Positions 1 through 64,000 of a stretch of DNA of 64,000 nt are shown in pieces. Made by a program: the position numbers and the translations under genes. The notes below the pieces were generated by a model. It made no database searches. It was not told the origin of the DNA and worked only from the letters and a program-made list of their open reading frames with translations. Every line of letters begins with the position of its first letter. Within the stretch, counting starts at the first letter, position 1. The DNA is from Pontederia crassipes (Eukaryota > Streptophyta > Magnoliopsida > Commelinales > Pontederiaceae): the NCBI GenBank assembly GCA_030549335.1, contig CM060194.1:67306077-67370076 (forward strand). Reading direction: 5' to 3'.

Positions 1-123
1 TTTGGTTTGAATAATACCCATTAGATAACTAATACAAATAATTATACCCAATCGAAAAAAATTATTAACATAACATATTTAACTAATAATTTTATATCGT
101 GCAGGTTATATAAATACACACAC

Positions 124-124
<1 letters not shown>

Positions 125-162
<38 letters not shown>
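125..162. repeat. (AT)n microsatellite
   Basis: A run of alternating A and T of about 38 bases, seen directly. It lies in AT-rich intergenic DNA with no gene nearby. Confidence 0.95.
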
Positions 163-169
<7 letters not shown>

Positions 170-237
170 CATATTAGAATCGTGAATAATATCAATTGAT
201 TAACTAACTAATTTAAATAATTAACATGGTAAAATAA

Positions 238-430
238 TCTATATATATTTATATTATATTAAAAGGAGAATACTTTTCATGAGAAGATAAAGATAACATT
301 TGACACATTTTATGAAGTGTCACATGTCCTGTAATTAATATGCCATATTTTAATTCATATATTTATCAACATGTCCATGCAATATTAATTTGTAGTTAGT
401 TTTTCTTAAATGATTAATTATTAGAGTTAG
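238..430 (+). mobile_element. Helitron-like 5' end fragment
   Basis: The segment opens with TC after an A and contains TATATTAAAAGGAGA followed by an ACATTTG motif. It aligns through its length to the 5' end of the Helitron at 1510, including the later TTAGAGTTAGTTAGTT-type stretch. No separate 3' terminus belonging to it was found, so it is probably a truncated sibling or an older copy broken by the neighbouring element. Confidence 0.5.
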
Positions 431-1457
431 TTAGTTAGTTACAAGATATAATAATTATCTAATTTTATTTGTTTAGTGGATACAATTATCTATAACCGTC
501 TAATAGAAAAAATGATACTTAATTATTAATCAATTCTGTAATTCCATAATTATTTTATCATAAAATTTTAATTGATTATTAGTTACCAATTTGAATGGTT
601 AATTAGTAACCATTATCCTCTAACAATATATAATTAATTAAAATATTTATCATAAACATTTGAATTGTTGATCAGTTAATAATTTAAACTTAGTAACCGC
701 TCAATTTCTCACATTATAAATACCAAGGGAAAAATCAAGTCATGTCCTCCGTATGCTCTCTTTTCTTTTGGGATTATGTCTTTTGATAGTTCTTTTATTA
801 TTGTTGTTATTGATGTCTGTGTGGCACTTGCTTATTTTGTTATATATAGTTGTGGGTTCTTTTTTTTTCCTTTTCCATACAATTAATCAATAGCTGATTA
901 ATATGTCTATGCTATTTATCCTTATTTTGTCATCCTTTCCCGTCCACTCCCTAATAAATATTGCCTTTATCTAGAAGTGTAACATATACCCAACAAACAA
1001 ATTATAGGTAGAGAAAAATACATTTGTAATAAGAAACTAATGAGATGAATATGTATGGATTTTTTTAAAAAAAAATTGTGCGGATTTGTGCTTGCCTTTA
1101 TATTTTAAATTATTTCTATGTATTTTAATATATTAGCTATGATATTCTCATACTCTTTCTCTAATTAATTTCTTTTTTTATTGAACAAATTATCATTAGT
1201 TATAATTGGTGGATGAATATATTAACTAATATGCATATTAAAATTAATTTAGTTATAATGGTAGTTATTATGCATTCAGTTATGACTTCCTAAACTTTCG
1301 TAACAAGATATAATTTAAACTAATTAGATAACTAAATACTACTAATATGATATATATTAATAAAAAAAATTTAGATTTGAAGACTATATTTTAATATAAA
1401 ATTCATCTTAATTATTATATTTGTGACTGATAAGATTCTATAAGAGTCATTTGATCT

Positions 1458-1459
<2 letters not shown>
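431..1459. other. AT-rich intergenic DNA, nothing recognised
   Basis: Very AT-rich sequence with short homopolymers. I see no coding potential, terminal repeat or RNA gene. It may be the body of the Helitron relative that starts at 238, but nothing confirms this. Confidence 0.5.

Positions 1460-1510
<51 letters not shown>
1460..1510. repeat. (TAA)n microsatellite
   Basis: About 17 tandem TAA/ATA triplets directly next to the 5' end of the Helitron. The tyrosine run on the other strand is an artefact of this repeat. Confidence 0.95.
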
Positions 1511-4046
1511 CTATATATACTATATTAAAAGGAGAGTACGTTTTTGAGAAGATGACATTTGGCAGATTTATAGAGTGCCAAAGTCCTGCAATTAACATGT
1601 CATAATTTAATTCAAATATTTATTAAATGTTCGTAGAATATTAATTTGTAAGTAGTTTTTTCTTAAAGGAGTAATTATCAGAGTTAGTTAGTTATAAATA
1701 ATTATATAATACTATTAAAATATCCATATGTATAATATTATATATTATTAAAATATTCATATGTATACCCATAATTTCTGGATATTTTAATATTAACAAA
1801 AAATTAAATTATATAGCTCTTTTTAATTTGTGTATGTTACTATATATAAAGAGAATATTATATGCACGGATAAAATGTCATTTGGCAAACAAATGCCAAC
1901 TTTGGCATAATCATAATATATTCATTTAATATATCACAATCTTTTAGTGAATGATAAATTCATAATCATAAAAGTTATTTGATGGCTATTTTTTATTTAG
2001 CAACTGAATGATGCCACCTTATAAATACTACTCAGACGAAAGAGAAACCAACTTGAATACACTTGGCATCCTCTATTTTTCTTCGTAAGATCTCTCTCTC
2101 ACACACACAGGGATTTAGCATTACTATTATGAATCTTTTTATTCTCTCTCTCTGTTATGAATATTTTTTATTTTTACATGTTCTTGAGATAATATTATAT
2201 GATTTATGAAATTTTGAATTTGTTTAGTGTATCATCAACTTAGACTCCTTACTATTCACTCTCTCACTCTCTCTGAGATAGCGATTTTTTATGAATCTTT
2301 TTATTTTCTCTCACTCACTCTCTCTCCGAGATAGTGATTTAGAATTAGTGATATGAATCTTTTTTATTTTTACATGTTCTTGAGATAATATTATATGATC
2401 TATGAAATCTTAAATTTGTTTGGAGTGTGTCATCAATTTATATTTCTTACTGTATAGATATTCTATCAATTATTTTTCCTTAATTTTTAGATCTTCTATC
2501 AATTATTTTTCTCACTTTAATATGTTCTTCTTAACCAATACAAGTATTATGATCCTTTCCTAGATTCTTATATACTTGACAATTTTTTTCATATGTTCAT
2601 TTATTAGAATATTATTCTATGTGCTATGTAAATTAATATAAGTTGGAAAGAATGAACTTAATAATTAATGCATCATGCATTATCTTTATATTGAAGGATG
2701 TCTTTTTCATGTTATTCTTTTGTTGTCATATTGTCCATTATTTTTCCTTTCAACATTATCATACTGATTACTATTATTATATTGTCCATTATATTATTGT
2801 TGTTACATATTTTAGTAGGAAAACTTTATTTTAATATACCAAAAATTCATATTTCATATCTCTGTTTTCTTTTTGTTTTCTCACTTTTTTATAATTTATA
2901 TTTATTTTGATTTCCATCACCTCTATCTAGTTTAGATTTCATATTAACTTTACTCATATGCTTGCCATCTCCATGCATTCATATGCATGCCATATCTATA
3001 AAAACTTTACCTATATCTATTAACACACAATTTATTTTGATTCAGTTGGTTGATTATTAATTTTTTTTTAAAAAAAACTACCTTTCTTTTTTAGAAGTTG
3101 TGTAATTTTTGGAAGTTTGAATTATATGGGTGATTATGAATTATTGTTACCCACTACTCCCATAACACTGTTAACTTTTTTTTTAACTTATTGATATCTT
3201 TATAAGTTAGTGACTTCTACATGCTTGATATTACTTATTTAAAATAATTCTAAACTTTTGTGGAAAAAAATATTTGCAATCTTTTGTATTGCTAACCCTA
3301 ATTACTTTGATATCTTTTACAAATACTCAATGTGTTCAATGAAAAAAATAATATGATCTAACTGATGAACACATGGCATGATATATCTAATTTAATAATT
3401 TAGTAAAAATATCATGAAAGTATAAATATTATATAATTATAATATTTAATAACTGATCTCAGAAATAACTGCAAATATTGTTTTCATAACTTAATATTCC
3501 AATTAGTTATTTACAACTAATTTTGAAAAGAATAAGTATCAAATAACATTTTTCTCAGTATCATAATAATAAATATTATTAATTAATAAAAATAATATAT
3601 TTAGTTATTAATAAATATTTAATGAATTATTATTTAAGTTGTGAAAAAGTTTCTTAATAAAATATGTCAAAAAAATCATTTATCTCTGTAATCATTTTGA
3701 ATTCAATGATTTAATTACTAAAGTTTGGCATGTTCCTGCATGAAGGTAAAATCACTTAAAATTGTAGATATATATTTTTTAAATAGAAAAATATATTAGT
3801 GTAATAATGATCTATATTATATTATCTTAACTATATACTGTATTAAAAATACCATAGCAAATAGAGAATGGTGTTTGGAAAAAAGTAGAATTTACCTTGT
3901 GTCATAACTAATTAACCCTAAACATAAATATTATATATAAATATTAGTTTTTAAAAAAAATATAATTATTAGTTATATTAAATTAAATTTTAATTATATA
4001 TATGATTAGATTTTATGACCCGCACGATGTGCGAGATATATACTAG
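1510..4046 (+). mobile_element. Non-autonomous Helitron (about 2.5 kb)
   Basis: The 5' end is TC in the sequence TCTATATATACTATATTAAA, preceded by A. The 3' end is CTAG at 4043-4046, followed by T, which matches the A/T insertion site of plant Helitrons. A small GC-rich hairpin (CGCAC, loop GAT, GTGCG) sits at 4021-4033, about 9 bases before CTAG, the usual position for this superfamily. There is no target site duplication, as expected. No RepHel helicase reading frame is present, so it would rely on an enzyme from elsewhere. Both ends are seen in sequence; that they belong to one insertion is inferred. Confidence 0.7.
2150..2470 (+). repeat. Direct repeat of about 196 bp inside the Helitron
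   Basis: The stretch TTTTTACATGTTCTTGAGAT occurs near 2171 and again near 2367, each time followed by the same ATATTATATGAT context, a GAAAT..TTTG tail and CT-rich runs. This looks like a simple internal duplication, with CT and CA microsatellites around 2090-2340. Confidence 0.75.
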
Positions 4047-4464
4047 TGTGATTTAAAAGTGGACCAATCTGGTCGATTCAATCGAATCAGTATTCGATTT
4101 AATCTGGTTCATTATAATTATCTTTTTAAGAAAATGAGATGAACTAGTTCGAGCGGATAAAATTGGAAAATCAGTTCAAAGTTCAAACCTATATTTTTTA
4201 TCGACAAAAAGTTGTGTGAAAATTTATATTTAAGAACAGAAATTGGGGAAAAAATATGAAATAGGATAGATTATGACGTGTGAATTAGAGAAAACAATAA
4301 TAAGAAAAAATAAATTTGAAATTTGTGTGGCACAAATGAAAAGTAGAGAAATAAAGAAAAATCTAAAGAGAAAATGTTAAAAATAATTACAACAAGGAAA
4401 TTATAAAATGAAAAGTATTATAACGAATGAATCATTAAAAAAATAGGAAAAATATTTTTTTATA
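4047..4464. other. AT-rich spacer, possible degraded hAT-type MITE
   Basis: The start holds repeated GGTCGATTCAATCGAAT-like dyads of the kind seen in small hAT-related elements, but no clean terminal repeats or target duplication could be set. Nothing coding is seen. Confidence 0.35.
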
Positions 4465-5640
4465 TTTAAATTTATAAATGATGATTAATATGTCATTATT
4501 CAATTACTTTTTTTTACTTTTATTTATAATATACTTCGATCAAATCGATCGAGCCATTGGTTGGTTGATTTCTAAGATTGATGGTTAGATTTAAAAAATA
4601 TTGCTAGTGACACAAGTTTTTCTCTCTTGATAGTCAAATCCCTATCAAGAAAATTCAAAGGAGGAGCTGAATCTACTCACTTTGTACTTGTCCATTTCTG
4701 AGATAACAATTTGTAGACAACACATCCAACAACTTTCATGTCATACAGTCATTTTTATGGTAATGCACTACAAAACATCCGGTATCTTAAGACAGCTACT
4801 CGTATCTTAGGCGTAGAGTATTCTCATCCATTTTTTTAGATCAAATCAAAGTCCCTATAAAACAGTGGGCGATGAGAGTTCATCCGAGATCAAGGCTTCT
4901 TTCTTATTTTTAAGTTTGTTCCAAAAAAAAAATCTATTAAGAGTCACTCCTAACTCAGATTCCCATCGAGGACGAATTACGGACGATCACAGGCCAATCT
5001 TGAGTCACACTGATTCGATTTTTTTTTTTAAATTGTTTCCCGGCCTAGTAAGTAATCAGGCAGGGGTTTCATTTCGTGAGACTCGGTGGCCGGATTATAA
5101 AATTCTGAACCATGTCGTGATCCGATAATAATAATATTTTAAATATATTATATTTATGTTAACTTTAATTCAATTTTTATATTTTATTATATATCTTAAA
5201 CATAATCTATATTATACTATTATATATATAATTTAATTAATAAGTATTATATTTATATAATAATAATATTTATTTATTTATTATGATCAAATTGCAACCA
5301 TTAATAATTTCTGAATTTTTGTCTCAGTTTAATCTGGACGTCCCAATCCTAGTTTTGCGAAAAAATCGGACGGATCATCTAAAATCATTTCGAACTCGGA
5401 TTTGCTCATCTATGACGAATGGTTCCTTCTACTTTTTTTCATTTCCCAAATTATTGATAGAAAAAAATTTGAAAAAAAAAGTTCAACCAATGCGCATTCA
5501 AGAGGTTTAATTCGTCTTGGCCCTTCAACTGAATTTTTGGTAACTATGTACATATTGCATAATTAATAATACTTTAAATATATCTATATATGTTAATGAA
5601 GAGCCCCAGTCACATAGATTGTATAATAATAAATAAAATT
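4465..5640 (+). repeat. Array unit remnant upstream of copy 1 (downstream-type block)
   Basis: 4465-4790 matches the block downstream of gene copy 5 (about 60800-61100), including GACACAAGTTTTTCTCTC and TCATACAGTCATTTTTATGG. 4790-4920 and 5412-5640 match the blocks downstream of copies 2 and 3 (CTCATATTTTAGGCGTAGAG, TTCAACCAATG, ATCTATATATGTTAATGAAG). The order implies that another gene copy once lay, or still lies, to the left of the window. About 490 bp at 4923-5411 is absent from the paralogous blocks and must be an insertion of unknown type. Confidence 0.65.
4923..5411. mobile_element. Unclassified insertion in the array unit
   Basis: Comparison with the paralogous blocks at about 20270 and 32210 shows extra DNA here between the poly-A-rich TTTGTTCC side and the ATGACGAATGG side. 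It contains repeated GAACTCGGATT/GACTCAGATTCC-like motifs. I could not find clear terminal repeats or a target duplication, so the class is open. Confidence 0.4.
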
Positions 5641-8590
5641 TCTTAAATCAGTTAATCACTTGATTATGGAATAATATAAATGCATCCCATTGAAAGTTAG
5701 ATGACTTTGGCGATTGTAAACTTCTTGTGTGCTTCTGTAATTGACTAAACAGTTTGTTTTTTCTGTTCCAGAACACAATTTCACAACACTGTGCTTGGAT
5801 TGTTTAGGATTGGTGGCGTGAAAGAAAAATGTTAGAACTTTTGAGAAGCGTATGAAGATGATACGCTTGGGCTTGACTTTCATGTTGCATGAATATGCCA
5901 TGACTGATACTCTATAATTTTATCTTGTGTAGTGAAAGAAACACATTGTGAATACTTTTTCTTTTATTTTGACAACTTCTTACGTAAAAGTGTCAAAGTC
6001 TTTGATAGTAGTTTTTTTAATTCAACGCCCCCAAAATTCACCTACTAAAATGTGACATTTGAGTTATTTTGGGAGACATTACCTAGATGTAATTCTTCTT
6101 GGACTTTCACAATGTAATAAGACAATAAGATAAAAATACAAAATGGTCTAATTTATAATAACCGATAGTAATCTAATTATCATTAATATTATGGAAACTA
6201 ATAATTTTTCGATTATGAAAAGTCCTCTATGACATACTAAAAAGGAGCTATAATATCATAGTAGCAATAATGATAATAAAATAATAAATTTAATGACAGA
6301 CTCCCATGTGCAATTAAAAATACCACAGACTTTAGTTATATGTGAAATTATAACACATGAATTTGAAATATCCATAATCAATTACGACTAGTATATGAAA
6401 TATCTTAAGCATAATAAAATTAACGTTTAAGTCACAATCATCATCACATGAAATAATAATTCTTTACTTTTCTTTTTATTATTTTTTATTCTTTTCTATA
6501 TTTTTTCATTATTTCTTTTCTTACCAATTACTGTTTGATATTGCACAATATTTTTTTTATTTTGAACAATGTCTAATGAAGAACTTATTGTAGACGAGCT
6601 CAACTTCTTTTATTGTGAACATATATCTATAAAAAGAATCAAAGTGGATCAAACTATCACCACGTGAATGTTTATTTACTTACAAAAAGTTTCGATGGCC
6701 GCATAGGTATTCAAGTAGGACCGTAAGAATTCACATTCTTTAATTATTCTTTAAACAATCAATGCAGATAATGATATCATTTGACATCATGCACCCAAAT
6801 AAGAGCAAAATGATCATTTGGCGATAAAAAAATTAGATAATCAAGTCAAATAATCAATTCATAATTCAGGCCGAGCATAAATAAACTGACTTAATTTAGC
6901 ATAACTCGGGTCAAATTGTATGCGACACGAGTTGGATTCAGGAAATCCTATTTTAACATATGCAATTAAAACTCGAGTCAAATTAGAGGTGGCTGGAAGA
7001 GTGTGATGATACCAAAAGCTATTCCTTTTTGCGCCGGCAGGGTCATGTGACACCTATAGCACTGTTCACGCGTCAACCCTTTTTTTCAACTTTTTTTGAA
7101 GTGATGTTTATCTTTTTAATCAAATTTTTCTTATGATATTTTCTCTCTCCTATATTTATCACATAAAATGTTTAATATATTATATATAATATATTTATTA
7201 TAAAAAATCATTTGATATATTTATTATTTCTATTTTGATAAAAGTTATTTATTATGAATATTATTTACTATATTTGGGAGTGAAAATAGTTCGGACCGGG
7301 TCGAGGTTTCAGTTCAAAAAATCATCCCCTATTTTTTGGATCGGACTTTTAAATTTAAAAAACTACTCTAAACCATTTTAAAAAATAAAAATCACCCTTT
7401 AGCGGGTTGATTTTTTTGGATAATTTTTTTCCGGGACCTAATTTTATGAGAAATTTTAAAATATATATAATAAGTTAAAATTGACATAAATGTGTTTAAT
7501 TTTATATTAAATAATAAATATACTAATAAAATTTTAAAGTTATGAAATTAAAGTTTGATAATATAATAGAAAATTACAAAATTTTATACAAAAAATATTA
7601 TATCTATAATAAAAATGGATAACTTATGAATTAATTATATAAATAAAAAGTAGACTCCACGATCCTCTACGATTTTTTCGATGGGACTCTAATTTTAGCG
7701 GATGAATTTTAATTTGTTAAAAACTATCTTAAATCATATTTGAGTTCCTAAATTTTTATTTTTTTCGATTCGATTTTCGGGTTGGGTAAATCTTTCGGAT
7801 TGATCGAGTTTTTCTTACATCCATAACCATATGTTAATAATATATTATTTCTAAACAAATTAACATAAAATTTTAATTTATAATCAATATTTGTTAATTA
7901 GTAAAATTGTATTGTGTTTCCATAATTCTTATATTTACAAAAATACTTATTAAGATTTATTTATCACAACAACCTTTTTTTTTATCTCACATCAATTTTA
8001 ATTTTTCATTGTAATAAAATTTCACTTTCGTCCGAACACACACCAAATTAATCTTTCAATTTAATTATTACTCTTCTACGTTATTAGCAGTATCATGCGT
8101 GGGAAATATAGAAAATGTCCAAATAATGTTTTCACCCAGGCTTCCGCTCTATTTTAGTATGAAAATAATATAGCGAATAATATGTCGTTCCCGCAATCTA
8201 GCAACGTCATCATATTGTTATTCTTTATAAGGAGTTTTAAATTTGAAAACGGGGGAATATCGAATTACTGGAAGCAGCACAAATAAAAAAATTTCCCCTT
8301 TGTATATCTTTTTTTCAATAGTTAAAGGATCAGTTTTGTACCAATATATTTATTCTATTAATTAATTAACTTATCAGCTAATACTGAAAAATTAAATTAA
8401 CAGTATTAATATGACTACTATATTTTGTAAAGGGAGATAACTATTTTGGAGTTAAGAATATAATTATTCTATTATAATATCTTTTTTGAAATTTGTATGA
8501 GTAATAAGCAAATTCTAATTGAAAGCTGGAAATTACTTATCTCTAAAAAAACTACTGTTTCCAAGTATATATATATATATATATGTATTA
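5565..8590 (+). repeat. Segmental duplicate of 34145-37245
   Basis: From ATCTATATATGTTAATGAAG onward this 3-kb block runs collinear with 34145-37245 at roughly nine matches in ten by eye, with small indels. Part of it (5565-5990) also matches 21745-22180 in the copy 2 unit. It holds no reading frame I can defend. It includes an older MITE at 7272-7826 that is shared by both long copies and so predates this duplication. Confidence 0.85.
7272..7826. mobile_element. hAT-like MITE, copy in unit 1
   Basis: Starts near GGGAGTGAAAATAG and ends near GAGTTTTTCTTACATCC, so the ends are imperfect inverted repeats (compare GGGGGTGAAAG and CTAACACC in the duplicate at 35903-36480). The interior has GACCGGGTCGA and GATTCGATTTTCGGG dyads. 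No transposase is present. It is shared with unit 4, so it was inserted before that duplication. Confidence 0.5.
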
Positions 8591-8674
8591 TGGCAAAGGT
8601 GAATTAGTAGAATAACTCATATAATAAGTTAGAATAAAACTCTATTCCAGCGTGAGAGAATACTATTATTTTTT

Positions 8675-9577
8675 GATTTAATGGGGGTCATTACGCCTTG
8701 TATGGCATGTGACCCCCATGTGCATCAATATCCACTGTCCGATTACATCGGATAATGAGCGATGCGATGCGTGACCACATTCCCTCCCTTTCTCCGATTT
8801 CTTCTTCCCCTTCTCTGATTACCTCCCCTTCTCCGATCTCTTCTTCCCCGCCTTCCCTCCGAGCACCGCTGCCGTTGCCGTCGTTGCCGCCACCGGCACC
8901 TCTGAGCGTCGTCATCATCGCCGGCCCCCGACCAGACCTCTGCAATGTCCTCCGACCTTCCCTCGCCGTCCTTGTCGTCAATCGGAGAGAAGGGGAAGAG
9001 CAGATTGCAACACTCGCCTTGCCGGATCCTCGCAATGAGGCCGCCCTCGCCTTGTCTGTCGTCCTCGCCTCATCGCTTCGGCGTCGCCATCGCCGGATCG
9101 GGGAGAAAGGGGGAGAGATGGAATCGCCTCGCAGCTGCCGTCGCCAAGCTACTCACGCCTCGCCCCTGTCGCCTCGCCGCAGCCATCGTCGCCTTGCCGC
9201 TCGTGTCTCGCAGCCACGATTCACCGCTTGCACCTCGCCACTCGTGTCTCGCAGTCGCCGGTGCGATTCACCGCTTGCACCTCGCCGTCATTGCCTCGCC
9301 GCTCGTGTCTCGCAGTCGCCGTCGCAATTCACCGCTCGCATCTCGCCGTCGTCGCCTCGCCGCTAGATCTCGCCGCCGCTGTCGTCTCACCGCTCCCATC
9401 TCGACGCCATCATGATTCACCGCTCGCACATCGCCGCCGTCGCCTCACCGATCCCACCTTGCCTCTCGCGCTTCGTCGTTCGTGCGTCGTCATCGCCCAC
9501 CATCCAATTAGATCGGACAATGGACAGTGGCGTATGGGGGTCATACGCCATACAAGGCGTATGACCCCCATTAAATA
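8675..9577. mobile_element. Mutator-like non-autonomous element with hairpin ends
   Basis: About 903 bp flanked by an 11-bp duplication TATTATTTTTT (8664-8674 and 9578-9588). The paralogous site near 38595 has the single copy and no insert. Terminal inverted repeats of roughly 80 bp begin ATTTAATGGGGGTCAT. The right end also folds on itself: 14-bp arms at 9536-9549 and 9556-9569 around a 6-base loop; the left end folds likewise but imperfectly. The interior is GC-rich with CGCCGTCGCC-like triplets and has no similarity I recognise to a transposase. Target length and long ends suggest the Mutator superfamily, and the GC-rich core could be captured host DNA as in Pack-MULEs (inference). Confidence 0.8.
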
Positions 9578-9588
9578 TATTATTTTTT

Positions 9589-10052
9589 ATACAGTTCCTT
9601 TCTAAGTCTCTTTATAATGGAACCACCGCGGACCAAAATGCCCTTAGAACGGATGCTCGGAGCCTCCCCAACGAGGCACCCACGTCTTTTACTTGCGTTT
9701 TTCCCACCGAAAAAAAAATATCAACAATTTCTTTCTTCCTTCCTTCCTTTTTATGAAGGTGTTGGCACCAATTTGTCAATGCATCAGAAACACAACGACG
9801 TTTTGCTTGCAAGGAAGAAGTGGCTATGTAAATTCATTTCCGTCCATTCGCGTACGGACATGCAATTAAGTTATCTTTCTTCCCACGAAATCATATACTT
9901 CAATTAAACAATTTAATTGATGATGCTACATCTAAAGTCCAAGTCGGATATCAATTAACTTACGCCACAAGTTTCTGAGCATGCATATAAAACAGGTTAA
10001 GTACATATGACTAGCCTCGGCTCAAGATAGAGTAGCTGACAGTGCATGAAAC
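9589..10052 (+). promoter_or_regulatory. Promoter region of gene copy 1 with RY-TATA motif
   Basis: TATAAAA at 9986-9992 lies about 60 bp before the ATG at 10053. It is fused to an RY-like CATGCA just upstream (CATGCATATAA), an arrangement kept in copies 2, 3 and 4. The block from about 9750 is closely conserved before copies 3 and 4 (AAGTCCAAGTCGGATAT, CACAAGTTTCTGAG). An out-of-frame ATG at 10046 precedes the start. Confidence 0.65.
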
Positions 10053-10355
10053 ATGGCAAGATGGTTGCTTGCAGCTGTCGGCAACGCCTACGGAGCCAAT
10101 TCAGCTGTGCAGGCGTCCAGCGCGCTCTTCATACTCTTCGCAGTTCTCGCGACGATCTCTATCTCAGCGGTGGTTGTGTTCAACTGTGGAGACAGCGGTA
10201 AGCGAAGGCGTCACTACGGCGATGGCGGCGGCGGCGGCGGTGGTGATGGCGGAGGAGGCGACGGCGGTGGTGGTGGTGGTGGTGATGGCGGAGGCGGCGG
10301 CGGAGGTTGCGGTGGAGGTGGCGGCGATGGCGGTGGCGGCGGCGGTGGATGTTAA
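10053..10355 (+). CDS. Small membrane-anchored glycine-rich protein, copy 1
   Basis: Encodes about 100 residues. Residues 1-20 (MARWLLAAVGNAYGANSAVQ) are followed by a hydrophobic segment at about 24-44 (ALFILFAVLATISISAVVVF), then NCGD, a short basic patch (GKRRRHY) and a tail of Gly runs spaced by Asp with one internal Cys, ending in Gly-Cys. This start is chosen because the N-terminus is conserved in copies 1, 2, 4 and 5. Context: one of five + strand copies, with its own TATA box. Gly/Cys tails behind one membrane segment are common in small plant glycine-rich proteins, but I do not recognise a named family, so a function at the membrane or wall is a guess. A longer overlapping frame from GTG 10042 is a shadow. 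GTAAGCG after the Cys-Gly-Asp-Ser-Gly region resembles a splice donor, but the open tail conserved in copy 4 argues for an intronless gene. Confidence 0.75.
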   Translation: MARWLLAAVGNAYGANSAVQASSALFILFAVLATISISAVVVFNCGDSGKRRRHYGDGGGGGGGDGGGGDGGGGGGGDGGGGGGGCGGGGGDGGGGGGGC

Positions 10356-11247
10356 GGGGTTGGCTGGCTATCGGTATGATCATTTAAGTCTTTGGACGAA
10401 TACATCTGTATGCGTGGTACTGTTTTTCCTTTACGCTTGTTTCACTTTTCTGATCCAAACACACAGCGCATGTAATTATTAAAGACGACGTTCTCTACAA
10501 TTTATTGAAGGTTTAAAATTTTATTTTCTGTTCTCCAAAATTTATTGAAGGTTTAAAATTTTCTTTTCTGTTTATGTGTGTTTCAAATCATGATATAAAC
10601 ACCCATTGATCGATGTGTGTGTGTGTGTCCAAGGGGGAGAAAAATTGAAATCTAACGAGTGATTCATAGCACTTTGATCTACGAGTACTCTGGCCATTGG
10701 ACAAGGGGCCCTTCATTGCAGAACGGCAAGAAGACCAACTACTAATTTACTAACATGGCTTCAGATGCCAAATTACGTCCCAAAGGATGAGAATATATAA
10801 TGATATTTTAAAAAAAAATAAAAATATTAATTGAGACATACAGAGTAATTTATCCTCTCACATAGTCATGACGATAAAATCAATCCGAAAAATAGTAATG
10901 ACGATGATCCAACAGCTTGTGTTATTTCTATCACTCCAAAACCGATAGAGGATTTCTTGCAAACGAATGATCTTTTTATTTGATTAAATTGGATATTAAA
11001 TTATAATTTCATTTCAGCTTGTTTTAATACTTTTTGTTTAATTAAGTCTCGAGTTCAAATTTATAAGACATTTTTTTTTGTTAAATGTCGTAGTATATAC
11101 CATAGTGAAAATTTCATTAGATCCAACAGCTTGTATGTATGGCGGCGGGAAAAAAAAAGTAGTTGCAAATTGCACGATTGGAAAGTAGTTGCAAAGCATC
11201 CGATATATTAAAACAGCAATTCATATTTTTAGGTGTAGAGTAATGTT
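10356..11247 (+). other. 3' UTR and conserved downstream block, copy 1
   Basis: Starts with TTGGCTGGCTATCGGTATGA, which follows the stop in copies 3 and 4 as well, so it is probably 3' UTR. A 40-bp stretch around 10495-10570 (ATTTATTGAAGGTTTAAAAT) is duplicated in tandem here but single in copies 2-4. Further on, CATGGCTTCAGATGCCAAAT, AGTCATGACGATGA and the AAGTAGTTGCAAATTGCACG stretch recur in the units of copies 2, 3 and 4. No reading frame is conserved. Confidence 0.6.
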
Positions 11248-11851
11248 ATGCACCGACAGGCGGCGGCTGAAGGAACCCATTCAACCTTGGCGGCGGTAGC
11301 AAGCCCGACCGGGCTTGCAGCAGAAGGCGGAGGCCGTAGCAATCCCGACCGGGCTCGCAGCGGCAGGCCACGTCCGCAGAAGCCCGATCGGACTTCCTGC
11401 GGCGGCGACGGCTATAACAAGCCGGATCTGGCTTGCAGTGGCCTTCTCCGGCCAGATCCCGCTAGAGTTGAGAGAGGGAAATCATGAGAGGGGGGAGGCC
11501 GAAGTGTACTGTATATGGTGGAATCGGCAGAGGGGTGCGAGCGTGCTTTCAAGGGGGATCGCTGGAGCGGGAGCAGTGTCGTCGAAGGCGTGCAGAAGTC
11601 CTTCGAAGGGGGATCACTGGGGCGGGAGCAGAATCGCCGAAACACGAGCAAAGCGGCAGCGTTTTGGTCAGCTGCAGGTCGCCAGAGGGTGAGCGGGAGC
11701 CGAAGTCCACTGGGGTTGCGCGGGGGAGAAATGTACGGGAGAAGAGGGGGGCGGGTTAATTATTGGAAGAGCTTTGGACGGACTGGACGGCTTCGTCAGT
11801 TGATTATTATGATATAAAATAATTTATTTAGTGACTTTACTACATTATAAT

Positions 11852-12524
11852 TGTTACGATTTCTGCACGAGAGAAATTACGCATCGCGAGAAAACCCGAG
11901 AAATTTAAGGCGGCACAGAATTGTATTAGATGGAAGAAACAGAAGAGGATTACAAGATCAGATTGATCCAGGATTGTCCAGGATGGTCTTACAAACCTTG
12001 ATTATAAGTCCTTTTATAGGGCCTTGGAGAAACAACTCCTACTCTAACTTAAGGACCTAATCCTACTAGGCATGTAAGTCCCTTCTCTAGAAAAACCTCC
12101 TTGGACTAGGAGTAGAAATCTGACTTCCTGAAGACCCTTGAAGATCTCGGCCAACTTGAATTCCTTCTTGGAATCAAATTGGGCCGGGCGCCCACCTGGC
12201 GTCCGCCACGCCCATGCGCGCCCTGGCTGTCCAGTCCGAGTCCCACTCGGACTGGGACTCTCCAGACGTCCCTGTTGTCTTCAAGTCTTCCTCCACGTCC
12301 AGACTCCATATCCAAGTGCTCCTCGGTCCAGAAGGGAGCTCGGCCCTCCAAGAATCCGTCATATCCTTCTCGATATCGGAAATTGGCCGACTCCCATTCC
12401 TACTAGAAGTAGGAATCCTTTCGACCTTGCACTTCTCGTCCAAGCATCTCTCGAAGTCTCTCTATTACTTCTTTGGATCCAAACAGATTTTCAGTTAAAG
12501 TAGGATTTAAGGCATTATTTAACA
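11852..12524. mobile_element. Solo LTR, 673 bp
   Basis: Begins TGTTACG, ends TTTAACA and is flanked by a perfect 5-bp duplication ATAAT (11847-11851 and 12525-12529). The paralogous sequence at about 49014-49018 has a single GTAAT and no insert. There is no internal coding region, so this is a solo LTR, the usual remnant of recombination between two LTRs. Family not determined. It is younger than the CACTA-like debris it sits in. Confidence 0.85.
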
Positions 12525-12574
12525 ATAATTTAAAATATTTTTTAAATTTTCATGAATTGAACCATGGAAACTTT

Positions 12575-13110
12575 CAGCGGCTAGTTAAATTGTCGGAAGT
12601 TCCCGTGGCCATAGCCATCGGAAAGCCCTCGTAATATAATAATTAATCTTACAATCTTTTATATGATAATATAATAATATACTAATTAGTGTATTATATG
12701 TTATACATATATTAAATTTGAGCTGGGAAACTTTCGACAGGACTCTAACCATCAAAAGTTATCACGGTCTTAGTCATCAGAATGGCTTCGGCCCTATCAG
12801 ACGTTATAATATAAAATATTATTTTTGACTTTCGATGGCTTCAGTCGTGGGAACTTCCGATGGTTGTTAAATCGTCAGAAGTTCCCAGATCGTAACCGTT
12901 GAAAAGCCCTCGTAATATAATAATTAATTTTACATTCTTTTATATCATAATATAATAATATACTAATTACTATAGTATATGTTATATATATATATATTAA
13001 ATTTGAATTCCTACGACTTTAGTCGCAAGAACTTCCAACATGACGCTAATCGTCGAAAGTTCTCGCGGCCTTGGTCGTCAGAACGAATTCGGTCGTAACA
13101 AACATTATAA
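12575..13110 (+). repeat. Two direct repeats of about 281 bp
   Basis: AAAGCCCTCGTAATATAATA occurs near 12623 and again near 12904, each followed by TTTTATAT, a TACTAATTA stretch, ATTAAATTTGA and a TTCTCGCGGCC-like end. A further copy lies at 49110-49270. The repeats carry short dyads (GACGGT/ACCGTC-type) as in CACTA subterminal regions. Confidence 0.7.
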
Positions 13111-13299
13111 TATAAAATATTATCTTTAAATTTCCACGGCTCGAGCCGTGGAAACTTCGATGACTGTGATCCCACGGCCATAGCTGTCATAAATGCCTCA
13201 CTATATAACATAAAATATTATACTTAGGTCTATATAATATAAAATATTATTCCTTATTTCCCGTGTGTAATATTTTTTATCAGCGTATGATATTATCCG

Positions 13300-15125
13300 C
13301 TTTGGGCCTCGATCTGCATGGTTTTACTAAAATGCGTCACACCTGGACAAGAATATATCACCATATATATCCAACATTTTTTCCATGACTTATCCATATG
13401 ATAATAACTCAAGATATGTCTCATGCATCCTTCTCCCCTTAGGAGACTCAAGGGGTTCGTTGAGTGATTGCATCCCACCATGCACAGAGGCTCATGCGGA
13501 ATAGCTCTGATACCATATATAACATTTCGAAGGACGAATTAATCGCGAACAGGTGGGTGAACTGAAATCACCTTGTGAATTGTCCTAATCCATGCCCTAA
13601 TCGTTTATGAAATGAAAGAAACAAGAAGGCTCCACATTATCATTTTTTATTTGCTTGATTATTGATTTCTCTAATTGTTTGCATTAATGTTTGATTCGTT
13701 ATGTTTTGTTGTTGTTTGATTGATTGTTAGAAGTTAGGAACTATTTTAGGTTGAGATTATACTAGGAATTTTAAGAAATTCACAGGTTATGTAACTTTTC
13801 TAGACGCCGACTGGTCGTCCGGTCCGTATGTATTGTCAGCAATCGGTCGATCGATATAATGACCCACAGCCAATTTTCCTTATATATCAATCGATCGCCC
13901 GATCGCCTTGTATTGTGACCTAATCGGTCGACCGATCCCTGAGTTCCATCTACCGACCGGTCAATCATTCAATTGAACGAATCGACCGATCCGATGATCC
14001 CAGACTCCGAACTGATGAACCCACCGGTCGACCTATTTGAGCAGATCGGTCGACCGACCCAAAGCTCACCGGTCGACCGTTCCCTAGAACCAGTCGAGCG
14101 ATTTTTCTAGTGATCCCTTCGTATCACTTTTATCAATCATTCTTGATCCTGATTTGAATCTTGTCTATTCTTGTTTGATTTATTCAGATAATGATTAAAT
14201 TAGTACTCTATGATTAATTCCTGATTCAAGTCATGAATTTACATGATGATTAATTCTATCACTGATCCCTCCAATTCCTAAGTCATGAACAACAAATAAC
14301 AAAATTTCAAAGTCACTAATAAGTTCACATAGAAGATGAATATTGAGTTGCCAATCCAAGTCAAGTGTTTCAAAATAAGGATCGCTCCCTTGATCATGTT
14401 TGATCACCCATTGACTCGCACAAGGCTGTATCGTTTGCTCGGCATGCCTCAAGAATTAAAGTCACAAAGTCATCCTGATTTCTAAACATGAACCAAGATT
14501 AACAAGTATGAATAAGACAAGCAAGCATGAACGTCAAATTAAGTTATCGATATTCTCATGTCATGATTATAAGATTAATAGCATCATTTGATTCTATTGC
14601 TTTATGTTATCGATTTATATCTCTTATAATTATATATGATGCTCTCATGTTATTCCTTTATTTCATAGGTGTTTTATCGTACCGCTAATTTCTCTATTCA
14701 AATTACACATTGCATATCATGTGGTTCCCCACTAGGCTGTAAAGCTTACGGGAGGACCTCCTCTCCTGTGTCTGATTTTCACAGGATCAAGTCAGTAATG
14801 AGGTGAAGTAGGTGTATTGCGATAAGGCTTTGGCGACAAGAAAGCACATGAACCACATGGCTTATTAGATGTTTTATTAGTTTCCTTTTTTCTTTTCGCA
14901 TCTTTAGTTACTCATGATGTAGAACTTTATCATATTTCTTAGAGCTGATGTAAATCTTTACTAGTATTCTTATTTATGTTATCTTCTTTTCTTTTATTAC
15001 TCTTCCGGTGACGTGTCTTGGTTCTTGACTGAGATACGTTCAATATGATAGTCAAAGTCATAGCATATCGTAGCATCTCCAGGTTGGTATTCGTCAAGTG
15101 ATGAAGGTCGATTTGGGGTGTTCAA
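13300..15125 (-). mobile_element. LTR-retrotransposon remnant, minus orientation
   Basis: GCTCTGATACCA at 13504-13515 is the complement of a primer binding site for initiator tRNA-Met, which places an LTR to its right (about 13518-15125, ending GGGGTGTTCA) and a short internal leader to its left. The rest of the element is missing on the left. The LTR length of about 1.6 kb and its sequence style suggest a Ty3-type element, but no coding part is present to prove the family. It is broken and looks old. Confidence 0.55.
13800..14105. repeat. Cluster of GGTCGACCG-type palindromes
   Basis: About nine variants of YCGGTCGACCGR occur in 300 bp at spacings of about 25-40 bases (for example near 13847, 13922, 14022, 14046 and 14068). 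They lie inside the LTR remnant. Their role is unknown; they could be enhancer-like tandem sites of the LTR or simply a degraded short tandem repeat. Confidence 0.7.
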
Positions 15126-15789
15126 AATTTTCTTAGATACATCTAATCAATGGCAAACAAATTGTAATCCTATTTGTATTATAGATTATATTATTATCCC
15201 TATGTCTATGTGGTCCCTTTCTAATTGTAAACCTACTCAAACTTAATGTACAAAATTCTAAATATTAATATAATACATTTTTCATTTTTACGATTTTTCT
15301 ATATAAATAAAAACCATCTTATAATACAATATTAATTATGTTTATAATTTTCTCATATAACCAAAATTGACAATAATATATTTCTATTTATAATTTCTTT
15401 AGGATATTTTTCATATTACGAAAATATATCTATTATTGTTCTCTCAGTCTTTTAAACCATAAATATCAAATATGAATAAACTACAAAACGATTAACTAAG
15501 TCTAAAGTATTAAATGAATCTAATAATTGTATTAAATTTGACTCCAAGTGGAACCTCGGTTTGGTTAAATAAAGATTTATTTTTACAAAATTTCATTAGA
15601 TAGTGATATTTGCATATTTAAAAATAAAAGAAGACTGAATCTAAAGAAAAAAAATTTTAATTAACTAAAAATAGGTCATTATTATTATTGTTTCACAATT
15701 TATGCATCTTACAGAAAATTCCAATTATTATATATAAAAATAATATGCAAGTAAATAAGAAAACCTATTTAAAATATAATTTTTTAATT
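15126..15789. other. AT-rich intergenic DNA, nothing recognised
   Basis: No coding potential, terminal repeats or RNA gene seen. Composition is strongly AT-rich and grades into the repeat field that follows. Confidence 0.5.
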
Positions 15790-16880
15790 TAAAATAAATA
15801 ATTCAATTTGAGTCAAATTAAGATTAATATTTCCTTTTTTCCAAATTGGTTATTATTACAAGGAATAATAATTCATTTTATAAAAGATAAATTGTTATTT
15901 TCAGAATTTAAAGATAATTTAGAATAAGTAATTCAATTTGTGTCAAACTATCTGCTCTTTTTATCAATTTGGGTATGATTAAAATAAATAATTCAATTTG
16001 TGACAAATTAAGATTAATCTTTACCTTCTATTAATTTGAGTATGATTAATATAAAAAATATTTTCTTTTCTAAAGGATACCATACAAGTAAATAATAATT
16101 GTTTTCTAAAAGATAATTTGTTATTTTAGTAATTAAAAAATAATTTTAAACAAATAATTCAATTTGATTCAAATTAAGATTAATCTTTTATTTTTATCAA
16201 TTTGAGTATGATTAAAAGAAAAATAAATTCCTCTTTAAAAGACAATTTATTATTTTCGAAATTGAAAATAAATAATTCATTTTGAGTCAATTTAAGATTA
16301 ATATGTTCTTTTTATCAAATTGATTATGTTGAAATAAATAATATTTTTCTTTCTAAATACTAATATGAAAGTAAAAATAATTCATTTTTTAAAGATAATT
16401 TGTTAATTTGGGAATTTAAAAATAATTTACAATAAAAATTTCAATTTGAGTCAAATTAAGATTAACCTTTATTTTTTATATAAATTTGAGTATAATACAA
16501 TAAATAAATTTTCCTTTCTAAAAGATATTGTAAAGGTAAAAAATATTTCCTTTCTAAAATATAACTTATTATTATTTAATTAATAAATATTTTAAATAAA
16601 GAATTCATTTTTTTCATTTCTAAAAGATAATGGACAAATGTCATGAAATAAATAATATTTTTTTAAACATAATGAATTATTTCTTGCATTTAAAAAAAAT
16701 AAATTTATAAATTTGAGATCAAATTTAGACTAATTATTCCTTTTTAAAACATAATGGACAAGTATAATAAAAAAATTAATATTTCAAGATAATGTATTAT
16801 TTCAGAGATGAAAAATAAATATTCAATTTGATTATAATTAAAATAGATAATATTTTCTTTTTAAAAAGTAATGGACAAGT
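15790..16880. repeat. Degenerate AT-rich tandem repeat field
   Basis: The motif CAATTTGAGTCAAATTAAGA recurs in degenerate form near 15803, 15937, 15991, 16160, 16278, 16441 and probably 16700 and 16815, usually followed by TTTTTATCAATTTGAGTATG and a TCTAAAAGATAAT stretch. Spacing varies between about 55 and 160 bases, so units have been lost or expanded. No coding potential. Confidence 0.65.
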
Positions 16881-17364
16881 GGAACCAAGTATTAAAATAA
16901 TATAATACTTTAATAAAATATTATACTACTTTGCTTTTATAAATTAGTATACAAGTATAAATAAAGTTTTGATAATTATTATAAATAATAATATTTCAAT
17001 TATATATTGTTTGTAATATATATTCATCAACTGTGTATCGTACGTGATTTAGGACTAATTAAATATTAATAAAAAAATAATATAATATTATTTATTACTT
17101 ATAATTTTATTAAAAATTAATGTTTCATTAAATATATTTATTAACAAAAATTGTTCCATAATTTTTTTACTTTTTTATTCTTTAATAAATTTATATTTTG
17201 TATATATAATAACTATTTTTAATTCAGAATCTATTAAATATTAATCATTCACATCTATTTTTTCTTATGACATCAACTCTCTCCTCGTTACTATGTTTCA
17301 TTCTATTCAAACACACTTTCACCGAGAACTTAGGAGAATGATAATTTCATTTTTAAACGTAGCC
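16881..17364. other. AT-rich intergenic DNA, nothing recognised
   Basis: Homopolymer-rich sequence between the repeat field and the MITE at 17368. I see no gene or element boundary in it. Confidence 0.5.
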
Positions 17365-17367
17365 TAA

Positions 17368-17998
17368 GGGGTCATTTGAAAATAGAATCGTGGTTCCTCC
17401 TAAATTCTGGGTGCATAGTTGAATTGACAAATTAGTTTGAAATATGTTTGATTGAAAATTTGATGATAAGTAATTAGGTGGTGTTTGTTTGTGGAACCAA
17501 GATGGAACCGTGCCTTTGTTTCGCCCTGTTCCACTAAACACCCTCCGAAATCGGATTTCGGGACGGGGACCGAATGGATGGAACCGGGATCACGTGAGGT
17601 GGAACCGAAGATTGTTTCTTTTTTTTTGTTTGACATGACATATTACTTTTTTTAGACTCGTTTTATTTTTTCTTTTTCTTTTCTCTCACACCGTAACCTT
17701 CATAAAATAGATTATTTAGTAAATATAAAATATTCATAATAATAAATTATTATAATATTATTTATTACTTATTATTTTATTAAATTTTGAATATTTCATT
17801 AAATATAATTAATTTAAGAAATTATTTTTTTTATATTTAAATAATCATTTTTTAATAAATTTTTCCCATGATTTTTTATTTTATAATTTTATTTTCCTTA
17901 TCATTACGTTCTTTTCCATCCAAATACACCTTAATTTGTCAATTCAACTAAGTACCAAGAACTTAGGAGGAACTATGATTCCGTTTCCAAATGCAACC
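17368..17998. mobile_element. Harbinger-type MITE with nested hairpin
   Basis: Terminal inverted repeats of about 67 bp (left GGGGTCATTTGAAAATAGAA; right, reversed, GGTTGCATTTGGAAACGGAA; both continue GTTCCTCCTAA and GTTGAATTGACAAATTA). The 3-bp duplication TAA (17365-17367 and 17999-18001) points to PIF/Harbinger. Inside, 17479-17545 is a second small inverted repeat (GGTGTTTGTTTGTGGAAC against GTTCCACTAAACACC), probably another MITE end nested within. No transposase. Confidence 0.65.
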
Positions 17999-18086
17999 TA
18001 AGTAATCGTTCTTCGACACGTAAACGTATATTTCAATTAAACAACTAATCCAAGTCGGATATTAATTAATTTACGTCACAAGTTTA

Positions 18087-18621
18087 TAGGCCTGTTTGGT
18101 AATTGGAACCATGTGGAACTAAGGTCTAGTTCCATCTGGTTCCACCAAATAGGTGGTCACCTGGAACCTGCTTTTTTTATTTTTTCTTTGATTTGACACC
18201 ACTTTATTTTTTCATTTTCATTTTTTTCTTTATGTTACAAATTTCTCTTAAAATAAAATATATAATAAATATAATATATTATTTATAAAAAGAATTAATA
18301 TAATATTTTTTGTTACTTAATATTTCATTAAAAAAATTTAATATTTCATAAAATATAAAATTTTTAAAAATTTAAGTTTTATATTTAAATAATATTTTTA
18401 ACATAATTTTTGGCATAAATTTTTAATATATATATATTTTTTTTAACAAGTTTATAACCTACATTTATAATAAATATTTTTTAATTTAAACACTCACTAA
18501 AATTAATCCATTATATTTATTTTTTATCATATTAATTATCTTATTATTCGTTATTAAATTTCACTATATCCAAACATTCAACTATTCATGCAGAAGAAAC
18601 TCAAGTTCACCAAATGGCCTA
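18087..18621. mobile_element. MITE in the copy 2 promoter
   Basis: Ends TAGGCCTGTTTGGTAATTGG and, reversed, TAGGCCATTTGGTGAA form short terminal inverted repeats. The corresponding promoter block of copy 1 (near 9970) runs straight through without it. The interior is AT-rich and non-coding. The target duplication is unclear, so the superfamily (hAT or Harbinger) is open. Confidence 0.55.
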
Positions 18622-18630
18622 GTGCATGCA

Positions 18631-18638
18631 TATAAATA
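18631..18638 (+). promoter_or_regulatory. TATA box of gene copy 2, displaced from its gene
   Basis: TATAAATA directly after CATGCA, the same fused motif as in copy 1. It is now about 480 bp from the ATG at 19115 because a MITE (18656-19078) lies between them; in copy 1 the distance is about 60 bp. Confidence 0.6.
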
Positions 18639-18655
18639 GGTTAAGTACATATGAG

Positions 18656-19078
18656 AGGGGTGTTCACCGGATTGAGTCGACTCGTGAACTCGATGTCTCG
18701 ACTAGGGTCGGGTTGGATACGGATTGGAAAAATCTAATTTGAGTTGACCCGATCCGACTCGATTGACTCGACTTTTTATTTTTTTATTTAAACTTAAGGC
18801 TTGTATTTGATTTAATTTTTTTATAAATGTAATAAAATATTTTAAGTGCAGAAATAATATTAAATATTTAAAAATTATGTTTTACTTTTAAATAATATTA
18901 AAAAATATTTTTTAATAAATAAAATATAAAAATAGTAAAAAAAATAAAATATTAGTTGATCGGATAACCGGCCCACCTTATCCAAACCGGGTCGGATCCA
19001 GCCCCCTCGACTCGACCCGATTAAATTCGGAACAAATTTGTTCACAAATGAAGTCCAAGCCGACTCGTGAACACCCAT
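18656..19078. mobile_element. hAT-like MITE between TATA box and gene copy 2
   Basis: Ends AGGGGTGTTCACCGG and, reversed, ATGGGTGTTCACGAG; the interior has GGGTCGGGTTGG and CGACTCGACCCGA dyads. The paralogous leader of copy 1 lacks it. No coding capacity. An 8-bp duplication is not clear, so hAT membership rests on the terminal sequence alone. Confidence 0.6.
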
Positions 19079-19114
19079 ACTTAACGACTTCAACTCAAAG
19101 ATTAGCCAACAAAC

Positions 19115-19339
19115 ATGGCAAGATGGCTGCCTGGTGCTGTCTGCAGCGCTTATGGAGCCAATTCAGCTGTGCAGGCGTCCGAAGCGCTCTTCGCAGTTCT
19201 CGCGACGATCTCTATCTCAGCAGTGGTTGCGTTCAACTGTGGAGACAGCGCTAGCTGCTATAGCGGCGAGGGCGGCGACGGCGGATGTTGGGATTGCTGT
19301 GGCTGTTGCTATAGACAGACGTTCTCTACAATTTATTGA
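19115..19339 (+). CDS. Small membrane protein, copy 2, altered Cys-rich tail
   Basis: Encodes 74 residues. The N-terminus (MARWLPGAVCSAYGANSAVQ), membrane segment (ALFAVLATISISAVVAF) and NCGDSA match copies 1 and 4, with a small in-frame deletion in the membrane segment. The tail is different: it is short, has only a few Gly, carries CWDCCGCCY, and its last residues (RQTFSTIY) come from sequence that is 3' UTR in the other copies. A deletion joining the tail to the UTR explains this. The start is the conserved ATG. Its TATA box is separated from the gene by a MITE, so expression is doubtful. It is either a diverged working paralogue or an early pseudogene; the open frame alone does not decide. 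Confidence 0.5.
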   Translation: MARWLPGAVCSAYGANSAVQASEALFAVLATISISAVVAFNCGDSASCYSGEGGDGGCWDCCGCCYRQTFSTIY

Positions 19340-20317
19340 AGGTTTATTTTCTGTTGGTGTGTGTTTCAAATCATGATATACATCGATATATATCTATATA
19401 TGTCCAGGGAAAAAAATGGAAATCTAACGAGCGATTCATATCATAGCACTCTAATCTACGAGTTGTGTGGCCACGTTCATTGCTGAACGGCAAGAAAACC
19501 AACTACTCATTTAATATGGCTTCAGGTCCCAAATTACGTCCTAAAGGATGAGTATTGATAATACTGTTTTTTGTTAAAAATATCTTAATTTGAGTATAGT
19601 TTATATATCAGTTTGAAGATCATCAACGTAGCCATCTATATTACTAATCAATCAAAATCACACTATGAATTTAATTGAGACATACACAGTAATCTATCAT
19701 GCCACATAGTCATGACGATGAAATCAATCCGAAAAATAGTCACGACGATGATCCGACAGCTTGTGTTATTTCTGTCACTCGAAATTCCAAAACCAAAAGA
19801 GGATTTCTGGCAAACGAAGGATCATATCATTCTTTTATTGGATTAAATAGGATATTAAATTATAATTTCATTTCAGCTTGTGTTGATACTTTTATGTTTA
19901 ATTAAGTCTCGAGTTCAAATTTACAAGACAATTTTTTTTTGGTAAAATGTTGTCGTATATATATATATATACCATAGTGAAAATTTGATTAGATCCAACA
20001 GCTTGTATATATTGCGGCGAGGAAAAAAAGTAGTTGCAAATTGCACGATTGGAAAGCAAACCAATAAGTTCAATTTTTGGCCAATATTAAGATCATAAAT
20101 AAAAATATCTCACTTAAAAGTTAAAACATCGGATTTATTAAAACAGCAACTCATATTTTAGGCGTAGAGTAATGTTGTCAATTTTTGGAGATGAAATCAA
20201 AATCCCTATTAATCAGTGTCCGAGCGATATAGGATTCTTTCTTATTTTTTAAGTTAGTTCGAAAACAACCTTACAAATAATTACTGACGAAAGATTTTTT
20301 TTTCTTCTAAATTATTA
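19340..20317 (+). other. Downstream block of copy 2
   Basis: Collinear with the blocks after copies 1, 3 and 4 (AAATCTAACGAG, CATGGCTTCAGGT, AGTCATGACGATGAAATCAA, TTGCAAATTGCACG, TTTTAGGCGTAGAGTAATG). The reading frame at 19699-19905 spans an internally repeated CATGACGATGA stretch and is not kept open in the paralogues, so I do not call a gene. Confidence 0.6.
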
Positions 20318-21644
20318 GAGTAAATTACCCTTCAACTTTAAAGTTTGGTCAGCAATATCCTCCAGCTTCACTTTGTAGCACAAATGCCCTTCATCTTTTA
20401 ATGTATTTCACCCGATGCCTTCTTTACCTAGGATAGCTGATTTTTCGGTTTTTCGTCGACGTGGCGTCCACGTGGCCATCTCCTCTCTCCTCCACGCAAA
20501 TAGTCATCCGACGTGGCATGCTCCGACGTGGCACATAAAATTACACCAATAGCATCCAACTTTAAGATTTGCTCAGCGATATCCTTCAACTTCATTTTGT
20601 AACACAAATGTCCTTCATCTTTTAATACATTTCATCCGATGCCCTCTTTACCTGGGACATTTGATTTTTCAATTTTTTATCGACGTGACGTCCACGTAGT
20701 CATCTCATCTCCCCTCTATGCAAATAGCCGTTTGACGTAGCATGCTCCGACGTGGCACCACATATTAAATCATCTTACTTACCGTAAGTTGACTCACTCA
20801 CTGTTAAATTATTTTCTTAGTTCCTTTTTTGCTGTCGTTCGCATGAAACCTCCTTCGCTGTTCGCACTCCTTCGCCGTTCGTTTTCCTTCATTGTTCGCC
20901 TCCTTCATCGTTCACTTTTCGTGTTCGTCGGCTATCTTTGTCCAAATTGATATAATTTTATGTGCGTTTGGTAAGCAAACTTTAAAGTTAGAGTATATTT
21001 CACCCGATGCCCTCTTTATCTGGGATAGTCGGTTTCTCAATTTTTCGTCGATGTGACGTCCATGTGGTCATCTCCTCTCTCCTTTATACAAATAGTCGTC
21101 AGACGTGGCATGCTCCGACGTGGCACATAAAATTACATCAAATGTCCTCCAACTTTGGGTCAATTTACGGTAAGTAAGATGATTTAATATGTGGTGCCAC
21201 GTCGGAGCATGCTACGTCAGATGGCTATTTGCATGTAGAAGAGATGAGATGACCACGTGGGCGCCACGTCGATAAAAAATAAAAAAACCGACTATCCCAG
21301 ATAAAGAGAGTATCAGGTGAAATGTATTAAAAGATGAAGGACATTTGTGTTACAAAGTGAAGTTGGAAGATATCGCTGAGCAAACCTTAAAGTTGAAGAC
21401 CATTGGTGTAATTTTATGTATCATGTTGAAGCATGCCACGTCGGACGACTATTTGTATGGAGGAGAGAGGAGATGGCCATGTGGACGTCACGTCGACGAA
21501 AAACTGAAAAACTAGCTATCCTAGGTAAAGAGGACATTGGGTGAAATGCATTAAAAGATGAAGAATATTTGTGTTGCAAAGTAAAGTTGAAAGATATCGT
21601 TGAGCAAACATTAAAATTGAAGGACATTTGATGTAATTTACCCC
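20318..21644. mobile_element. Large inverted-repeat (foldback-like) element, 1.3 kb
   Basis: Ends GAGTAAATTACCC and GTAATTTACCCC are inverted repeats. Each arm contains two tandem units of about 220 bp (motifs CTTCATCTTTTAAT, TTTCACCCGATGCC, TCGACGTGGCGTCC, ACGTGGCATGCTCC). A fifth unit lies at about 20995-21160 beside a short central spacer (20820-20990) with GCTGTTCGC/GCCGTTCG repeats. The paralogous site near 32250 has an uninterrupted CTAAATTATTGAT, so it inserted into the copy 2 unit. AATTATT and AATAATT flank it, an imperfect duplication. The ends resemble plant Mutator-type MITEs with a GGGTAAATTAC terminus (family knowledge). No transposase. Confidence 0.75.
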
Positions 21645-22178
21645 AATAATTGATTGGAAAAAAGTTCAACCAATGTTGCATTCAAGACGTGAATGTACCT
21701 TGGCCCTCAACTTTTTGTTAACTATGTGCATATTATATATTAATGATTTTAATATATCTATATATGTTAATGAAGGCCACATAGATTATGTATTATAATA
21801 AATAAAATTTTCAATTAAGTTAATCATTTGATTATGGAATAATATAAATATATTCCATTGAAAGCTAGATGAGTTTGGCGCTTGCAAACTTCTTGTGTGC
21901 TTCTGTAAATAACGAAATACTTTGTTTTTTTTTTTCTGTTCCAGAGGACATAATTTCGCAACACTTTGCTTGGATTGTTTAAGATTGGTGGCGTGAAGGA
22001 AAAATGCTAGAACTTGAAAAGACAAGATGATAACTAGGGGCTTGACCTTCATCATGCAGGGATATGTCATAACTGATACATTACAATTTTATCTTCTGTA
22101 GTGAAAAAAACACATCGTGCATACGGCATACTTTATTTTATTATTATTTTGGCAACTTCTTATGTAAAAGTGTCAAAG
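21645..22178 (+). repeat. Array unit block, copy 2 (continued)
   Basis: Continues the paralogous block: TTCAACCAATG, ACGTGAATGTACCTTGG, ATCTATATATGTTAATGAAG and then the stretch shared with 5640-5990 and 34200-34560. A minus-strand reading frame at 21786-22070 has a partial counterpart at 5656-5901, but the frame is not kept in unit 4. Confidence 0.65.
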
Positions 22179-22186
22179 TCTCTACT

Positions 22187-22903
22187 GCGCTGTTTGGATG
22201 GAGATTAAATAGACATGAGATTAAGTCACATATTTCATCATATTATTCATTTTTTTAAGTTTGCAATGGATTATGTCTATTCTTTCTTTTGAAAAGAATA
22301 TAATAATTCATAATTTTTCACTATTTATAAGGTTAAATTTTTTAAAAATATCAACTTTACCTTTATACTTTTTGATAAATAAAATGTGTGTTTGGCTCTA
22401 ACCCAAGGAATATTCCTCTATTCCCTTAGTTAACCCCTAACCAAACGGCGCCTACCTAGGGAACGGATCCGATCCGACCCGATTAAGTTTGGACGGGTCG
22501 GATCGGATTACTCTTTTTTTTGTCATGACCCCACCCAACCCGACCCGGGCCGGATCGGATGGTCGGGGTACATTTTTTCTTTTTTTAATTTTTTTTATTT
22601 GTTTAATATAAAAAGCATTTATTATTATATTTTTAATATAAAATAAAGTATTTTTAAATATAAAAATATTATTTTAAATATCTATACACTTTTCTACATT
22701 TAAAATAATTTATTTTATATTTTTTACTAATTTAAAATGATATAAAATTGTTAAATAAACTTAAAAATTATTTAAAATAAAAAAGAAAAAACCGGATCTA
22801 TCGGGTTGGGTCGCATCAACTCGGGTTAAAATTTTTCGACCTGACCCCGGGTCGGATCGAGTCGACCCGACCACCGGGTCGGATTGCCAAGTGAACACCC
22901 CTA
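22187..22903. mobile_element. Composite MITE pair flanked by an 8-bp duplication
   Basis: An 8-bp direct repeat TCTCTACT (22179-22186 and 22904-22911) flanks 717 bp that the paralogous sites at about 6000 and 34560 lack. Inside are two adjacent elements: one from GCGCTGTTTGGATGG to CCAAACGGCGCC (about 22187-22452), and one from TAGGGAACGGATCCG to GTGAACACCCCTA with many CCGACCCG motifs. An 8-bp target and a TAGGGGTGTTCAC-type end indicate hAT. How the two came to share one duplication is not clear. Confidence 0.6.
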
Positions 22904-22911
22904 TCTCTACT

Positions 22912-23576
22912 AATATTTTTTTTCTGCAGGAGATGTGAATCTTGTGTTTTTTGTCTGAAGAAAGTTTTGTTCTCATATGTTGTGATGAAAACATATCATT
23001 TTCATTAGTTGTCATATGATTATGCCCGCCTAGCTTGTTAGAAAGAATATATTGGTTAATAACAGTTGAAAGGCTGGAAAGTTTTACTGGTATATAATCC
23101 GGCGTTCATGTTCTTGGTCTATATAGATCTTAGTTCATACATATACAACGTGGAGCTATATATGGCAATATTAATTTCAATAAACGAGGGTCCTTTATTT
23201 TCCAAAATTTCGCATTTAAATGAAAGGATGCTGAATTGAAGATTGCTAATAGACCATCATCTACAATTCTAAATATACAATCATATGCATTTATAACACA
23301 ACTCATTATGATGTTTTACATACACCCCATCAATTCAACGGTTCGTCTCCGACAAGGCTACTACATACAAAACCGGATTACCACAAAATTTGGACAATTT
23401 TAATTTGTTATCGTCGAATTAGTTATACATGTTAAAAATAACTTAGTCACGTTCATCGAATAATGAGATAATTCTGTTCATAATCAAATTCATTAGTGAA
23501 CTAAAAAAAATAAAGTAAGTGTTTAAGAATTGTAATGCACTTCTAGATAGATTAGTGCGTGCAGCGCACTTACACG
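22912..23576 (+). repeat. Array unit block upstream of the 23.6-kb solo LTR
   Basis: 23037-23270 matches 32434-32640 after copy 3 (GAATATATTGGTTAATAACA, GTTCATGTT, ACGTGGAGCTAT). 23395-23576 matches 50449-50623 next to the second CACTA (AATTGTAATGCACTTCTAGA). No gene is visible. Confidence 0.65.
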
Positions 23577-23581
23577 ACCCT

Positions 23582-25972
23582 TGTAACATCCCGAAATTCG
23601 ACCCACCACGTGGCGCGATCTCCTCTCGTGCGTTATCCTATTCTTATCTTTACTTTGACTCTTTTGTTGACCTAGATGATCAAGGATAGTGACACATAAG
23701 CAGAAGACTTATCAATAAATTAATATAACAATAGGGGAAGAATGCGAAAGCAAAAATGATTAAAATACATCAAACTGTCTTGATAAGGAACATAGTGCGG
23801 AAGCAAAAGATAACATTCCATAGACTCATGTATGAGTGCTAAACATAAAAACGATGACGGTTGACCATGACATGTTAAGACCCATCCGAGTAGATATGCC
23901 ACTTAGTATAACGGATAAACATATGACTCATACTAGACGTAATCATGACCATATGCACATGCCACCCAGAGTGAAACTGCCGCGCATACACCATCACATC
24001 ATGAGCAGCCATCATGTACTTGTGGGGATCACACAGAGGAACAAGCTCAACCGTTAGCATAAAGCTAAGTGTGAGTTCGTATAAATCATAAATCAGTTTT
24101 GTCAGAATAAGCATAATAAATTGAAATGTGAAAATGAGTCATATAGTAGAGAGCATAATACGGTTCCTGTCTCTCTTTTCATTGTCATTTCCTTCTTTCG
24201 TTCATTCATTTGTTCATTTTCTCTTTTCATTCTTTCTTATTTCTTTTCATCTCCTTTCTTTTATTTCATTTCCATTCCATTGGAAGAGCTCTTCAGACTT
24301 TTAGGAGAATACCATTGCCTGTACTTGTAGTGCTATTATCTAGACCATCATAGGTCAGTGGGTGATCAGTGTCATAGTCAGCCCCGTTGAGCTGGGATGA
24401 CCTCGTGCCAAGAGGAAACATCCATAAATGAGAACTCCCATCTAGATAGAACAAATGGTAATCTATGAGGAAGTACTTTGCTTATGGCTCGTTTAACTTC
24501 CATTATCATAATGGATCTTTCTTTCAATCCAAAGATCGATCAAGGTCGTACGGAGCACAGCTTCGAATCACGTGGATCCATCTTCCAATCCGTAGGTTGG
24601 TCAAGGCCATATGGAGCAAAAACTCCGAATCATTATTTGAGTTCTTTCTTTTCTTTAACTAATCAAGTGGACAGAAGCTTAAAATTCAGAGGGTTTGATT
24701 AATGTCGAATTCTCCTGTCCATGTAACGGATGCTCGAAAGTCAAACGGTTGTCCGTCATAGTTCTTTTTAGCGGACGTCCAACGAGGGAGAGGACGACCA
24801 TTTATCATTTCAATGATGTCATAATCAAGTTTGGCATTTCATTCTTTTCGTTCAGTTTGATAGAAGTTAAACATGGTTCTGTTGAGGACAATTAACTTTC
24901 TATAAAGATCAGATATCAATTCCGTCAATAGAGGTTCGTAAATCATATAATTTACATTCTGTTGGTCAGTACTCGGACCGAGTACAGGTGAATCCGGGCC
25001 AAGTTTCTGATGGAATCAGCCTCGGAAAGTCCGAGTGAAAACCCGGGCCTAGTTAGGGTTATACCCGGGCCGAGTTGAATACGTGATCGGATCGGGAAGG
25101 TCAATCCGCCCGATCGTCTGCTCCGATTGATAACCGAGTCGGGTCAGGCAAAGCCCGGACCGGGACACTGGTGTGATCCGAGCTCCAATCGATCGTTAAT
25201 GGTGGATCCGGGCCGAGTTGGTGGAAAGTCAATCCGGAGTGGTCTGATCCGGGCCATGTTGAGGGTAACTCGGGCCGGGTTATGTATTCACAGAAAAACT
25301 GCGCGAGTCCGCCAATTTCGATCATTTCATTTCTTCTACAATTCGAAGAAGTCCTACGTCGATAGCATGGGTTTGTAAGCATAATTAGGTATTATAGGAT
25401 AATCTAAACTATGAGACAACAATCACCATCATGTAAAGGTCTAAGTAATTCGAGACGACAGATAAATAGTTTCAAGTGATTCGCAGGAATGAAAGATCGA
25501 TCATTTCAGAGATTATAACTTCGTCTCTTAGTCATGAATTCTATTTCGGATTCGGTCCTAAGCATGCAAAAATGTTCAGCAACTTAACCTATGAGATAGA
25601 TCCCGAAATCATACTTTAATGCCTATGAAGTTGCGGTTCGTCCCCGCGATGTACGTCCTCGGTCATCAGCTACTACCCGCTGCTATTTTCGACGTCGTCA
25701 GTGCCAAAAATCGTTGCCGGAGTGCCTCCTCTGCTGCTGCCCGTGCGCGTCATCGAAGGGAGATCAGAGAGCGAGCGAGTGAGGGACGAGAGGGAAAACG
25801 TAAGAAGGAGAGAGAGCAGGGAGTTTTATGGTGATGCATGTGTCCCTGGCTCTCCCCATGTCGTGAACTGCTGGCCATTGAAGAGGGGAGAGGAGTGGAG
25901 AGCAGGTGAAGAAGAGAAAGAGGAAAGGCTCGGCCGTGCCTCTTCATTTTTTTTAACAGAGAGACGTTACTG
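23582..25972. mobile_element. Probable solo LTR, about 2.4 kb
   Basis: Starts TGTAACATCCCGAAATTCG and is flanked by ACCCT (23577-23581) and CCCCT (25973-25977). The paralogous sequence at 58631-58645 joins the two flanks directly, so the whole segment is one insertion. The size and the TGTAACATCCC terminus are common for solo LTRs of Ty3-type elements in plants (family knowledge). No protein-coding region is present. Reading frames at 25101-25382 and 25619-25994 are incidental. Boundaries are good to a few bases. Confidence 0.65.
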
Positions 25973-25983
25973 CCCCTGTGTAT

Positions 25984-26221
25984 TCAAAATATGAATCATG
26001 AACACACGCAAGTCCAAATATTAGATGTACGGATCGTGTATATAAATATGCTACATATTTTTTTCTCATAAATTAATATACAATTATTTTACTTAGCTGA
26101 TTCAAAATATGAATCATGAACACACGCAAGTCCAAATATTAGATGTACGGATCGTGTGTATAAATACGCTACATATTTTTTTCTCATAAATTAATATACA
26201 ATTATTTTACTTAGCTGATTA
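25984..26221 (+). repeat. Tandem duplication, period 118 bp
   Basis: The stretch ATGAATCATGAACACACG..ATTAGATGTACGGATCGTGT..ACTTAGCTGATT appears twice, at about 25984 and 26102, nearly identical. The paralogue at 58640-58760 has one unit, so the duplication arose here recently. Confidence 0.9.
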
Positions 26222-26750
26222 AAAAAAAATAATGTTTTACAGTCATTCTACCTCTTTAGGCTAAAATAATTTATTTTCAGAAAATTATACAAGAACTAGA
26301 AAAAAACATTATTACAAAAAGATCCATATATTACCATATATACGGCCCTAGAGTTATGATATATTTTTTTTCGATCAGAAATTGCATGGATCGATAACGA
26401 AGGGTATTTGCATGTCAACGTCGCGGAGCTTTTCTTAGGAATCACCTGCATATGTCGACGACCATCTCAAATTAAATATCTGTGAGGAAATTTGAGATGG
26501 ATACGCAAAGCATTGCCTACTTACGTACCCAATTCATTGACTAATCGAATAAATCTGGTACCGAGGAAACTTAGCTTGACTATGAGCGATATCAACCCCT
26601 AATTATACTAAGACAGCATGGACAGCTATAAATTACAAATTACAGTGAGAATCATCAATTCTTTTATCCAATTTTCATTTAGTGTCATGACTCATAAGCT
26701 AGCTTAAGTTTTGGTTTGGGTAGTTTTGGAGTCTTGATTACGATGTAAAT

Positions 26751-26753
<3 letters not shown>

Positions 26754-26802
<49 letters not shown>
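26754..26802. repeat. (TA)n microsatellite
   Basis: About 24 TA units, seen directly. The paralogous position near 59250 lacks the run, so it expanded after duplication. Confidence 0.95.
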
Positions 26803-26804
<2 letters not shown>

Positions 26805-27176
26805 GCATTAAGAAATTTTAGGAAACGGGGTTTTCTTCATTCAACTTTAATTTGGAAAAAAATTACTTTGAGATAAATGGAAATGACTCCTACTTCAGTT
26901 GAAGCACAATCTTAATAAGAACACAATATTAAATTTTAATGCAAAGACTTGATATTGCTGCCCAATAAAATTACAAACTTATCCTGCTTACCAATAAAAA
27001 CCGCAAGTGTTGCTATCTATCCTCTAATTGTTCCTAGGTCAAGTCGTTAATTAATTTATTCCACTAATCACACACAGACAGATATATATATACACATTTG
27101 ATTCAGATCCCCATGTTAATTACGACCTCTCAGTCTCTCTCACACACACAGATCCCCATGTTAATTACGACATCTC

Positions 27177-27193
27177 AGTCTCTCTCTCTCTCT

Positions 27194-27243
<50 letters not shown>
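27177..27243. repeat. Compound (CT)n(CA)n(TA)n microsatellite
   Basis: CT, then CA, then about 18 TA units, next to the left end of the GC-rich inserted element. Confidence 0.95.
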
Positions 27244-27245
<2 letters not shown>

Positions 27246-27259
27246 TTATATATACATAT

Positions 27260-28227
27260 GAGGATTTAATGGATATCCTACTACCTTAAGTAGGTAGGAG
27301 TATCCGACCTTATTTGCTTGTCGTTGGATCAGACATCGACGACAGATGAAATCTTGCGCGGTTGGATGAAGGTTTATGTCTGGTTCGGTTGTTGAATCGA
27401 TTCTACCTGTTCAACGTTCGGCTATTGCGTCTTCCTTCGCCGCCCACCTTTCCATCGTGCCCTAGCCATTGTCGTTTGACCTCTCCTCTCCCCTATTGAC
27501 CTTGCCGTCGTCCTTCCGACCTCTCCGCCGCTGCCCAGCTGACATCGTCGTGCCATCCTTTCGACATCGCACGCTGCTGCCGAGCTGACCTCGCCACCGT
27601 CCATCTGGCAGGTGGCGAGGGCGACGACAATAGTGGCGAGCGAGGTCGATGGCGGCGACGAGCAGGCAAGCGGTGACGACGAGCAGCGACGAACAGGCGA
27701 GCAAGCGATGCGACGAGCAGGCAAGTGGCAAGTGGCGGCGATGAGCAGGTGAGCGACGACTATCAGGGATAGCGATGACGAGCACGTGAGTGAGGGTGAT
27801 GAACATACGAGCAGGCGATGGAGACAACGAGTAGGCGAGAGTCAAAGGTGAGTAGGGGAGCGGCACACATGCAACGACCAGGAGAGCGGCGAACCAGACG
27901 AGCAAGCGATGAACGACGACGAACCAGACGAGCAGGCGACGAAGACGATGAGCATGTGAGAGTCGGCAATGAGCATGGGAGTGGCAAGCAGGCGACGATA
28001 AGGTGAGCCGCATCGTTGAAGCAGACGAGAAGTCGAGCGGCGACGACAAACCAGACGAACAAGCAAAACTTTGTTTGTACCGAAGGATGTGAACCGCTCG
28101 TGTGCAAACAAGGCCGACCACTTTTGAACCGCCCTTAACATGATCTGTTATTAATTTGCCATCCGACGGCTGTCGTGATAGGTAGGACCATCCTACCCAT
28201 TCAGATGGTAGGACGCCTATTAAACTC
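27260..28227. mobile_element. GC-rich terminal-inverted-repeat element beside TA repeats
   Basis: The left end GGATTTAATGGATATCCTAC and the right end, reversed, AGTTTAATAGGCGTCCTACC are imperfect inverted repeats of about 45 bp, both continuing into GGTAGGA..CC. The interior is GC-rich with CGACGAGCAGGC-type triplets. The minus-strand frame of 271 residues at 27462-28277 runs through this repeat and out past the element, so it is not a gene. TA/CT repeats on both sides hide any target duplication. The TTTAATGG end and GC-rich core resemble the element at 8675-9577. Confidence 0.55.
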
Positions 28228-28640
28228 TCTCTCTCTCTATGTATATATATAGAGAGAGGCTCCTTCCTACGCAACAAGGTGGTTCACCTCCGGTTAATTA
28301 AGAAACGAAGCCCTCTGCGGTTCATGGTTTCACCTCCTACTAATACATCGAAAAGATTTTGCTTCCAAACATTTCTTCTCACTGAAGTGATTTTGCTTCG
28401 AAAATTTGGTGGTCAAACTAATTTGATCATAATGAACTTTTTGTGTGTTTGGAAGGACTAATAGGAATAAACTAGTTCTGTTCTTAGTATAGTTCTCATG
28501 TTCAAATTGGATGAACCAATTAGAATTAGGCTGGTTTGCTCTAATTCTAGCAGCCAAGCTAATTTTCATTCCCAATAAAAAGAATAAAACAATTTGTTTG
28601 TATATATATTTTTTATTTTTCTATGGTGGTGGCAGGGTGG
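28228..28640. other. Unassigned spacer upstream of copy 3
   Basis: No paralogue in the window and no element ends recognised. The short reading frames at 28279-28461 and 28330-28575 have no supporting feature. Confidence 0.4.
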
Positions 28641-28934
28641 GGTACGTAAGTTCTTTGGCACCACGTGTTGACGTTTTGATTGCATGGAAGAAGTCGCTAT
28701 GCAAATTCATTTCCATCAATTCATGTACGTACACGCAATTAAGTTATCTTTCTTCTCACTAAATCATATACTTAAATTAAACAATTTAATTAATGATGCT
28801 AAATCTAAAGTCCAAGTCGGATATTAATTAACTTATGCCACAAGTTTCTGAGAACCCATGCATGCATATAAACAATAAGTAGCTAACAGGTGACGACCTC
28901 AGCTCGAGGTAAAGCAGCTAACCGTGCATGAAAC
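28641..28934 (+). promoter_or_regulatory. Promoter region of gene copy 3
   Basis: Collinear with the copy 1 and copy 4 upstream blocks (TTGGCACCA, AAGTCCAAGTCGGATATTAA, CACAAGTTTCTGAG). TATAAA at 28867-28872 is fused to CATGCATGCA, a full RY motif. It now drives a dead gene. Confidence 0.6.
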
Positions 28935-30109
28935 AGGGCAAGATGGCTGCTTGCTACTGTCGGCAACGCCTACGGAGCCAATTCAGCTGTGCAGGCGTCC
29001 GGAGCGCTCTTCATGCTCTTCGCAGTTCTCGCTAGGGCTGAGCACAGACCGGGCCGGTCGACTCGGCCCGGCCCGACCCGGAAAATTAGAAAAATAACTC
29101 GGTCCGAATTTAATCTGGGTCGGGTCCGGGTCCAAATATTGAAAAACCCGCCGGTATCGAGTCAGGACCGGGTTCAGGGTCCAAATATCCGACCCGAACC
29201 CGGCCCGGATTAATTATATATAAACCCATCTCACCGCATTGCATATTCATTTCACACCGTCTTCTTCTCTCTCTCATCTCTCTCCGTCTCTCACCCTCTC
29301 CGGCTCTCGCTCTCCGGCTCTCCCTCTCTCTCTCTGTCTGTCACGGCGGCGACGGCGGCGGCGACTCCGACCACCCTCCCCTCTCCTGACTCCCTTTCTC
29401 TCTCCCGAGATCCGGCACATGGCGGCGCCTGGCGGCCGTCAAGCGCCGGATCGCGGCACTTGGCGGCCGGATCGCGGCACTTGGCGGCCGGATCGGCCGT
29501 CAGACGCCAGATCCCGACGCCTGGCGACCGGATCCAGCCGCCATGTGCTGGATCCCGGCGCCTAGTGGTTGATCGCGACGCCTGGCGGCCGGATCGGCCG
29601 TCAAGGCGCCGGATTGCAGCGCCTAGCGGCCGGATCGGCCGTCAGGCGCCAGATCGGATCCCAGCGCCTAGTGCCCGGATCGGTCGTTAGGCGCCAGATC
29701 TGACCATTGGCGGCCGATCCGGCTGCTAGGCCCTCCCCCTCGTCCCCTCGGTCCCAAAGCGATTCTCGACCGCCAAAACTATTCCCGGACGCAAAACCTG
29801 ACCAATTCCCGGATTGTCGGGTCTGACCCGATACCGAACCCGGCCGGGTTCGAGTCCGATACCGGGTCGAAAAATTTTGGACCCAGCGTAATTCGGGTCG
29901 GGACCGGGTCCGCGTAGACCCGGACCCGGTCCCGATTTTTCTCAGGCCTAGTTTTCACGACCATCTCTATCTCAGCGGCGGTTGTCTTCAACTGTGGACA
30001 CAGCGGTAAGACAAAGCGCGGCTACGGCTACGGCGGTGGCGGAGGTTGCGGTGGCGTCGGCGGGGGTTGTGGCGGTGGCGGTGGCGGTGGGGGTGGCGGT
30101 GGATGTTAA
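28935..30109 (+). pseudogene. Glycine-rich membrane protein gene, copy 3, disrupted
   Basis: Both halves of the gene are recognisable. 28935-29032 matches the start of copy 1 up to the middle of the membrane segment, but the start ATG reads AGG and the remaining ATGs are out of frame. A 918-bp hAT element (29033-29950) then interrupts the coding sequence. The second half resumes with ACCATCTCTATCTCAGCGG and encodes the end of the membrane segment, NCGHSGKTKRGYGYGG and a Gly tail with two internal Cys and a final Cys before TAA at 30107. The tail is otherwise open, so the loss is recent compared with the array. The downstream block matches copies 1 and 4. Confidence 0.8.
29033..29950. mobile_element. 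Non-autonomous hAT element inside gene copy 3
   Basis: Ends TAGGGCTGAG and CTCAGGCCTA are inverted repeats with one mismatch. The flanking 8-mers GTTCTCGC (29025-29032) and GTTTTCAC (29951-29958) differ by two C-to-T-type changes and correspond to one GTTCTCGC in copy 1, which gives an 8-bp duplication typical of hAT. Subterminal regions carry repeated GGGTCGGGTCCGGGTC motifs. The core at about 29410-29720 is a GC-rich array of GGCGGCCGGATCG-like units. No transposase; the reading frames at 29239-29690 are by-products of the array. Confidence 0.8.
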
Positions 30110-30309
30110 AAGGGTTGGCTAGCTATCGGTATGATCATTTAAGTCTTTGGACGAATTATACATTTGTATGCGTGGTACTGTTTTTCCTTTACGTTTGTTT
30201 CACTTTTCTGATCCGAATAGACAGCGCACATAATTATTAAAGACGACGTTCTCTACAATTTATTGAAGGTTTAATTGTTATTTTTTCTGTTTATGTGCTT
30301 TTTCAAAAA
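30110..30309 (+). other. 3' UTR-like block, copy 3
   Basis: Matches the sequence after the stop of copies 1 and 4 (TTGGCTAGCTATCGGTATGA, GTGGTACTGTTTTTCCTTTA, GACGTTCTCTACAATTTATT) and is then cut off by the CACTA-like fragment. Confidence 0.6.
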
Positions 30310-31450
30310 GTTCCGGCGGTCTAGCTTCCGACAGTGGCAACCGTTACAACGAATTTTTATAATATAAAAAAATTCACCCGTCGCCAGCTGCCAATCCGGC
30401 CGACTGCCTAATGTCGCGGGCGGGTGGCCGCATCAATCAAATCTGCTGCAGGCGGGCCGGATATGATCCGACCGCCACGGCCGAATCCGATCCGACTATC
30501 CACGTCCAGATAGACCACAGGCGGCAGATCCGACCGCCAGGCGGTCAGATCCGGCCGCGGGCGCTAGATTCGATTGCCGGCGGCCAGATCCGGGCGCAGG
30601 CGCCAAAGTGGCGGCCAATCGGAGAGGAGATGAAGATAGAGGGAGAGAGGGCCGGAGGCGGAGCCAGAGGAAGACGAAGCTCGAGAGAGAGAGGGACGCC
30701 GGTGGGTCATCGTCCGGACGAAAGTCATCGCACCGATCGCGGTAGGTGAGGGAGCGAGAGGAGAGAGGGAAATAGGTTGAGAGAGGAGTGAAGTCGTATG
30801 TAATATATAGCGGAAAAATGAAAGAAAATAGCGGGAGAGGGGAAAAGAAAGAAAAAGCAGCAGGGGATTTTTTTTTAATTACCGACGGCTAAGGCCATCG
30901 GAACTTGCGACGGAGAATGATCCGTTGGAAGTTTTGACGGTCCTGACTGTCGAAAATATATATATATATATATGATTATAATATTTAATTATTTTTTAAT
31001 TATTTACGGTCCAGACCATCGAAACTTTCGACGGTATGAATTATCGATAATTATAATAATAAAATACTACCTATATTATATATTATGATATATAAGATTA
31101 TAATATTTAATTATTTTTAGAATTACCGACAGTCCGAATCGTCTGAACTTACGACGGTCCGAATTGTCGGTAATTATAATAATAAAATACTAACTACATC
31201 ATATATTATGATATACAAAATTATAATATTTAATTAATTTTATGATTACCGACGGTATGAACTGTCCGAACTTATGACGGTCCGAATTGTCCTTAATTAT
31301 AATCATAAAATACCGACTACATCATATATTCTGACATATAAAATTATAATATCTAATTATTTTTACGATTATCGATGGTCCGGACCGTCTGAACTTGCGA
31401 CAAAAAGAAAGCCGTCGAAAATTTTGACGTTCCAAACAGTTAGAAAATAA
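30310..31450. mobile_element. CACTA-like remnant with tandem repeats
   Basis: A GC-rich part (30370-30740, GATCCGACCGCC-like repeats as in the 5' regions of the two CACTA elements) is followed by four tandem units of about 123 bp (30950-31440). Each unit contains a GACGGTCCGAATTGTCGG-type dyad and ATTATAATATTTAATTA. The dyads resemble CACTA subterminal repeats. No CACT terminus was found and the paralogous host sequence is partly missing, so the element is deleted at its ends. Confidence 0.5.
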
Positions 31451-32690
31451 AATAATAGTATAAGACCATACTAATTTAATAACATGGCTTCAAGTGCTAA
31501 ATTTCGTCTTAAAGGATGAGAATCAATCAAAAATAAAAATATTAATTTGAGTATAGTTTATTATTTCAGTTTGAAGACTATAAACGTAACCATATTGCTA
31601 AAAAATCAAAATCTCACAATGAATTTAGTTGAGGCATACACAGTAGTTTATCCTGTCACAATAGTCATGACGATGAAATCAGTCCGAAAAACAGTCATGA
31701 GGATGATCCAACAGCTTGTGTTATTTCTATCACTCCAAAACCGAAAGAGGATTCTTTGCAAACGAATGATCATATTGTTTTTTTATTTAATTAAATAGGA
31801 TATTAAATTATAACTTCATTTCAGCTCGTGTTAATACTTTTTGTTTAGTTAAGTCTCTAGTTCAAATTTATAAGACGTGTTTCTTTTTGGTTAAATGTCG
31901 TCGTATATACCGTGGTGAAGATTTGATTAGACCTAACAGCTTGTCTGTATTGCGGCGAGAAAAAAAAAAGCAGTTGCAAATTGCACGATTATTGGAAAGC
32001 AAACCAATAAGTTCTATTTTTGGCCAATATTAAGATCATAAACACAAATATCTCACTTAAAAGTTAATACATCCGATATATTAAAACAGAAACTCATATT
32101 ATAGATGTAGAGTAATCTCGTCCATTTTTTGAGATGAAATCAAAATCCCAGTTCATCCGAGAAATATAGGATTCTTTTTTATTTTTTAAGTTAGTTCGAA
32201 AAAAAAGACCTTACAGATAAACAATTACTGTCGAATGATCCTTTTTTTATTTCTAAATTATTGATAAAGGAATTGAAAAGCAGTTCAACCAATGTCGCAT
32301 TCAAGACGTGAATGTGCCTTGGCCCCTCAACTTTTTGTTAAGAATGTGCATATTATATAATAATGATTTTCACATATCTATATATGTTAATGAAGGCCCG
32401 AGTCACATAGATTATGTCAATGAATTTTCTTACCTTGTTAGAAGGAATATATTGGTTAATAACAGCTGAAGGGCTGGAAAATTTACTGGTATCAAATCCG
32501 CTGTTCATGTTGTTGATCTTAGTTCATACGACGTGGAGCTATGTTTGACAATATTAGTTTCAATAAATGAGTGTCCTCTATTTCCAATTTTTTACATGTA
32601 AATGAGAGGACGCTGAGTTGAAGACAGCTAATAGACCATAAAAGTTCCTCCGTCAAAACACAATTCTAATCTAAAATCATATAATTTAAA
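31451..32690 (+). repeat. Downstream block of copy 3
   Basis: Collinear with the blocks after copies 1, 2 and 4 (CATGGCTTCAAGTGC, AGTCATGACGATGAAATCAG, TTGCAAATTGCACGATT, GACGTGAATGTGCCTTGG). Its second part matches 23037-23270. It keeps the empty site of the 1.3-kb inverted-repeat element found in copy 2. No gene. Confidence 0.65.
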
Positions 32691-33985
32691 ACACAACAGA
32701 TGTAATGCAGAGAGGTTTTAAAAGAAAAAAAAAATAAAAGAGGAAAGAATAAAATCTGAATAGGTGGAGATAAAGAAAAAGGAAAGATAAAACCAAATAA
32801 AAAAATAAGATGAAAACAAATGACCAGAAATCTATTTCAATAATAACTCAGATTTTTCTCTTCTATAAATAAGGAATCAAAGTAAAATGTGCAGCACCTT
32901 TTCTCCTGCAAATCCGATCTAGATTCTCTTATTTTCGTGCCCCCTTTTGCTCTCTCGTCCTTGATCCGATGCCGCCCAATAGGAGAATCATCCGAGGACT
33001 TGGACGCCAGAAAACTTGTGTTGGGACCGAGAGGAGCGGGCAGAGGAAGAAGAAAAATGAATTAATTTCTCAGATAAAAACTTGCAAGGTATGGAATTAT
33101 GATAGATTCGTAATAGAGTCTTGATTTTATACTTGAAACATGCTCTAGTTGATTCCTAGTATTAGTGCTATGATTTATGATGTTGCATGATGCCAACCAT
33201 CATCAGAAAGATGATCGAAAAATCCTTATTTCTAACACGATGTCTCTGCATAGTACAGACTCGGCCCGGGTTCTCTGCAATTCGGCCGGGGTAGGTCCAT
33301 ACTCGGACTCGATGGAACTCGATCGGGTCCACCATTATCGCGAGCGCGAAGCTATGCAACGAAAAAGAACTCAGTTCGGACAGTTCCTCGACGAAGTCGC
33401 GCTTGGTCGCGAGTTCTGCCGAGCGGTCGATCGATTTGTCGAATCGACTGACCGACCTATTAAGCACAAACTCGGTCCGGGCTATGCGTGGATTTGTTCG
33501 AGTTCCATGCACAATGAACAGTCGGGCGCGACAGCTGCCCCAACTCGAAGACAACTTGACCCGGCCCGGGTGTAACCCGAACTCGGACTGGGTTTATCCC
33601 AATTTTTTCAAGAACAAGTCAGATGAACTCGGCCCGAGTTTCGACATGACTTAAGCTAATTTTATGATGCTTAGATCCTTAATTCATGTGATCAATTCTG
33701 ATCTAAGTCATGATGATGATTAAGTCGTTTATGCCTTTGCTAATGATGATGTCCAACATGACCTATAATCTCATGACACCTCATATGATGATTTAACATA
33801 GATCCAATTATGCACATGATATAACATAGATCCAATTGTTAACATATAAATAATTTGTAATTAATTAAGCATGAATATAAAAAGAAATATAGTTAAATGA
33901 TTATAAAATAAAATATGAAAAAATAATAAGATAAGTTTGAAAGAAATAATATATTTGAATAAGGATAAAATTGAAAAAAAGAATA
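32691..33985. mobile_element. LTR-like fragment, family uncertain
   Basis: The unit homology stops here. The segment has GGCCCGGGTT, ACTCGGACTCGA and similar motifs that also occur in the probable solo LTR at 23582-25972, followed by ATGATGATTAAG-type sequence. I found no TG..CA ends, target duplication or coding region. It is called LTR-like only by resemblance. Confidence 0.3.
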
Positions 33986-34143
33986 AAACGCTAACATCTA
34001 AATGCTAAACGCCGGTTGAAGTAGCTTTTTAATATTTTCATATGAAATATTAAACGCTGTTTAATTTTGTCATTTACTAAATAAAAGAATTAGCGTTTGA
34101 ACCGTTAAACGCTAATTGAAACGCTAATTTTGGTATTGCTAAA
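33986..34143. mobile_element. Small MITE-like segment
   Basis: Contains repeated AACGCTAA and TTAGCGTTTGAACC motifs and ends TTGGTATTGCTAAACAGAGTC, a form common in dicot MITEs. The left end is not clear. The paralogue at 5560 continues without it. Confidence 0.4.
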
Positions 34144-34144
34144 C

Positions 34145-37100
34145 AGAGTCTAAATATATCTATATATGTTAATGAAGAGCCCCAATCACATAGATTATGT
34201 ATAATAATAAATAAAATTTGTTCAATCAGTTAATCTCTCTTGATTACGGAATAATATAAATATATCCCATTGAAAGCTAGATGACTTTGGCGATTGTAAA
34301 CTTCTTGTGTGCTTCTGTAAAACAGTTTGTTTTTTCTGTTCCAGAGCACATAATTTCTCAACACTTACTTGGATTGTTTAGGTTTGGTGGCGTGAAAGAA
34401 AAATGTTAGAACTTTTGAGAGCGTACGTATGAAGATGATAAGCTTGACTTTCATCTTGCATGAATATGACATACTCTATAATTTTATCTTGTGTAGTGAA
34501 AGAAACACATTGTGAATACTTTTCTTTTATTTTTACAACTTCTTACGTAAAAGTGTCAAAGTCTTTGCTAGTAGTTTTTTGAATTTAACGCCCCCAAAAT
34601 TCATCTACTAAAATGTGACATTTGAGTTATTTTGGGGGACATTACCTAGATGTAATTCTTCTTGGACTTTCACAATGTAATAAGACAATAAGATAAAAAT
34701 ACAAAATGGTCTAATTTATAATAACCAATAATAATCTAATTATCATTAATATTATGGAAACTAACAATTTTTCGATTATGAAATGTCCTCTATGACATAC
34801 TTAAACGTAGCTATAATATCATAGTAGCAATAATGATAGTAAAATAATAAATTAAATGACAGACTCCCATGTGCAATTAAAAATACCACGAACTATATTG
34901 TTGCACGCGCTTCTAATCATGACTTCAGTTATCTGTGAAATTTAAACACATGAATTTAAAATATTCGTAAGCAATTACGACTAGTATATGAAATAAAACA
35001 AATAGATGACATATCTTAAGTATAAGAAAATTAACGTTTAAGTCACAATCATCATCACATGAAATAATAATTATTTATTTTTCTTTTTCGATCATTTCTA
35101 TAATTTTTTATTGTTTCTTTTCTTATCAATTCTTGTTTGGTATTGCACTACATCTTTTATTTTGAACAATTTTTAAGAATTTATTCTAGACAAGCTCAAC
35201 TTCTTTTATTATGAATCAATGTGGCACTTTCATGTATCTATAAAAAGAATCAAAGTGGATCAAACCATTACCATGTGAATGTTTAGTTATTTACAAAAAG
35301 TCTCCATATTCACATAGGTACCAAGTAGGACAGCAAGAATTCACATTCTTTAATTATACTTTAAACAATCAATGCGCATAATGATAGCATTTGAGATCGT
35401 GCACCCAAATAAGAGCAAAATGATCATTTGGCGATAAAAAATGATTAGATAATCAAGTCAAATAATCAATCATAATTCAGGTCGGGCATAAATAAACTCA
35501 GACCTAATTTAGCATAACTCGGGTCAAATTGTATGCGACACGAGTTGGATCCATGAAATCTTATTTTAACATATGCAATCAAAACCCGAGTCAAATTCGA
35601 GGTGACTCGAGAGGGGTGTGATCATACCAAAAACTATTCTTTTTTGCGCGGGCGAGATCATGAGATCATGTGACGCCTATAGCACTGTTCACGCACCAAC
35701 CCTTCAACTATTTTTGAAGTGATGTTTCTCTTTTTAATCATTTTTGTCTTACGATATTTTCTCTCTCCTATATTTATCATATAAAATGCTTTATATATTA
35801 CATATAATATATTTATTATAAAAAATAATTTGATATATATATATATTATTTTCTATTTTGGGTATTATAAAAAATTATTTTGAATATGATTTACTATATT
35901 TTGGGGGTGAAAGAAATTTAGACCGGGTCGAATTTTTGGTTCAAAAAAATCACTCACTATTTTTTTATCAGACTTTTAAATTAAAAAAATATTCTAAAAC
36001 TTTTCTAAAAAATAAAAACCACCCTTTAGCAGGTCAAATTTGTTGAGTAATTTTTTTGGAACCTAATATTATAATAAAAGTTTAAAACTATATATAATAA
36101 ACTAAAATTGACATAAAAGTGTTTGATTTTATATTAAATATAAAATATACTAATAAAGTTTTAAATCTATGAAATTAAAGTTTGATAATGTGATAAAAAA
36201 AGTATGAAATTGTATCAAAACATATTATGTCTATAATAAAAAATAAATACCTTATGAATTAATTATATAAATAAAAAGTTATGAATAAAAAACGGGTTGC
36301 ACGAGCCTCTATGATTTTTTTCGGGTGGGACCTAATTTTAGCGGATGGATTTTAATTTATTAAAAATCATCCTAAATTATATTTATATTTATATTTTTAT
36401 TAAAAAATGGATTGCACGGACTCCTAATTTTTTATTTTTTGATTCGATTTTTCGGAGTTGATTGAGTTTTTCTAACACCAATAACCATATTTTAATAATA
36501 TCTTATTTTTGAACAAATTAACATATAATTTTAATTTATACTCAATATTTATTAATTTGTAAAATGATATTTTTTCCATAATTCTTATATTTACAAAAAT
36601 ACTTATTAAAATTAATTTATCACATCAACCTTTTTTTTATTTTGCATCAATTTTTTAGTTTTTCATTGTAATGAAATTTCACTCACATGTTAAATTAATT
36701 TGTCAATTTAATTATTACTCTTCTACTTTCTTAGCAGTATCGTGCGTGGGAAATATAGAAAATATCCAAATAATGTTATCCCCAGGCTTCCGCTCTATTT
36801 TAATATGAAATAATATAACGAATAATATCTCGTTCCCGCGGTCGGAATCAAGCAAAGTTACAATTAGAACTTCTGGTCAAACGTTCATATTGTTATTCTT
36901 TGTTAGGAGTTTAAAATTTGAAAACGGGGAAATATCGAATTACTGGAAGCAGCACAAATTTTAAAAAAAAATTCCCCTTTTTAGATCTTTTTTTTCAATA
37001 GTTAAAGGATCAGTTTTGTACCAATATATTTATTTCTATTAGTTAATTAACTTATCAGTTAATACTTAAAAATTAAATTAACAGTATTAATATGACTACT

Positions 37101-37241
37101 ATATTTCGTAAAGGGAGATAACTATTTCGCAGTTAAGAATATTATTCTATTATAATATATTTTTTGAAATTTGTATGAGTAATAAGTAAATTCTAATTGA
37201 AAGCTGGAAATTATTTATCTCTAAAAAAATACTGTTTCCAA

Positions 37242-37244
<3 letters not shown>
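34145..37244 (+). repeat. Segmental duplicate of 5565-8590 (unit of copy 4)
   Basis: Collinear with the copy 1 unit, including the hAT-like MITE at 35903-36480 and the TTGTACCAATATATTTATT stretch before the TA repeat. No reading frame is conserved between the two copies, so I call no gene. Confidence 0.85.
35903..36480. mobile_element. hAT-like MITE, copy in unit 4
   Basis: Ends GGGGGTGAAAG and, reversed, GGTGTTAGAAAAACTC. It is the duplicate of 7272-7826 and was carried along by the unit duplication, not inserted independently. Non-coding. Confidence 0.5.

Positions 37245-37294
<50 letters not shown>
37243..37294. repeat. (TA)n microsatellite
   Basis: About 25 TA units. The paralogue at 8568-8584 has only about 8 units and no insertion. 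Confidence 0.95.
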
Positions 37295-37296
<2 letters not shown>

Positions 37297-38453
37297 TATA
37301 ATGTATATGTGAATCACCTTTTGTTTCACACCTTGTGAAGCAGATCTCATTCGTCCAAATTTGATCTCATGGCTCAAATTGAATATGATCGGATATCATC
37401 AAAATTTGATCCATCGGTTGTGATTTATCTCACGAGATACTCACCCACCCTCCCTCCTCCCTCTCTCTCTCTCCTGCAAGGCCTTCGACGTCTGCCACCA
37501 TGGCTGCCGCCCGCCGTCGTCCACCCATCCTCCCTCCCTTCTCTCATCTTGTGAGAGCCTTCGATGCGATCGTCGTATGCCTCCGTGGCCATCACGATCG
37601 TCGTCACCTGGATCACCTGAACTGTTGGAGCTCTCGACCGCCTGGACGCCGGCCGCCTAGATCGAGAGAACCTTCGACGCGGCCGTCGTCTACCTCCGTG
37701 GCCATCGCGATCACCGCCGCTTGGATCGTCTGAATCATCGGAGCCCTCGATCGCCTGAACCGTCGGAGCCCTCGACTGGCTAGATCGCATGAATCGTTGG
37801 AGCTCTCGACTGCCGACCGCCTGGATCGAGAGAGCCTTCGATGCAGCCGTTGTCTGCCTCCGTAGCCGCCGGGACCACCACCGCTTGGATCGCCTAAACC
37901 GTTAGAGCCCTAGACCACCTGGACCGTCAGCCACTGAAGCTGTCGACCGCCTGGATCGCCAGCCATCTGGATCAAGAGAGGGCACCAAATCGAGAAAGGA
38001 TGCCAGATCGAGAAAAGGAGAGAAGGGGGAGAGAGATGGAGGCGGATCACCGGACCACGCTCGCCTGGACCACCGCCAGAGCTCTCACCTAAATTGCCAG
38101 CCACCGACCGCCTAGAATGCTGGCTGCCTGGATTGATAGAGGGAGGAGGTGCCGATCGCCTGGATCACCGGCCACCTAGATCGAGAGAGGGAGGTGGATC
38201 GCCGGACCGCGTTTATTGGACAACCACCAGAGTTCTCACTTGAATGCCGGCCATCGATGCTATCGACCGCCTAGATCGCCGGCCGACTAGATCGAGAGAG
38301 TGCGCCGGATCAAAAGGGAGAGAGAAAGGGGAGAGAGAGAGTTGGAAGATATCGTGAGATGTAAGGAAAATCTCATGAGAAGTAAATAAAATATCACGTG
38401 CCTTAGTATGAACCATTCTGAATGGTTAAGATCCGCTTCACATATACATTATG

Positions 38454-38454
<1 letters not shown>
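37295..38454. mobile_element. GC-rich terminal-inverted-repeat element within TA repeats
   Basis: The left end GGTATAATGTATATGTGAA and the right end, reversed, GCATAATGTATATGTGAAG are inverted repeats of about 20 bp; both sides also carry GTGAAGCAGATCT or GTGAAGCGGATCT further in. It sits inside a TA run that is unbroken at the paralogous position 8568-8584, so it inserted after the unit duplication. The core is GC-rich with repeats such as GCCTGGATCGCCGGCCACC. The frames at 37425-37790 and 38213-38416 follow these repeats and are not genes. TA-rich flanks hide the target duplication. Confidence 0.65.

Positions 38455-38496
<42 letters not shown>
38455..38496. repeat. (TA)n microsatellite
   Basis: About 20 TA units on the right side of the inserted element, probably the other half of the run at 37243. 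Confidence 0.95.
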
Positions 38497-38498
<2 letters not shown>

Positions 38499-39057
38499 TA
38501 TCCAATTCTTTTTTCAACAAAGAGGTGAATTAGTAGAATAACTCGTATAATAAGTGAGAATAAAACTATATTCCAGCGTGAGAGAATACTATTATTTTTT
38601 ATACAGTTCCTTTCTAACTATCTTTATAATGGAACCACTGGACCAAAATGCCCTTAGATTTACGGATGCTCGGAGCCTCCCAAACGAGGCACCCGGGTCT
38701 TTTACTTTCGTTTTCTATTCCCACGAAAAAAAAATATCAACAATTTCTTCCTTTCTTTCTTTTGTGTTGGCACCAATTTGTCAATGCATCAGAAACACAA
38801 CGACGTTTTGCTTGCAAGGAAGAAGTTGCTATGCAAATTCATTTCCGTCAATTCATGTACGGACATGCAATTAAGTTATTTTTCTTCCCACGAAATCAAA
38901 TACTTCAATTAAACAATTAATTAATGATGCCACGTCTAAAGTCCAAGTCGGGATATTAATTAACTTATGCACAAGTTTCTGAGCATGCATATAAGCAGGT
39001 TAAGTACACCTGACCGGGCCCTCAACTCAAGATAGAGCAGCTGACAGTGCATGAAAC
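38497..39057 (+). promoter_or_regulatory. Promoter region of gene copy 4
   Basis: Collinear with 8600-8674 joined to 9589-10052, so it keeps the empty site of the Mutator-like element (near 38595). TATAAG at 38990-38995 follows CATGCA directly and lies about 63 bp before the ATG. An out-of-frame ATG at 39051 precedes the start, as in copy 1. Confidence 0.65.
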
Positions 39058-39348
39058 ATGGCAAGATGGTTGCTGGCTGCTGTTGACAACGCCTACGGAG
39101 CCAATTCAGCTGTGCAGGCGTCCGGCGCGCTCTTCATACTCTTCGCAGTTCTCGCGACGATCTCTATCTCAGCGGTGGTTGTGTTCAACCGTGGAGACAG
39201 CGGTAAGGGAAGGCGTCGCTACGGCGATGGCGGCGGCGGCGGCGATGGTGATGGAGGAGGCGGCGACGGCGGTGGCGGTGGTGATGGCGGAGGCGGCGGC
39301 GGAGGTTGCGGTGGAGGTGGCGGCGATGGCGGCGGCGGCGGATGTTAA
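39058..39348 (+). CDS. Small membrane-anchored glycine-rich protein, copy 4
   Basis: Encodes 96 residues and is the closest relative of copy 1: about nine base differences in the first 165 and in-frame length changes only in the Gly tail. N-terminus MARWLLAAVDNAYGANSAVQ, membrane segment ALFILFAVLATISISAVVVF, then NRGDSGKGRRRYGDGG and Gly runs spaced by Asp, one internal Cys and a final Cys. The residue after the membrane segment is Arg where copies 1, 2 and 3 have Cys (NCGD). The RY-TATA promoter is intact. The unit was duplicated together with about 5 kb of upstream DNA. Function unknown; the same caution applies as for copy 1. A CACTA element sits 0.9 kb downstream and may affect expression through silencing (inference). 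Confidence 0.75.
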   Translation: MARWLLAAVDNAYGANSAVQASGALFILFAVLATISISAVVVFNRGDSGKGRRRYGDGGGGGDGDGGGGDGGGGGDGGGGGGGCGGGGGDGGGGGC

Positions 39349-40247
39349 CGGGTTGGCTGGCTATCGGTACGATCATTTAAGTCTTTGGACGAATACATCT
39401 GAATGCGTGGTACTGTTTTTCCTTTACGCTTGTCCAAACACAGCGCATGTAATTATTAAAGACGACGTTCTCTACAATTTATTGAAGGTTTAAAATTTTC
39501 TTTTCTGTTTATGTGTGTTTCAAAACATGATATAAACACCCATTGATCGATATCTATACATGTCCAAGGGGGAGAAAAATTGAAATCTAACGAGTGATTC
39601 ATAGCACTCTGATCTACGAGTACTGTGGCCATTGGACAAGGGGCCCTTCATTGCAGAACGGCAAGAAGACCAACTACTAATTTAATAACATGGCTTCAGA
39701 TGCCAAATTACGTCCCAAAGGATGATAATATATAATGATATTTTTTTAAAAAAATAAAAATATTAATTGAGACATACAGAGTAATTTATCCTCTCACATA
39801 GTCATGACGATAAAATCAATCCGAAAAATAGTCATGACGATGATCCAACAGCTTGTGTTATTTCTCTCACTCCAAAACCGATAGAGGATTTCTTGCCAAC
39901 GAATGATCTTTTTATTTGATTAAATTGGATATTAAATTATAATTTCATTTCAGCTTGTTTTAATACTTTTTGTTTAATTAAGTCTCGAGTTCAAATTTAT
40001 AAGACATATTTTTTTTTGTTAAATGTCGTAGTATATACCATAGTGAAAATTTCATTAGATCCAACAGCTTGTATGTATTGCGGCGGGAAAAAAAAAATAG
40101 TTGCAAATTGCACGATTGGAAAGCAAACAAATAAGTTCTATTTCTGGCAAATACTAAGATCATAAATACAAATATCTCACTTAAAAGTTAATCCCATATA
40201 TTAAACAGCAACTCATATTTTAGGCGTAGACTAATGTTGTCCATGCA
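39349..40247 (+). other. 3' UTR and downstream block, copy 4
   Basis: Collinear with 10356-11252 after copy 1, without the 40-bp tandem duplication seen there. It ends at the target site of the first CACTA element. Confidence 0.65.
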
Positions 40248-40264
40248 CCGCACTGCAAGAAAAA

Positions 40265-40985
40265 GCAAAATTTTCGACAAGTCAATTTCGACGGGCGAAA
40301 ATTCATCTAAAGTATCGAAAGATTTTTTGAAGGATCATAATATCCGTCGCAATTATGATCGGAGAAATTTTTGATGGTTGTGGCCGTCTAAACTTACGAC
40401 GGTTTAGAAATCGTTAAAACTTTCGACGGTTAGAACCATCGAAAGTTTAGATAGATGAATATCCATCGAAAGTTTCGATGCTCGTAGCCGTCGAAGAAAG
40501 TGAATATGGGCGATTAGTTTTCCATGTGATTTTTCGACGGCTCCGACTGTCGAAAGTTTCGACGTTTCTATAACCCTTCGAAACTCAGCGGCCGTCGGAA
40601 TGTGTTAACAGTAATATTACTTATTACTTTATTTATTTTTTATATACCGACGATTCTGATTGTCGAAAGTTACGAGGGTTTAAAGAACCGTAAAAAACCG
40701 TCAAAATTTGAATTATAATTTATATTTTGTTTCGACGGTACGTAAGATATATTACGTTATATATACATCTAACCGTAATATTTCAATTGATATATTTTTT
40801 TATGTTTCGACGGTTCGCAATATATATACATCTAACGGTAATATTTCAATTGATATATATATTTTTTGTGTTTCGTCGGTTCTGCGAACCGTCAAAACTT
40901 TTAACGATTTGGGCCATCGAAATTTGAATTAATATTTTATATTGTTTACCTATCTTTCGATAGTTCAGACCGCCGAAAATGGACG
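40265..40985. repeat. Left subterminal repeats of CACTA 1
   Basis: Many short dyads of the type TTTCGACGGTTAGAACCATC/GACGGTTTAGAAATCGT, spaced about 20-60 bp. In CACTA elements such repeats are binding sites for the TnpA-type protein (family knowledge). 40727-40900 also has two copies of ATATACATCTAACSGTAATATTTC. Confidence 0.75.
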
Positions 40986-42427
40986 AACCCTCCCTTATAA
41001 ATAGCCGACCCTTCTGTTCCAGTTTTGGTTTCCCTCCCTACCGATCCGCCGCTTTCGCCGTTTTGCACCGCCGGCGATGTCCGATTTGGCCTCTGCAGCC
41101 CTGCCCTCCAACATTTGCGCCCGCTGCCGCCTGCGAGACCCGCCGTCACCTGCGCGAGCTGTCACTGCAACCGCGTTGATCTGCTACAACCAATCAGCTT
41201 CGGCGCAGGTGCGTTCCCCCCGATCCTCCGGCCACTCCCCTCCACCCTTGCCCACGCTGCCGTTCGATTCGCCTAATTTGATCCGGCCGCGGCAACCAGA
41301 TCCGATCCGATCGCTGCGGCCAGTTCCGATCCGGCCGTTGTGGCCATATCCGATTTGGCAGCGGCGGCCAGGTCAGCTCCGACCGTTGTGGCCATATCCG
41401 ATCCGGCCGCGGCGGCCAGATCAGCTCCGACCGCAGCGGCCAGATCCAATTGTTCATTTCCGTAGCCGTCGAATCTAGCCGACGAACACCAGATTCGGAC
41501 GGCAACCACTTCCGGCGGGGTAGACTTTGTGCAGCTTATTTTTTTCTCTCATGTATGTTGACGTACTTGCATTTTTCCGTACAAAATTTTGTTTTCTTGC
41601 TTGATAAGCATTGTGAGGTTTCTCCTTTCGACAAGTTCAAAAGTATAAGAATGCAGAAATTGAATGTTACATAAATTTGGAGATTATTTTTTATTGTCTT
41701 ATGTTTTATTTACATGCAGGTTATTGGAATTATAGAAATTGTCTCTGTCCAAAAGACATAAGTTATTTATTTTTAAGTCATTACTATTTCTATATTTTTC
41801 TGTCGTAAATATGAATTCTATTTATTGTAGTAATTATGAAATGTGTAATATTTTAAAATTGTCTATTTTAGATTTTATTCATTAGTTCTAATTTCTTATT
41901 TTAGAGACCAAATATAACTGCTTTGTGTTTATGATGTTTTTTTGATATTTTATTTAGAACATTTATTAGTGATATTTAAGATGTGAACCTTTGTAGCGAA
42001 ATGAAGTGGCATGAAATACGTAATATTTATTAGTTATATTTTAGATTTATTATGTGAACATTTATTAGTGATTATGAAGTGGCATGATATTTAATATGTG
42101 AACATTTATTAGTTCTATTTATTGTAGTAATTATGAAATACGTAATATTTTTAAATTCTCTATTTTAGATTTCATTCATTAGTTATAATTTCTTATTTTA
42201 GAGTGCAAATATGATTACTTTGTGTTTATGATGTTTCTTTGATATTTTATTTAGAACATTTATTAGTGATATTTAATATGTGAACCTTTGTAGCAATGTT
42301 TTATTTAAATTTATTCTACATCCCAATCCCTTTTCTTCATGTCTCCAAATTGAAAAAAGTGTCATGATTAAATAATGACATGCCTCTTATTTCAAAATTT
42401 TAAAAATTAATTAGTATAACTTACAAA
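40986..42427 (+). other. Leader region of CACTA 1
   Basis: A GC-rich block at 41010-41520 with repeats such as GGCCATATCCGATCCGGCC is followed by AT-rich DNA with internal duplications (GAACATTTATTAGTGATATT appears near 41958 and 42255). This is probably promoter, untranslated leader and an intron of the transposase gene. The overlapping GC-rich frames at 41025-41509 are not genes. Confidence 0.5.
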
Positions 42428-45400
42428 CGATCATCGATGGATGTACAATAGAAATAATTTCGGCCGTAGAGGTTTGACACAAGAATTCATAAATGGCGTT
42501 GAATATTACACTAGTCTGGCTTGTCAATCTTTGTAATTTCAATGAGAAGGAACAATTAGGTGTCCTTATTTGAAATGTGTTAGCACAAAGTTGCAAACGT
42601 TAAAGACAATTAAGTTATTTGTATAGAAAAGGGTTCAAACCAAATTATTGGCAATGAGATGATTTAGGTGAATGAGCACCATCAACAAGCGTGCAAAATC
42701 AAGATTTTCATTATGACGATCCTCATGAAGTATTTACTCCGGGATACGAACAATTAGTTTATGACGCTGCTATAATTGAGTATGGTAATATAGGATTTGA
42801 ACATGATCAAGAGACACCAAATTCAGAAGCAAAAGATTTTTTTAAGTTGCTAAACGCTTCGAACCAACCCTTATTGCCCGAGTGTGAAAGTCATTCTGAA
42901 CTATCACTTGCTGTTAAAATATTGAATCTGAAAGCAGATCACAATATTTCAAAAGCATATTTTGATGCATTTATAAATATTTTAAAAGGGGTCACACCAA
43001 TCGGGACTCGCATTCCTAAAAGTTATTATAGGACAAAAAGACTTGTTTCTAAACTTGGTCTCGGTTCAACTAAAATAGATTATTGTCGCAATGGTCGTAT
43101 GTTATATTATGGTGACGACGTCAATCTCAATGAATACAAATTTTGTGGGGCCAAACGATATAAGGTGACTAACAAGACTCAAGTAGTTGCAAAGAGAATG
43201 TATTACTTGCCTCTTATTCTAAAACTTAAAAGACTGTACTCATCTCTAGGGTCAACATCACAAATGAAGTGACATGCACAGCATAATACTTCTGAAGGTG
43301 TCATGCTTCACCCATCGGATGGTAAAGCGTGGAAATATTTTGATCGTATGCATCCAGATTTTGCTAGTGAAGAAAGGAACATAAGGCTCGGACTATGCGC
43401 AGATGATTTTACACCGTACAGTCAGACTTCAGTTCCTTATTTATGTTGATCGGTCATAGTAACACCATATAATTTGTCGCCTAGAATTTGTATGTCCGCA
43501 CCTCATATGTTTTGGACATTCATTACTCTTAGTCATTACAGTCCTAAGCAGAAGATAGACGTATATTTACAGTCGCTAATTGACGAGTTAAAAGAATTAT
43601 GGGATGGTATCGTCGCTTATGACATGTTGACTAAATGAAACTTTACCTTGAAAGCTGCATTATTATGGATAATTAATGATTTTCCTGCCTATGGAATGTT
43701 ATCTTGTTGGATGATTATAAGAAAATTAGCATGTCCATATTGCATGGAACACTCAAATGCATTCACTTTGAGAAATGGGGGTAAAAATAGTTGGTTTGAT
43801 TGTTATAAACAATTTCTTCCAGCAGATCATCTTTATAGAAATAATAGAAATGCATTTCGACGGAACAGAATTGTGCACGACATGCTCCGGTCAGACGATC
43901 AAGACTTCAATTATTTTGCATTGTCAACGCTCTATGTAGAATTATCGACGAACCAAATGTCACATACAATGAATGTTTGATACGTTGTATCTTTTGGGAT
44001 TTACCATATTGAAAAGATTGTTTGATACGTCATAATTTGGTTGTCATGCACATTGAGAAAAATGTTTTTGAGGATATATTCAACACTATAATAGACATTA
44101 AGGGTAAAATAAAAGACAACATCAATGCGAGACTAGATTTGAAGGAGCACTGTCGATGGCAAGAGTTACACATAATTAATTTTCCTAACGATAGATTATC
44201 TAAGCCGAAGGCAAGTTATGTTCTCACGAAAGAGCAAAAGACGCAAGTGTGTCGATGGATCCAAGAGCTTAAAATATCAGATGTTATGCATCAAATTTAA
44301 CAAGATGTGTGGATATAAATAACTTGCGTTTATTTAGCATGAAAAGTCACGACTATCATATCTTTATGGAAACCTTGCTTTCAACTGCATTTTCATCATT
44401 GCCGGAGAAGATTTGGAAGCCGATCACGGAATTGAGTCAATTCTTCATAGATTTGTGTTCAACAATAACTGAGGAAAATATAAGGCAATTGGAGCATAAT
44501 ATTTCGATAATTTTGTGTAAGTTGGAACGAATATTTTTGCCAGGATTTTTTTATTTCATGGAGCACTTACCTATTCATCAGCCATATGAAGCAAGGGTTA
44601 GTGGACCCGTACAATATAAATGGATGTATCCATTTGAAAGATATCTTAATCGAATTAAAAGGACGGTTAAGAATAAAACACATGTCGAAGGCTCCATATG
44701 TGAAGCTTATATGATTCAAGAGGTTTCGTACTTTTGTTCATACTACTTTGATTCTCATGTTAAGTGTGCAAGAAACAAAGTTCATCAGAATGATGAAGTT
44801 CCGAAAGAAAGGTTTACTGTGGCAACGTTGTTGATTTTCAATCAATTGGGACGACATTATGGAATGCCAAGAAGTAAATGATTGAATGATGCGAAATTCA
44901 AATCAGCCACGAATCATGTCCTCCTAAACACTCAAGAGGTGCAAGGATACATTAAGTAAGTTTATGTTCAACACATTTTTCTTTTTGTATCATAAAACTA
45001 AAAATTAATTAATCTATCATTTCATATGTAGTGCTTTCTTATAGTACCACAATATCCTTGAAGAACATATACAAGATAGAACCGAAAATGAATTTGCATC
45101 ATCGTTTCAGGATCAGGTAACTCCTCCGACGTATATGTAGCAATTGTAGACGATGATTTTATGACATTCATTTTCATTTTAGGTACACAGTACCGCAATC
45201 TCTACTACGCTAGGTCTCCATGATTTGGATGGGGATCGAGTCGAGTAGTCAAAAGTTGGCCAGTGTATTTTGTGAACGGTTACAAGTTTCACACAAAAAA
45301 TTAGTCAAGAGGGAAGAAAATCATGAACAGTGGCGTCTGTGTCAAAGGATCCACCGACGGGAAAAATGAGCATGATTATTATGGTATTCTCAAAGACATA

Positions 45401-46050
45401 ATCGAGCTAGAATACACTGGAGGTAATAGAGTCACATTATTTGAATGTAATTGGTTTGATCCGAAAAAAAGAGGGATGCGAGTTCATAAAGATTTCAAAA
45501 TAGTTGAAATACGTCACAATATGTGTTATGAATGTTTTGATCCATTTATTATTTCATCATCTGCAAGGCAGATATATTATGTACCATATTCATATAAAAC
45601 GAGGGACAAAGATCAATGGTGGATTGTAATTAAGACAAAGGCAAGAAGTAGGATAGAAATTGACGGTACATTGCAAGTTGCATACCAAGATGACTCGTCT
45701 ACCTCAGTGGCAGCAATTGTAGATACTGAGTTAATCGAAGATCTACAAGATTCGGAACAGTTATTTGAAGACTTTGATAATGCCGAAATACAAAATGACG
45801 ATGAAAGCACGAAAGAAGATGAATTTGAAACTACACCATCTTCGGAGGACGATGATGATGAATATCAATCATGTAGCAATTCAAATGATGATGAATTATG
45901 TCACTACTATCTAATATTACTTTCATGTCACATGAATCATGTTATTACTATCCGTTGTTATAATTTAGATATCTTTTATTCAAATGGTTTATTTAAATAT
46001 CATCTGTCAGTAAATGTTAAACATAGTTTGCGATGCATGCTGACGATCAT
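42428..46050 (+). pseudogene. CACTA 1 TnpD-like transposase gene, disrupted
   Basis: Domains in order: a damaged Transpos_assoc domain from about 42428 (RRGLTQEF-type remnant; the start ATG present in CACTA 2 is missing); Tnp2 transposase at about 42690-44300, recognisable by LPLILKLKRLYSS, NIRLGLCADDF, the INDFPAYGMLSCW stretch and KLACPYCMEHS; DUF4218 at about 44390-44760 (LERIFLPGFFYFMEHLPIHQ, WMYPFERYLNRIK, EGSICEAYMIQEVSYFCSYY); DUF4216 at 45370-45670 (VTLFECNWFDP, RQIYYVPY); then an acidic tail. GTAAGT after 44955 and a matching acceptor near 45031 are conserved in CACTA 2 and look like a real intron. In-frame stops (after QMK at 43272, near 43448 and 43637) and frame changes near 44000 and 44300 break the frame. 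Confidence 0.85.
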
Positions 46051-46177
46051 TCGGGTCGACAAATGCCTGACGAGGACAGTGCATTTTCATATTCAATTCC
46101 TTCTCGTGAGTGTTTAAAATAATAATCACAAATTTACAAATTAAAAATGGTGAATTAATTTGTTTATTTTGAAAAAG

Positions 46178-47840
46178 CGCCTCCGGATATTAGGAATTGA
46201 TTCTCGAGTTATACCTACAATTCAATTCTTGAAGATGCGACACAAGATGTAGTCAAACGACAAGTTATCACGATGTAACTATAGTAATTGTTGTATGAAA
46301 TATAAATTTAAAGTGCATTAATTTTCTTTTCATGTAGATGTTTCGTTTCGGGAAAGAAAAAAACAAGAGAAAAGAGAAGGTCATTCCTACAGATACTTCT
46401 TCAGACAGGGTGCCTAGACCACTTATGGGCATTCACATAGTTGAACGACAGTCTCCTCCGCCAACTCCTTCCTCTCACGCAGAACCCGATAGAGCTCTTC
46501 ATATTGTGGACGTGGAGACATAATTACCGGAAGAACCTTCAGATGCAGGCTCATCAAATCCTAAATACAAAGCATACGTACAACTAGATGGTGATTTAGG
46601 GTAAGTGTTATTTTATGTTTTTCATAATGCATACATTTTGTGATTTTCAATTTCATAATTTATAATTTTTTATTCGTAAAAATTTGTACTATCGAAATCC
46701 GCGGTTGCCGTAGTTACCAAGGTACTACGACATAGGCATACTGATGCGTGGCTTACATGGAGAGAAGTTTCATATGCTACAAGACAAATGTTATTTACAG
46801 AATTTCAGGTAACCTCGGAAGCCCATTTTGGTCATTTAAATTTATCTTCATACTAATTCAATTATTTTTATGTACATGAAGGCTAATGTGTGGTGGGATC
46901 CAGAGCGTATGGAACAAATGTGGAAGGCTTTTAATTCTCGGTGCTCAAAGAGATTGTCCCGATATTTTCGAAATCTCGAGTTGTTGGAGAATGACCCAAT
47001 TGGATCCCTGAGGTTGTTTGGATTGAATTGCTATGGAAATGGTCTACTGAGGAGTACAAATTTAAATGCGAAAAAACAAAGATAAGTCGAGAGTCCGACC
47101 AAGGAGTCTGCTTCCATTCGAGTGGATGTATATCCAGGATTATGATTATGAAAAGAAAAGTATTTGAATAAATTATTATATTTTAAAAAATATTATACTT
47201 TATTTGACATTTTTAACTGCAAGAGAAAGAGACGGATAGAGCACCTACTCAGGATGAAATATTTCTCAGAACTCGTCAAAAAAATAAAAATAAAAATGGG
47301 TTTCATCGTTTGCTTAGGAAACATATGTAAGTATAATATAGTTCCTAACATAAGGTAGTAAATTCATCATTTTAAATAATATAGTTGATATATTTTTAAA
47401 AAAATTGAGGAGGGTTACAAAACAAGAGAAGTCGAGCACATTGCACAGGAGGGTTACAAAATAAGAGAAGTCGAGCACATTACGCAAGCCACGCAGGAGG
47501 AGACCACACCGTTGACCTCTCGACAACTTTGGACGAACCACGTGGCGTGAAGAAAGATCACATTTACGGCCTCAGTTCATCTGTTAGTAGCACGGATATT
47601 GGATATGGCCGTAAATCGATATCCGATTCCCAAGGTCAAGGTATGCAATAAATGTTTGACAATATGTGGGAACAACGTTTATCCGATGTACGACAGGAGA
47701 TTAGCTAGGAGGTTACGTAGGAACTCAGAAAAGAGTTGGAAGAACGTGGGCGATGAATGGTATTAGCTCAAAAGAAATAAATGAAGAAAATGATATGTCA
47801 AATGATGCGTGGCGAGCTTGACGACAATGTAGTTTTGTAG
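46178..47840 (+). pseudogene. CACTA 1 second gene (Transposase_24-like), disrupted
   Basis: Corresponds to 56323-57963 in CACTA 2. The start ATG reads GCG. Then come exon pieces with FRFGKEKNKRKEKVI (46338), VWWDPERMEQMWKAFNSRCS (about 46885) and a C-terminal stretch of charged, coiled-coil-like sequence (about 47690-47840). The WDPE..W..F..R..K.L pattern resembles plant Transposase_24 proteins, which are often the second product of CACTA elements (family knowledge). Stops and frame changes are scattered through it. Confidence 0.6.
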
Positions 47841-48044
47841 TGATGTAGTATTTGACATTTGGACATTTGACGTTATGATGTCTTGACATTGGACGTATTT
47901 CAATTTCATTTACTTTAGTTTGGACATAAATTATTTATTTAATTTGGTTTTAAATTATTTACTCAAATGATTTATTTCAATGATTTATTAAATGTTTTTA
48001 ATAAATGCTTTTAATATTTATACGCTTGAACCAAATTTTTTTTA

Positions 48045-48500
48045 TTTGTTCTGATAGCTCGGACTGTCGATAGTATCATAATCAAAATCGATGATTTGAA
48101 CCGTCAATAACCATCGATAGTTTGAAGCATAAAAAATTATAGACGGTCAGACTCGTCGATAAATCGACAGTTTCAGCCGTCCAAACCTATCGACAGTTTG
48201 AGCCATCGAAACCTATCGATGACTCAAATCGCCGACGCACTATCGACGTCTAGAACTGTCGATAGTATCGACAGCTCAAACCGTCGATATATATCGACGG
48301 TTGAAACCGTCTTAACTCTCCATTGTTCGACGACTCAACTTGCCATCGTGACCGTCAAAGATTTTGGCGGTTGTGAGTGACCATAAAAAATAATTTGCGA
48401 CGCGTAATTTTCGAACAGATGCTATCCATCGAAAATGGTCATTTTTGACGGTTTTACATAAATACAGACGGTCATAACTGTCGGTAAATGAGCATTTTCT
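48045..48500. repeat. Right subterminal repeats of CACTA 1
   Basis: About a dozen dyads such as ATCGACAGTTTGAGCCATCG and TCGACGGTTGAAACCGTC, inverted relative to those on the left, up to the terminal repeat at 48495-48507. Confidence 0.75.
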
Positions 48501-48507
48501 TGCAGTG

Positions 48508-49275
48508 CCGACAGGGGGGCCGCACAAACCCATTCAACCTTGGCGGTGGTAGCAAGCTAGACAAGGATTATAGTGGAAGGCGGAGGCCGCAGCAAGCCCG
48601 ACTAGGCTCATAGTGGCAGTCCACGACTGCAGAAGCCTGATCAGACTTCCTATGGCAATGACGACTGTAGCAGGCCGGATCTGGCTTGCAGCGGTCATCT
48701 TCGGCTAGATCTTGCCGGGGTTGAGAGAGGGAAATCACTAGAGGGGGAGGCTGAAACGTATCGTAGATTGGTGGGATCGGCAGAGGGGGAGCAAGCACGA
48801 GTCCTTCAAAGGGGGATATCTGGGACGGGAGCAGGAATCATCGGAGCGCGAGGAGAGCGGCATGTTACCAGAGTCCACGGGGGTCGCACAGGGGAGAAAT
48901 GAATGAGAGAAGGGGGGCGCTAATTATTGGAAGAGCTTTCGAGGGACTTACCGACGGCTTCATTAGTCGATTATTATAAAATAAAATAACTTATTTAGTG
49001 TCATTACTACATTGTAATATAAAATATTTTTTGAATTCCCATGGATCGAGCCTTGGGAACTTCTAACGGCTGTTTAAACCGTGAAAGTTCTCACGACCAT
49101 AACCGTCGGAAATCCCTCGTAATATAATAATTAATCTTACAATCTTTTATATCATAATATAATAGTATACTAATTAGTGTATTATATGTTATACATATAT
49201 TAAATTTGAGCCGCCAAAACTTTTGACAGGGCTATAACCGTCGAAAGTTCTCGCGGCCTTAGCCATCGGAACAAT
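48508..49275. mobile_element. Older CACTA-like debris, paralogue of 11253-13285
   Basis: Continues the sequence interrupted by CACTA 1 (CCGACAGGGGGGCCG, CATTCAACCTTGGCGGTGG) and follows the copy 1 version through the AT-rich repeats, without the solo LTR seen there (empty site at about 49014-49018). Confidence 0.6.
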
Positions 49276-50448
49276 AATTCGTGATGATGGAGGACCATGA
49301 CCAATCACAGGACAACCATAACTTCCATAAAAAATAACTTGACAAATTTTTAGGTACACTATCTGCCTCAAAAATACGATAACAATATGGAGATCGACTC
49401 AACAGTTCTCATCTTTTATCTTATTTACTAATAGACCTATCTTTAGTAATTCAGTTTAGACTAAACAAGGACACTATCAAGAGAAAAATTACTGCATCAA
49501 TACTATGATGAGTCACATGATCAAATGGAACGATAATATCAATAATATCAAAATCAGATCTAAGAAGCATGATGAGGTAACAATATGATTATGGAATGAT
49601 TAATCACAATACACATTCAATTATCCATAGTTATATATTCAAAAATATATTTTCTGCTCATAGAATCCAAGGAACGTTCAGGGAAGGAAAAATGGTCCGC
49701 GTAGATAAGAACATGAGCCATGTTTGTGTCGAAAAACATGTGTCACGTTCAAACAAAAATCATCTGTATATGAAACTGACACGGTTCGTGTCTGCGGAAC
49801 ATGAGCTGTGTCAATCAGAAACCTGAGTTGTGTTATGAAATTATTGTTCCGAACATGGGTCGTGTTCTGTAAGTGTCGAGAAAGTCATATTTTCAACCCA
49901 TCTTTTGGCCACCGTGTTCTATAAGTTCTGAGAAAGTCATACTTTCAATTCATTTTTCGACCACCATAACTATGTCATACGATATTCAAATGATACAAAA
50001 TCTATATCAATGAAATCTCGGTACAAAGGAGAAGAGAACAAGGTTTCATATCGCAAAACATTGACGCCATGGTGATTCCCACTACGTACCTAAAGTTGGC
50101 CGAAAAACCAACCAAATCCCTCTGGCCGCAGATTGTAATGCCCAACTTTGACTGACGATAATATCTCTGCGACATGACCTTGAAACTTACGTTCGTCACT
50201 TCGAACTTCTCTTTTATGTTCGCATTTCGAAACTAGCCACCGAATGCCCTTTGGAATGTCGCAGTTTGCATGAAAACGAAGGATAAAGTGAGGCTCGTGG
50301 TGCAAAAATTTTATTTAGCTGAAAGAGAGTTTTCTCCACCCTTTAATATTTATTTATAATTATAGGCTAGGTTTTCACTTATTTTAAAAGGGTTTTCACT
50401 CTTATAAAATCAATTATATAATTAATATATATACTTATCGAACTAATT
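49276..50448. mobile_element. LTR-like segment, family uncertain
   Basis: Homology to the other units breaks off at about 49276 and resumes at about 50449. The segment carries a partly duplicated stretch of about 60 bp (GAGAAAGTCATATTTTCAAC near 49878 and GAGAAAGTCATACTTTCAAT near 49930) and the TGCCCAACTTTGACTG / GACATGACCTTGAAACTTAC style common in plant Ty3-type LTRs. No clear ends, no coding part. Confidence 0.35.
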
Positions 50449-50620
50449 TAATAATTTTTTATCGTTGAATTAGTCATACATGTTAAAATAATTTAATCAC
50501 GTTCATTGAATAATGATATATTTTTGTTCATAATCAAATTAATTAGTTAACTAAAAAAATAAATTAGCAAGGGGTAAAGAATTGTAATGCACTTCTAGAT
50601 AATTAATACCTGTAGTGCAC
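50449..50620 (+). repeat. Array unit block before CACTA 2
   Basis: Matches 23395-23570 (GAATTAGTCATACATGTTAA, AATTGTAATGCACTTCTAGA) up to the TTA target site of the second CACTA. Confidence 0.75.
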
Positions 50621-50639
50621 TTACACTACAAGAAAGTGA

Positions 50640-51270
50640 CCTTTTTTCGACGGGTGATTATCGACGGGCAGGAAACCGTTTGAAGTACTGAAGGCTTTTT
50701 CGACGGGTCTACTTCTCCGTTGTAATTAGAGACGGAAGGTTTTTTGACAGTTGCGACCGTCTTAAATTTCGACGATTTTAAAACCGTCGAAATCTTTCGT
50801 CGTAGGTTTCGATGCTCGTAACCATCGAAACATGTCAATGAGTGCGTTTAGTTCTCGATTGCCTATTTCGACGGCTTAGACTATCGCAATTTTTGACGTC
50901 TCTCCACCCGTTGCAAATTTCGACGGTTCTAACCATTGGAATATTACTTATATAAAATTTATATTTGCAATGGTTATTATATTTTTTAATATATTTTTCT
51001 TTTTATTTACCGATGTTTTTTATCGTCTGAAGTTGCGACGGTTCACGTAACCGTCGAAACTTTCAGCGGTCAAATCCGTTTGAATTGCAAAGTTTAACCG
51101 TCGAAACGTGCCTGCTACGTAATGTATATGTTTCGGCGGCTAGAACCGTCGAAACTTTCGATAGTACATTGAACCGTCGAAAGTTTTAACAGTTTTGGTC
51201 GTCGTTATTTTATAGTATTTTTTGAATTTTGATGGTCCGGACCGTCAAAAATAGAACCATCTATAAGTAC
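50640..51270. repeat. Left subterminal repeats of CACTA 2
   Basis: Dense GACGG..CCGTC dyads (for example CGGCTAGAACCGTCGAAAC near 51135), same type as in CACTA 1. Confidence 0.75.
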
Positions 51271-52580
51271 CCGACACTCCCGTCTTTTTTCGATTTGGTT
51301 CCCTTCTTCCGCGCTGGCCGTCGTTGATTAGCCATCACCGCACGTTCTCGAAGTTCACCGGTCAAGCAGCCGTCACCGCGTCAGTCAGATTTGGCCGGCG
51401 ATTCGATCTGCGTCCGCCATCGCCTCCGTTCGCTGTCGCCTCCATTCGAACGGTCGCCGTTGATCGCCTCCGACAACCGTTCCTTGCTCCGATTCGTGTC
51501 GCCACCTGCGCGCCACCGCTGCAACTTCGTCGGCCACCGCAGGTACGATCGAACCCCCTTGCTCCGATTCCCCGCTCGCTTTTCTCCGCCCTTCCCGATG
51601 CCGGTGTTCGGCCATATATTCGATGAATCTGGCCACATTCAGCTGGTCGCAGACCCGGCGGCCAGATCCAGTGGCGTCAGCTGGATCTGGCCGGCCGCGG
51701 CAGCCAGATCGAGCTGACATGGCCAGATCCGGTCGGCCGTCCAGATCTGGCTGGCGGAGATCCCTCCATTCGCGGCTGCGACCAGCCAGATCCGGCCGCC
51801 CCCGTTGGAGTTTTTTTTTCTATAATTTGTATAGGTTTTTTTTGAATGATATTGATGTACTTGCATTATACGTTCAGGATTTTGTTCTCTAATTTGACGA
51901 GCACGGTGAGGTTTCTCCTTTGGACAAGTTAAAAATTGTAAGAATGCTAATTTTGTTCTATTTATATGCAAATTTTATTTTTGTTTACTTATGTTCTATT
52001 TATTTCGCAGATTATTGAAATATTTTTATCATTGACTATTACTTCAAAAGATGTAAGTTATTTATTTTCATGTCATTATTATTTCTATGACATAATTATT
52101 ATTATTATCGCATATTATTTATTTGTTAAGTAAATTATATGACATATTTTAGATTGCCTATGATTGTGTATGATTTATGTCATTATTATTCACATGTTTC
52201 TATGAAGTATTTTAGATTGTCTACTTTAATTTTCGTTAATTTTAGAATGCAAATATAATTAGTACGTGTGTATGATGTTTAATTGCTATTTTATTTAGAT
52301 CATTTCTTATAGAATGCTATTTTATTAGTATGTGGGTATGATGTTTAGTTACTAATTAGTGATATTTAATATGTTTAATTTTAATATGAAAACTTGTATA
52401 TGTGTTTTGAACGTTCACAGATTTGTAGCGATTTTTTATTCATGTTTGTTTACACCAGAGCCCCATTCTTTGTATGACCACATTTAAAGATTCATATAGA
52501 GAGAAGATTATATACTGATATGGCCCTTATTCGAAATTTGTAAAAATTAATTAGTCTAACCTTCCAATGATGTAGAAATC
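51271..52580 (+). other. Leader region of CACTA 2
   Basis: A GC-rich part (51300-51800, with GCCAGATCYGGCCGG-like units) and an AT-rich part up to the first transposase ATG, parallel to 40986-42427. The overlapping frames at 51324-51971 are by-products of the GC-rich units. Confidence 0.5.
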
Positions 52581-55500
52581 ATGTCTCCACCAAATGATCG
52601 TCGATGGATGTACAATATAAATAATTTGGGCCGTAGAGGTTTGACACAAGAATTCATAGATGGCGTTGAATATTACATTAGTGTGGCTTGTCAATCTTTG
52701 CAATTTCAACGGGAAGGAGCAATTAGGTGTCCCAGTTTGAAATGTTATAGCACAAAATTGCAAATGTTAGAGACAGTCAAGGTTCATTTGTATAGAAAGG
52801 AGTTTAAATCAAATTATTGGAAATGGGATGACTTGGGTGAAGGAGCACCATCAACGAGTCTGCCTAATCCTGCAAGCTATTTTGTCGATCATTGACTTCG
52901 CAATACGAACAATTAGTTTACGATGTTGCAACAACTGAGTATGGTAACATAGGATTTGGACAGGCTGAGGAGACACCAAATTCAGAAGCAAATGTTTTCT
53001 TTGAGTTGCTAAACGCTTCGAGCTAACCCTTGTGGCCCGGGTGTGAAAGTCATTCTGAATTATCACTTGCTGTTAGATTGTTGAATCTGAAAGCAGATTA
53101 TAATATTTTACAAGCATGTTTTGATGCATTTATAGATATTTTAAAAGAGGTCACACTGTCGGGGCTCGCATTCCTGAAAATTATTATAGGACAAAAAGAC
53201 TTGTTTCCAAACTTGGTCTTAGTTAAAAAAATAGATTGTTGTCGTAATAGATGTATGTTATATTACGGTGATGACGTCAATCTAAGATAATGCAAATTTT
53301 GTGACACCGAACGATATAGAGTGACTCACAAGAGTCAAGTTGCTGCGAAGAGGATGCACTATTTGCCTCTTATTCTAAGACTTAAAAGATTATACTCATC
53401 TCGAGGGTCAGCGTCGCAAATGAACTGGCATGCACATCATAATACTTCTGAAGGTGTCATGTTTCACCCATCGGATGGTGAAGCATGGAAACATTTTGAT
53501 CGTATGCATCCAGATTTGGCCAGTGAAGAAAGGAACATAAGACTCGGACTATGCGCAGATGGTTTTACACCGTACGGTCAGACTTTAGTTCCTTATTTAT
53601 GATGGCCAATCATAGTAACACCATATAATTTGTCGTTTGAAATTTGTATGTCCACACTTTATATGTTTTTTACTTGCATTAATCCTATTCCTCACAGTCC
53701 CAAGCAGAAGATAGATGTATATTTACAGCCTCTAATTGACGAGTTAAAACATTTGTGGAATGGTGTCGTCGCTTATGATGTGTCGACGAAACAAAATTTC
53801 ACCTTGAAAGCTACATTATTGTGGGCAATTAATGATTTTCCTGCATATTGAATGTTATCTGGTTGGATGACTATAAGGAAACTAGCATGTCCATATTGCA
53901 TGGAACACTCAGGTGCATTCATTTTGAGAAATGGGGATAAAAAATAGCTGGTTTGATTGCCATAGACATTTTCTTAGAGCAGATCATTCGTACAGAAATA
54001 ATATCGACGGAATAGAGTTGTGCATGACATGGCTCCGATCAGACGCTCAGGACCTTAATTATTTCGCATTGTCAATGCTCTATGTAAAATTGTCGACGAC
54101 CCAAATGTCACAAACAATGGGTATGTTATTTCTCATAATTGGACCAAATGATGTATATTCTGGAATTTACCATATTGGAAGGATGGTTTGATACGCTACA
54201 ATTTGGATGTCATGTACATTGAGAAAAATGTGTTTGAAAATGTATTCAATACTGTAATGGACATTCAGGGTAAAACAAAGGACAACCTCAAGGTGAGACT
54301 AGATTTGAAGGAGTATTGTTGACGGCCAAAGTTGCACTTAATTAATTTGCCTAATGGTAGATTATCTAAGCCAAAGGCAAGTTATGCTCTGACTAAAGAG
54401 CAAAAGACTCAAGCGTATCGATGGATCCAAGAGCTGAGAATGCCGGACGATTATGCATCAAATCTGACAAGATGTGTGGACATGAATAACTTACGTTTAT
54501 TTGGCATGAAAAGTCATAACTGTCATATATTTATGGAAACTTTGCTTCCTACTACATTTTCATCCTTGCCAGAGAAGATGTGGAAGCCGATCACGGAATT
54601 GAATCAATTCTTCAAAGAATTGTCTTCCACAACATTAACTGTGGAAAATATGATCCAATTGGAGTGTCATATTCCGATAAATATCACGTAAGTTGGAACG
54701 AATATTTCCATCAGGATTCTTTGATTCCATAGAGCACTTACATATTCATCTGTCATATGAGGCAATGGTAGGTGGACAAGTACAATATCGGTGGATGTAT
54801 CCTTTTGAAAGATATCTTAATCGAATTAAAATTATGGTTAAGAACAAAGCACGTGTCGAAAGATCTATATGTGAAGCCTATATAATTCAAGAGGTGTCGT
54901 ACTTTTATTCCTACTACTTTGATTCTCAAGTTAAGTGTGCGATGAAGTTCTAGAAGAAAGGACTACTGTGGCATTCTTGTCGATCTTCATTTAGTTGGGA
55001 CGATATTTTGGAAAGCCAAGAAGTAGATGGTTAAGTGATGCAGAATTCAAGTCTGTCACAAATCATGTCCTTCTAAATACGCAGGAGGTGCAAGGATATA
55101 TTAAGTAAGTTTATCCTCAATGCATTCATTTTTTTGTATTGTGAAAGTATAAATTGATTAATCAACCACTTTGTATGTAGTGCTTTCATACAGTACTACA
55201 ATGTCTCTGAATAATATGTACAAGATAGAATCGAAAATGAATTCGCATCGTGGTTTAAGGATCAGGTAACTCTTACGATGTTGGTCTTGCTCATGTGTGG
55301 ATGATTATTTCTTGACATTATTTTTCATTTTAGGTTCTTAGTACCGCGATTTCTATTATGTCTGGTCTTCAGAATTTGGCATGGGGACCGGCTCGAGAGG
55401 TCAAAAGCTGACAAATGTATTTTGTGAACGGTTATAAGTTTCACACGGAAAGTTAATCGAGAGGGAAGAAAACCGTGAATAATAGTGTCTATGTCAAAGG

Positions 55501-56050
55501 ATCCACAGGAAAAATGAGCGTGACTACTATGGTATTCTCAAAGACATAATTCAGCTAGGATACACAAGAGGTAATAGAGTCATATTGTTTGAATATAATT
55601 GGTTTGATCCGAAAGAAAAAAAGAGGGATGCAAGTTTATAAAGATTTTAAAATAGTTAAAATACGTCACAATAGGTGTTATGAACGTTTTGATCCTTTTA
55701 TTATTTCATCCTCTACAAGACAGATATAATATGTGCCGTATCCAGAGAAGACGAGGGACAAAGCACAATGGTGGGTTGTAATTAAGATGATGGCAAGAAG
55801 CAGGATAGAAATTGATGGTGCATTACAATATGCATACCAAGATAACTTACATACTTTGGTGGCACCTATTGTAGGTACCGAATTAGTCGAATATCTACAA
55901 GATTCATAATAGTTATTTGAAGACTTCGATAATGTCGAGTTAGAAAATGACGACAATGCTTTGGCTAAAGATGAATTTGAAACTACGTCGTCATCAGAGG
56001 ATGATGATGACGATGAATATGAATCATGTGATAATTCAGATGATGAATGA
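52581..56050 (+). pseudogene. CACTA 2 TnpD-like transposase gene, disrupted
   Basis: Starts with ATG and an intact-looking Transpos_assoc domain at 52581-52850 (RRWMYNIN, GLTQEFIDGVEYYISVA, IRCPSLKC, WKWDDLGEG). Tnp2 follows from about 53030: LPLILRLKRLYSSRGSASQM, NIRLGLCADGFTPYGQT, AINDFPAY. DUF4218 at about 54550-54940 (LERIFP-type and EHLHIHLSYEA, WMYPFERYLNRIK, SICEAYIIQEVSYFYSYY). A donor at about 55105 and the next exon at about 55180 agree with CACTA 1. DUF4216 lies at about 55520-55830, then an acidic tail ending at TGA 56048-56050. The frame switches at least four times and has several stops, for example after 52895, 53602, 53851 and 54691. Confidence 0.85.
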
Positions 56051-56322
56051 TGTTATTATTAGCCAATGTCATTTTCATGTAATATTATTATGTTAAGACT
56101 ACCCGTTGTTGTAATTTAGATATGTTATATTTGAATGGTTTATTTAAATTATCATTTGTCATAAAATTGTAAACATAGTTCCCGATGCATGCTGACGATC
56201 ATTCGGATCGATGAATGCCTGACGAGGACGGTGCATTTTCATATTTGATTCCATCTCATGAGTGTTTAAAATAATGATCACAATTTCAAAAATAAGTGAA
56301 TTAATTAATTTATTTGTTAGAA

Positions 56323-57963
56323 ATGCCTCCGGATATTAGGAATTGGTTCTCTAGTTATACATACGATTCCATTCCTGAAGATGCGACACAAAATGTAGCC
56401 GAACATCAGGTCGAAACGTTGTCAATTTTACGATTTGCATGAAATGTAAATTTAAAGTGCATTAAATTTTGTATTGTGCAGATGTTTCATTTTGGGAAAG
56501 AAAAAAACAAGGGAAAAGAGAAGGACGTCCCTAGAGATACTTCTTCAGACAGAGTTCCTAGATCAGTCACGGGCATTCGCATAGTTAAACGGTAGTAGTC
56601 TCCTCCATCGGCTCATTCCTCTCACGCTAATTTCGTGGGGCCCTCTGATATTGCCAATCTAGAGACACAATTGCCGGAAGAACCCATTAGAACTCCTGAT
56701 TCTGTGGAACCTTCAGATACAGCCTCGTCAAATCGTGTGTACATAGCATACACGCAGCCAGATGGTAATTTAGGGTAAGTGTTATTTTTATATTTTTCGA
56801 AATGCTTTCATTTTGTGATTCATACATCGGATTTTATAATTTCAAATTCGTAAAGTTTGTACCATCGAAACCCGCGATTGCCGCAATTACTAAGGTACTA
56901 TGACATAGGTATATTGATGCGTGGCTTACATGGAGGGAAGTTCCATATGCCATAAGACATATATTATTTAATGAATTTCAGGTATCCTCGAAAGCCAATT
57001 TTGGTCATTTAAATTTATCTTCATACTAATCTAATTATTTTTATGTACATGAAGGCTGACGTGTGGTGGGATCCCAAGCACATGGAACAAATGTAGAAGG
57101 CTTTCAATTCTCAGTGCTCAAAGAGATTGTCTGCGATGCTTTCGGAAGCTCGAGCTACATGAGAATGACCCAATTGGATCCTTGAAGCTGTTTGGATCGA
57201 ATTGTTACGAAAGTGGTCTACCGAAGAATACAAATTTAAATACAAAAAAGCGAAGACAAGTCGAGAGTCCGACCAGGGTTCATGCTTGTATTCAGGGAAT
57301 GTGTATTCACGAGCACGATTGCGAAGAGAATGGTAAAGTCTTTCTCCGAACTCATATTGCATAGACAAAATATTTTACTTTATCTAACATATTTAACTAC
57401 ATGAGGAAGAGACGGATAGACCACCTACTCAGGATGAAATATTTTCCGAACTCGTCAGAAGAAAAATAAACAATGGGTTTCATCATTTGCTCGAGAGACA
57501 TATGTAAGTAAATCTATTTGATGTTATTTTTTTTAAAAGTTCAGGAGAGTTACATGACATAAGATAGTAAATTCGTCATTTTAAATAATATAGTCGATTT
57601 GTTTTTTAAAATTTCAGGAGGGTTACAAAACAAGAGAGGTCGAGCACATGACGCCGACAACTTTGGACGGACCACGTCGGAGTCAAGAAGGGTCGCATTT
57701 ATGATCTCGGATTATCTATTAGTAGTGCAGATATTGGATATGGTCATAAGTCGGTATCAGGTTCCCGAAATCAAGGTATGCAATAAATGTTTGACATGAT
57801 CAGGCAAGAGATCAGACAAAAGATTACGCAGGAATTCAGAAAAGAGTTCCAAGAACGTGAGCGTCATAATTTATTAGCTCAAAATAAAGAGATGAAGAAA
57901 ATGATGCGTGACATGATGCGTGGCGAGTTCGACGATGACGACGACGACGAAGTAGTACTGTAG
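56323..57963 (+). pseudogene. CACTA 2 second gene (Transposase_24-like), disrupted
   Basis: Starts ATG-CCT-CCG (MPPDIRNWFSSYTYDSIPED), continues in exon pieces FHFGKEKNKGKEK (about 56481) and VWWDPKHMEQM (about 57060), and ends in a clean 59-residue C-terminus at 57787-57963: charged, heptad-like (IRQEIRQKITQEFRKEFQ), then MMRGEFDDDDDDEVVL and a stop. Splice-like borders (GGGTAAGTG near 56773, TGCAG before ATGTTTC at 56480) are shared with CACTA 1. Stops such as the one in MEQM-stop near 57094 break it. Confidence 0.65.
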
Positions 57964-58194
57964 TGTGTTTGTGTTGTATTTTACATTTGGACATTTGACA
58001 TTTGACGATGTTGTATTAACACTTGACGTTATGCGTGACATTCAAATACAATTTCGTTATAATTTATTTAATTTGCTTTTTTTATTAAATTAATTTAATT
58101 TATTATTGTTGATTTATTTTAATTTAATTAATTCAATTACTATTGTGTCGATTGTTTATTTAATTTATTTATGTCAATTTTCTTTTTTTTAAAA

Positions 58195-58605
58195 TTGTTT
58201 TGACGATACCGTCGATAACTATCAATGATTTAAATCGTTCAAATTTATAGACGGTCGGACCCGTCGATAATTATCGGCGATTTTAACCGTCAAAAGTTAA
58301 TGACGGTTTGAGTCATCGAAACACAATGGTGTTATCGACAGCTCGAACCATCGATTTAAATTTTCAACAGTTGGAACCGTCGATAGTATCGACAGTTCAA
58401 ACCGTTGATACATATCGATGGCTAAAACTATCTTAACTCTTCGTTAGTCGACGGCTGAGCCCGTCAACTCGACTGTCGAAGATTTCAACGGTTGTGACAT
58501 AACCGTCAAAAATAATTTGCGACGCGTCATTTTTGCGTGGATGCGATCCGTCGAAAAACATAATTTTCGATGATTCTTGACAAATTACATAAAGTCAAAA
58601 TCATT
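58195..58605. repeat. Right subterminal repeats of CACTA 2
   Basis: Dyads such as TCGACAGTTCAAACCGTTGA and ACGGTTTGAGTCATCG up to the terminal repeat, same design as in CACTA 1. Confidence 0.75.
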
Positions 58606-58633
58606 TGTAATTGGCTACTTTCTTGTAGTGTTA

Positions 58634-59637
58634 CACGCCCTGTGTACACAAAATATGAATCATGAACACACACAAGTCCAAATATTAGATGTGGGGATCG
58701 TGTGCATAAATATGCTATACATATTTTTCTCATAAATTAATATATAATTTTTTATTAAGCTGATTAAGAAAAATAATGTTTTACAGTCATTCTACCTCTT
58801 CAAGCTAAAATAATTTATCTTTCAGAAAATAAAAGAACTAGAAAAAAACATTATTACAAAAAGATTTAAAGATCTATTACAAACTGCATGGATCGTGACG
58901 AAGGGCATTTGCATGTCAACGTCGCGGAGCTTTTCTTGGAATCACCTGCATATGTCGACGACCACTCCATAAATTAAATATCTGTGCGGAAATTTGAGAT
59001 GGATACGCAAAGCATTGCGTACTTACGTACGCAATTCATTGACTAATCAAATAAATCAGGTACCGAGGAAACTTAGCTTGATTATGAGCAATATGAAACC
59101 CCTAATTAGTTACAGACTGAGACAGCTCATGAACAGCTATAAATTACAATTTACAGTGAGAATCATCAATTCTTTTACCCATTTTCATTTAGTGTCATGA
59201 CTCATAAGCTTAAGTTTTAGTTTGAGTAGTTTTGGAGTCTTGATTACGATGTAAATCATAAAGAAAATATAAAATGCATTAAGAAATTTTAGGGAACGGG
59301 GTTTTCTTCATTCAACTTTAATTTGGAAAAAAAATAATTAATTTGAGATAAATGGAAATGACTCCTACTTCAGTTGAAGCACAATCTTAATAAGAACACA
59401 ATATTAATGCAAAGACTTGATATTGTTGCCGAATAAAATTTCAGTAAAAAGCGCAAGCGTTGCTATCTGTCCTCCTAATTGTTCCTAAGTCGTTAAAGCA
59501 TTAATTTATTCCATTAATCACATATATATATATACACATTTGATTCAGATCCCCATGTTAATTACGACCTCAAATTGAAGCATTGAAAGTAGTCGTGACT
59601 GTGAGAGAGGACTGCCCAAAAGAAAAAGTAGCGGTGA
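58634..59637 (+). promoter_or_regulatory. Upstream region of gene copy 5
   Basis: Paralogous to 25978-27180 but not to the promoters of copies 1-4. It lacks the fused CATGCA-TATAA motif. A TATATATATATACACAT stretch at about 59523-59540 lies about 100 bp before the gene and could serve as TATA region. The second CACTA element ends only 1 kb upstream of the gene. Confidence 0.5.
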
Positions 59638-59844
59638 ATGATGGCAAGGCTGTTGCTTGCTGCTGCAGGCAACGCCTATGGAGACAATTCAGCATTCTTA
59701 ATGCTCTTGGCAATGGTTGTCACCATCTCCATCTTGGCGATGGTTGTGTTCATGTGTGGAGACGGTGAGACTAACATATGGCTGTGGTGGCGATGGAGGT
59801 GGCGGTGGCTGCAGCGGAGGTGGCGGTGGATGTTAAGGGGTTGA
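59638..59844 (+). pseudogene. Glycine-rich membrane protein gene, copy 5, tail frameshifted
   Basis: Two adjacent ATGs (59638, 59641); the second matches the family start. Residues MARLLLAAAGNAYGDNSAFL, then MLLAMVVTISILAMVVFMCG with the conserved Cys-Gly-Asp. It lacks the AVQASSALF-type insert of copies 1-4, so it may keep an older form. After GDGETN the open frame reads a Trp/Arg-rich end (WLWWRWRWRW..). One base over, from TAT at about 59779, the sequence reads YGCGGDGGGGGCSGGGGGGC and a stop, exactly the family tail. So a small indel between the membrane segment and the tail shifted the frame. It is either a young pseudogene, a sequence error, or a gene with a genuinely new tail. Downstream sequence (AGTCTTTAGACGAATACATC) is family 3' UTR after a 300-bp interruption. 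Confidence 0.65.
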
Positions 59845-61110
59845 CTGGCTGTGGGTATTGTTGGAGTTCCTGCATAGCAACAACGGCTTGGAAATCATGT
59901 TTGTCGCATCTTTAGCATTCATTGTATGTGGAGCTGTTTTCATTAGTTTGTAACACCGATTAATCCGGTTTAATATTTTGCGTCAGTTCCATTTTACTAG
60001 AAATATTACATCTATGTGTTGTAATGGTCAGAGAAGTTGTTGTAAATAGAAAACAATTTCTTCTCCTTCATCCACCTTTTGCCACGCCATTCTTTCTCTT
60101 CTCATCAACTTCTTCTCACGCGACGTCAAAGTTTTGACAGGGTATCATCATTTATTAAAGTCTTTAGACGAATACATCAACCTTTATGCTTGTTTCACTT
60201 TCCTGATCCAAATGCACAGCGCACATGTAATTATTTTGTTGAAGGTTTAATTGTTTTTTTTTCTGTTTATATATGTTTCAAATCATGATATAAACCCATT
60301 GATCGATGTGTGCGTGTGTGTCCAAGGGGGAAAAAATTGAAATCTAACGAGTGATTCATAGCACTCTGATCTACGACTAGGATGGCCGCAAGACAACGGC
60401 AAGAAGACCAACTACTAATTTAATAACATGGCTTCATGTGCCAAATTACGTCCTAAAGTTTTATATAATTTATATTTCAGTTTGAAGACTATAAACGGAA
60501 CCATATTACTAATCTATCAAAATCACACACTAAAAAATTGGGAGAAGGTAATTTAGTTTTTTTCATAATGACAATTTTTTTTACCGTTTTCATCCTTTTA
60601 ACGATTTTTTTATTTTTTATATTTGTTAATTCATATTTTTCTCGAGAGAAAGATAATTTAATATTTTTATAAATAAAAAAAATAAAAAAACTAAAGTGAA
60701 AAAATTATGACAGTTTAGGAATAAAAAAATAAATTCGTAATTTAAAATTAGATATTAAAAATTATGATAGTTTAAGAAAAAATATAGAAATAACTCTTAA
60801 AAGATAGCAAAAATAATTTATTAATATATAAATTTATAAATGATAATTCATATGTAATTATTCAATTACTTTTTTAATTGATATTGATAATATCTTTCGA
60901 TCAAATCGATCAAGCTATCGGTTGATTGATTCCTACGATTGATTGTTATATTCAAAGCATATTTCTAGCGACACAAGTTTTTCTCTCTTGATAGTCAAAT
61001 CCCTATTAAGAAAATTCAAAAGAGGAGCTGAATCTACTCACTTTATAGAGAACACATCGACGGCTTTCATGTCATACAGTCATTTTTATGGTAATGCAAG
61101 ATGTAATGCT
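59845..61110 (+). repeat. Downstream block of copy 5
   Basis: 59845-60140 has no paralogue here and may be an insertion or an older 3' UTR (it has TGTATGTGGAGC, TTGTAATGGTC). 60140-60520 matches the post-gene blocks of the other copies (AAATCTAACGAGTGATTCAT, CATGGCTTCATGTGCC). 60800-61110 matches 4465-4790 at the left of the window. No gene. Confidence 0.6.
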
Positions 61111-61319
61111 CTCAAAATCAACCCTCTTACCACGTCGACAACCATATTGACCAAGAGAGCTACATTGTCTATTGCTTCCTTGACTTTGACTAGACAACAA
61201 ATGGTACATGTGGCAATATAAATAATAGAGAAACAAATAGAAGAAATGATTTTGCGGAAGAGATATCATTGGAAAATGAAAGGATGTCACATTTAATGAA
61301 ATAGTTCAAGAGAAAGGAG
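61111..61319. other. Spacer, nothing recognised
   Basis: The array homology ends near 61100 and I cannot assign what follows. Short frames on both strands (60943-61221, 61072-61290) run across the unit border and are unsupported. Confidence 0.4.
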
Positions 61320-62260
61320 AATTCAGATAATTCAAATGGTTCGAGCAAATATCCACATATATAAGGTTAAAAGAGAAAATTCAATATCTTTTGGGATACA
61401 AGAACTCATAATGCAAATAAGAAAATAAAAGAACAGAAACCTGTAGAAATGGACGAGTCATGTGCAGCGGTCCTCGAGCTCTGTGCCCTCTATCACCTCT
61501 CTAAGCAGGGTTCTCATATGCAAAATCTCAATACAGGAGCATAGAATACCCGTGAGCTAAACACTCAGTACACATAAATACATAGACGCTAAAATAAGAA
61601 TCAGATTATAATGACAATGAAGATCAATAGCGTCCGTGCTTTAAATCCATAGTCTCAATACCCTGATAGTAGTGGACCATGGATAATATTTATCCATGTT
61701 TATACTTTGTTTATTACCATATCAATACCTTGCTTTATACTTTGCCCTGCTATACATTATCATGCTTTGCTTTATTTTGTGTAACACTGTATCTTTTACA
61801 TTACTATGAAGTCCTTGAAATCCGTTATCCTATGCGAGCTCGACTTAATTAAGTGGGAAATTAGAGGTACCTTTATGAATTGTGTAGCCAGGATATCCAA
61901 AAAAGGAAGGTTTATGCTAAGGCGCACCCTTTTCGGAATACAGGTGGGAGAGAGTCCTGTACCTCAGGAACAGTGATCGTTGCAGACTTATAGGTTCGTT
62001 GTCTACTCAATTGAGTTACCCGCCTCTCTGGCATTATACTTTGTAATTCATATATTGCCCCCGTGAGGGAAGAGTGCGTCAATACGTCACCCTTGTTCGG
62101 AGCATAAGTGGGAGAGGCCATGTAGTCCGGGAGCAGTGGTAGTTAATACCAGTAGGTGCACTGTCTCCTCAGTATAGTACCTGCCCCTCTCTATACTCTA
62201 CATTGATCTTTGCTCTATACTCTAGGCGCCACAGAGCTATCCCGTTATTTTATCTTTACT
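61320..62260. mobile_element. LTR-like fragment with an imperfect internal repeat
   Basis: Contains two imperfect copies of a unit of about 155 bp (TTCGGAATACAGGTGGGAGAG near 61933 and TTCGGAGCATAAGTGGGAGAG near 62096, each followed by a CTCAGG/CCGGGAGCAGTG stretch and CGCCTCTCT/GCCCCTCTCT). The style fits a plant Ty3-type LTR, but no ends or coding region were found. Confidence 0.35.
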
Positions 62261-62299
62261 TTATTTATCTTCTGCAAAACTTATAATCATATATCAAAA

Positions 62300-62600
62300 A
62301 ACGTATTGGGAATGAAACACCGAGGATCAATGAACAATGAAAACAACGAGAGAAAAAGAAGATGAACACAGAGATTTAACATGGTAAAACTCTCTTGATC
62401 AATGTGAACAAGAGAGAAACATCCACGAGCAAAAGAGGCTGCCGCAAAAAGAATTTCACTATGAGCCAAAAGAGAGTACATCATATAAAACCCTAACAAC
62501 CCAAGCCCTCCACTTCCGTCACATATTCACATTTTTCCTTCTTATTTTTTTTTCTTTCACAATTTTGGGTACATGGTACATAATTCAAGGCACATCAACA
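62300..62600 (-). repeat. Probable 3' LTR of the Copia element
   Basis: The inner border is set by the polypurine tract followed by TGTTGATGTG on the minus strand. The outer border near ATTGGGAATG is approximate, and no target duplication could be identified because the 5' LTR is outside the window. Confidence 0.55.
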
Positions 62601-64000
62601 AATCTCCACCTTGACTTGAATTTTACAAAACTCTCAAAAAATAAAATGCTCAACATGCTCTCCTTTGCCGAATCACCCACGTGGGCCTAGCTTGATCTTT
62701 GCGTAACGCCAGCCAAGTCTGAACAATAGTCGAACTTGGCAACATGTAAGCTCTTTGTCATCATATCTGCTGGATTGTCATGTGTGCTAATCTTCTAAAC
62801 TTGAACATCTTGCTTTTTCACAATATCTCGAATAAAATGATATCTCACATCTATATGCTTTGTCCTTTCATGATGCATTTGATCTTTTGTAAAATGTATT
62901 ACACTCTGACTATCACAATATATGACAGTAGCTTTCTCTTTCATAGTGAGCTCCCCAACTAATCCTCTCAACCAGATAGCTTCTTTTACAGCTTCAGTGA
63001 TGATCATGTATTCAGCTTCAGTGGTGGATAATGCTACTGTATCATGCAAAATAGCTTTTCAACTCACAGCACAATTAGTAATAGTAAAAAGATAACCAGT
63101 TAGGGACATTCTTCTATCAAGATCTCCTACAAAATCTGAATCAACATAGCCAATCAGTTCAGCTGAATTTCTATCAAATTTCAAGCATACATCAGAAGTA
63201 CCTCTTAAATATCTCAATATCCACTTAACAGCTTCCCAGTGCTTCTTTCCTGTATTAGATATATATCTACTAACAACACTGACAGCATGAGATATATCTG
63301 GACGAGTGCAAATCATTGCATACATAATGCTACCAACTGCACTACAGTAAGGAACTTTTGACATATACCTTTTGTCTTCATCAAATTATGGTGAACATGA
63401 AGCTGGGAGTTTAAAGTACGCTGCAATTGGTGTACTGACAGCCTTAGCATTCTGCATTCTAAAACGTTCCAAAATTTTTTCAATATATTTTTGCTGAGAC
63501 AGAAATAGTCTTCCTGAACTTCTATCTCTAGAAATTTCCATTCCCAAAATCTTCTTTGCTGCTCCAAGATCCTTCATCTCAAATTCAGAACTTAACTTAT
63601 TTTTCAAAGTGTTAATTTCAAATGTCTTTCGCTGCAATTAACATATCATCAACATAGAACAACAAATAGATGAATGAACCATCGGAAAGTTGATTCAAAT
63701 AAACACAACTATCATATTTGCTTCTAGCAAAACAAATACTCAACATGAATGAATCAAACCTTTTATACCACTGCCGAGGGGATTGTTTAAGTCCATACAA
63801 TGACTTCTTCATATGGCAAACTTGATCTTCTTTACCTTCAACATGAAAACCCTCTGGTTGCCCCATATATATATCTTCTTCTAGATTGTCATATAAGAAT
63901 GCAGTCTTAACATCTAATTGCTCAAGTTCAAGATTCTGCAAAGCAACAATAACAAGCAAAGTACGAATAGAAGTATGTTTCACAACTGGAGAGAACACAT
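62300..64000 (-). mobile_element. Copia (Ty1) retrotransposon, 3' part, broken, runs off the window
   Basis: On the minus strand, in order from the right edge: reverse transcriptase (LEQLDVKTAFLY, YGLKQSPRQWYKRFD, LLFYVDDMLIA), its C-terminal part (GSIMYAMICTRPDI, HWEAVKWILRYLRGTSD), RNase H (ALSTTEAEYM, IYCDSQSVIH, KHIDVRYHFIRD), a polypurine tract (complement at about 62601-62611, AAGGTGGAGATT type) and a 3' LTR of about 300 bp that starts TGTTGATGTGCC on that strand (at 62600, going down to about 62300). The domain order and the SLYGLKQ/YVDDM signatures are Copia-type. Integrase, capsid part and 5' LTR lie outside. The frame is interrupted in a few places, so this is a fossil of moderate age. 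Confidence 0.88.

Follow-up and report, generated by a model that had tools for sequence, protein, structure and literature searches.

What is the run of short open reading frames with glycine-rich tails that recurs between positions 10053 and 59844 of the window (the whole stretch of Pontederia crassipes DNA analyzed, 64,000 nucleotides of contig CM060194.1, here C12)? Our analysis supports, with a probability of roughly 0.85, a birth-and-death tandem family of small plant genes whose products would each span the membrane once. This fits the guess of an earlier note made from the sequence, which proposed a one-pass membrane family with Gly/Asp/Cys tails in staged decay.

The five homologous loci listed in that note were all found again by tblastn in the window, with starts at 10053, 19115, 28935, 39058, and 59641 (c1 to c5). 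In their common plan, a short N-terminus leads into a single hydrophobic span, which is followed by a Gly/Cys tail:

10053..10355, plus strand: c1, intact; 100 amino acids, hydrophobic span at residues 25-43, Gly/Asp/Cys tail with Cys as the last residue.
19115..19339, plus strand: c2; 74 amino acids, span shorter by a net three codons, with the usual stop and the greater part of the Gly tail lost by deletion.
28935..30109, plus strand: c3, dead; AGG in place of the start codon, and interrupted by a hAT-like insert.
39058..39348, plus strand: c4, intact; 96 amino acids, with its counterpart in a gene at 23715815 on a second contig, C11.
59641..59844, plus strand: c5, of D type; N-terminus and hydrophobic span preserved, Gly tail read in the wrong frame.

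E-values in the window were 2e-34 for c1, 3e-29 for c4, 6e-19 for c2, and 1e-11 for c5; c3 was matched in two parts (left, 5e-15; right, 1e-9), and with c1 as the query the rows after these five copies had E-values of 0.18 and above. A membrane segment had been claimed for every copy, and a hydrophobic span is present in all five, with best 19-residue Kyte-Doolittle means of 2.13 to 2.86, the c3 value being taken after joining its two coding pieces. The stages of decay are likewise as first described, with two copies intact (c1 and c4), one with an altered tail (c2), and one frameshifted (c5, which is translated into 67 amino acids from 59641, has a further in-frame ATG at 59638, and has a Gly-rich frame ending at the stop 59834-59836). 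The copy described as killed by insertion, c3, does carry an insert, but the ATG-to-AGG change is a second lesion there; 3′ of the insert its frame is open as far as GGGC and the usual stop. In favor of a gene family, the net length change in the N-terminus is 9 bases in c2 and 18 bases in c5. The 5′ flank of c2 is unlike the others, matching theirs over only about 40 bp by eye. Glycine makes up 38 of the 50 tail residues in c1 and 34 of 46 in c4, with the (GGX)n repeat richness of class I glycine-rich proteins (GRPs). A spliced gene model, with GTAAG at codons 49-50 of c1, c3, and c4 as its donor, was weighed by eye and seems less likely; the common in-frame stop 3′ of the Gly tail argues against it.

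Three transposable elements lie in and between the repeat units:

29033..29950, strand not assigned: hAT-like insert in c3, 918 bp, with ends TAGGGCTGAG and CTCAGGCCTA and target duplication GTTCTCGC and GTTTTCAC.
40251..48507, plus strand: CACTA element 1, 8257 bp, with the 3-bp duplication CCG, DUF4218, and DUF4216; Transposase_21 is just under the cut-off.
50624..58630, plus strand: CACTA element 2, 8007 bp, with the 3-bp duplication TTA; Transposase_21 is above the cut-off.

The 10-bp inverted ends of the c3 insert match at nine positions and its 8-bp target duplication at six; from these ends and the duplication length we take it to be of the hAT-like class. Elements 1 and 2 both have 3-bp target duplications and the end motif that we take to be that of CACTA elements, with Transposase_21 above its cut-off in element 2 only. 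At the site of element 1, the c1 unit reads through without interruption, near 11255. Start-to-start distances from c1 to c5 are 9062, 9820, 10123, and 20583 bp, as expected from the spacing of 9-10 kb, or about 20 kb, reported earlier; the 9-10 kb period, however, is not intrinsic to the array, since most of the distance between c4 and c5 is taken up by the two CACTA elements and only 4313 bp remains without them. Transposons would have moved copies apart and killed one, a clear case of elements spacing out and partly killing a tandem array, for which a second array serves as a yardstick.

That second array is on C11, where it is inverted and colinear with the one on C12. At least 17 family loci, in several subfamilies, were found in the 1.13-Gb genome (17 matches representing 16 loci, the two pieces of c3 being counted once, plus a locus at 67247009 added later): ten in about 174 kb on C12, where the array extends past the window at both sides, six on C11, and one on C8. 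Eight of the 17 look intact. Alternatively, a transposable element could have spread the genes as its cargo, as the transposons in and between units might suggest. Yet the elements break into units and do not bound them, on C11 and C12 the long flanks are homologous as well and keep one order, and the two arrays hold 16 of the 17 loci (a total that is a lower bound), so that we consider such cargo extremely improbable. Adjacent homologues that are intact, altered, and dead, in ten copies on C12 and six on C11, are what tandem birth and death leaves behind, and the matching second cluster suggests an ordinary duplicated gene family kept by selection.

The flanks carry the homology well beyond the coding part:

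9574..11185, plus strand: tract that holds the c1 gene in its repeat unit, with 63 substitutions in 1525 positions against 38585-40123.
38585..40123, plus strand: the corresponding gene tract in the c4 unit, homologous to the c1 tract.
5564..8588, plus strand: upstream part of the c1 unit, with 268 substitutions in 2954 positions against 34140-37265.
34140..37265, plus strand: upstream part of the c4 unit, homologous to 5564-8588.
4285..5645, plus strand: downstream flank sharing homology with the c2, c3, and c5 flanks; within the window no gene lies next to it.

On C11 the equivalent of 4285..5645 is found on the downstream side of a gene named Cc; the C12 counterpart of Cc, at 67295414, falls to the left of the window. 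Over the gene tract, C11 matches c4 (90.1%) more closely than c1 (87.6%). The copies would have been made by unequal exchange, and the likeness of c1 and c4 has probably been held by gene conversion. It is unproven that c1 to c3 arose on C12 alone, later than its split from C11; loss on C11 is possible, because in the upstream block the c1 side resembles C11 more (86.0%) than the c4 side does (83.3%), and the difference between c1 and c4 themselves is as large (84.0%). A search for other coding frames, by codon-position pattern in eight pairs of homologous stretches, gave none that was convincing.

Are these frames coding at all? They could be non-coding debris, GC-rich simple repeats in which open frames mean nothing; the tail is a GGN repeat, three of the five copies are altered, and most selection tests in the window are not significant. 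Within the window the signal is weak: tests for a shortage of amino-acid changes give P values of 0.09 to 0.26 across all eight pairs, those for third-position excess give P below 0.05 in two of the eight (c1-c5, 0.011; c4-c5, 0.020), and the coding part is no better conserved than the flank (c1-c5, 28/126 in the N-terminus versus 26/231 in the 3′ flank). Against debris, ten chosen N-termini from the family are under purifying selection (omega 0.446 under MG, P 2.7e-5; omega 0.55-0.58 under GY, P 0.0012 and 0.0035, tested against omega 1, with kappa taken from four grid values). The earlier note had proposed conservation of the N-terminus in related species as part of a test; within this genome it is kept in all 17 loci, open frames of 163-213 amino acids included, the longest being 213. 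Third positions take 16 of 24 changes in c1/C11c, 23 of 34 in c4/C11c, and 24 of 44 in B12/B11 over the full length, soft counts because the Gly repeats align ambiguously, and 22 of 44 in the N-termini of B12/C8 (P 0.016). The excess is absent from the A pair (11/32; omega 0.72), and the N-termini of c1/C8 and c1/B11 reach P values of only 0.053 and 0.10. With few changes, omega is 0.81 to 3.48 in the D pairs and 2.42 in C11c/Cc12, and Cc12/Cc11 differ by four non-synonymous and no synonymous changes, again few. We hold debris to be very unlikely. What was an unnamed run of open frames can now be treated as a defined family whose intact members are open to testing; it answers no long-standing question.

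In an alignment of 11 proteins of the family, M1, R3, L5, G14, N16, S17, L28, A30, T34, and G46 are invariant. The N-terminus carries a conserved motif of some 24 residues (MARxLLAxxGxxxGANS...); next come the hydrophobic span and an NCGD-like motif, then a basic stretch in the A, B, C, and C8 types, and finally a linker that varies in length and the Gly/Cys-rich tail, which ends in Cys in most intact members; C100 is nearly invariant, yet L019 is gapped there and L011 ends in Cys-Val. The C8 member has extra His clusters. The product is probably a single-span membrane protein with its N-terminus outside and its tail in the cytosol, a topology indicated by the basic stretch that follows the span in the A, B, C, and C8 types. 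Alternatively, an unusually late, cleaved signal peptide could yield a secreted Gly-rich wall protein resembling GRP class I or II, classes that combine a signal peptide with a Gly-rich region (PMC5852109). The Gly tail with its Cys residues would agree, as would the 27.2 bits of the C8 protein against Pfam family GRP (PF07172), just under the curated cut-off of 30. The hydrophobic run, however, begins only at about residue 25 and continues through F43, the basic residues after it look anchor-like, and none of the ten remaining sequences in the scan produced a PF07172 row. Judged by these features, secretion would seem less likely than membrane anchoring; we regard it as unlikely, though far from negligible.

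On C11, c5 has a D-type counterpart whose tail is in frame, which favors the gene-family reading. The likeliest role of the tail, protein-protein contact or binding beside the membrane, is a guess, and a rather doubtful one. More speculative still is a new family of single-span plant membrane proteins, marked by MARxLLAxxGxxxGANS and a Gly/Cys tail, in which the terminal Cys would possibly be lipid-modified or metal-binding. In such a family the copies may diversify chiefly through the tail, since its length and frame vary from copy to copy across the two matching arrays.

Searches for known relatives gave little. Pfam returned only sub-cut-off rows for five window sequences and six from outside; NCBIfam, with the c1 and c5 N-termini as input, gave no row, a PDB sequence search with the c1 N-terminus had no match up to E 10, and the window had no Rfam match at gathering scores. 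Viral contigs scanned with alignment A1 yielded 102 pattern matches and no relative. Four N-terminal peptide strings led to no paper, and a literature search on plant Gly-rich transmembrane families produced nothing usable.

Among known systems, CYSTM proteins are similarly small and Cys-rich with one span; their span is at the C-terminus, unlike that of this family, and the Pfam scan of 11 sequences gave no CYSTM row. The C8 protein shares with PF07172 a hydrophobic stretch followed by a Gly-rich tail, but the match begins at residue 25 and leaves the conserved N-terminus outside. GRP class II has a Cys-rich C-terminal domain, where these proteins have a last Cys and scattered Cys residues and, by eye, no compact domain. 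With the plant GRP superfamily (classes I-V) the likeness lies in the Gly-rich tail of GGX repeats, the Cys residues, and the small size. By term count the review has no instance of "transmembrane", and the five-class scheme as given there makes no use of what sets the present family apart, a conserved N-terminus and an anchor-like span (PMC5852109).

The array belongs to a plant gene family of an ordinary kind, duplicated in tandem and kept by purifying selection, several of whose copies are decaying. The earlier note had placed five copies here at differing stages of decay, and its observation and interpretation are sound: tblastn of the window with the N-terminus of copy 1 recovered c1, c4, c2, c5 and c3 (the last in two pieces), all remaining rows in the window having E ≥ 0.18, and translation agrees with the positions and condition of the copies ("intact" denotes a start codon and a frame open as far as the end of the Gly/Cys tail).

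Gene copies and inserted elements in the window
10053-10355, c1, intact (translation)
19115-19339, c2, tail mostly gone, span short of three codons (translation)
28935-30109, c3, AGG replacing ATG at the start, cut by an insert (sequence)
29033-29950, insert in c3, 918 bp, ends matching at 9 of 10 positions, imperfect 8-bp target duplication (6 of 8)
39058-39348, c4, intact (translation)
40251-48507, CACTA element 1, between c4 and c5, target duplication CCG
50624-58630, CACTA element 2, between c4 and c5, target duplication TTA
59641-59844, c5, tail read in the wrong frame (translation)

Behind its insert, which resembles a hAT element in its ends and its 8-bp target duplication, c3 is open to the usual stop. 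The Gly-rich frame of c5 still terminates in GGGGGC and a stop; at 59770-59844 the frame slip puts a Trp/Arg-rich stretch, probably without meaning, in place of the Gly tail.

An ATG lies seven bases upstream of the start (the lost start in c3) at 10046 (c1), 28928 (c3), and 39051 (c4); in c1 it opens a frame of 51 codons overlapping the gene, but the one in c4 is only 11 codons long and that in c3 is different again, so this frame is not conserved. CATGCA, which resembles the RY seed motif, stands beside a TATA-like stretch 67-78 bases ahead of the start in c1 (9980-9993) and c3; c4 has CATGCA alone, c2 neither, and c5 only TATA-like stretches farther up. Past each gene (10755-10790, 19516, 31484, 39690, and 60428) is a short stretch that four copies translate as M-A-S-x-x-K-[LF]-R-x-K-G-stop and whose end is altered in c5; it may belong to an untranslated region or form a small exon.

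Self-comparison of the window showed that homology reaches well past the genes, with shorter stretches adjoining c2, c3, and c5.

Longer homologous pairs in the window
9574-11185 with 38585-40123
5564-8588 with 34140-37265

Two CACTA elements do intervene between c4 and c5, as had been proposed; the regular 9-10 kb period is a product of insertions at least for this interval, which measures 4313 bp without the two elements. The c1 unit is continuous across the site of element 1 (near 11255). Among five open frames scanned, the four of element 1 gave DUF4218 and DUF4216, with Transposase_21 just under the cut-off, and the one of element 2 gave Transposase_21 over it. Elsewhere, 20298-21663 is a fold-back type element (inverted repeat, about 500 bp per arm, arms 85% alike, inner repeats of 224 bp), and the minus strand of 63618-63866 carries a Copia-type reverse transcriptase fragment (RVT_2). 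Differences between 11253-11851 and 48508-49018 tend to miss every third base (12, 13, and 2 by position in one instance); coding sequence would show the opposite, and the effect is seen on both strands, in frames that overlap.

A 60-residue query against the whole genome (1.13 Gb, 43 contigs) gave at least 17 matches, or at least 16 loci, c3 being counted twice; scanning both arrays added one locus with a broken frame (67247009). The family thus has at least ten loci on the window's contig (C12, where the window spans 67306077-67370076), six on C11, and one on C8, and 8 of 17 are intact: A12, B12, c1, c4, B11, C11c, D11b, and C8 (type followed by contig; C11c is a C-type gene on C11). All of these end in Cys except A12, which ends Cys-Val.

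Members by type
A: 213 aa on C12; tail frame altered on C11
B: 174 and 163 aa
C, on C12: c1-c4 and a 75-aa member with a shortened tail
C, on C11: one intact, one whose frame stops beyond the span
D, on C12: c5 and one broken copy
D, on C11: one intact, one with altered tail frame
C8: 112 aa (L009:2649-2984), with His clusters within the Gly tail

The C11 array is colinear with that on C12 in inverted orientation, rows of at least 350 bases having 73-95% identity (the lowest are side matches to other units). Counterparts have an N-terminal dS of about 0.08 (A, B) and 0.12-0.14 (C), and most values would be better explained by segments left from a genome duplication of fairly recent date than by alleles; the low values for c5/D11b (0.017) and for the C-type genes Cc12, left of the window, and Cc11 (0), over 43 codons each, leave the choice open. 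On C11 a single C gene lies between the counterpart of 4047-8677 and those of 48800-49821 and 58629-60154 (c5), so either C12 has gained c1 to c3 or C11 has lost them. The C and D genes of C11 start 3276 bp apart, and hence neither CACTA element is present, although the corresponding positions are not clean empty sites. Between c1 and c4, 63 of 1525 bases differ in the gene tract, compared with 268 of 2954 in the upstream part and 89 of 506 in the downstream part. Taken with the C11 sequence, whose upstream block is nearer the c1 side and whose gene tract is nearer c4, this low divergence points to gene conversion having acted between the two copies at a later stage, although it may instead reflect selection on the tract.

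Within the window the selection signal is weak. The dN/dS of c1 and c4, a comparison put forward in the earlier note, is 0.33, on six changes. By shuffling of eight window pairs, third-position excess had a P under 0.05 only for c1-c5 (0.011) and c4-c5 (0.020), and amino-acid counts did so for none. The c5 gene is further from c1 (28/126) than is its 3′ flank (26/231), which may mean that c5 is a mosaic or that its coding part is no more constrained than the flank. Ten N-termini of all types (c1, c4, C11c, Cc12, D11b, B12, B11, A12, A11, and C8; Cc12 and A11 despite altered tails; c2, c3, c5, Cc11, D11a, the D copy at 67399051, and the copy at 67247009 excluded) gave an omega of 0.446 under the MG codon model, favoured over 1 (P = 2.7e-5), and 0.55-0.58 under GY (P = 0.0012 and 0.0035). 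Full-length pairs c1/C11c, c4/C11c, and B12/B11 have a third-position excess and the A pair has none, these figures being soft owing to Gly-repeat alignment; omega exceeds 1 in some recent-copy pairs, with few changes each.

Members share an N-terminal motif, one span, an NCGD-like motif, a basic stretch (lacking in D-type members), a variable linker, and a Gly/Cys tail, in most with a final Cys. The basic residues following the span suggest, by the positive-inside rule, a membrane protein oriented N-out, C-in, whose tail would lie in the cytosol; the main rival is a secreted glycine-rich protein (GRP) with a late signal peptide. No Pfam model exceeded its cut-off for the family proteins scanned (the C8 protein falls just under that for GRP), and NCBIfam had no match for the two N-termini tried. 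The novelty is confined to the family's having no name in the libraries searched; none of the classes in the five-class GRP table of PMC5852109 is defined by an anchor together with this N-terminus.
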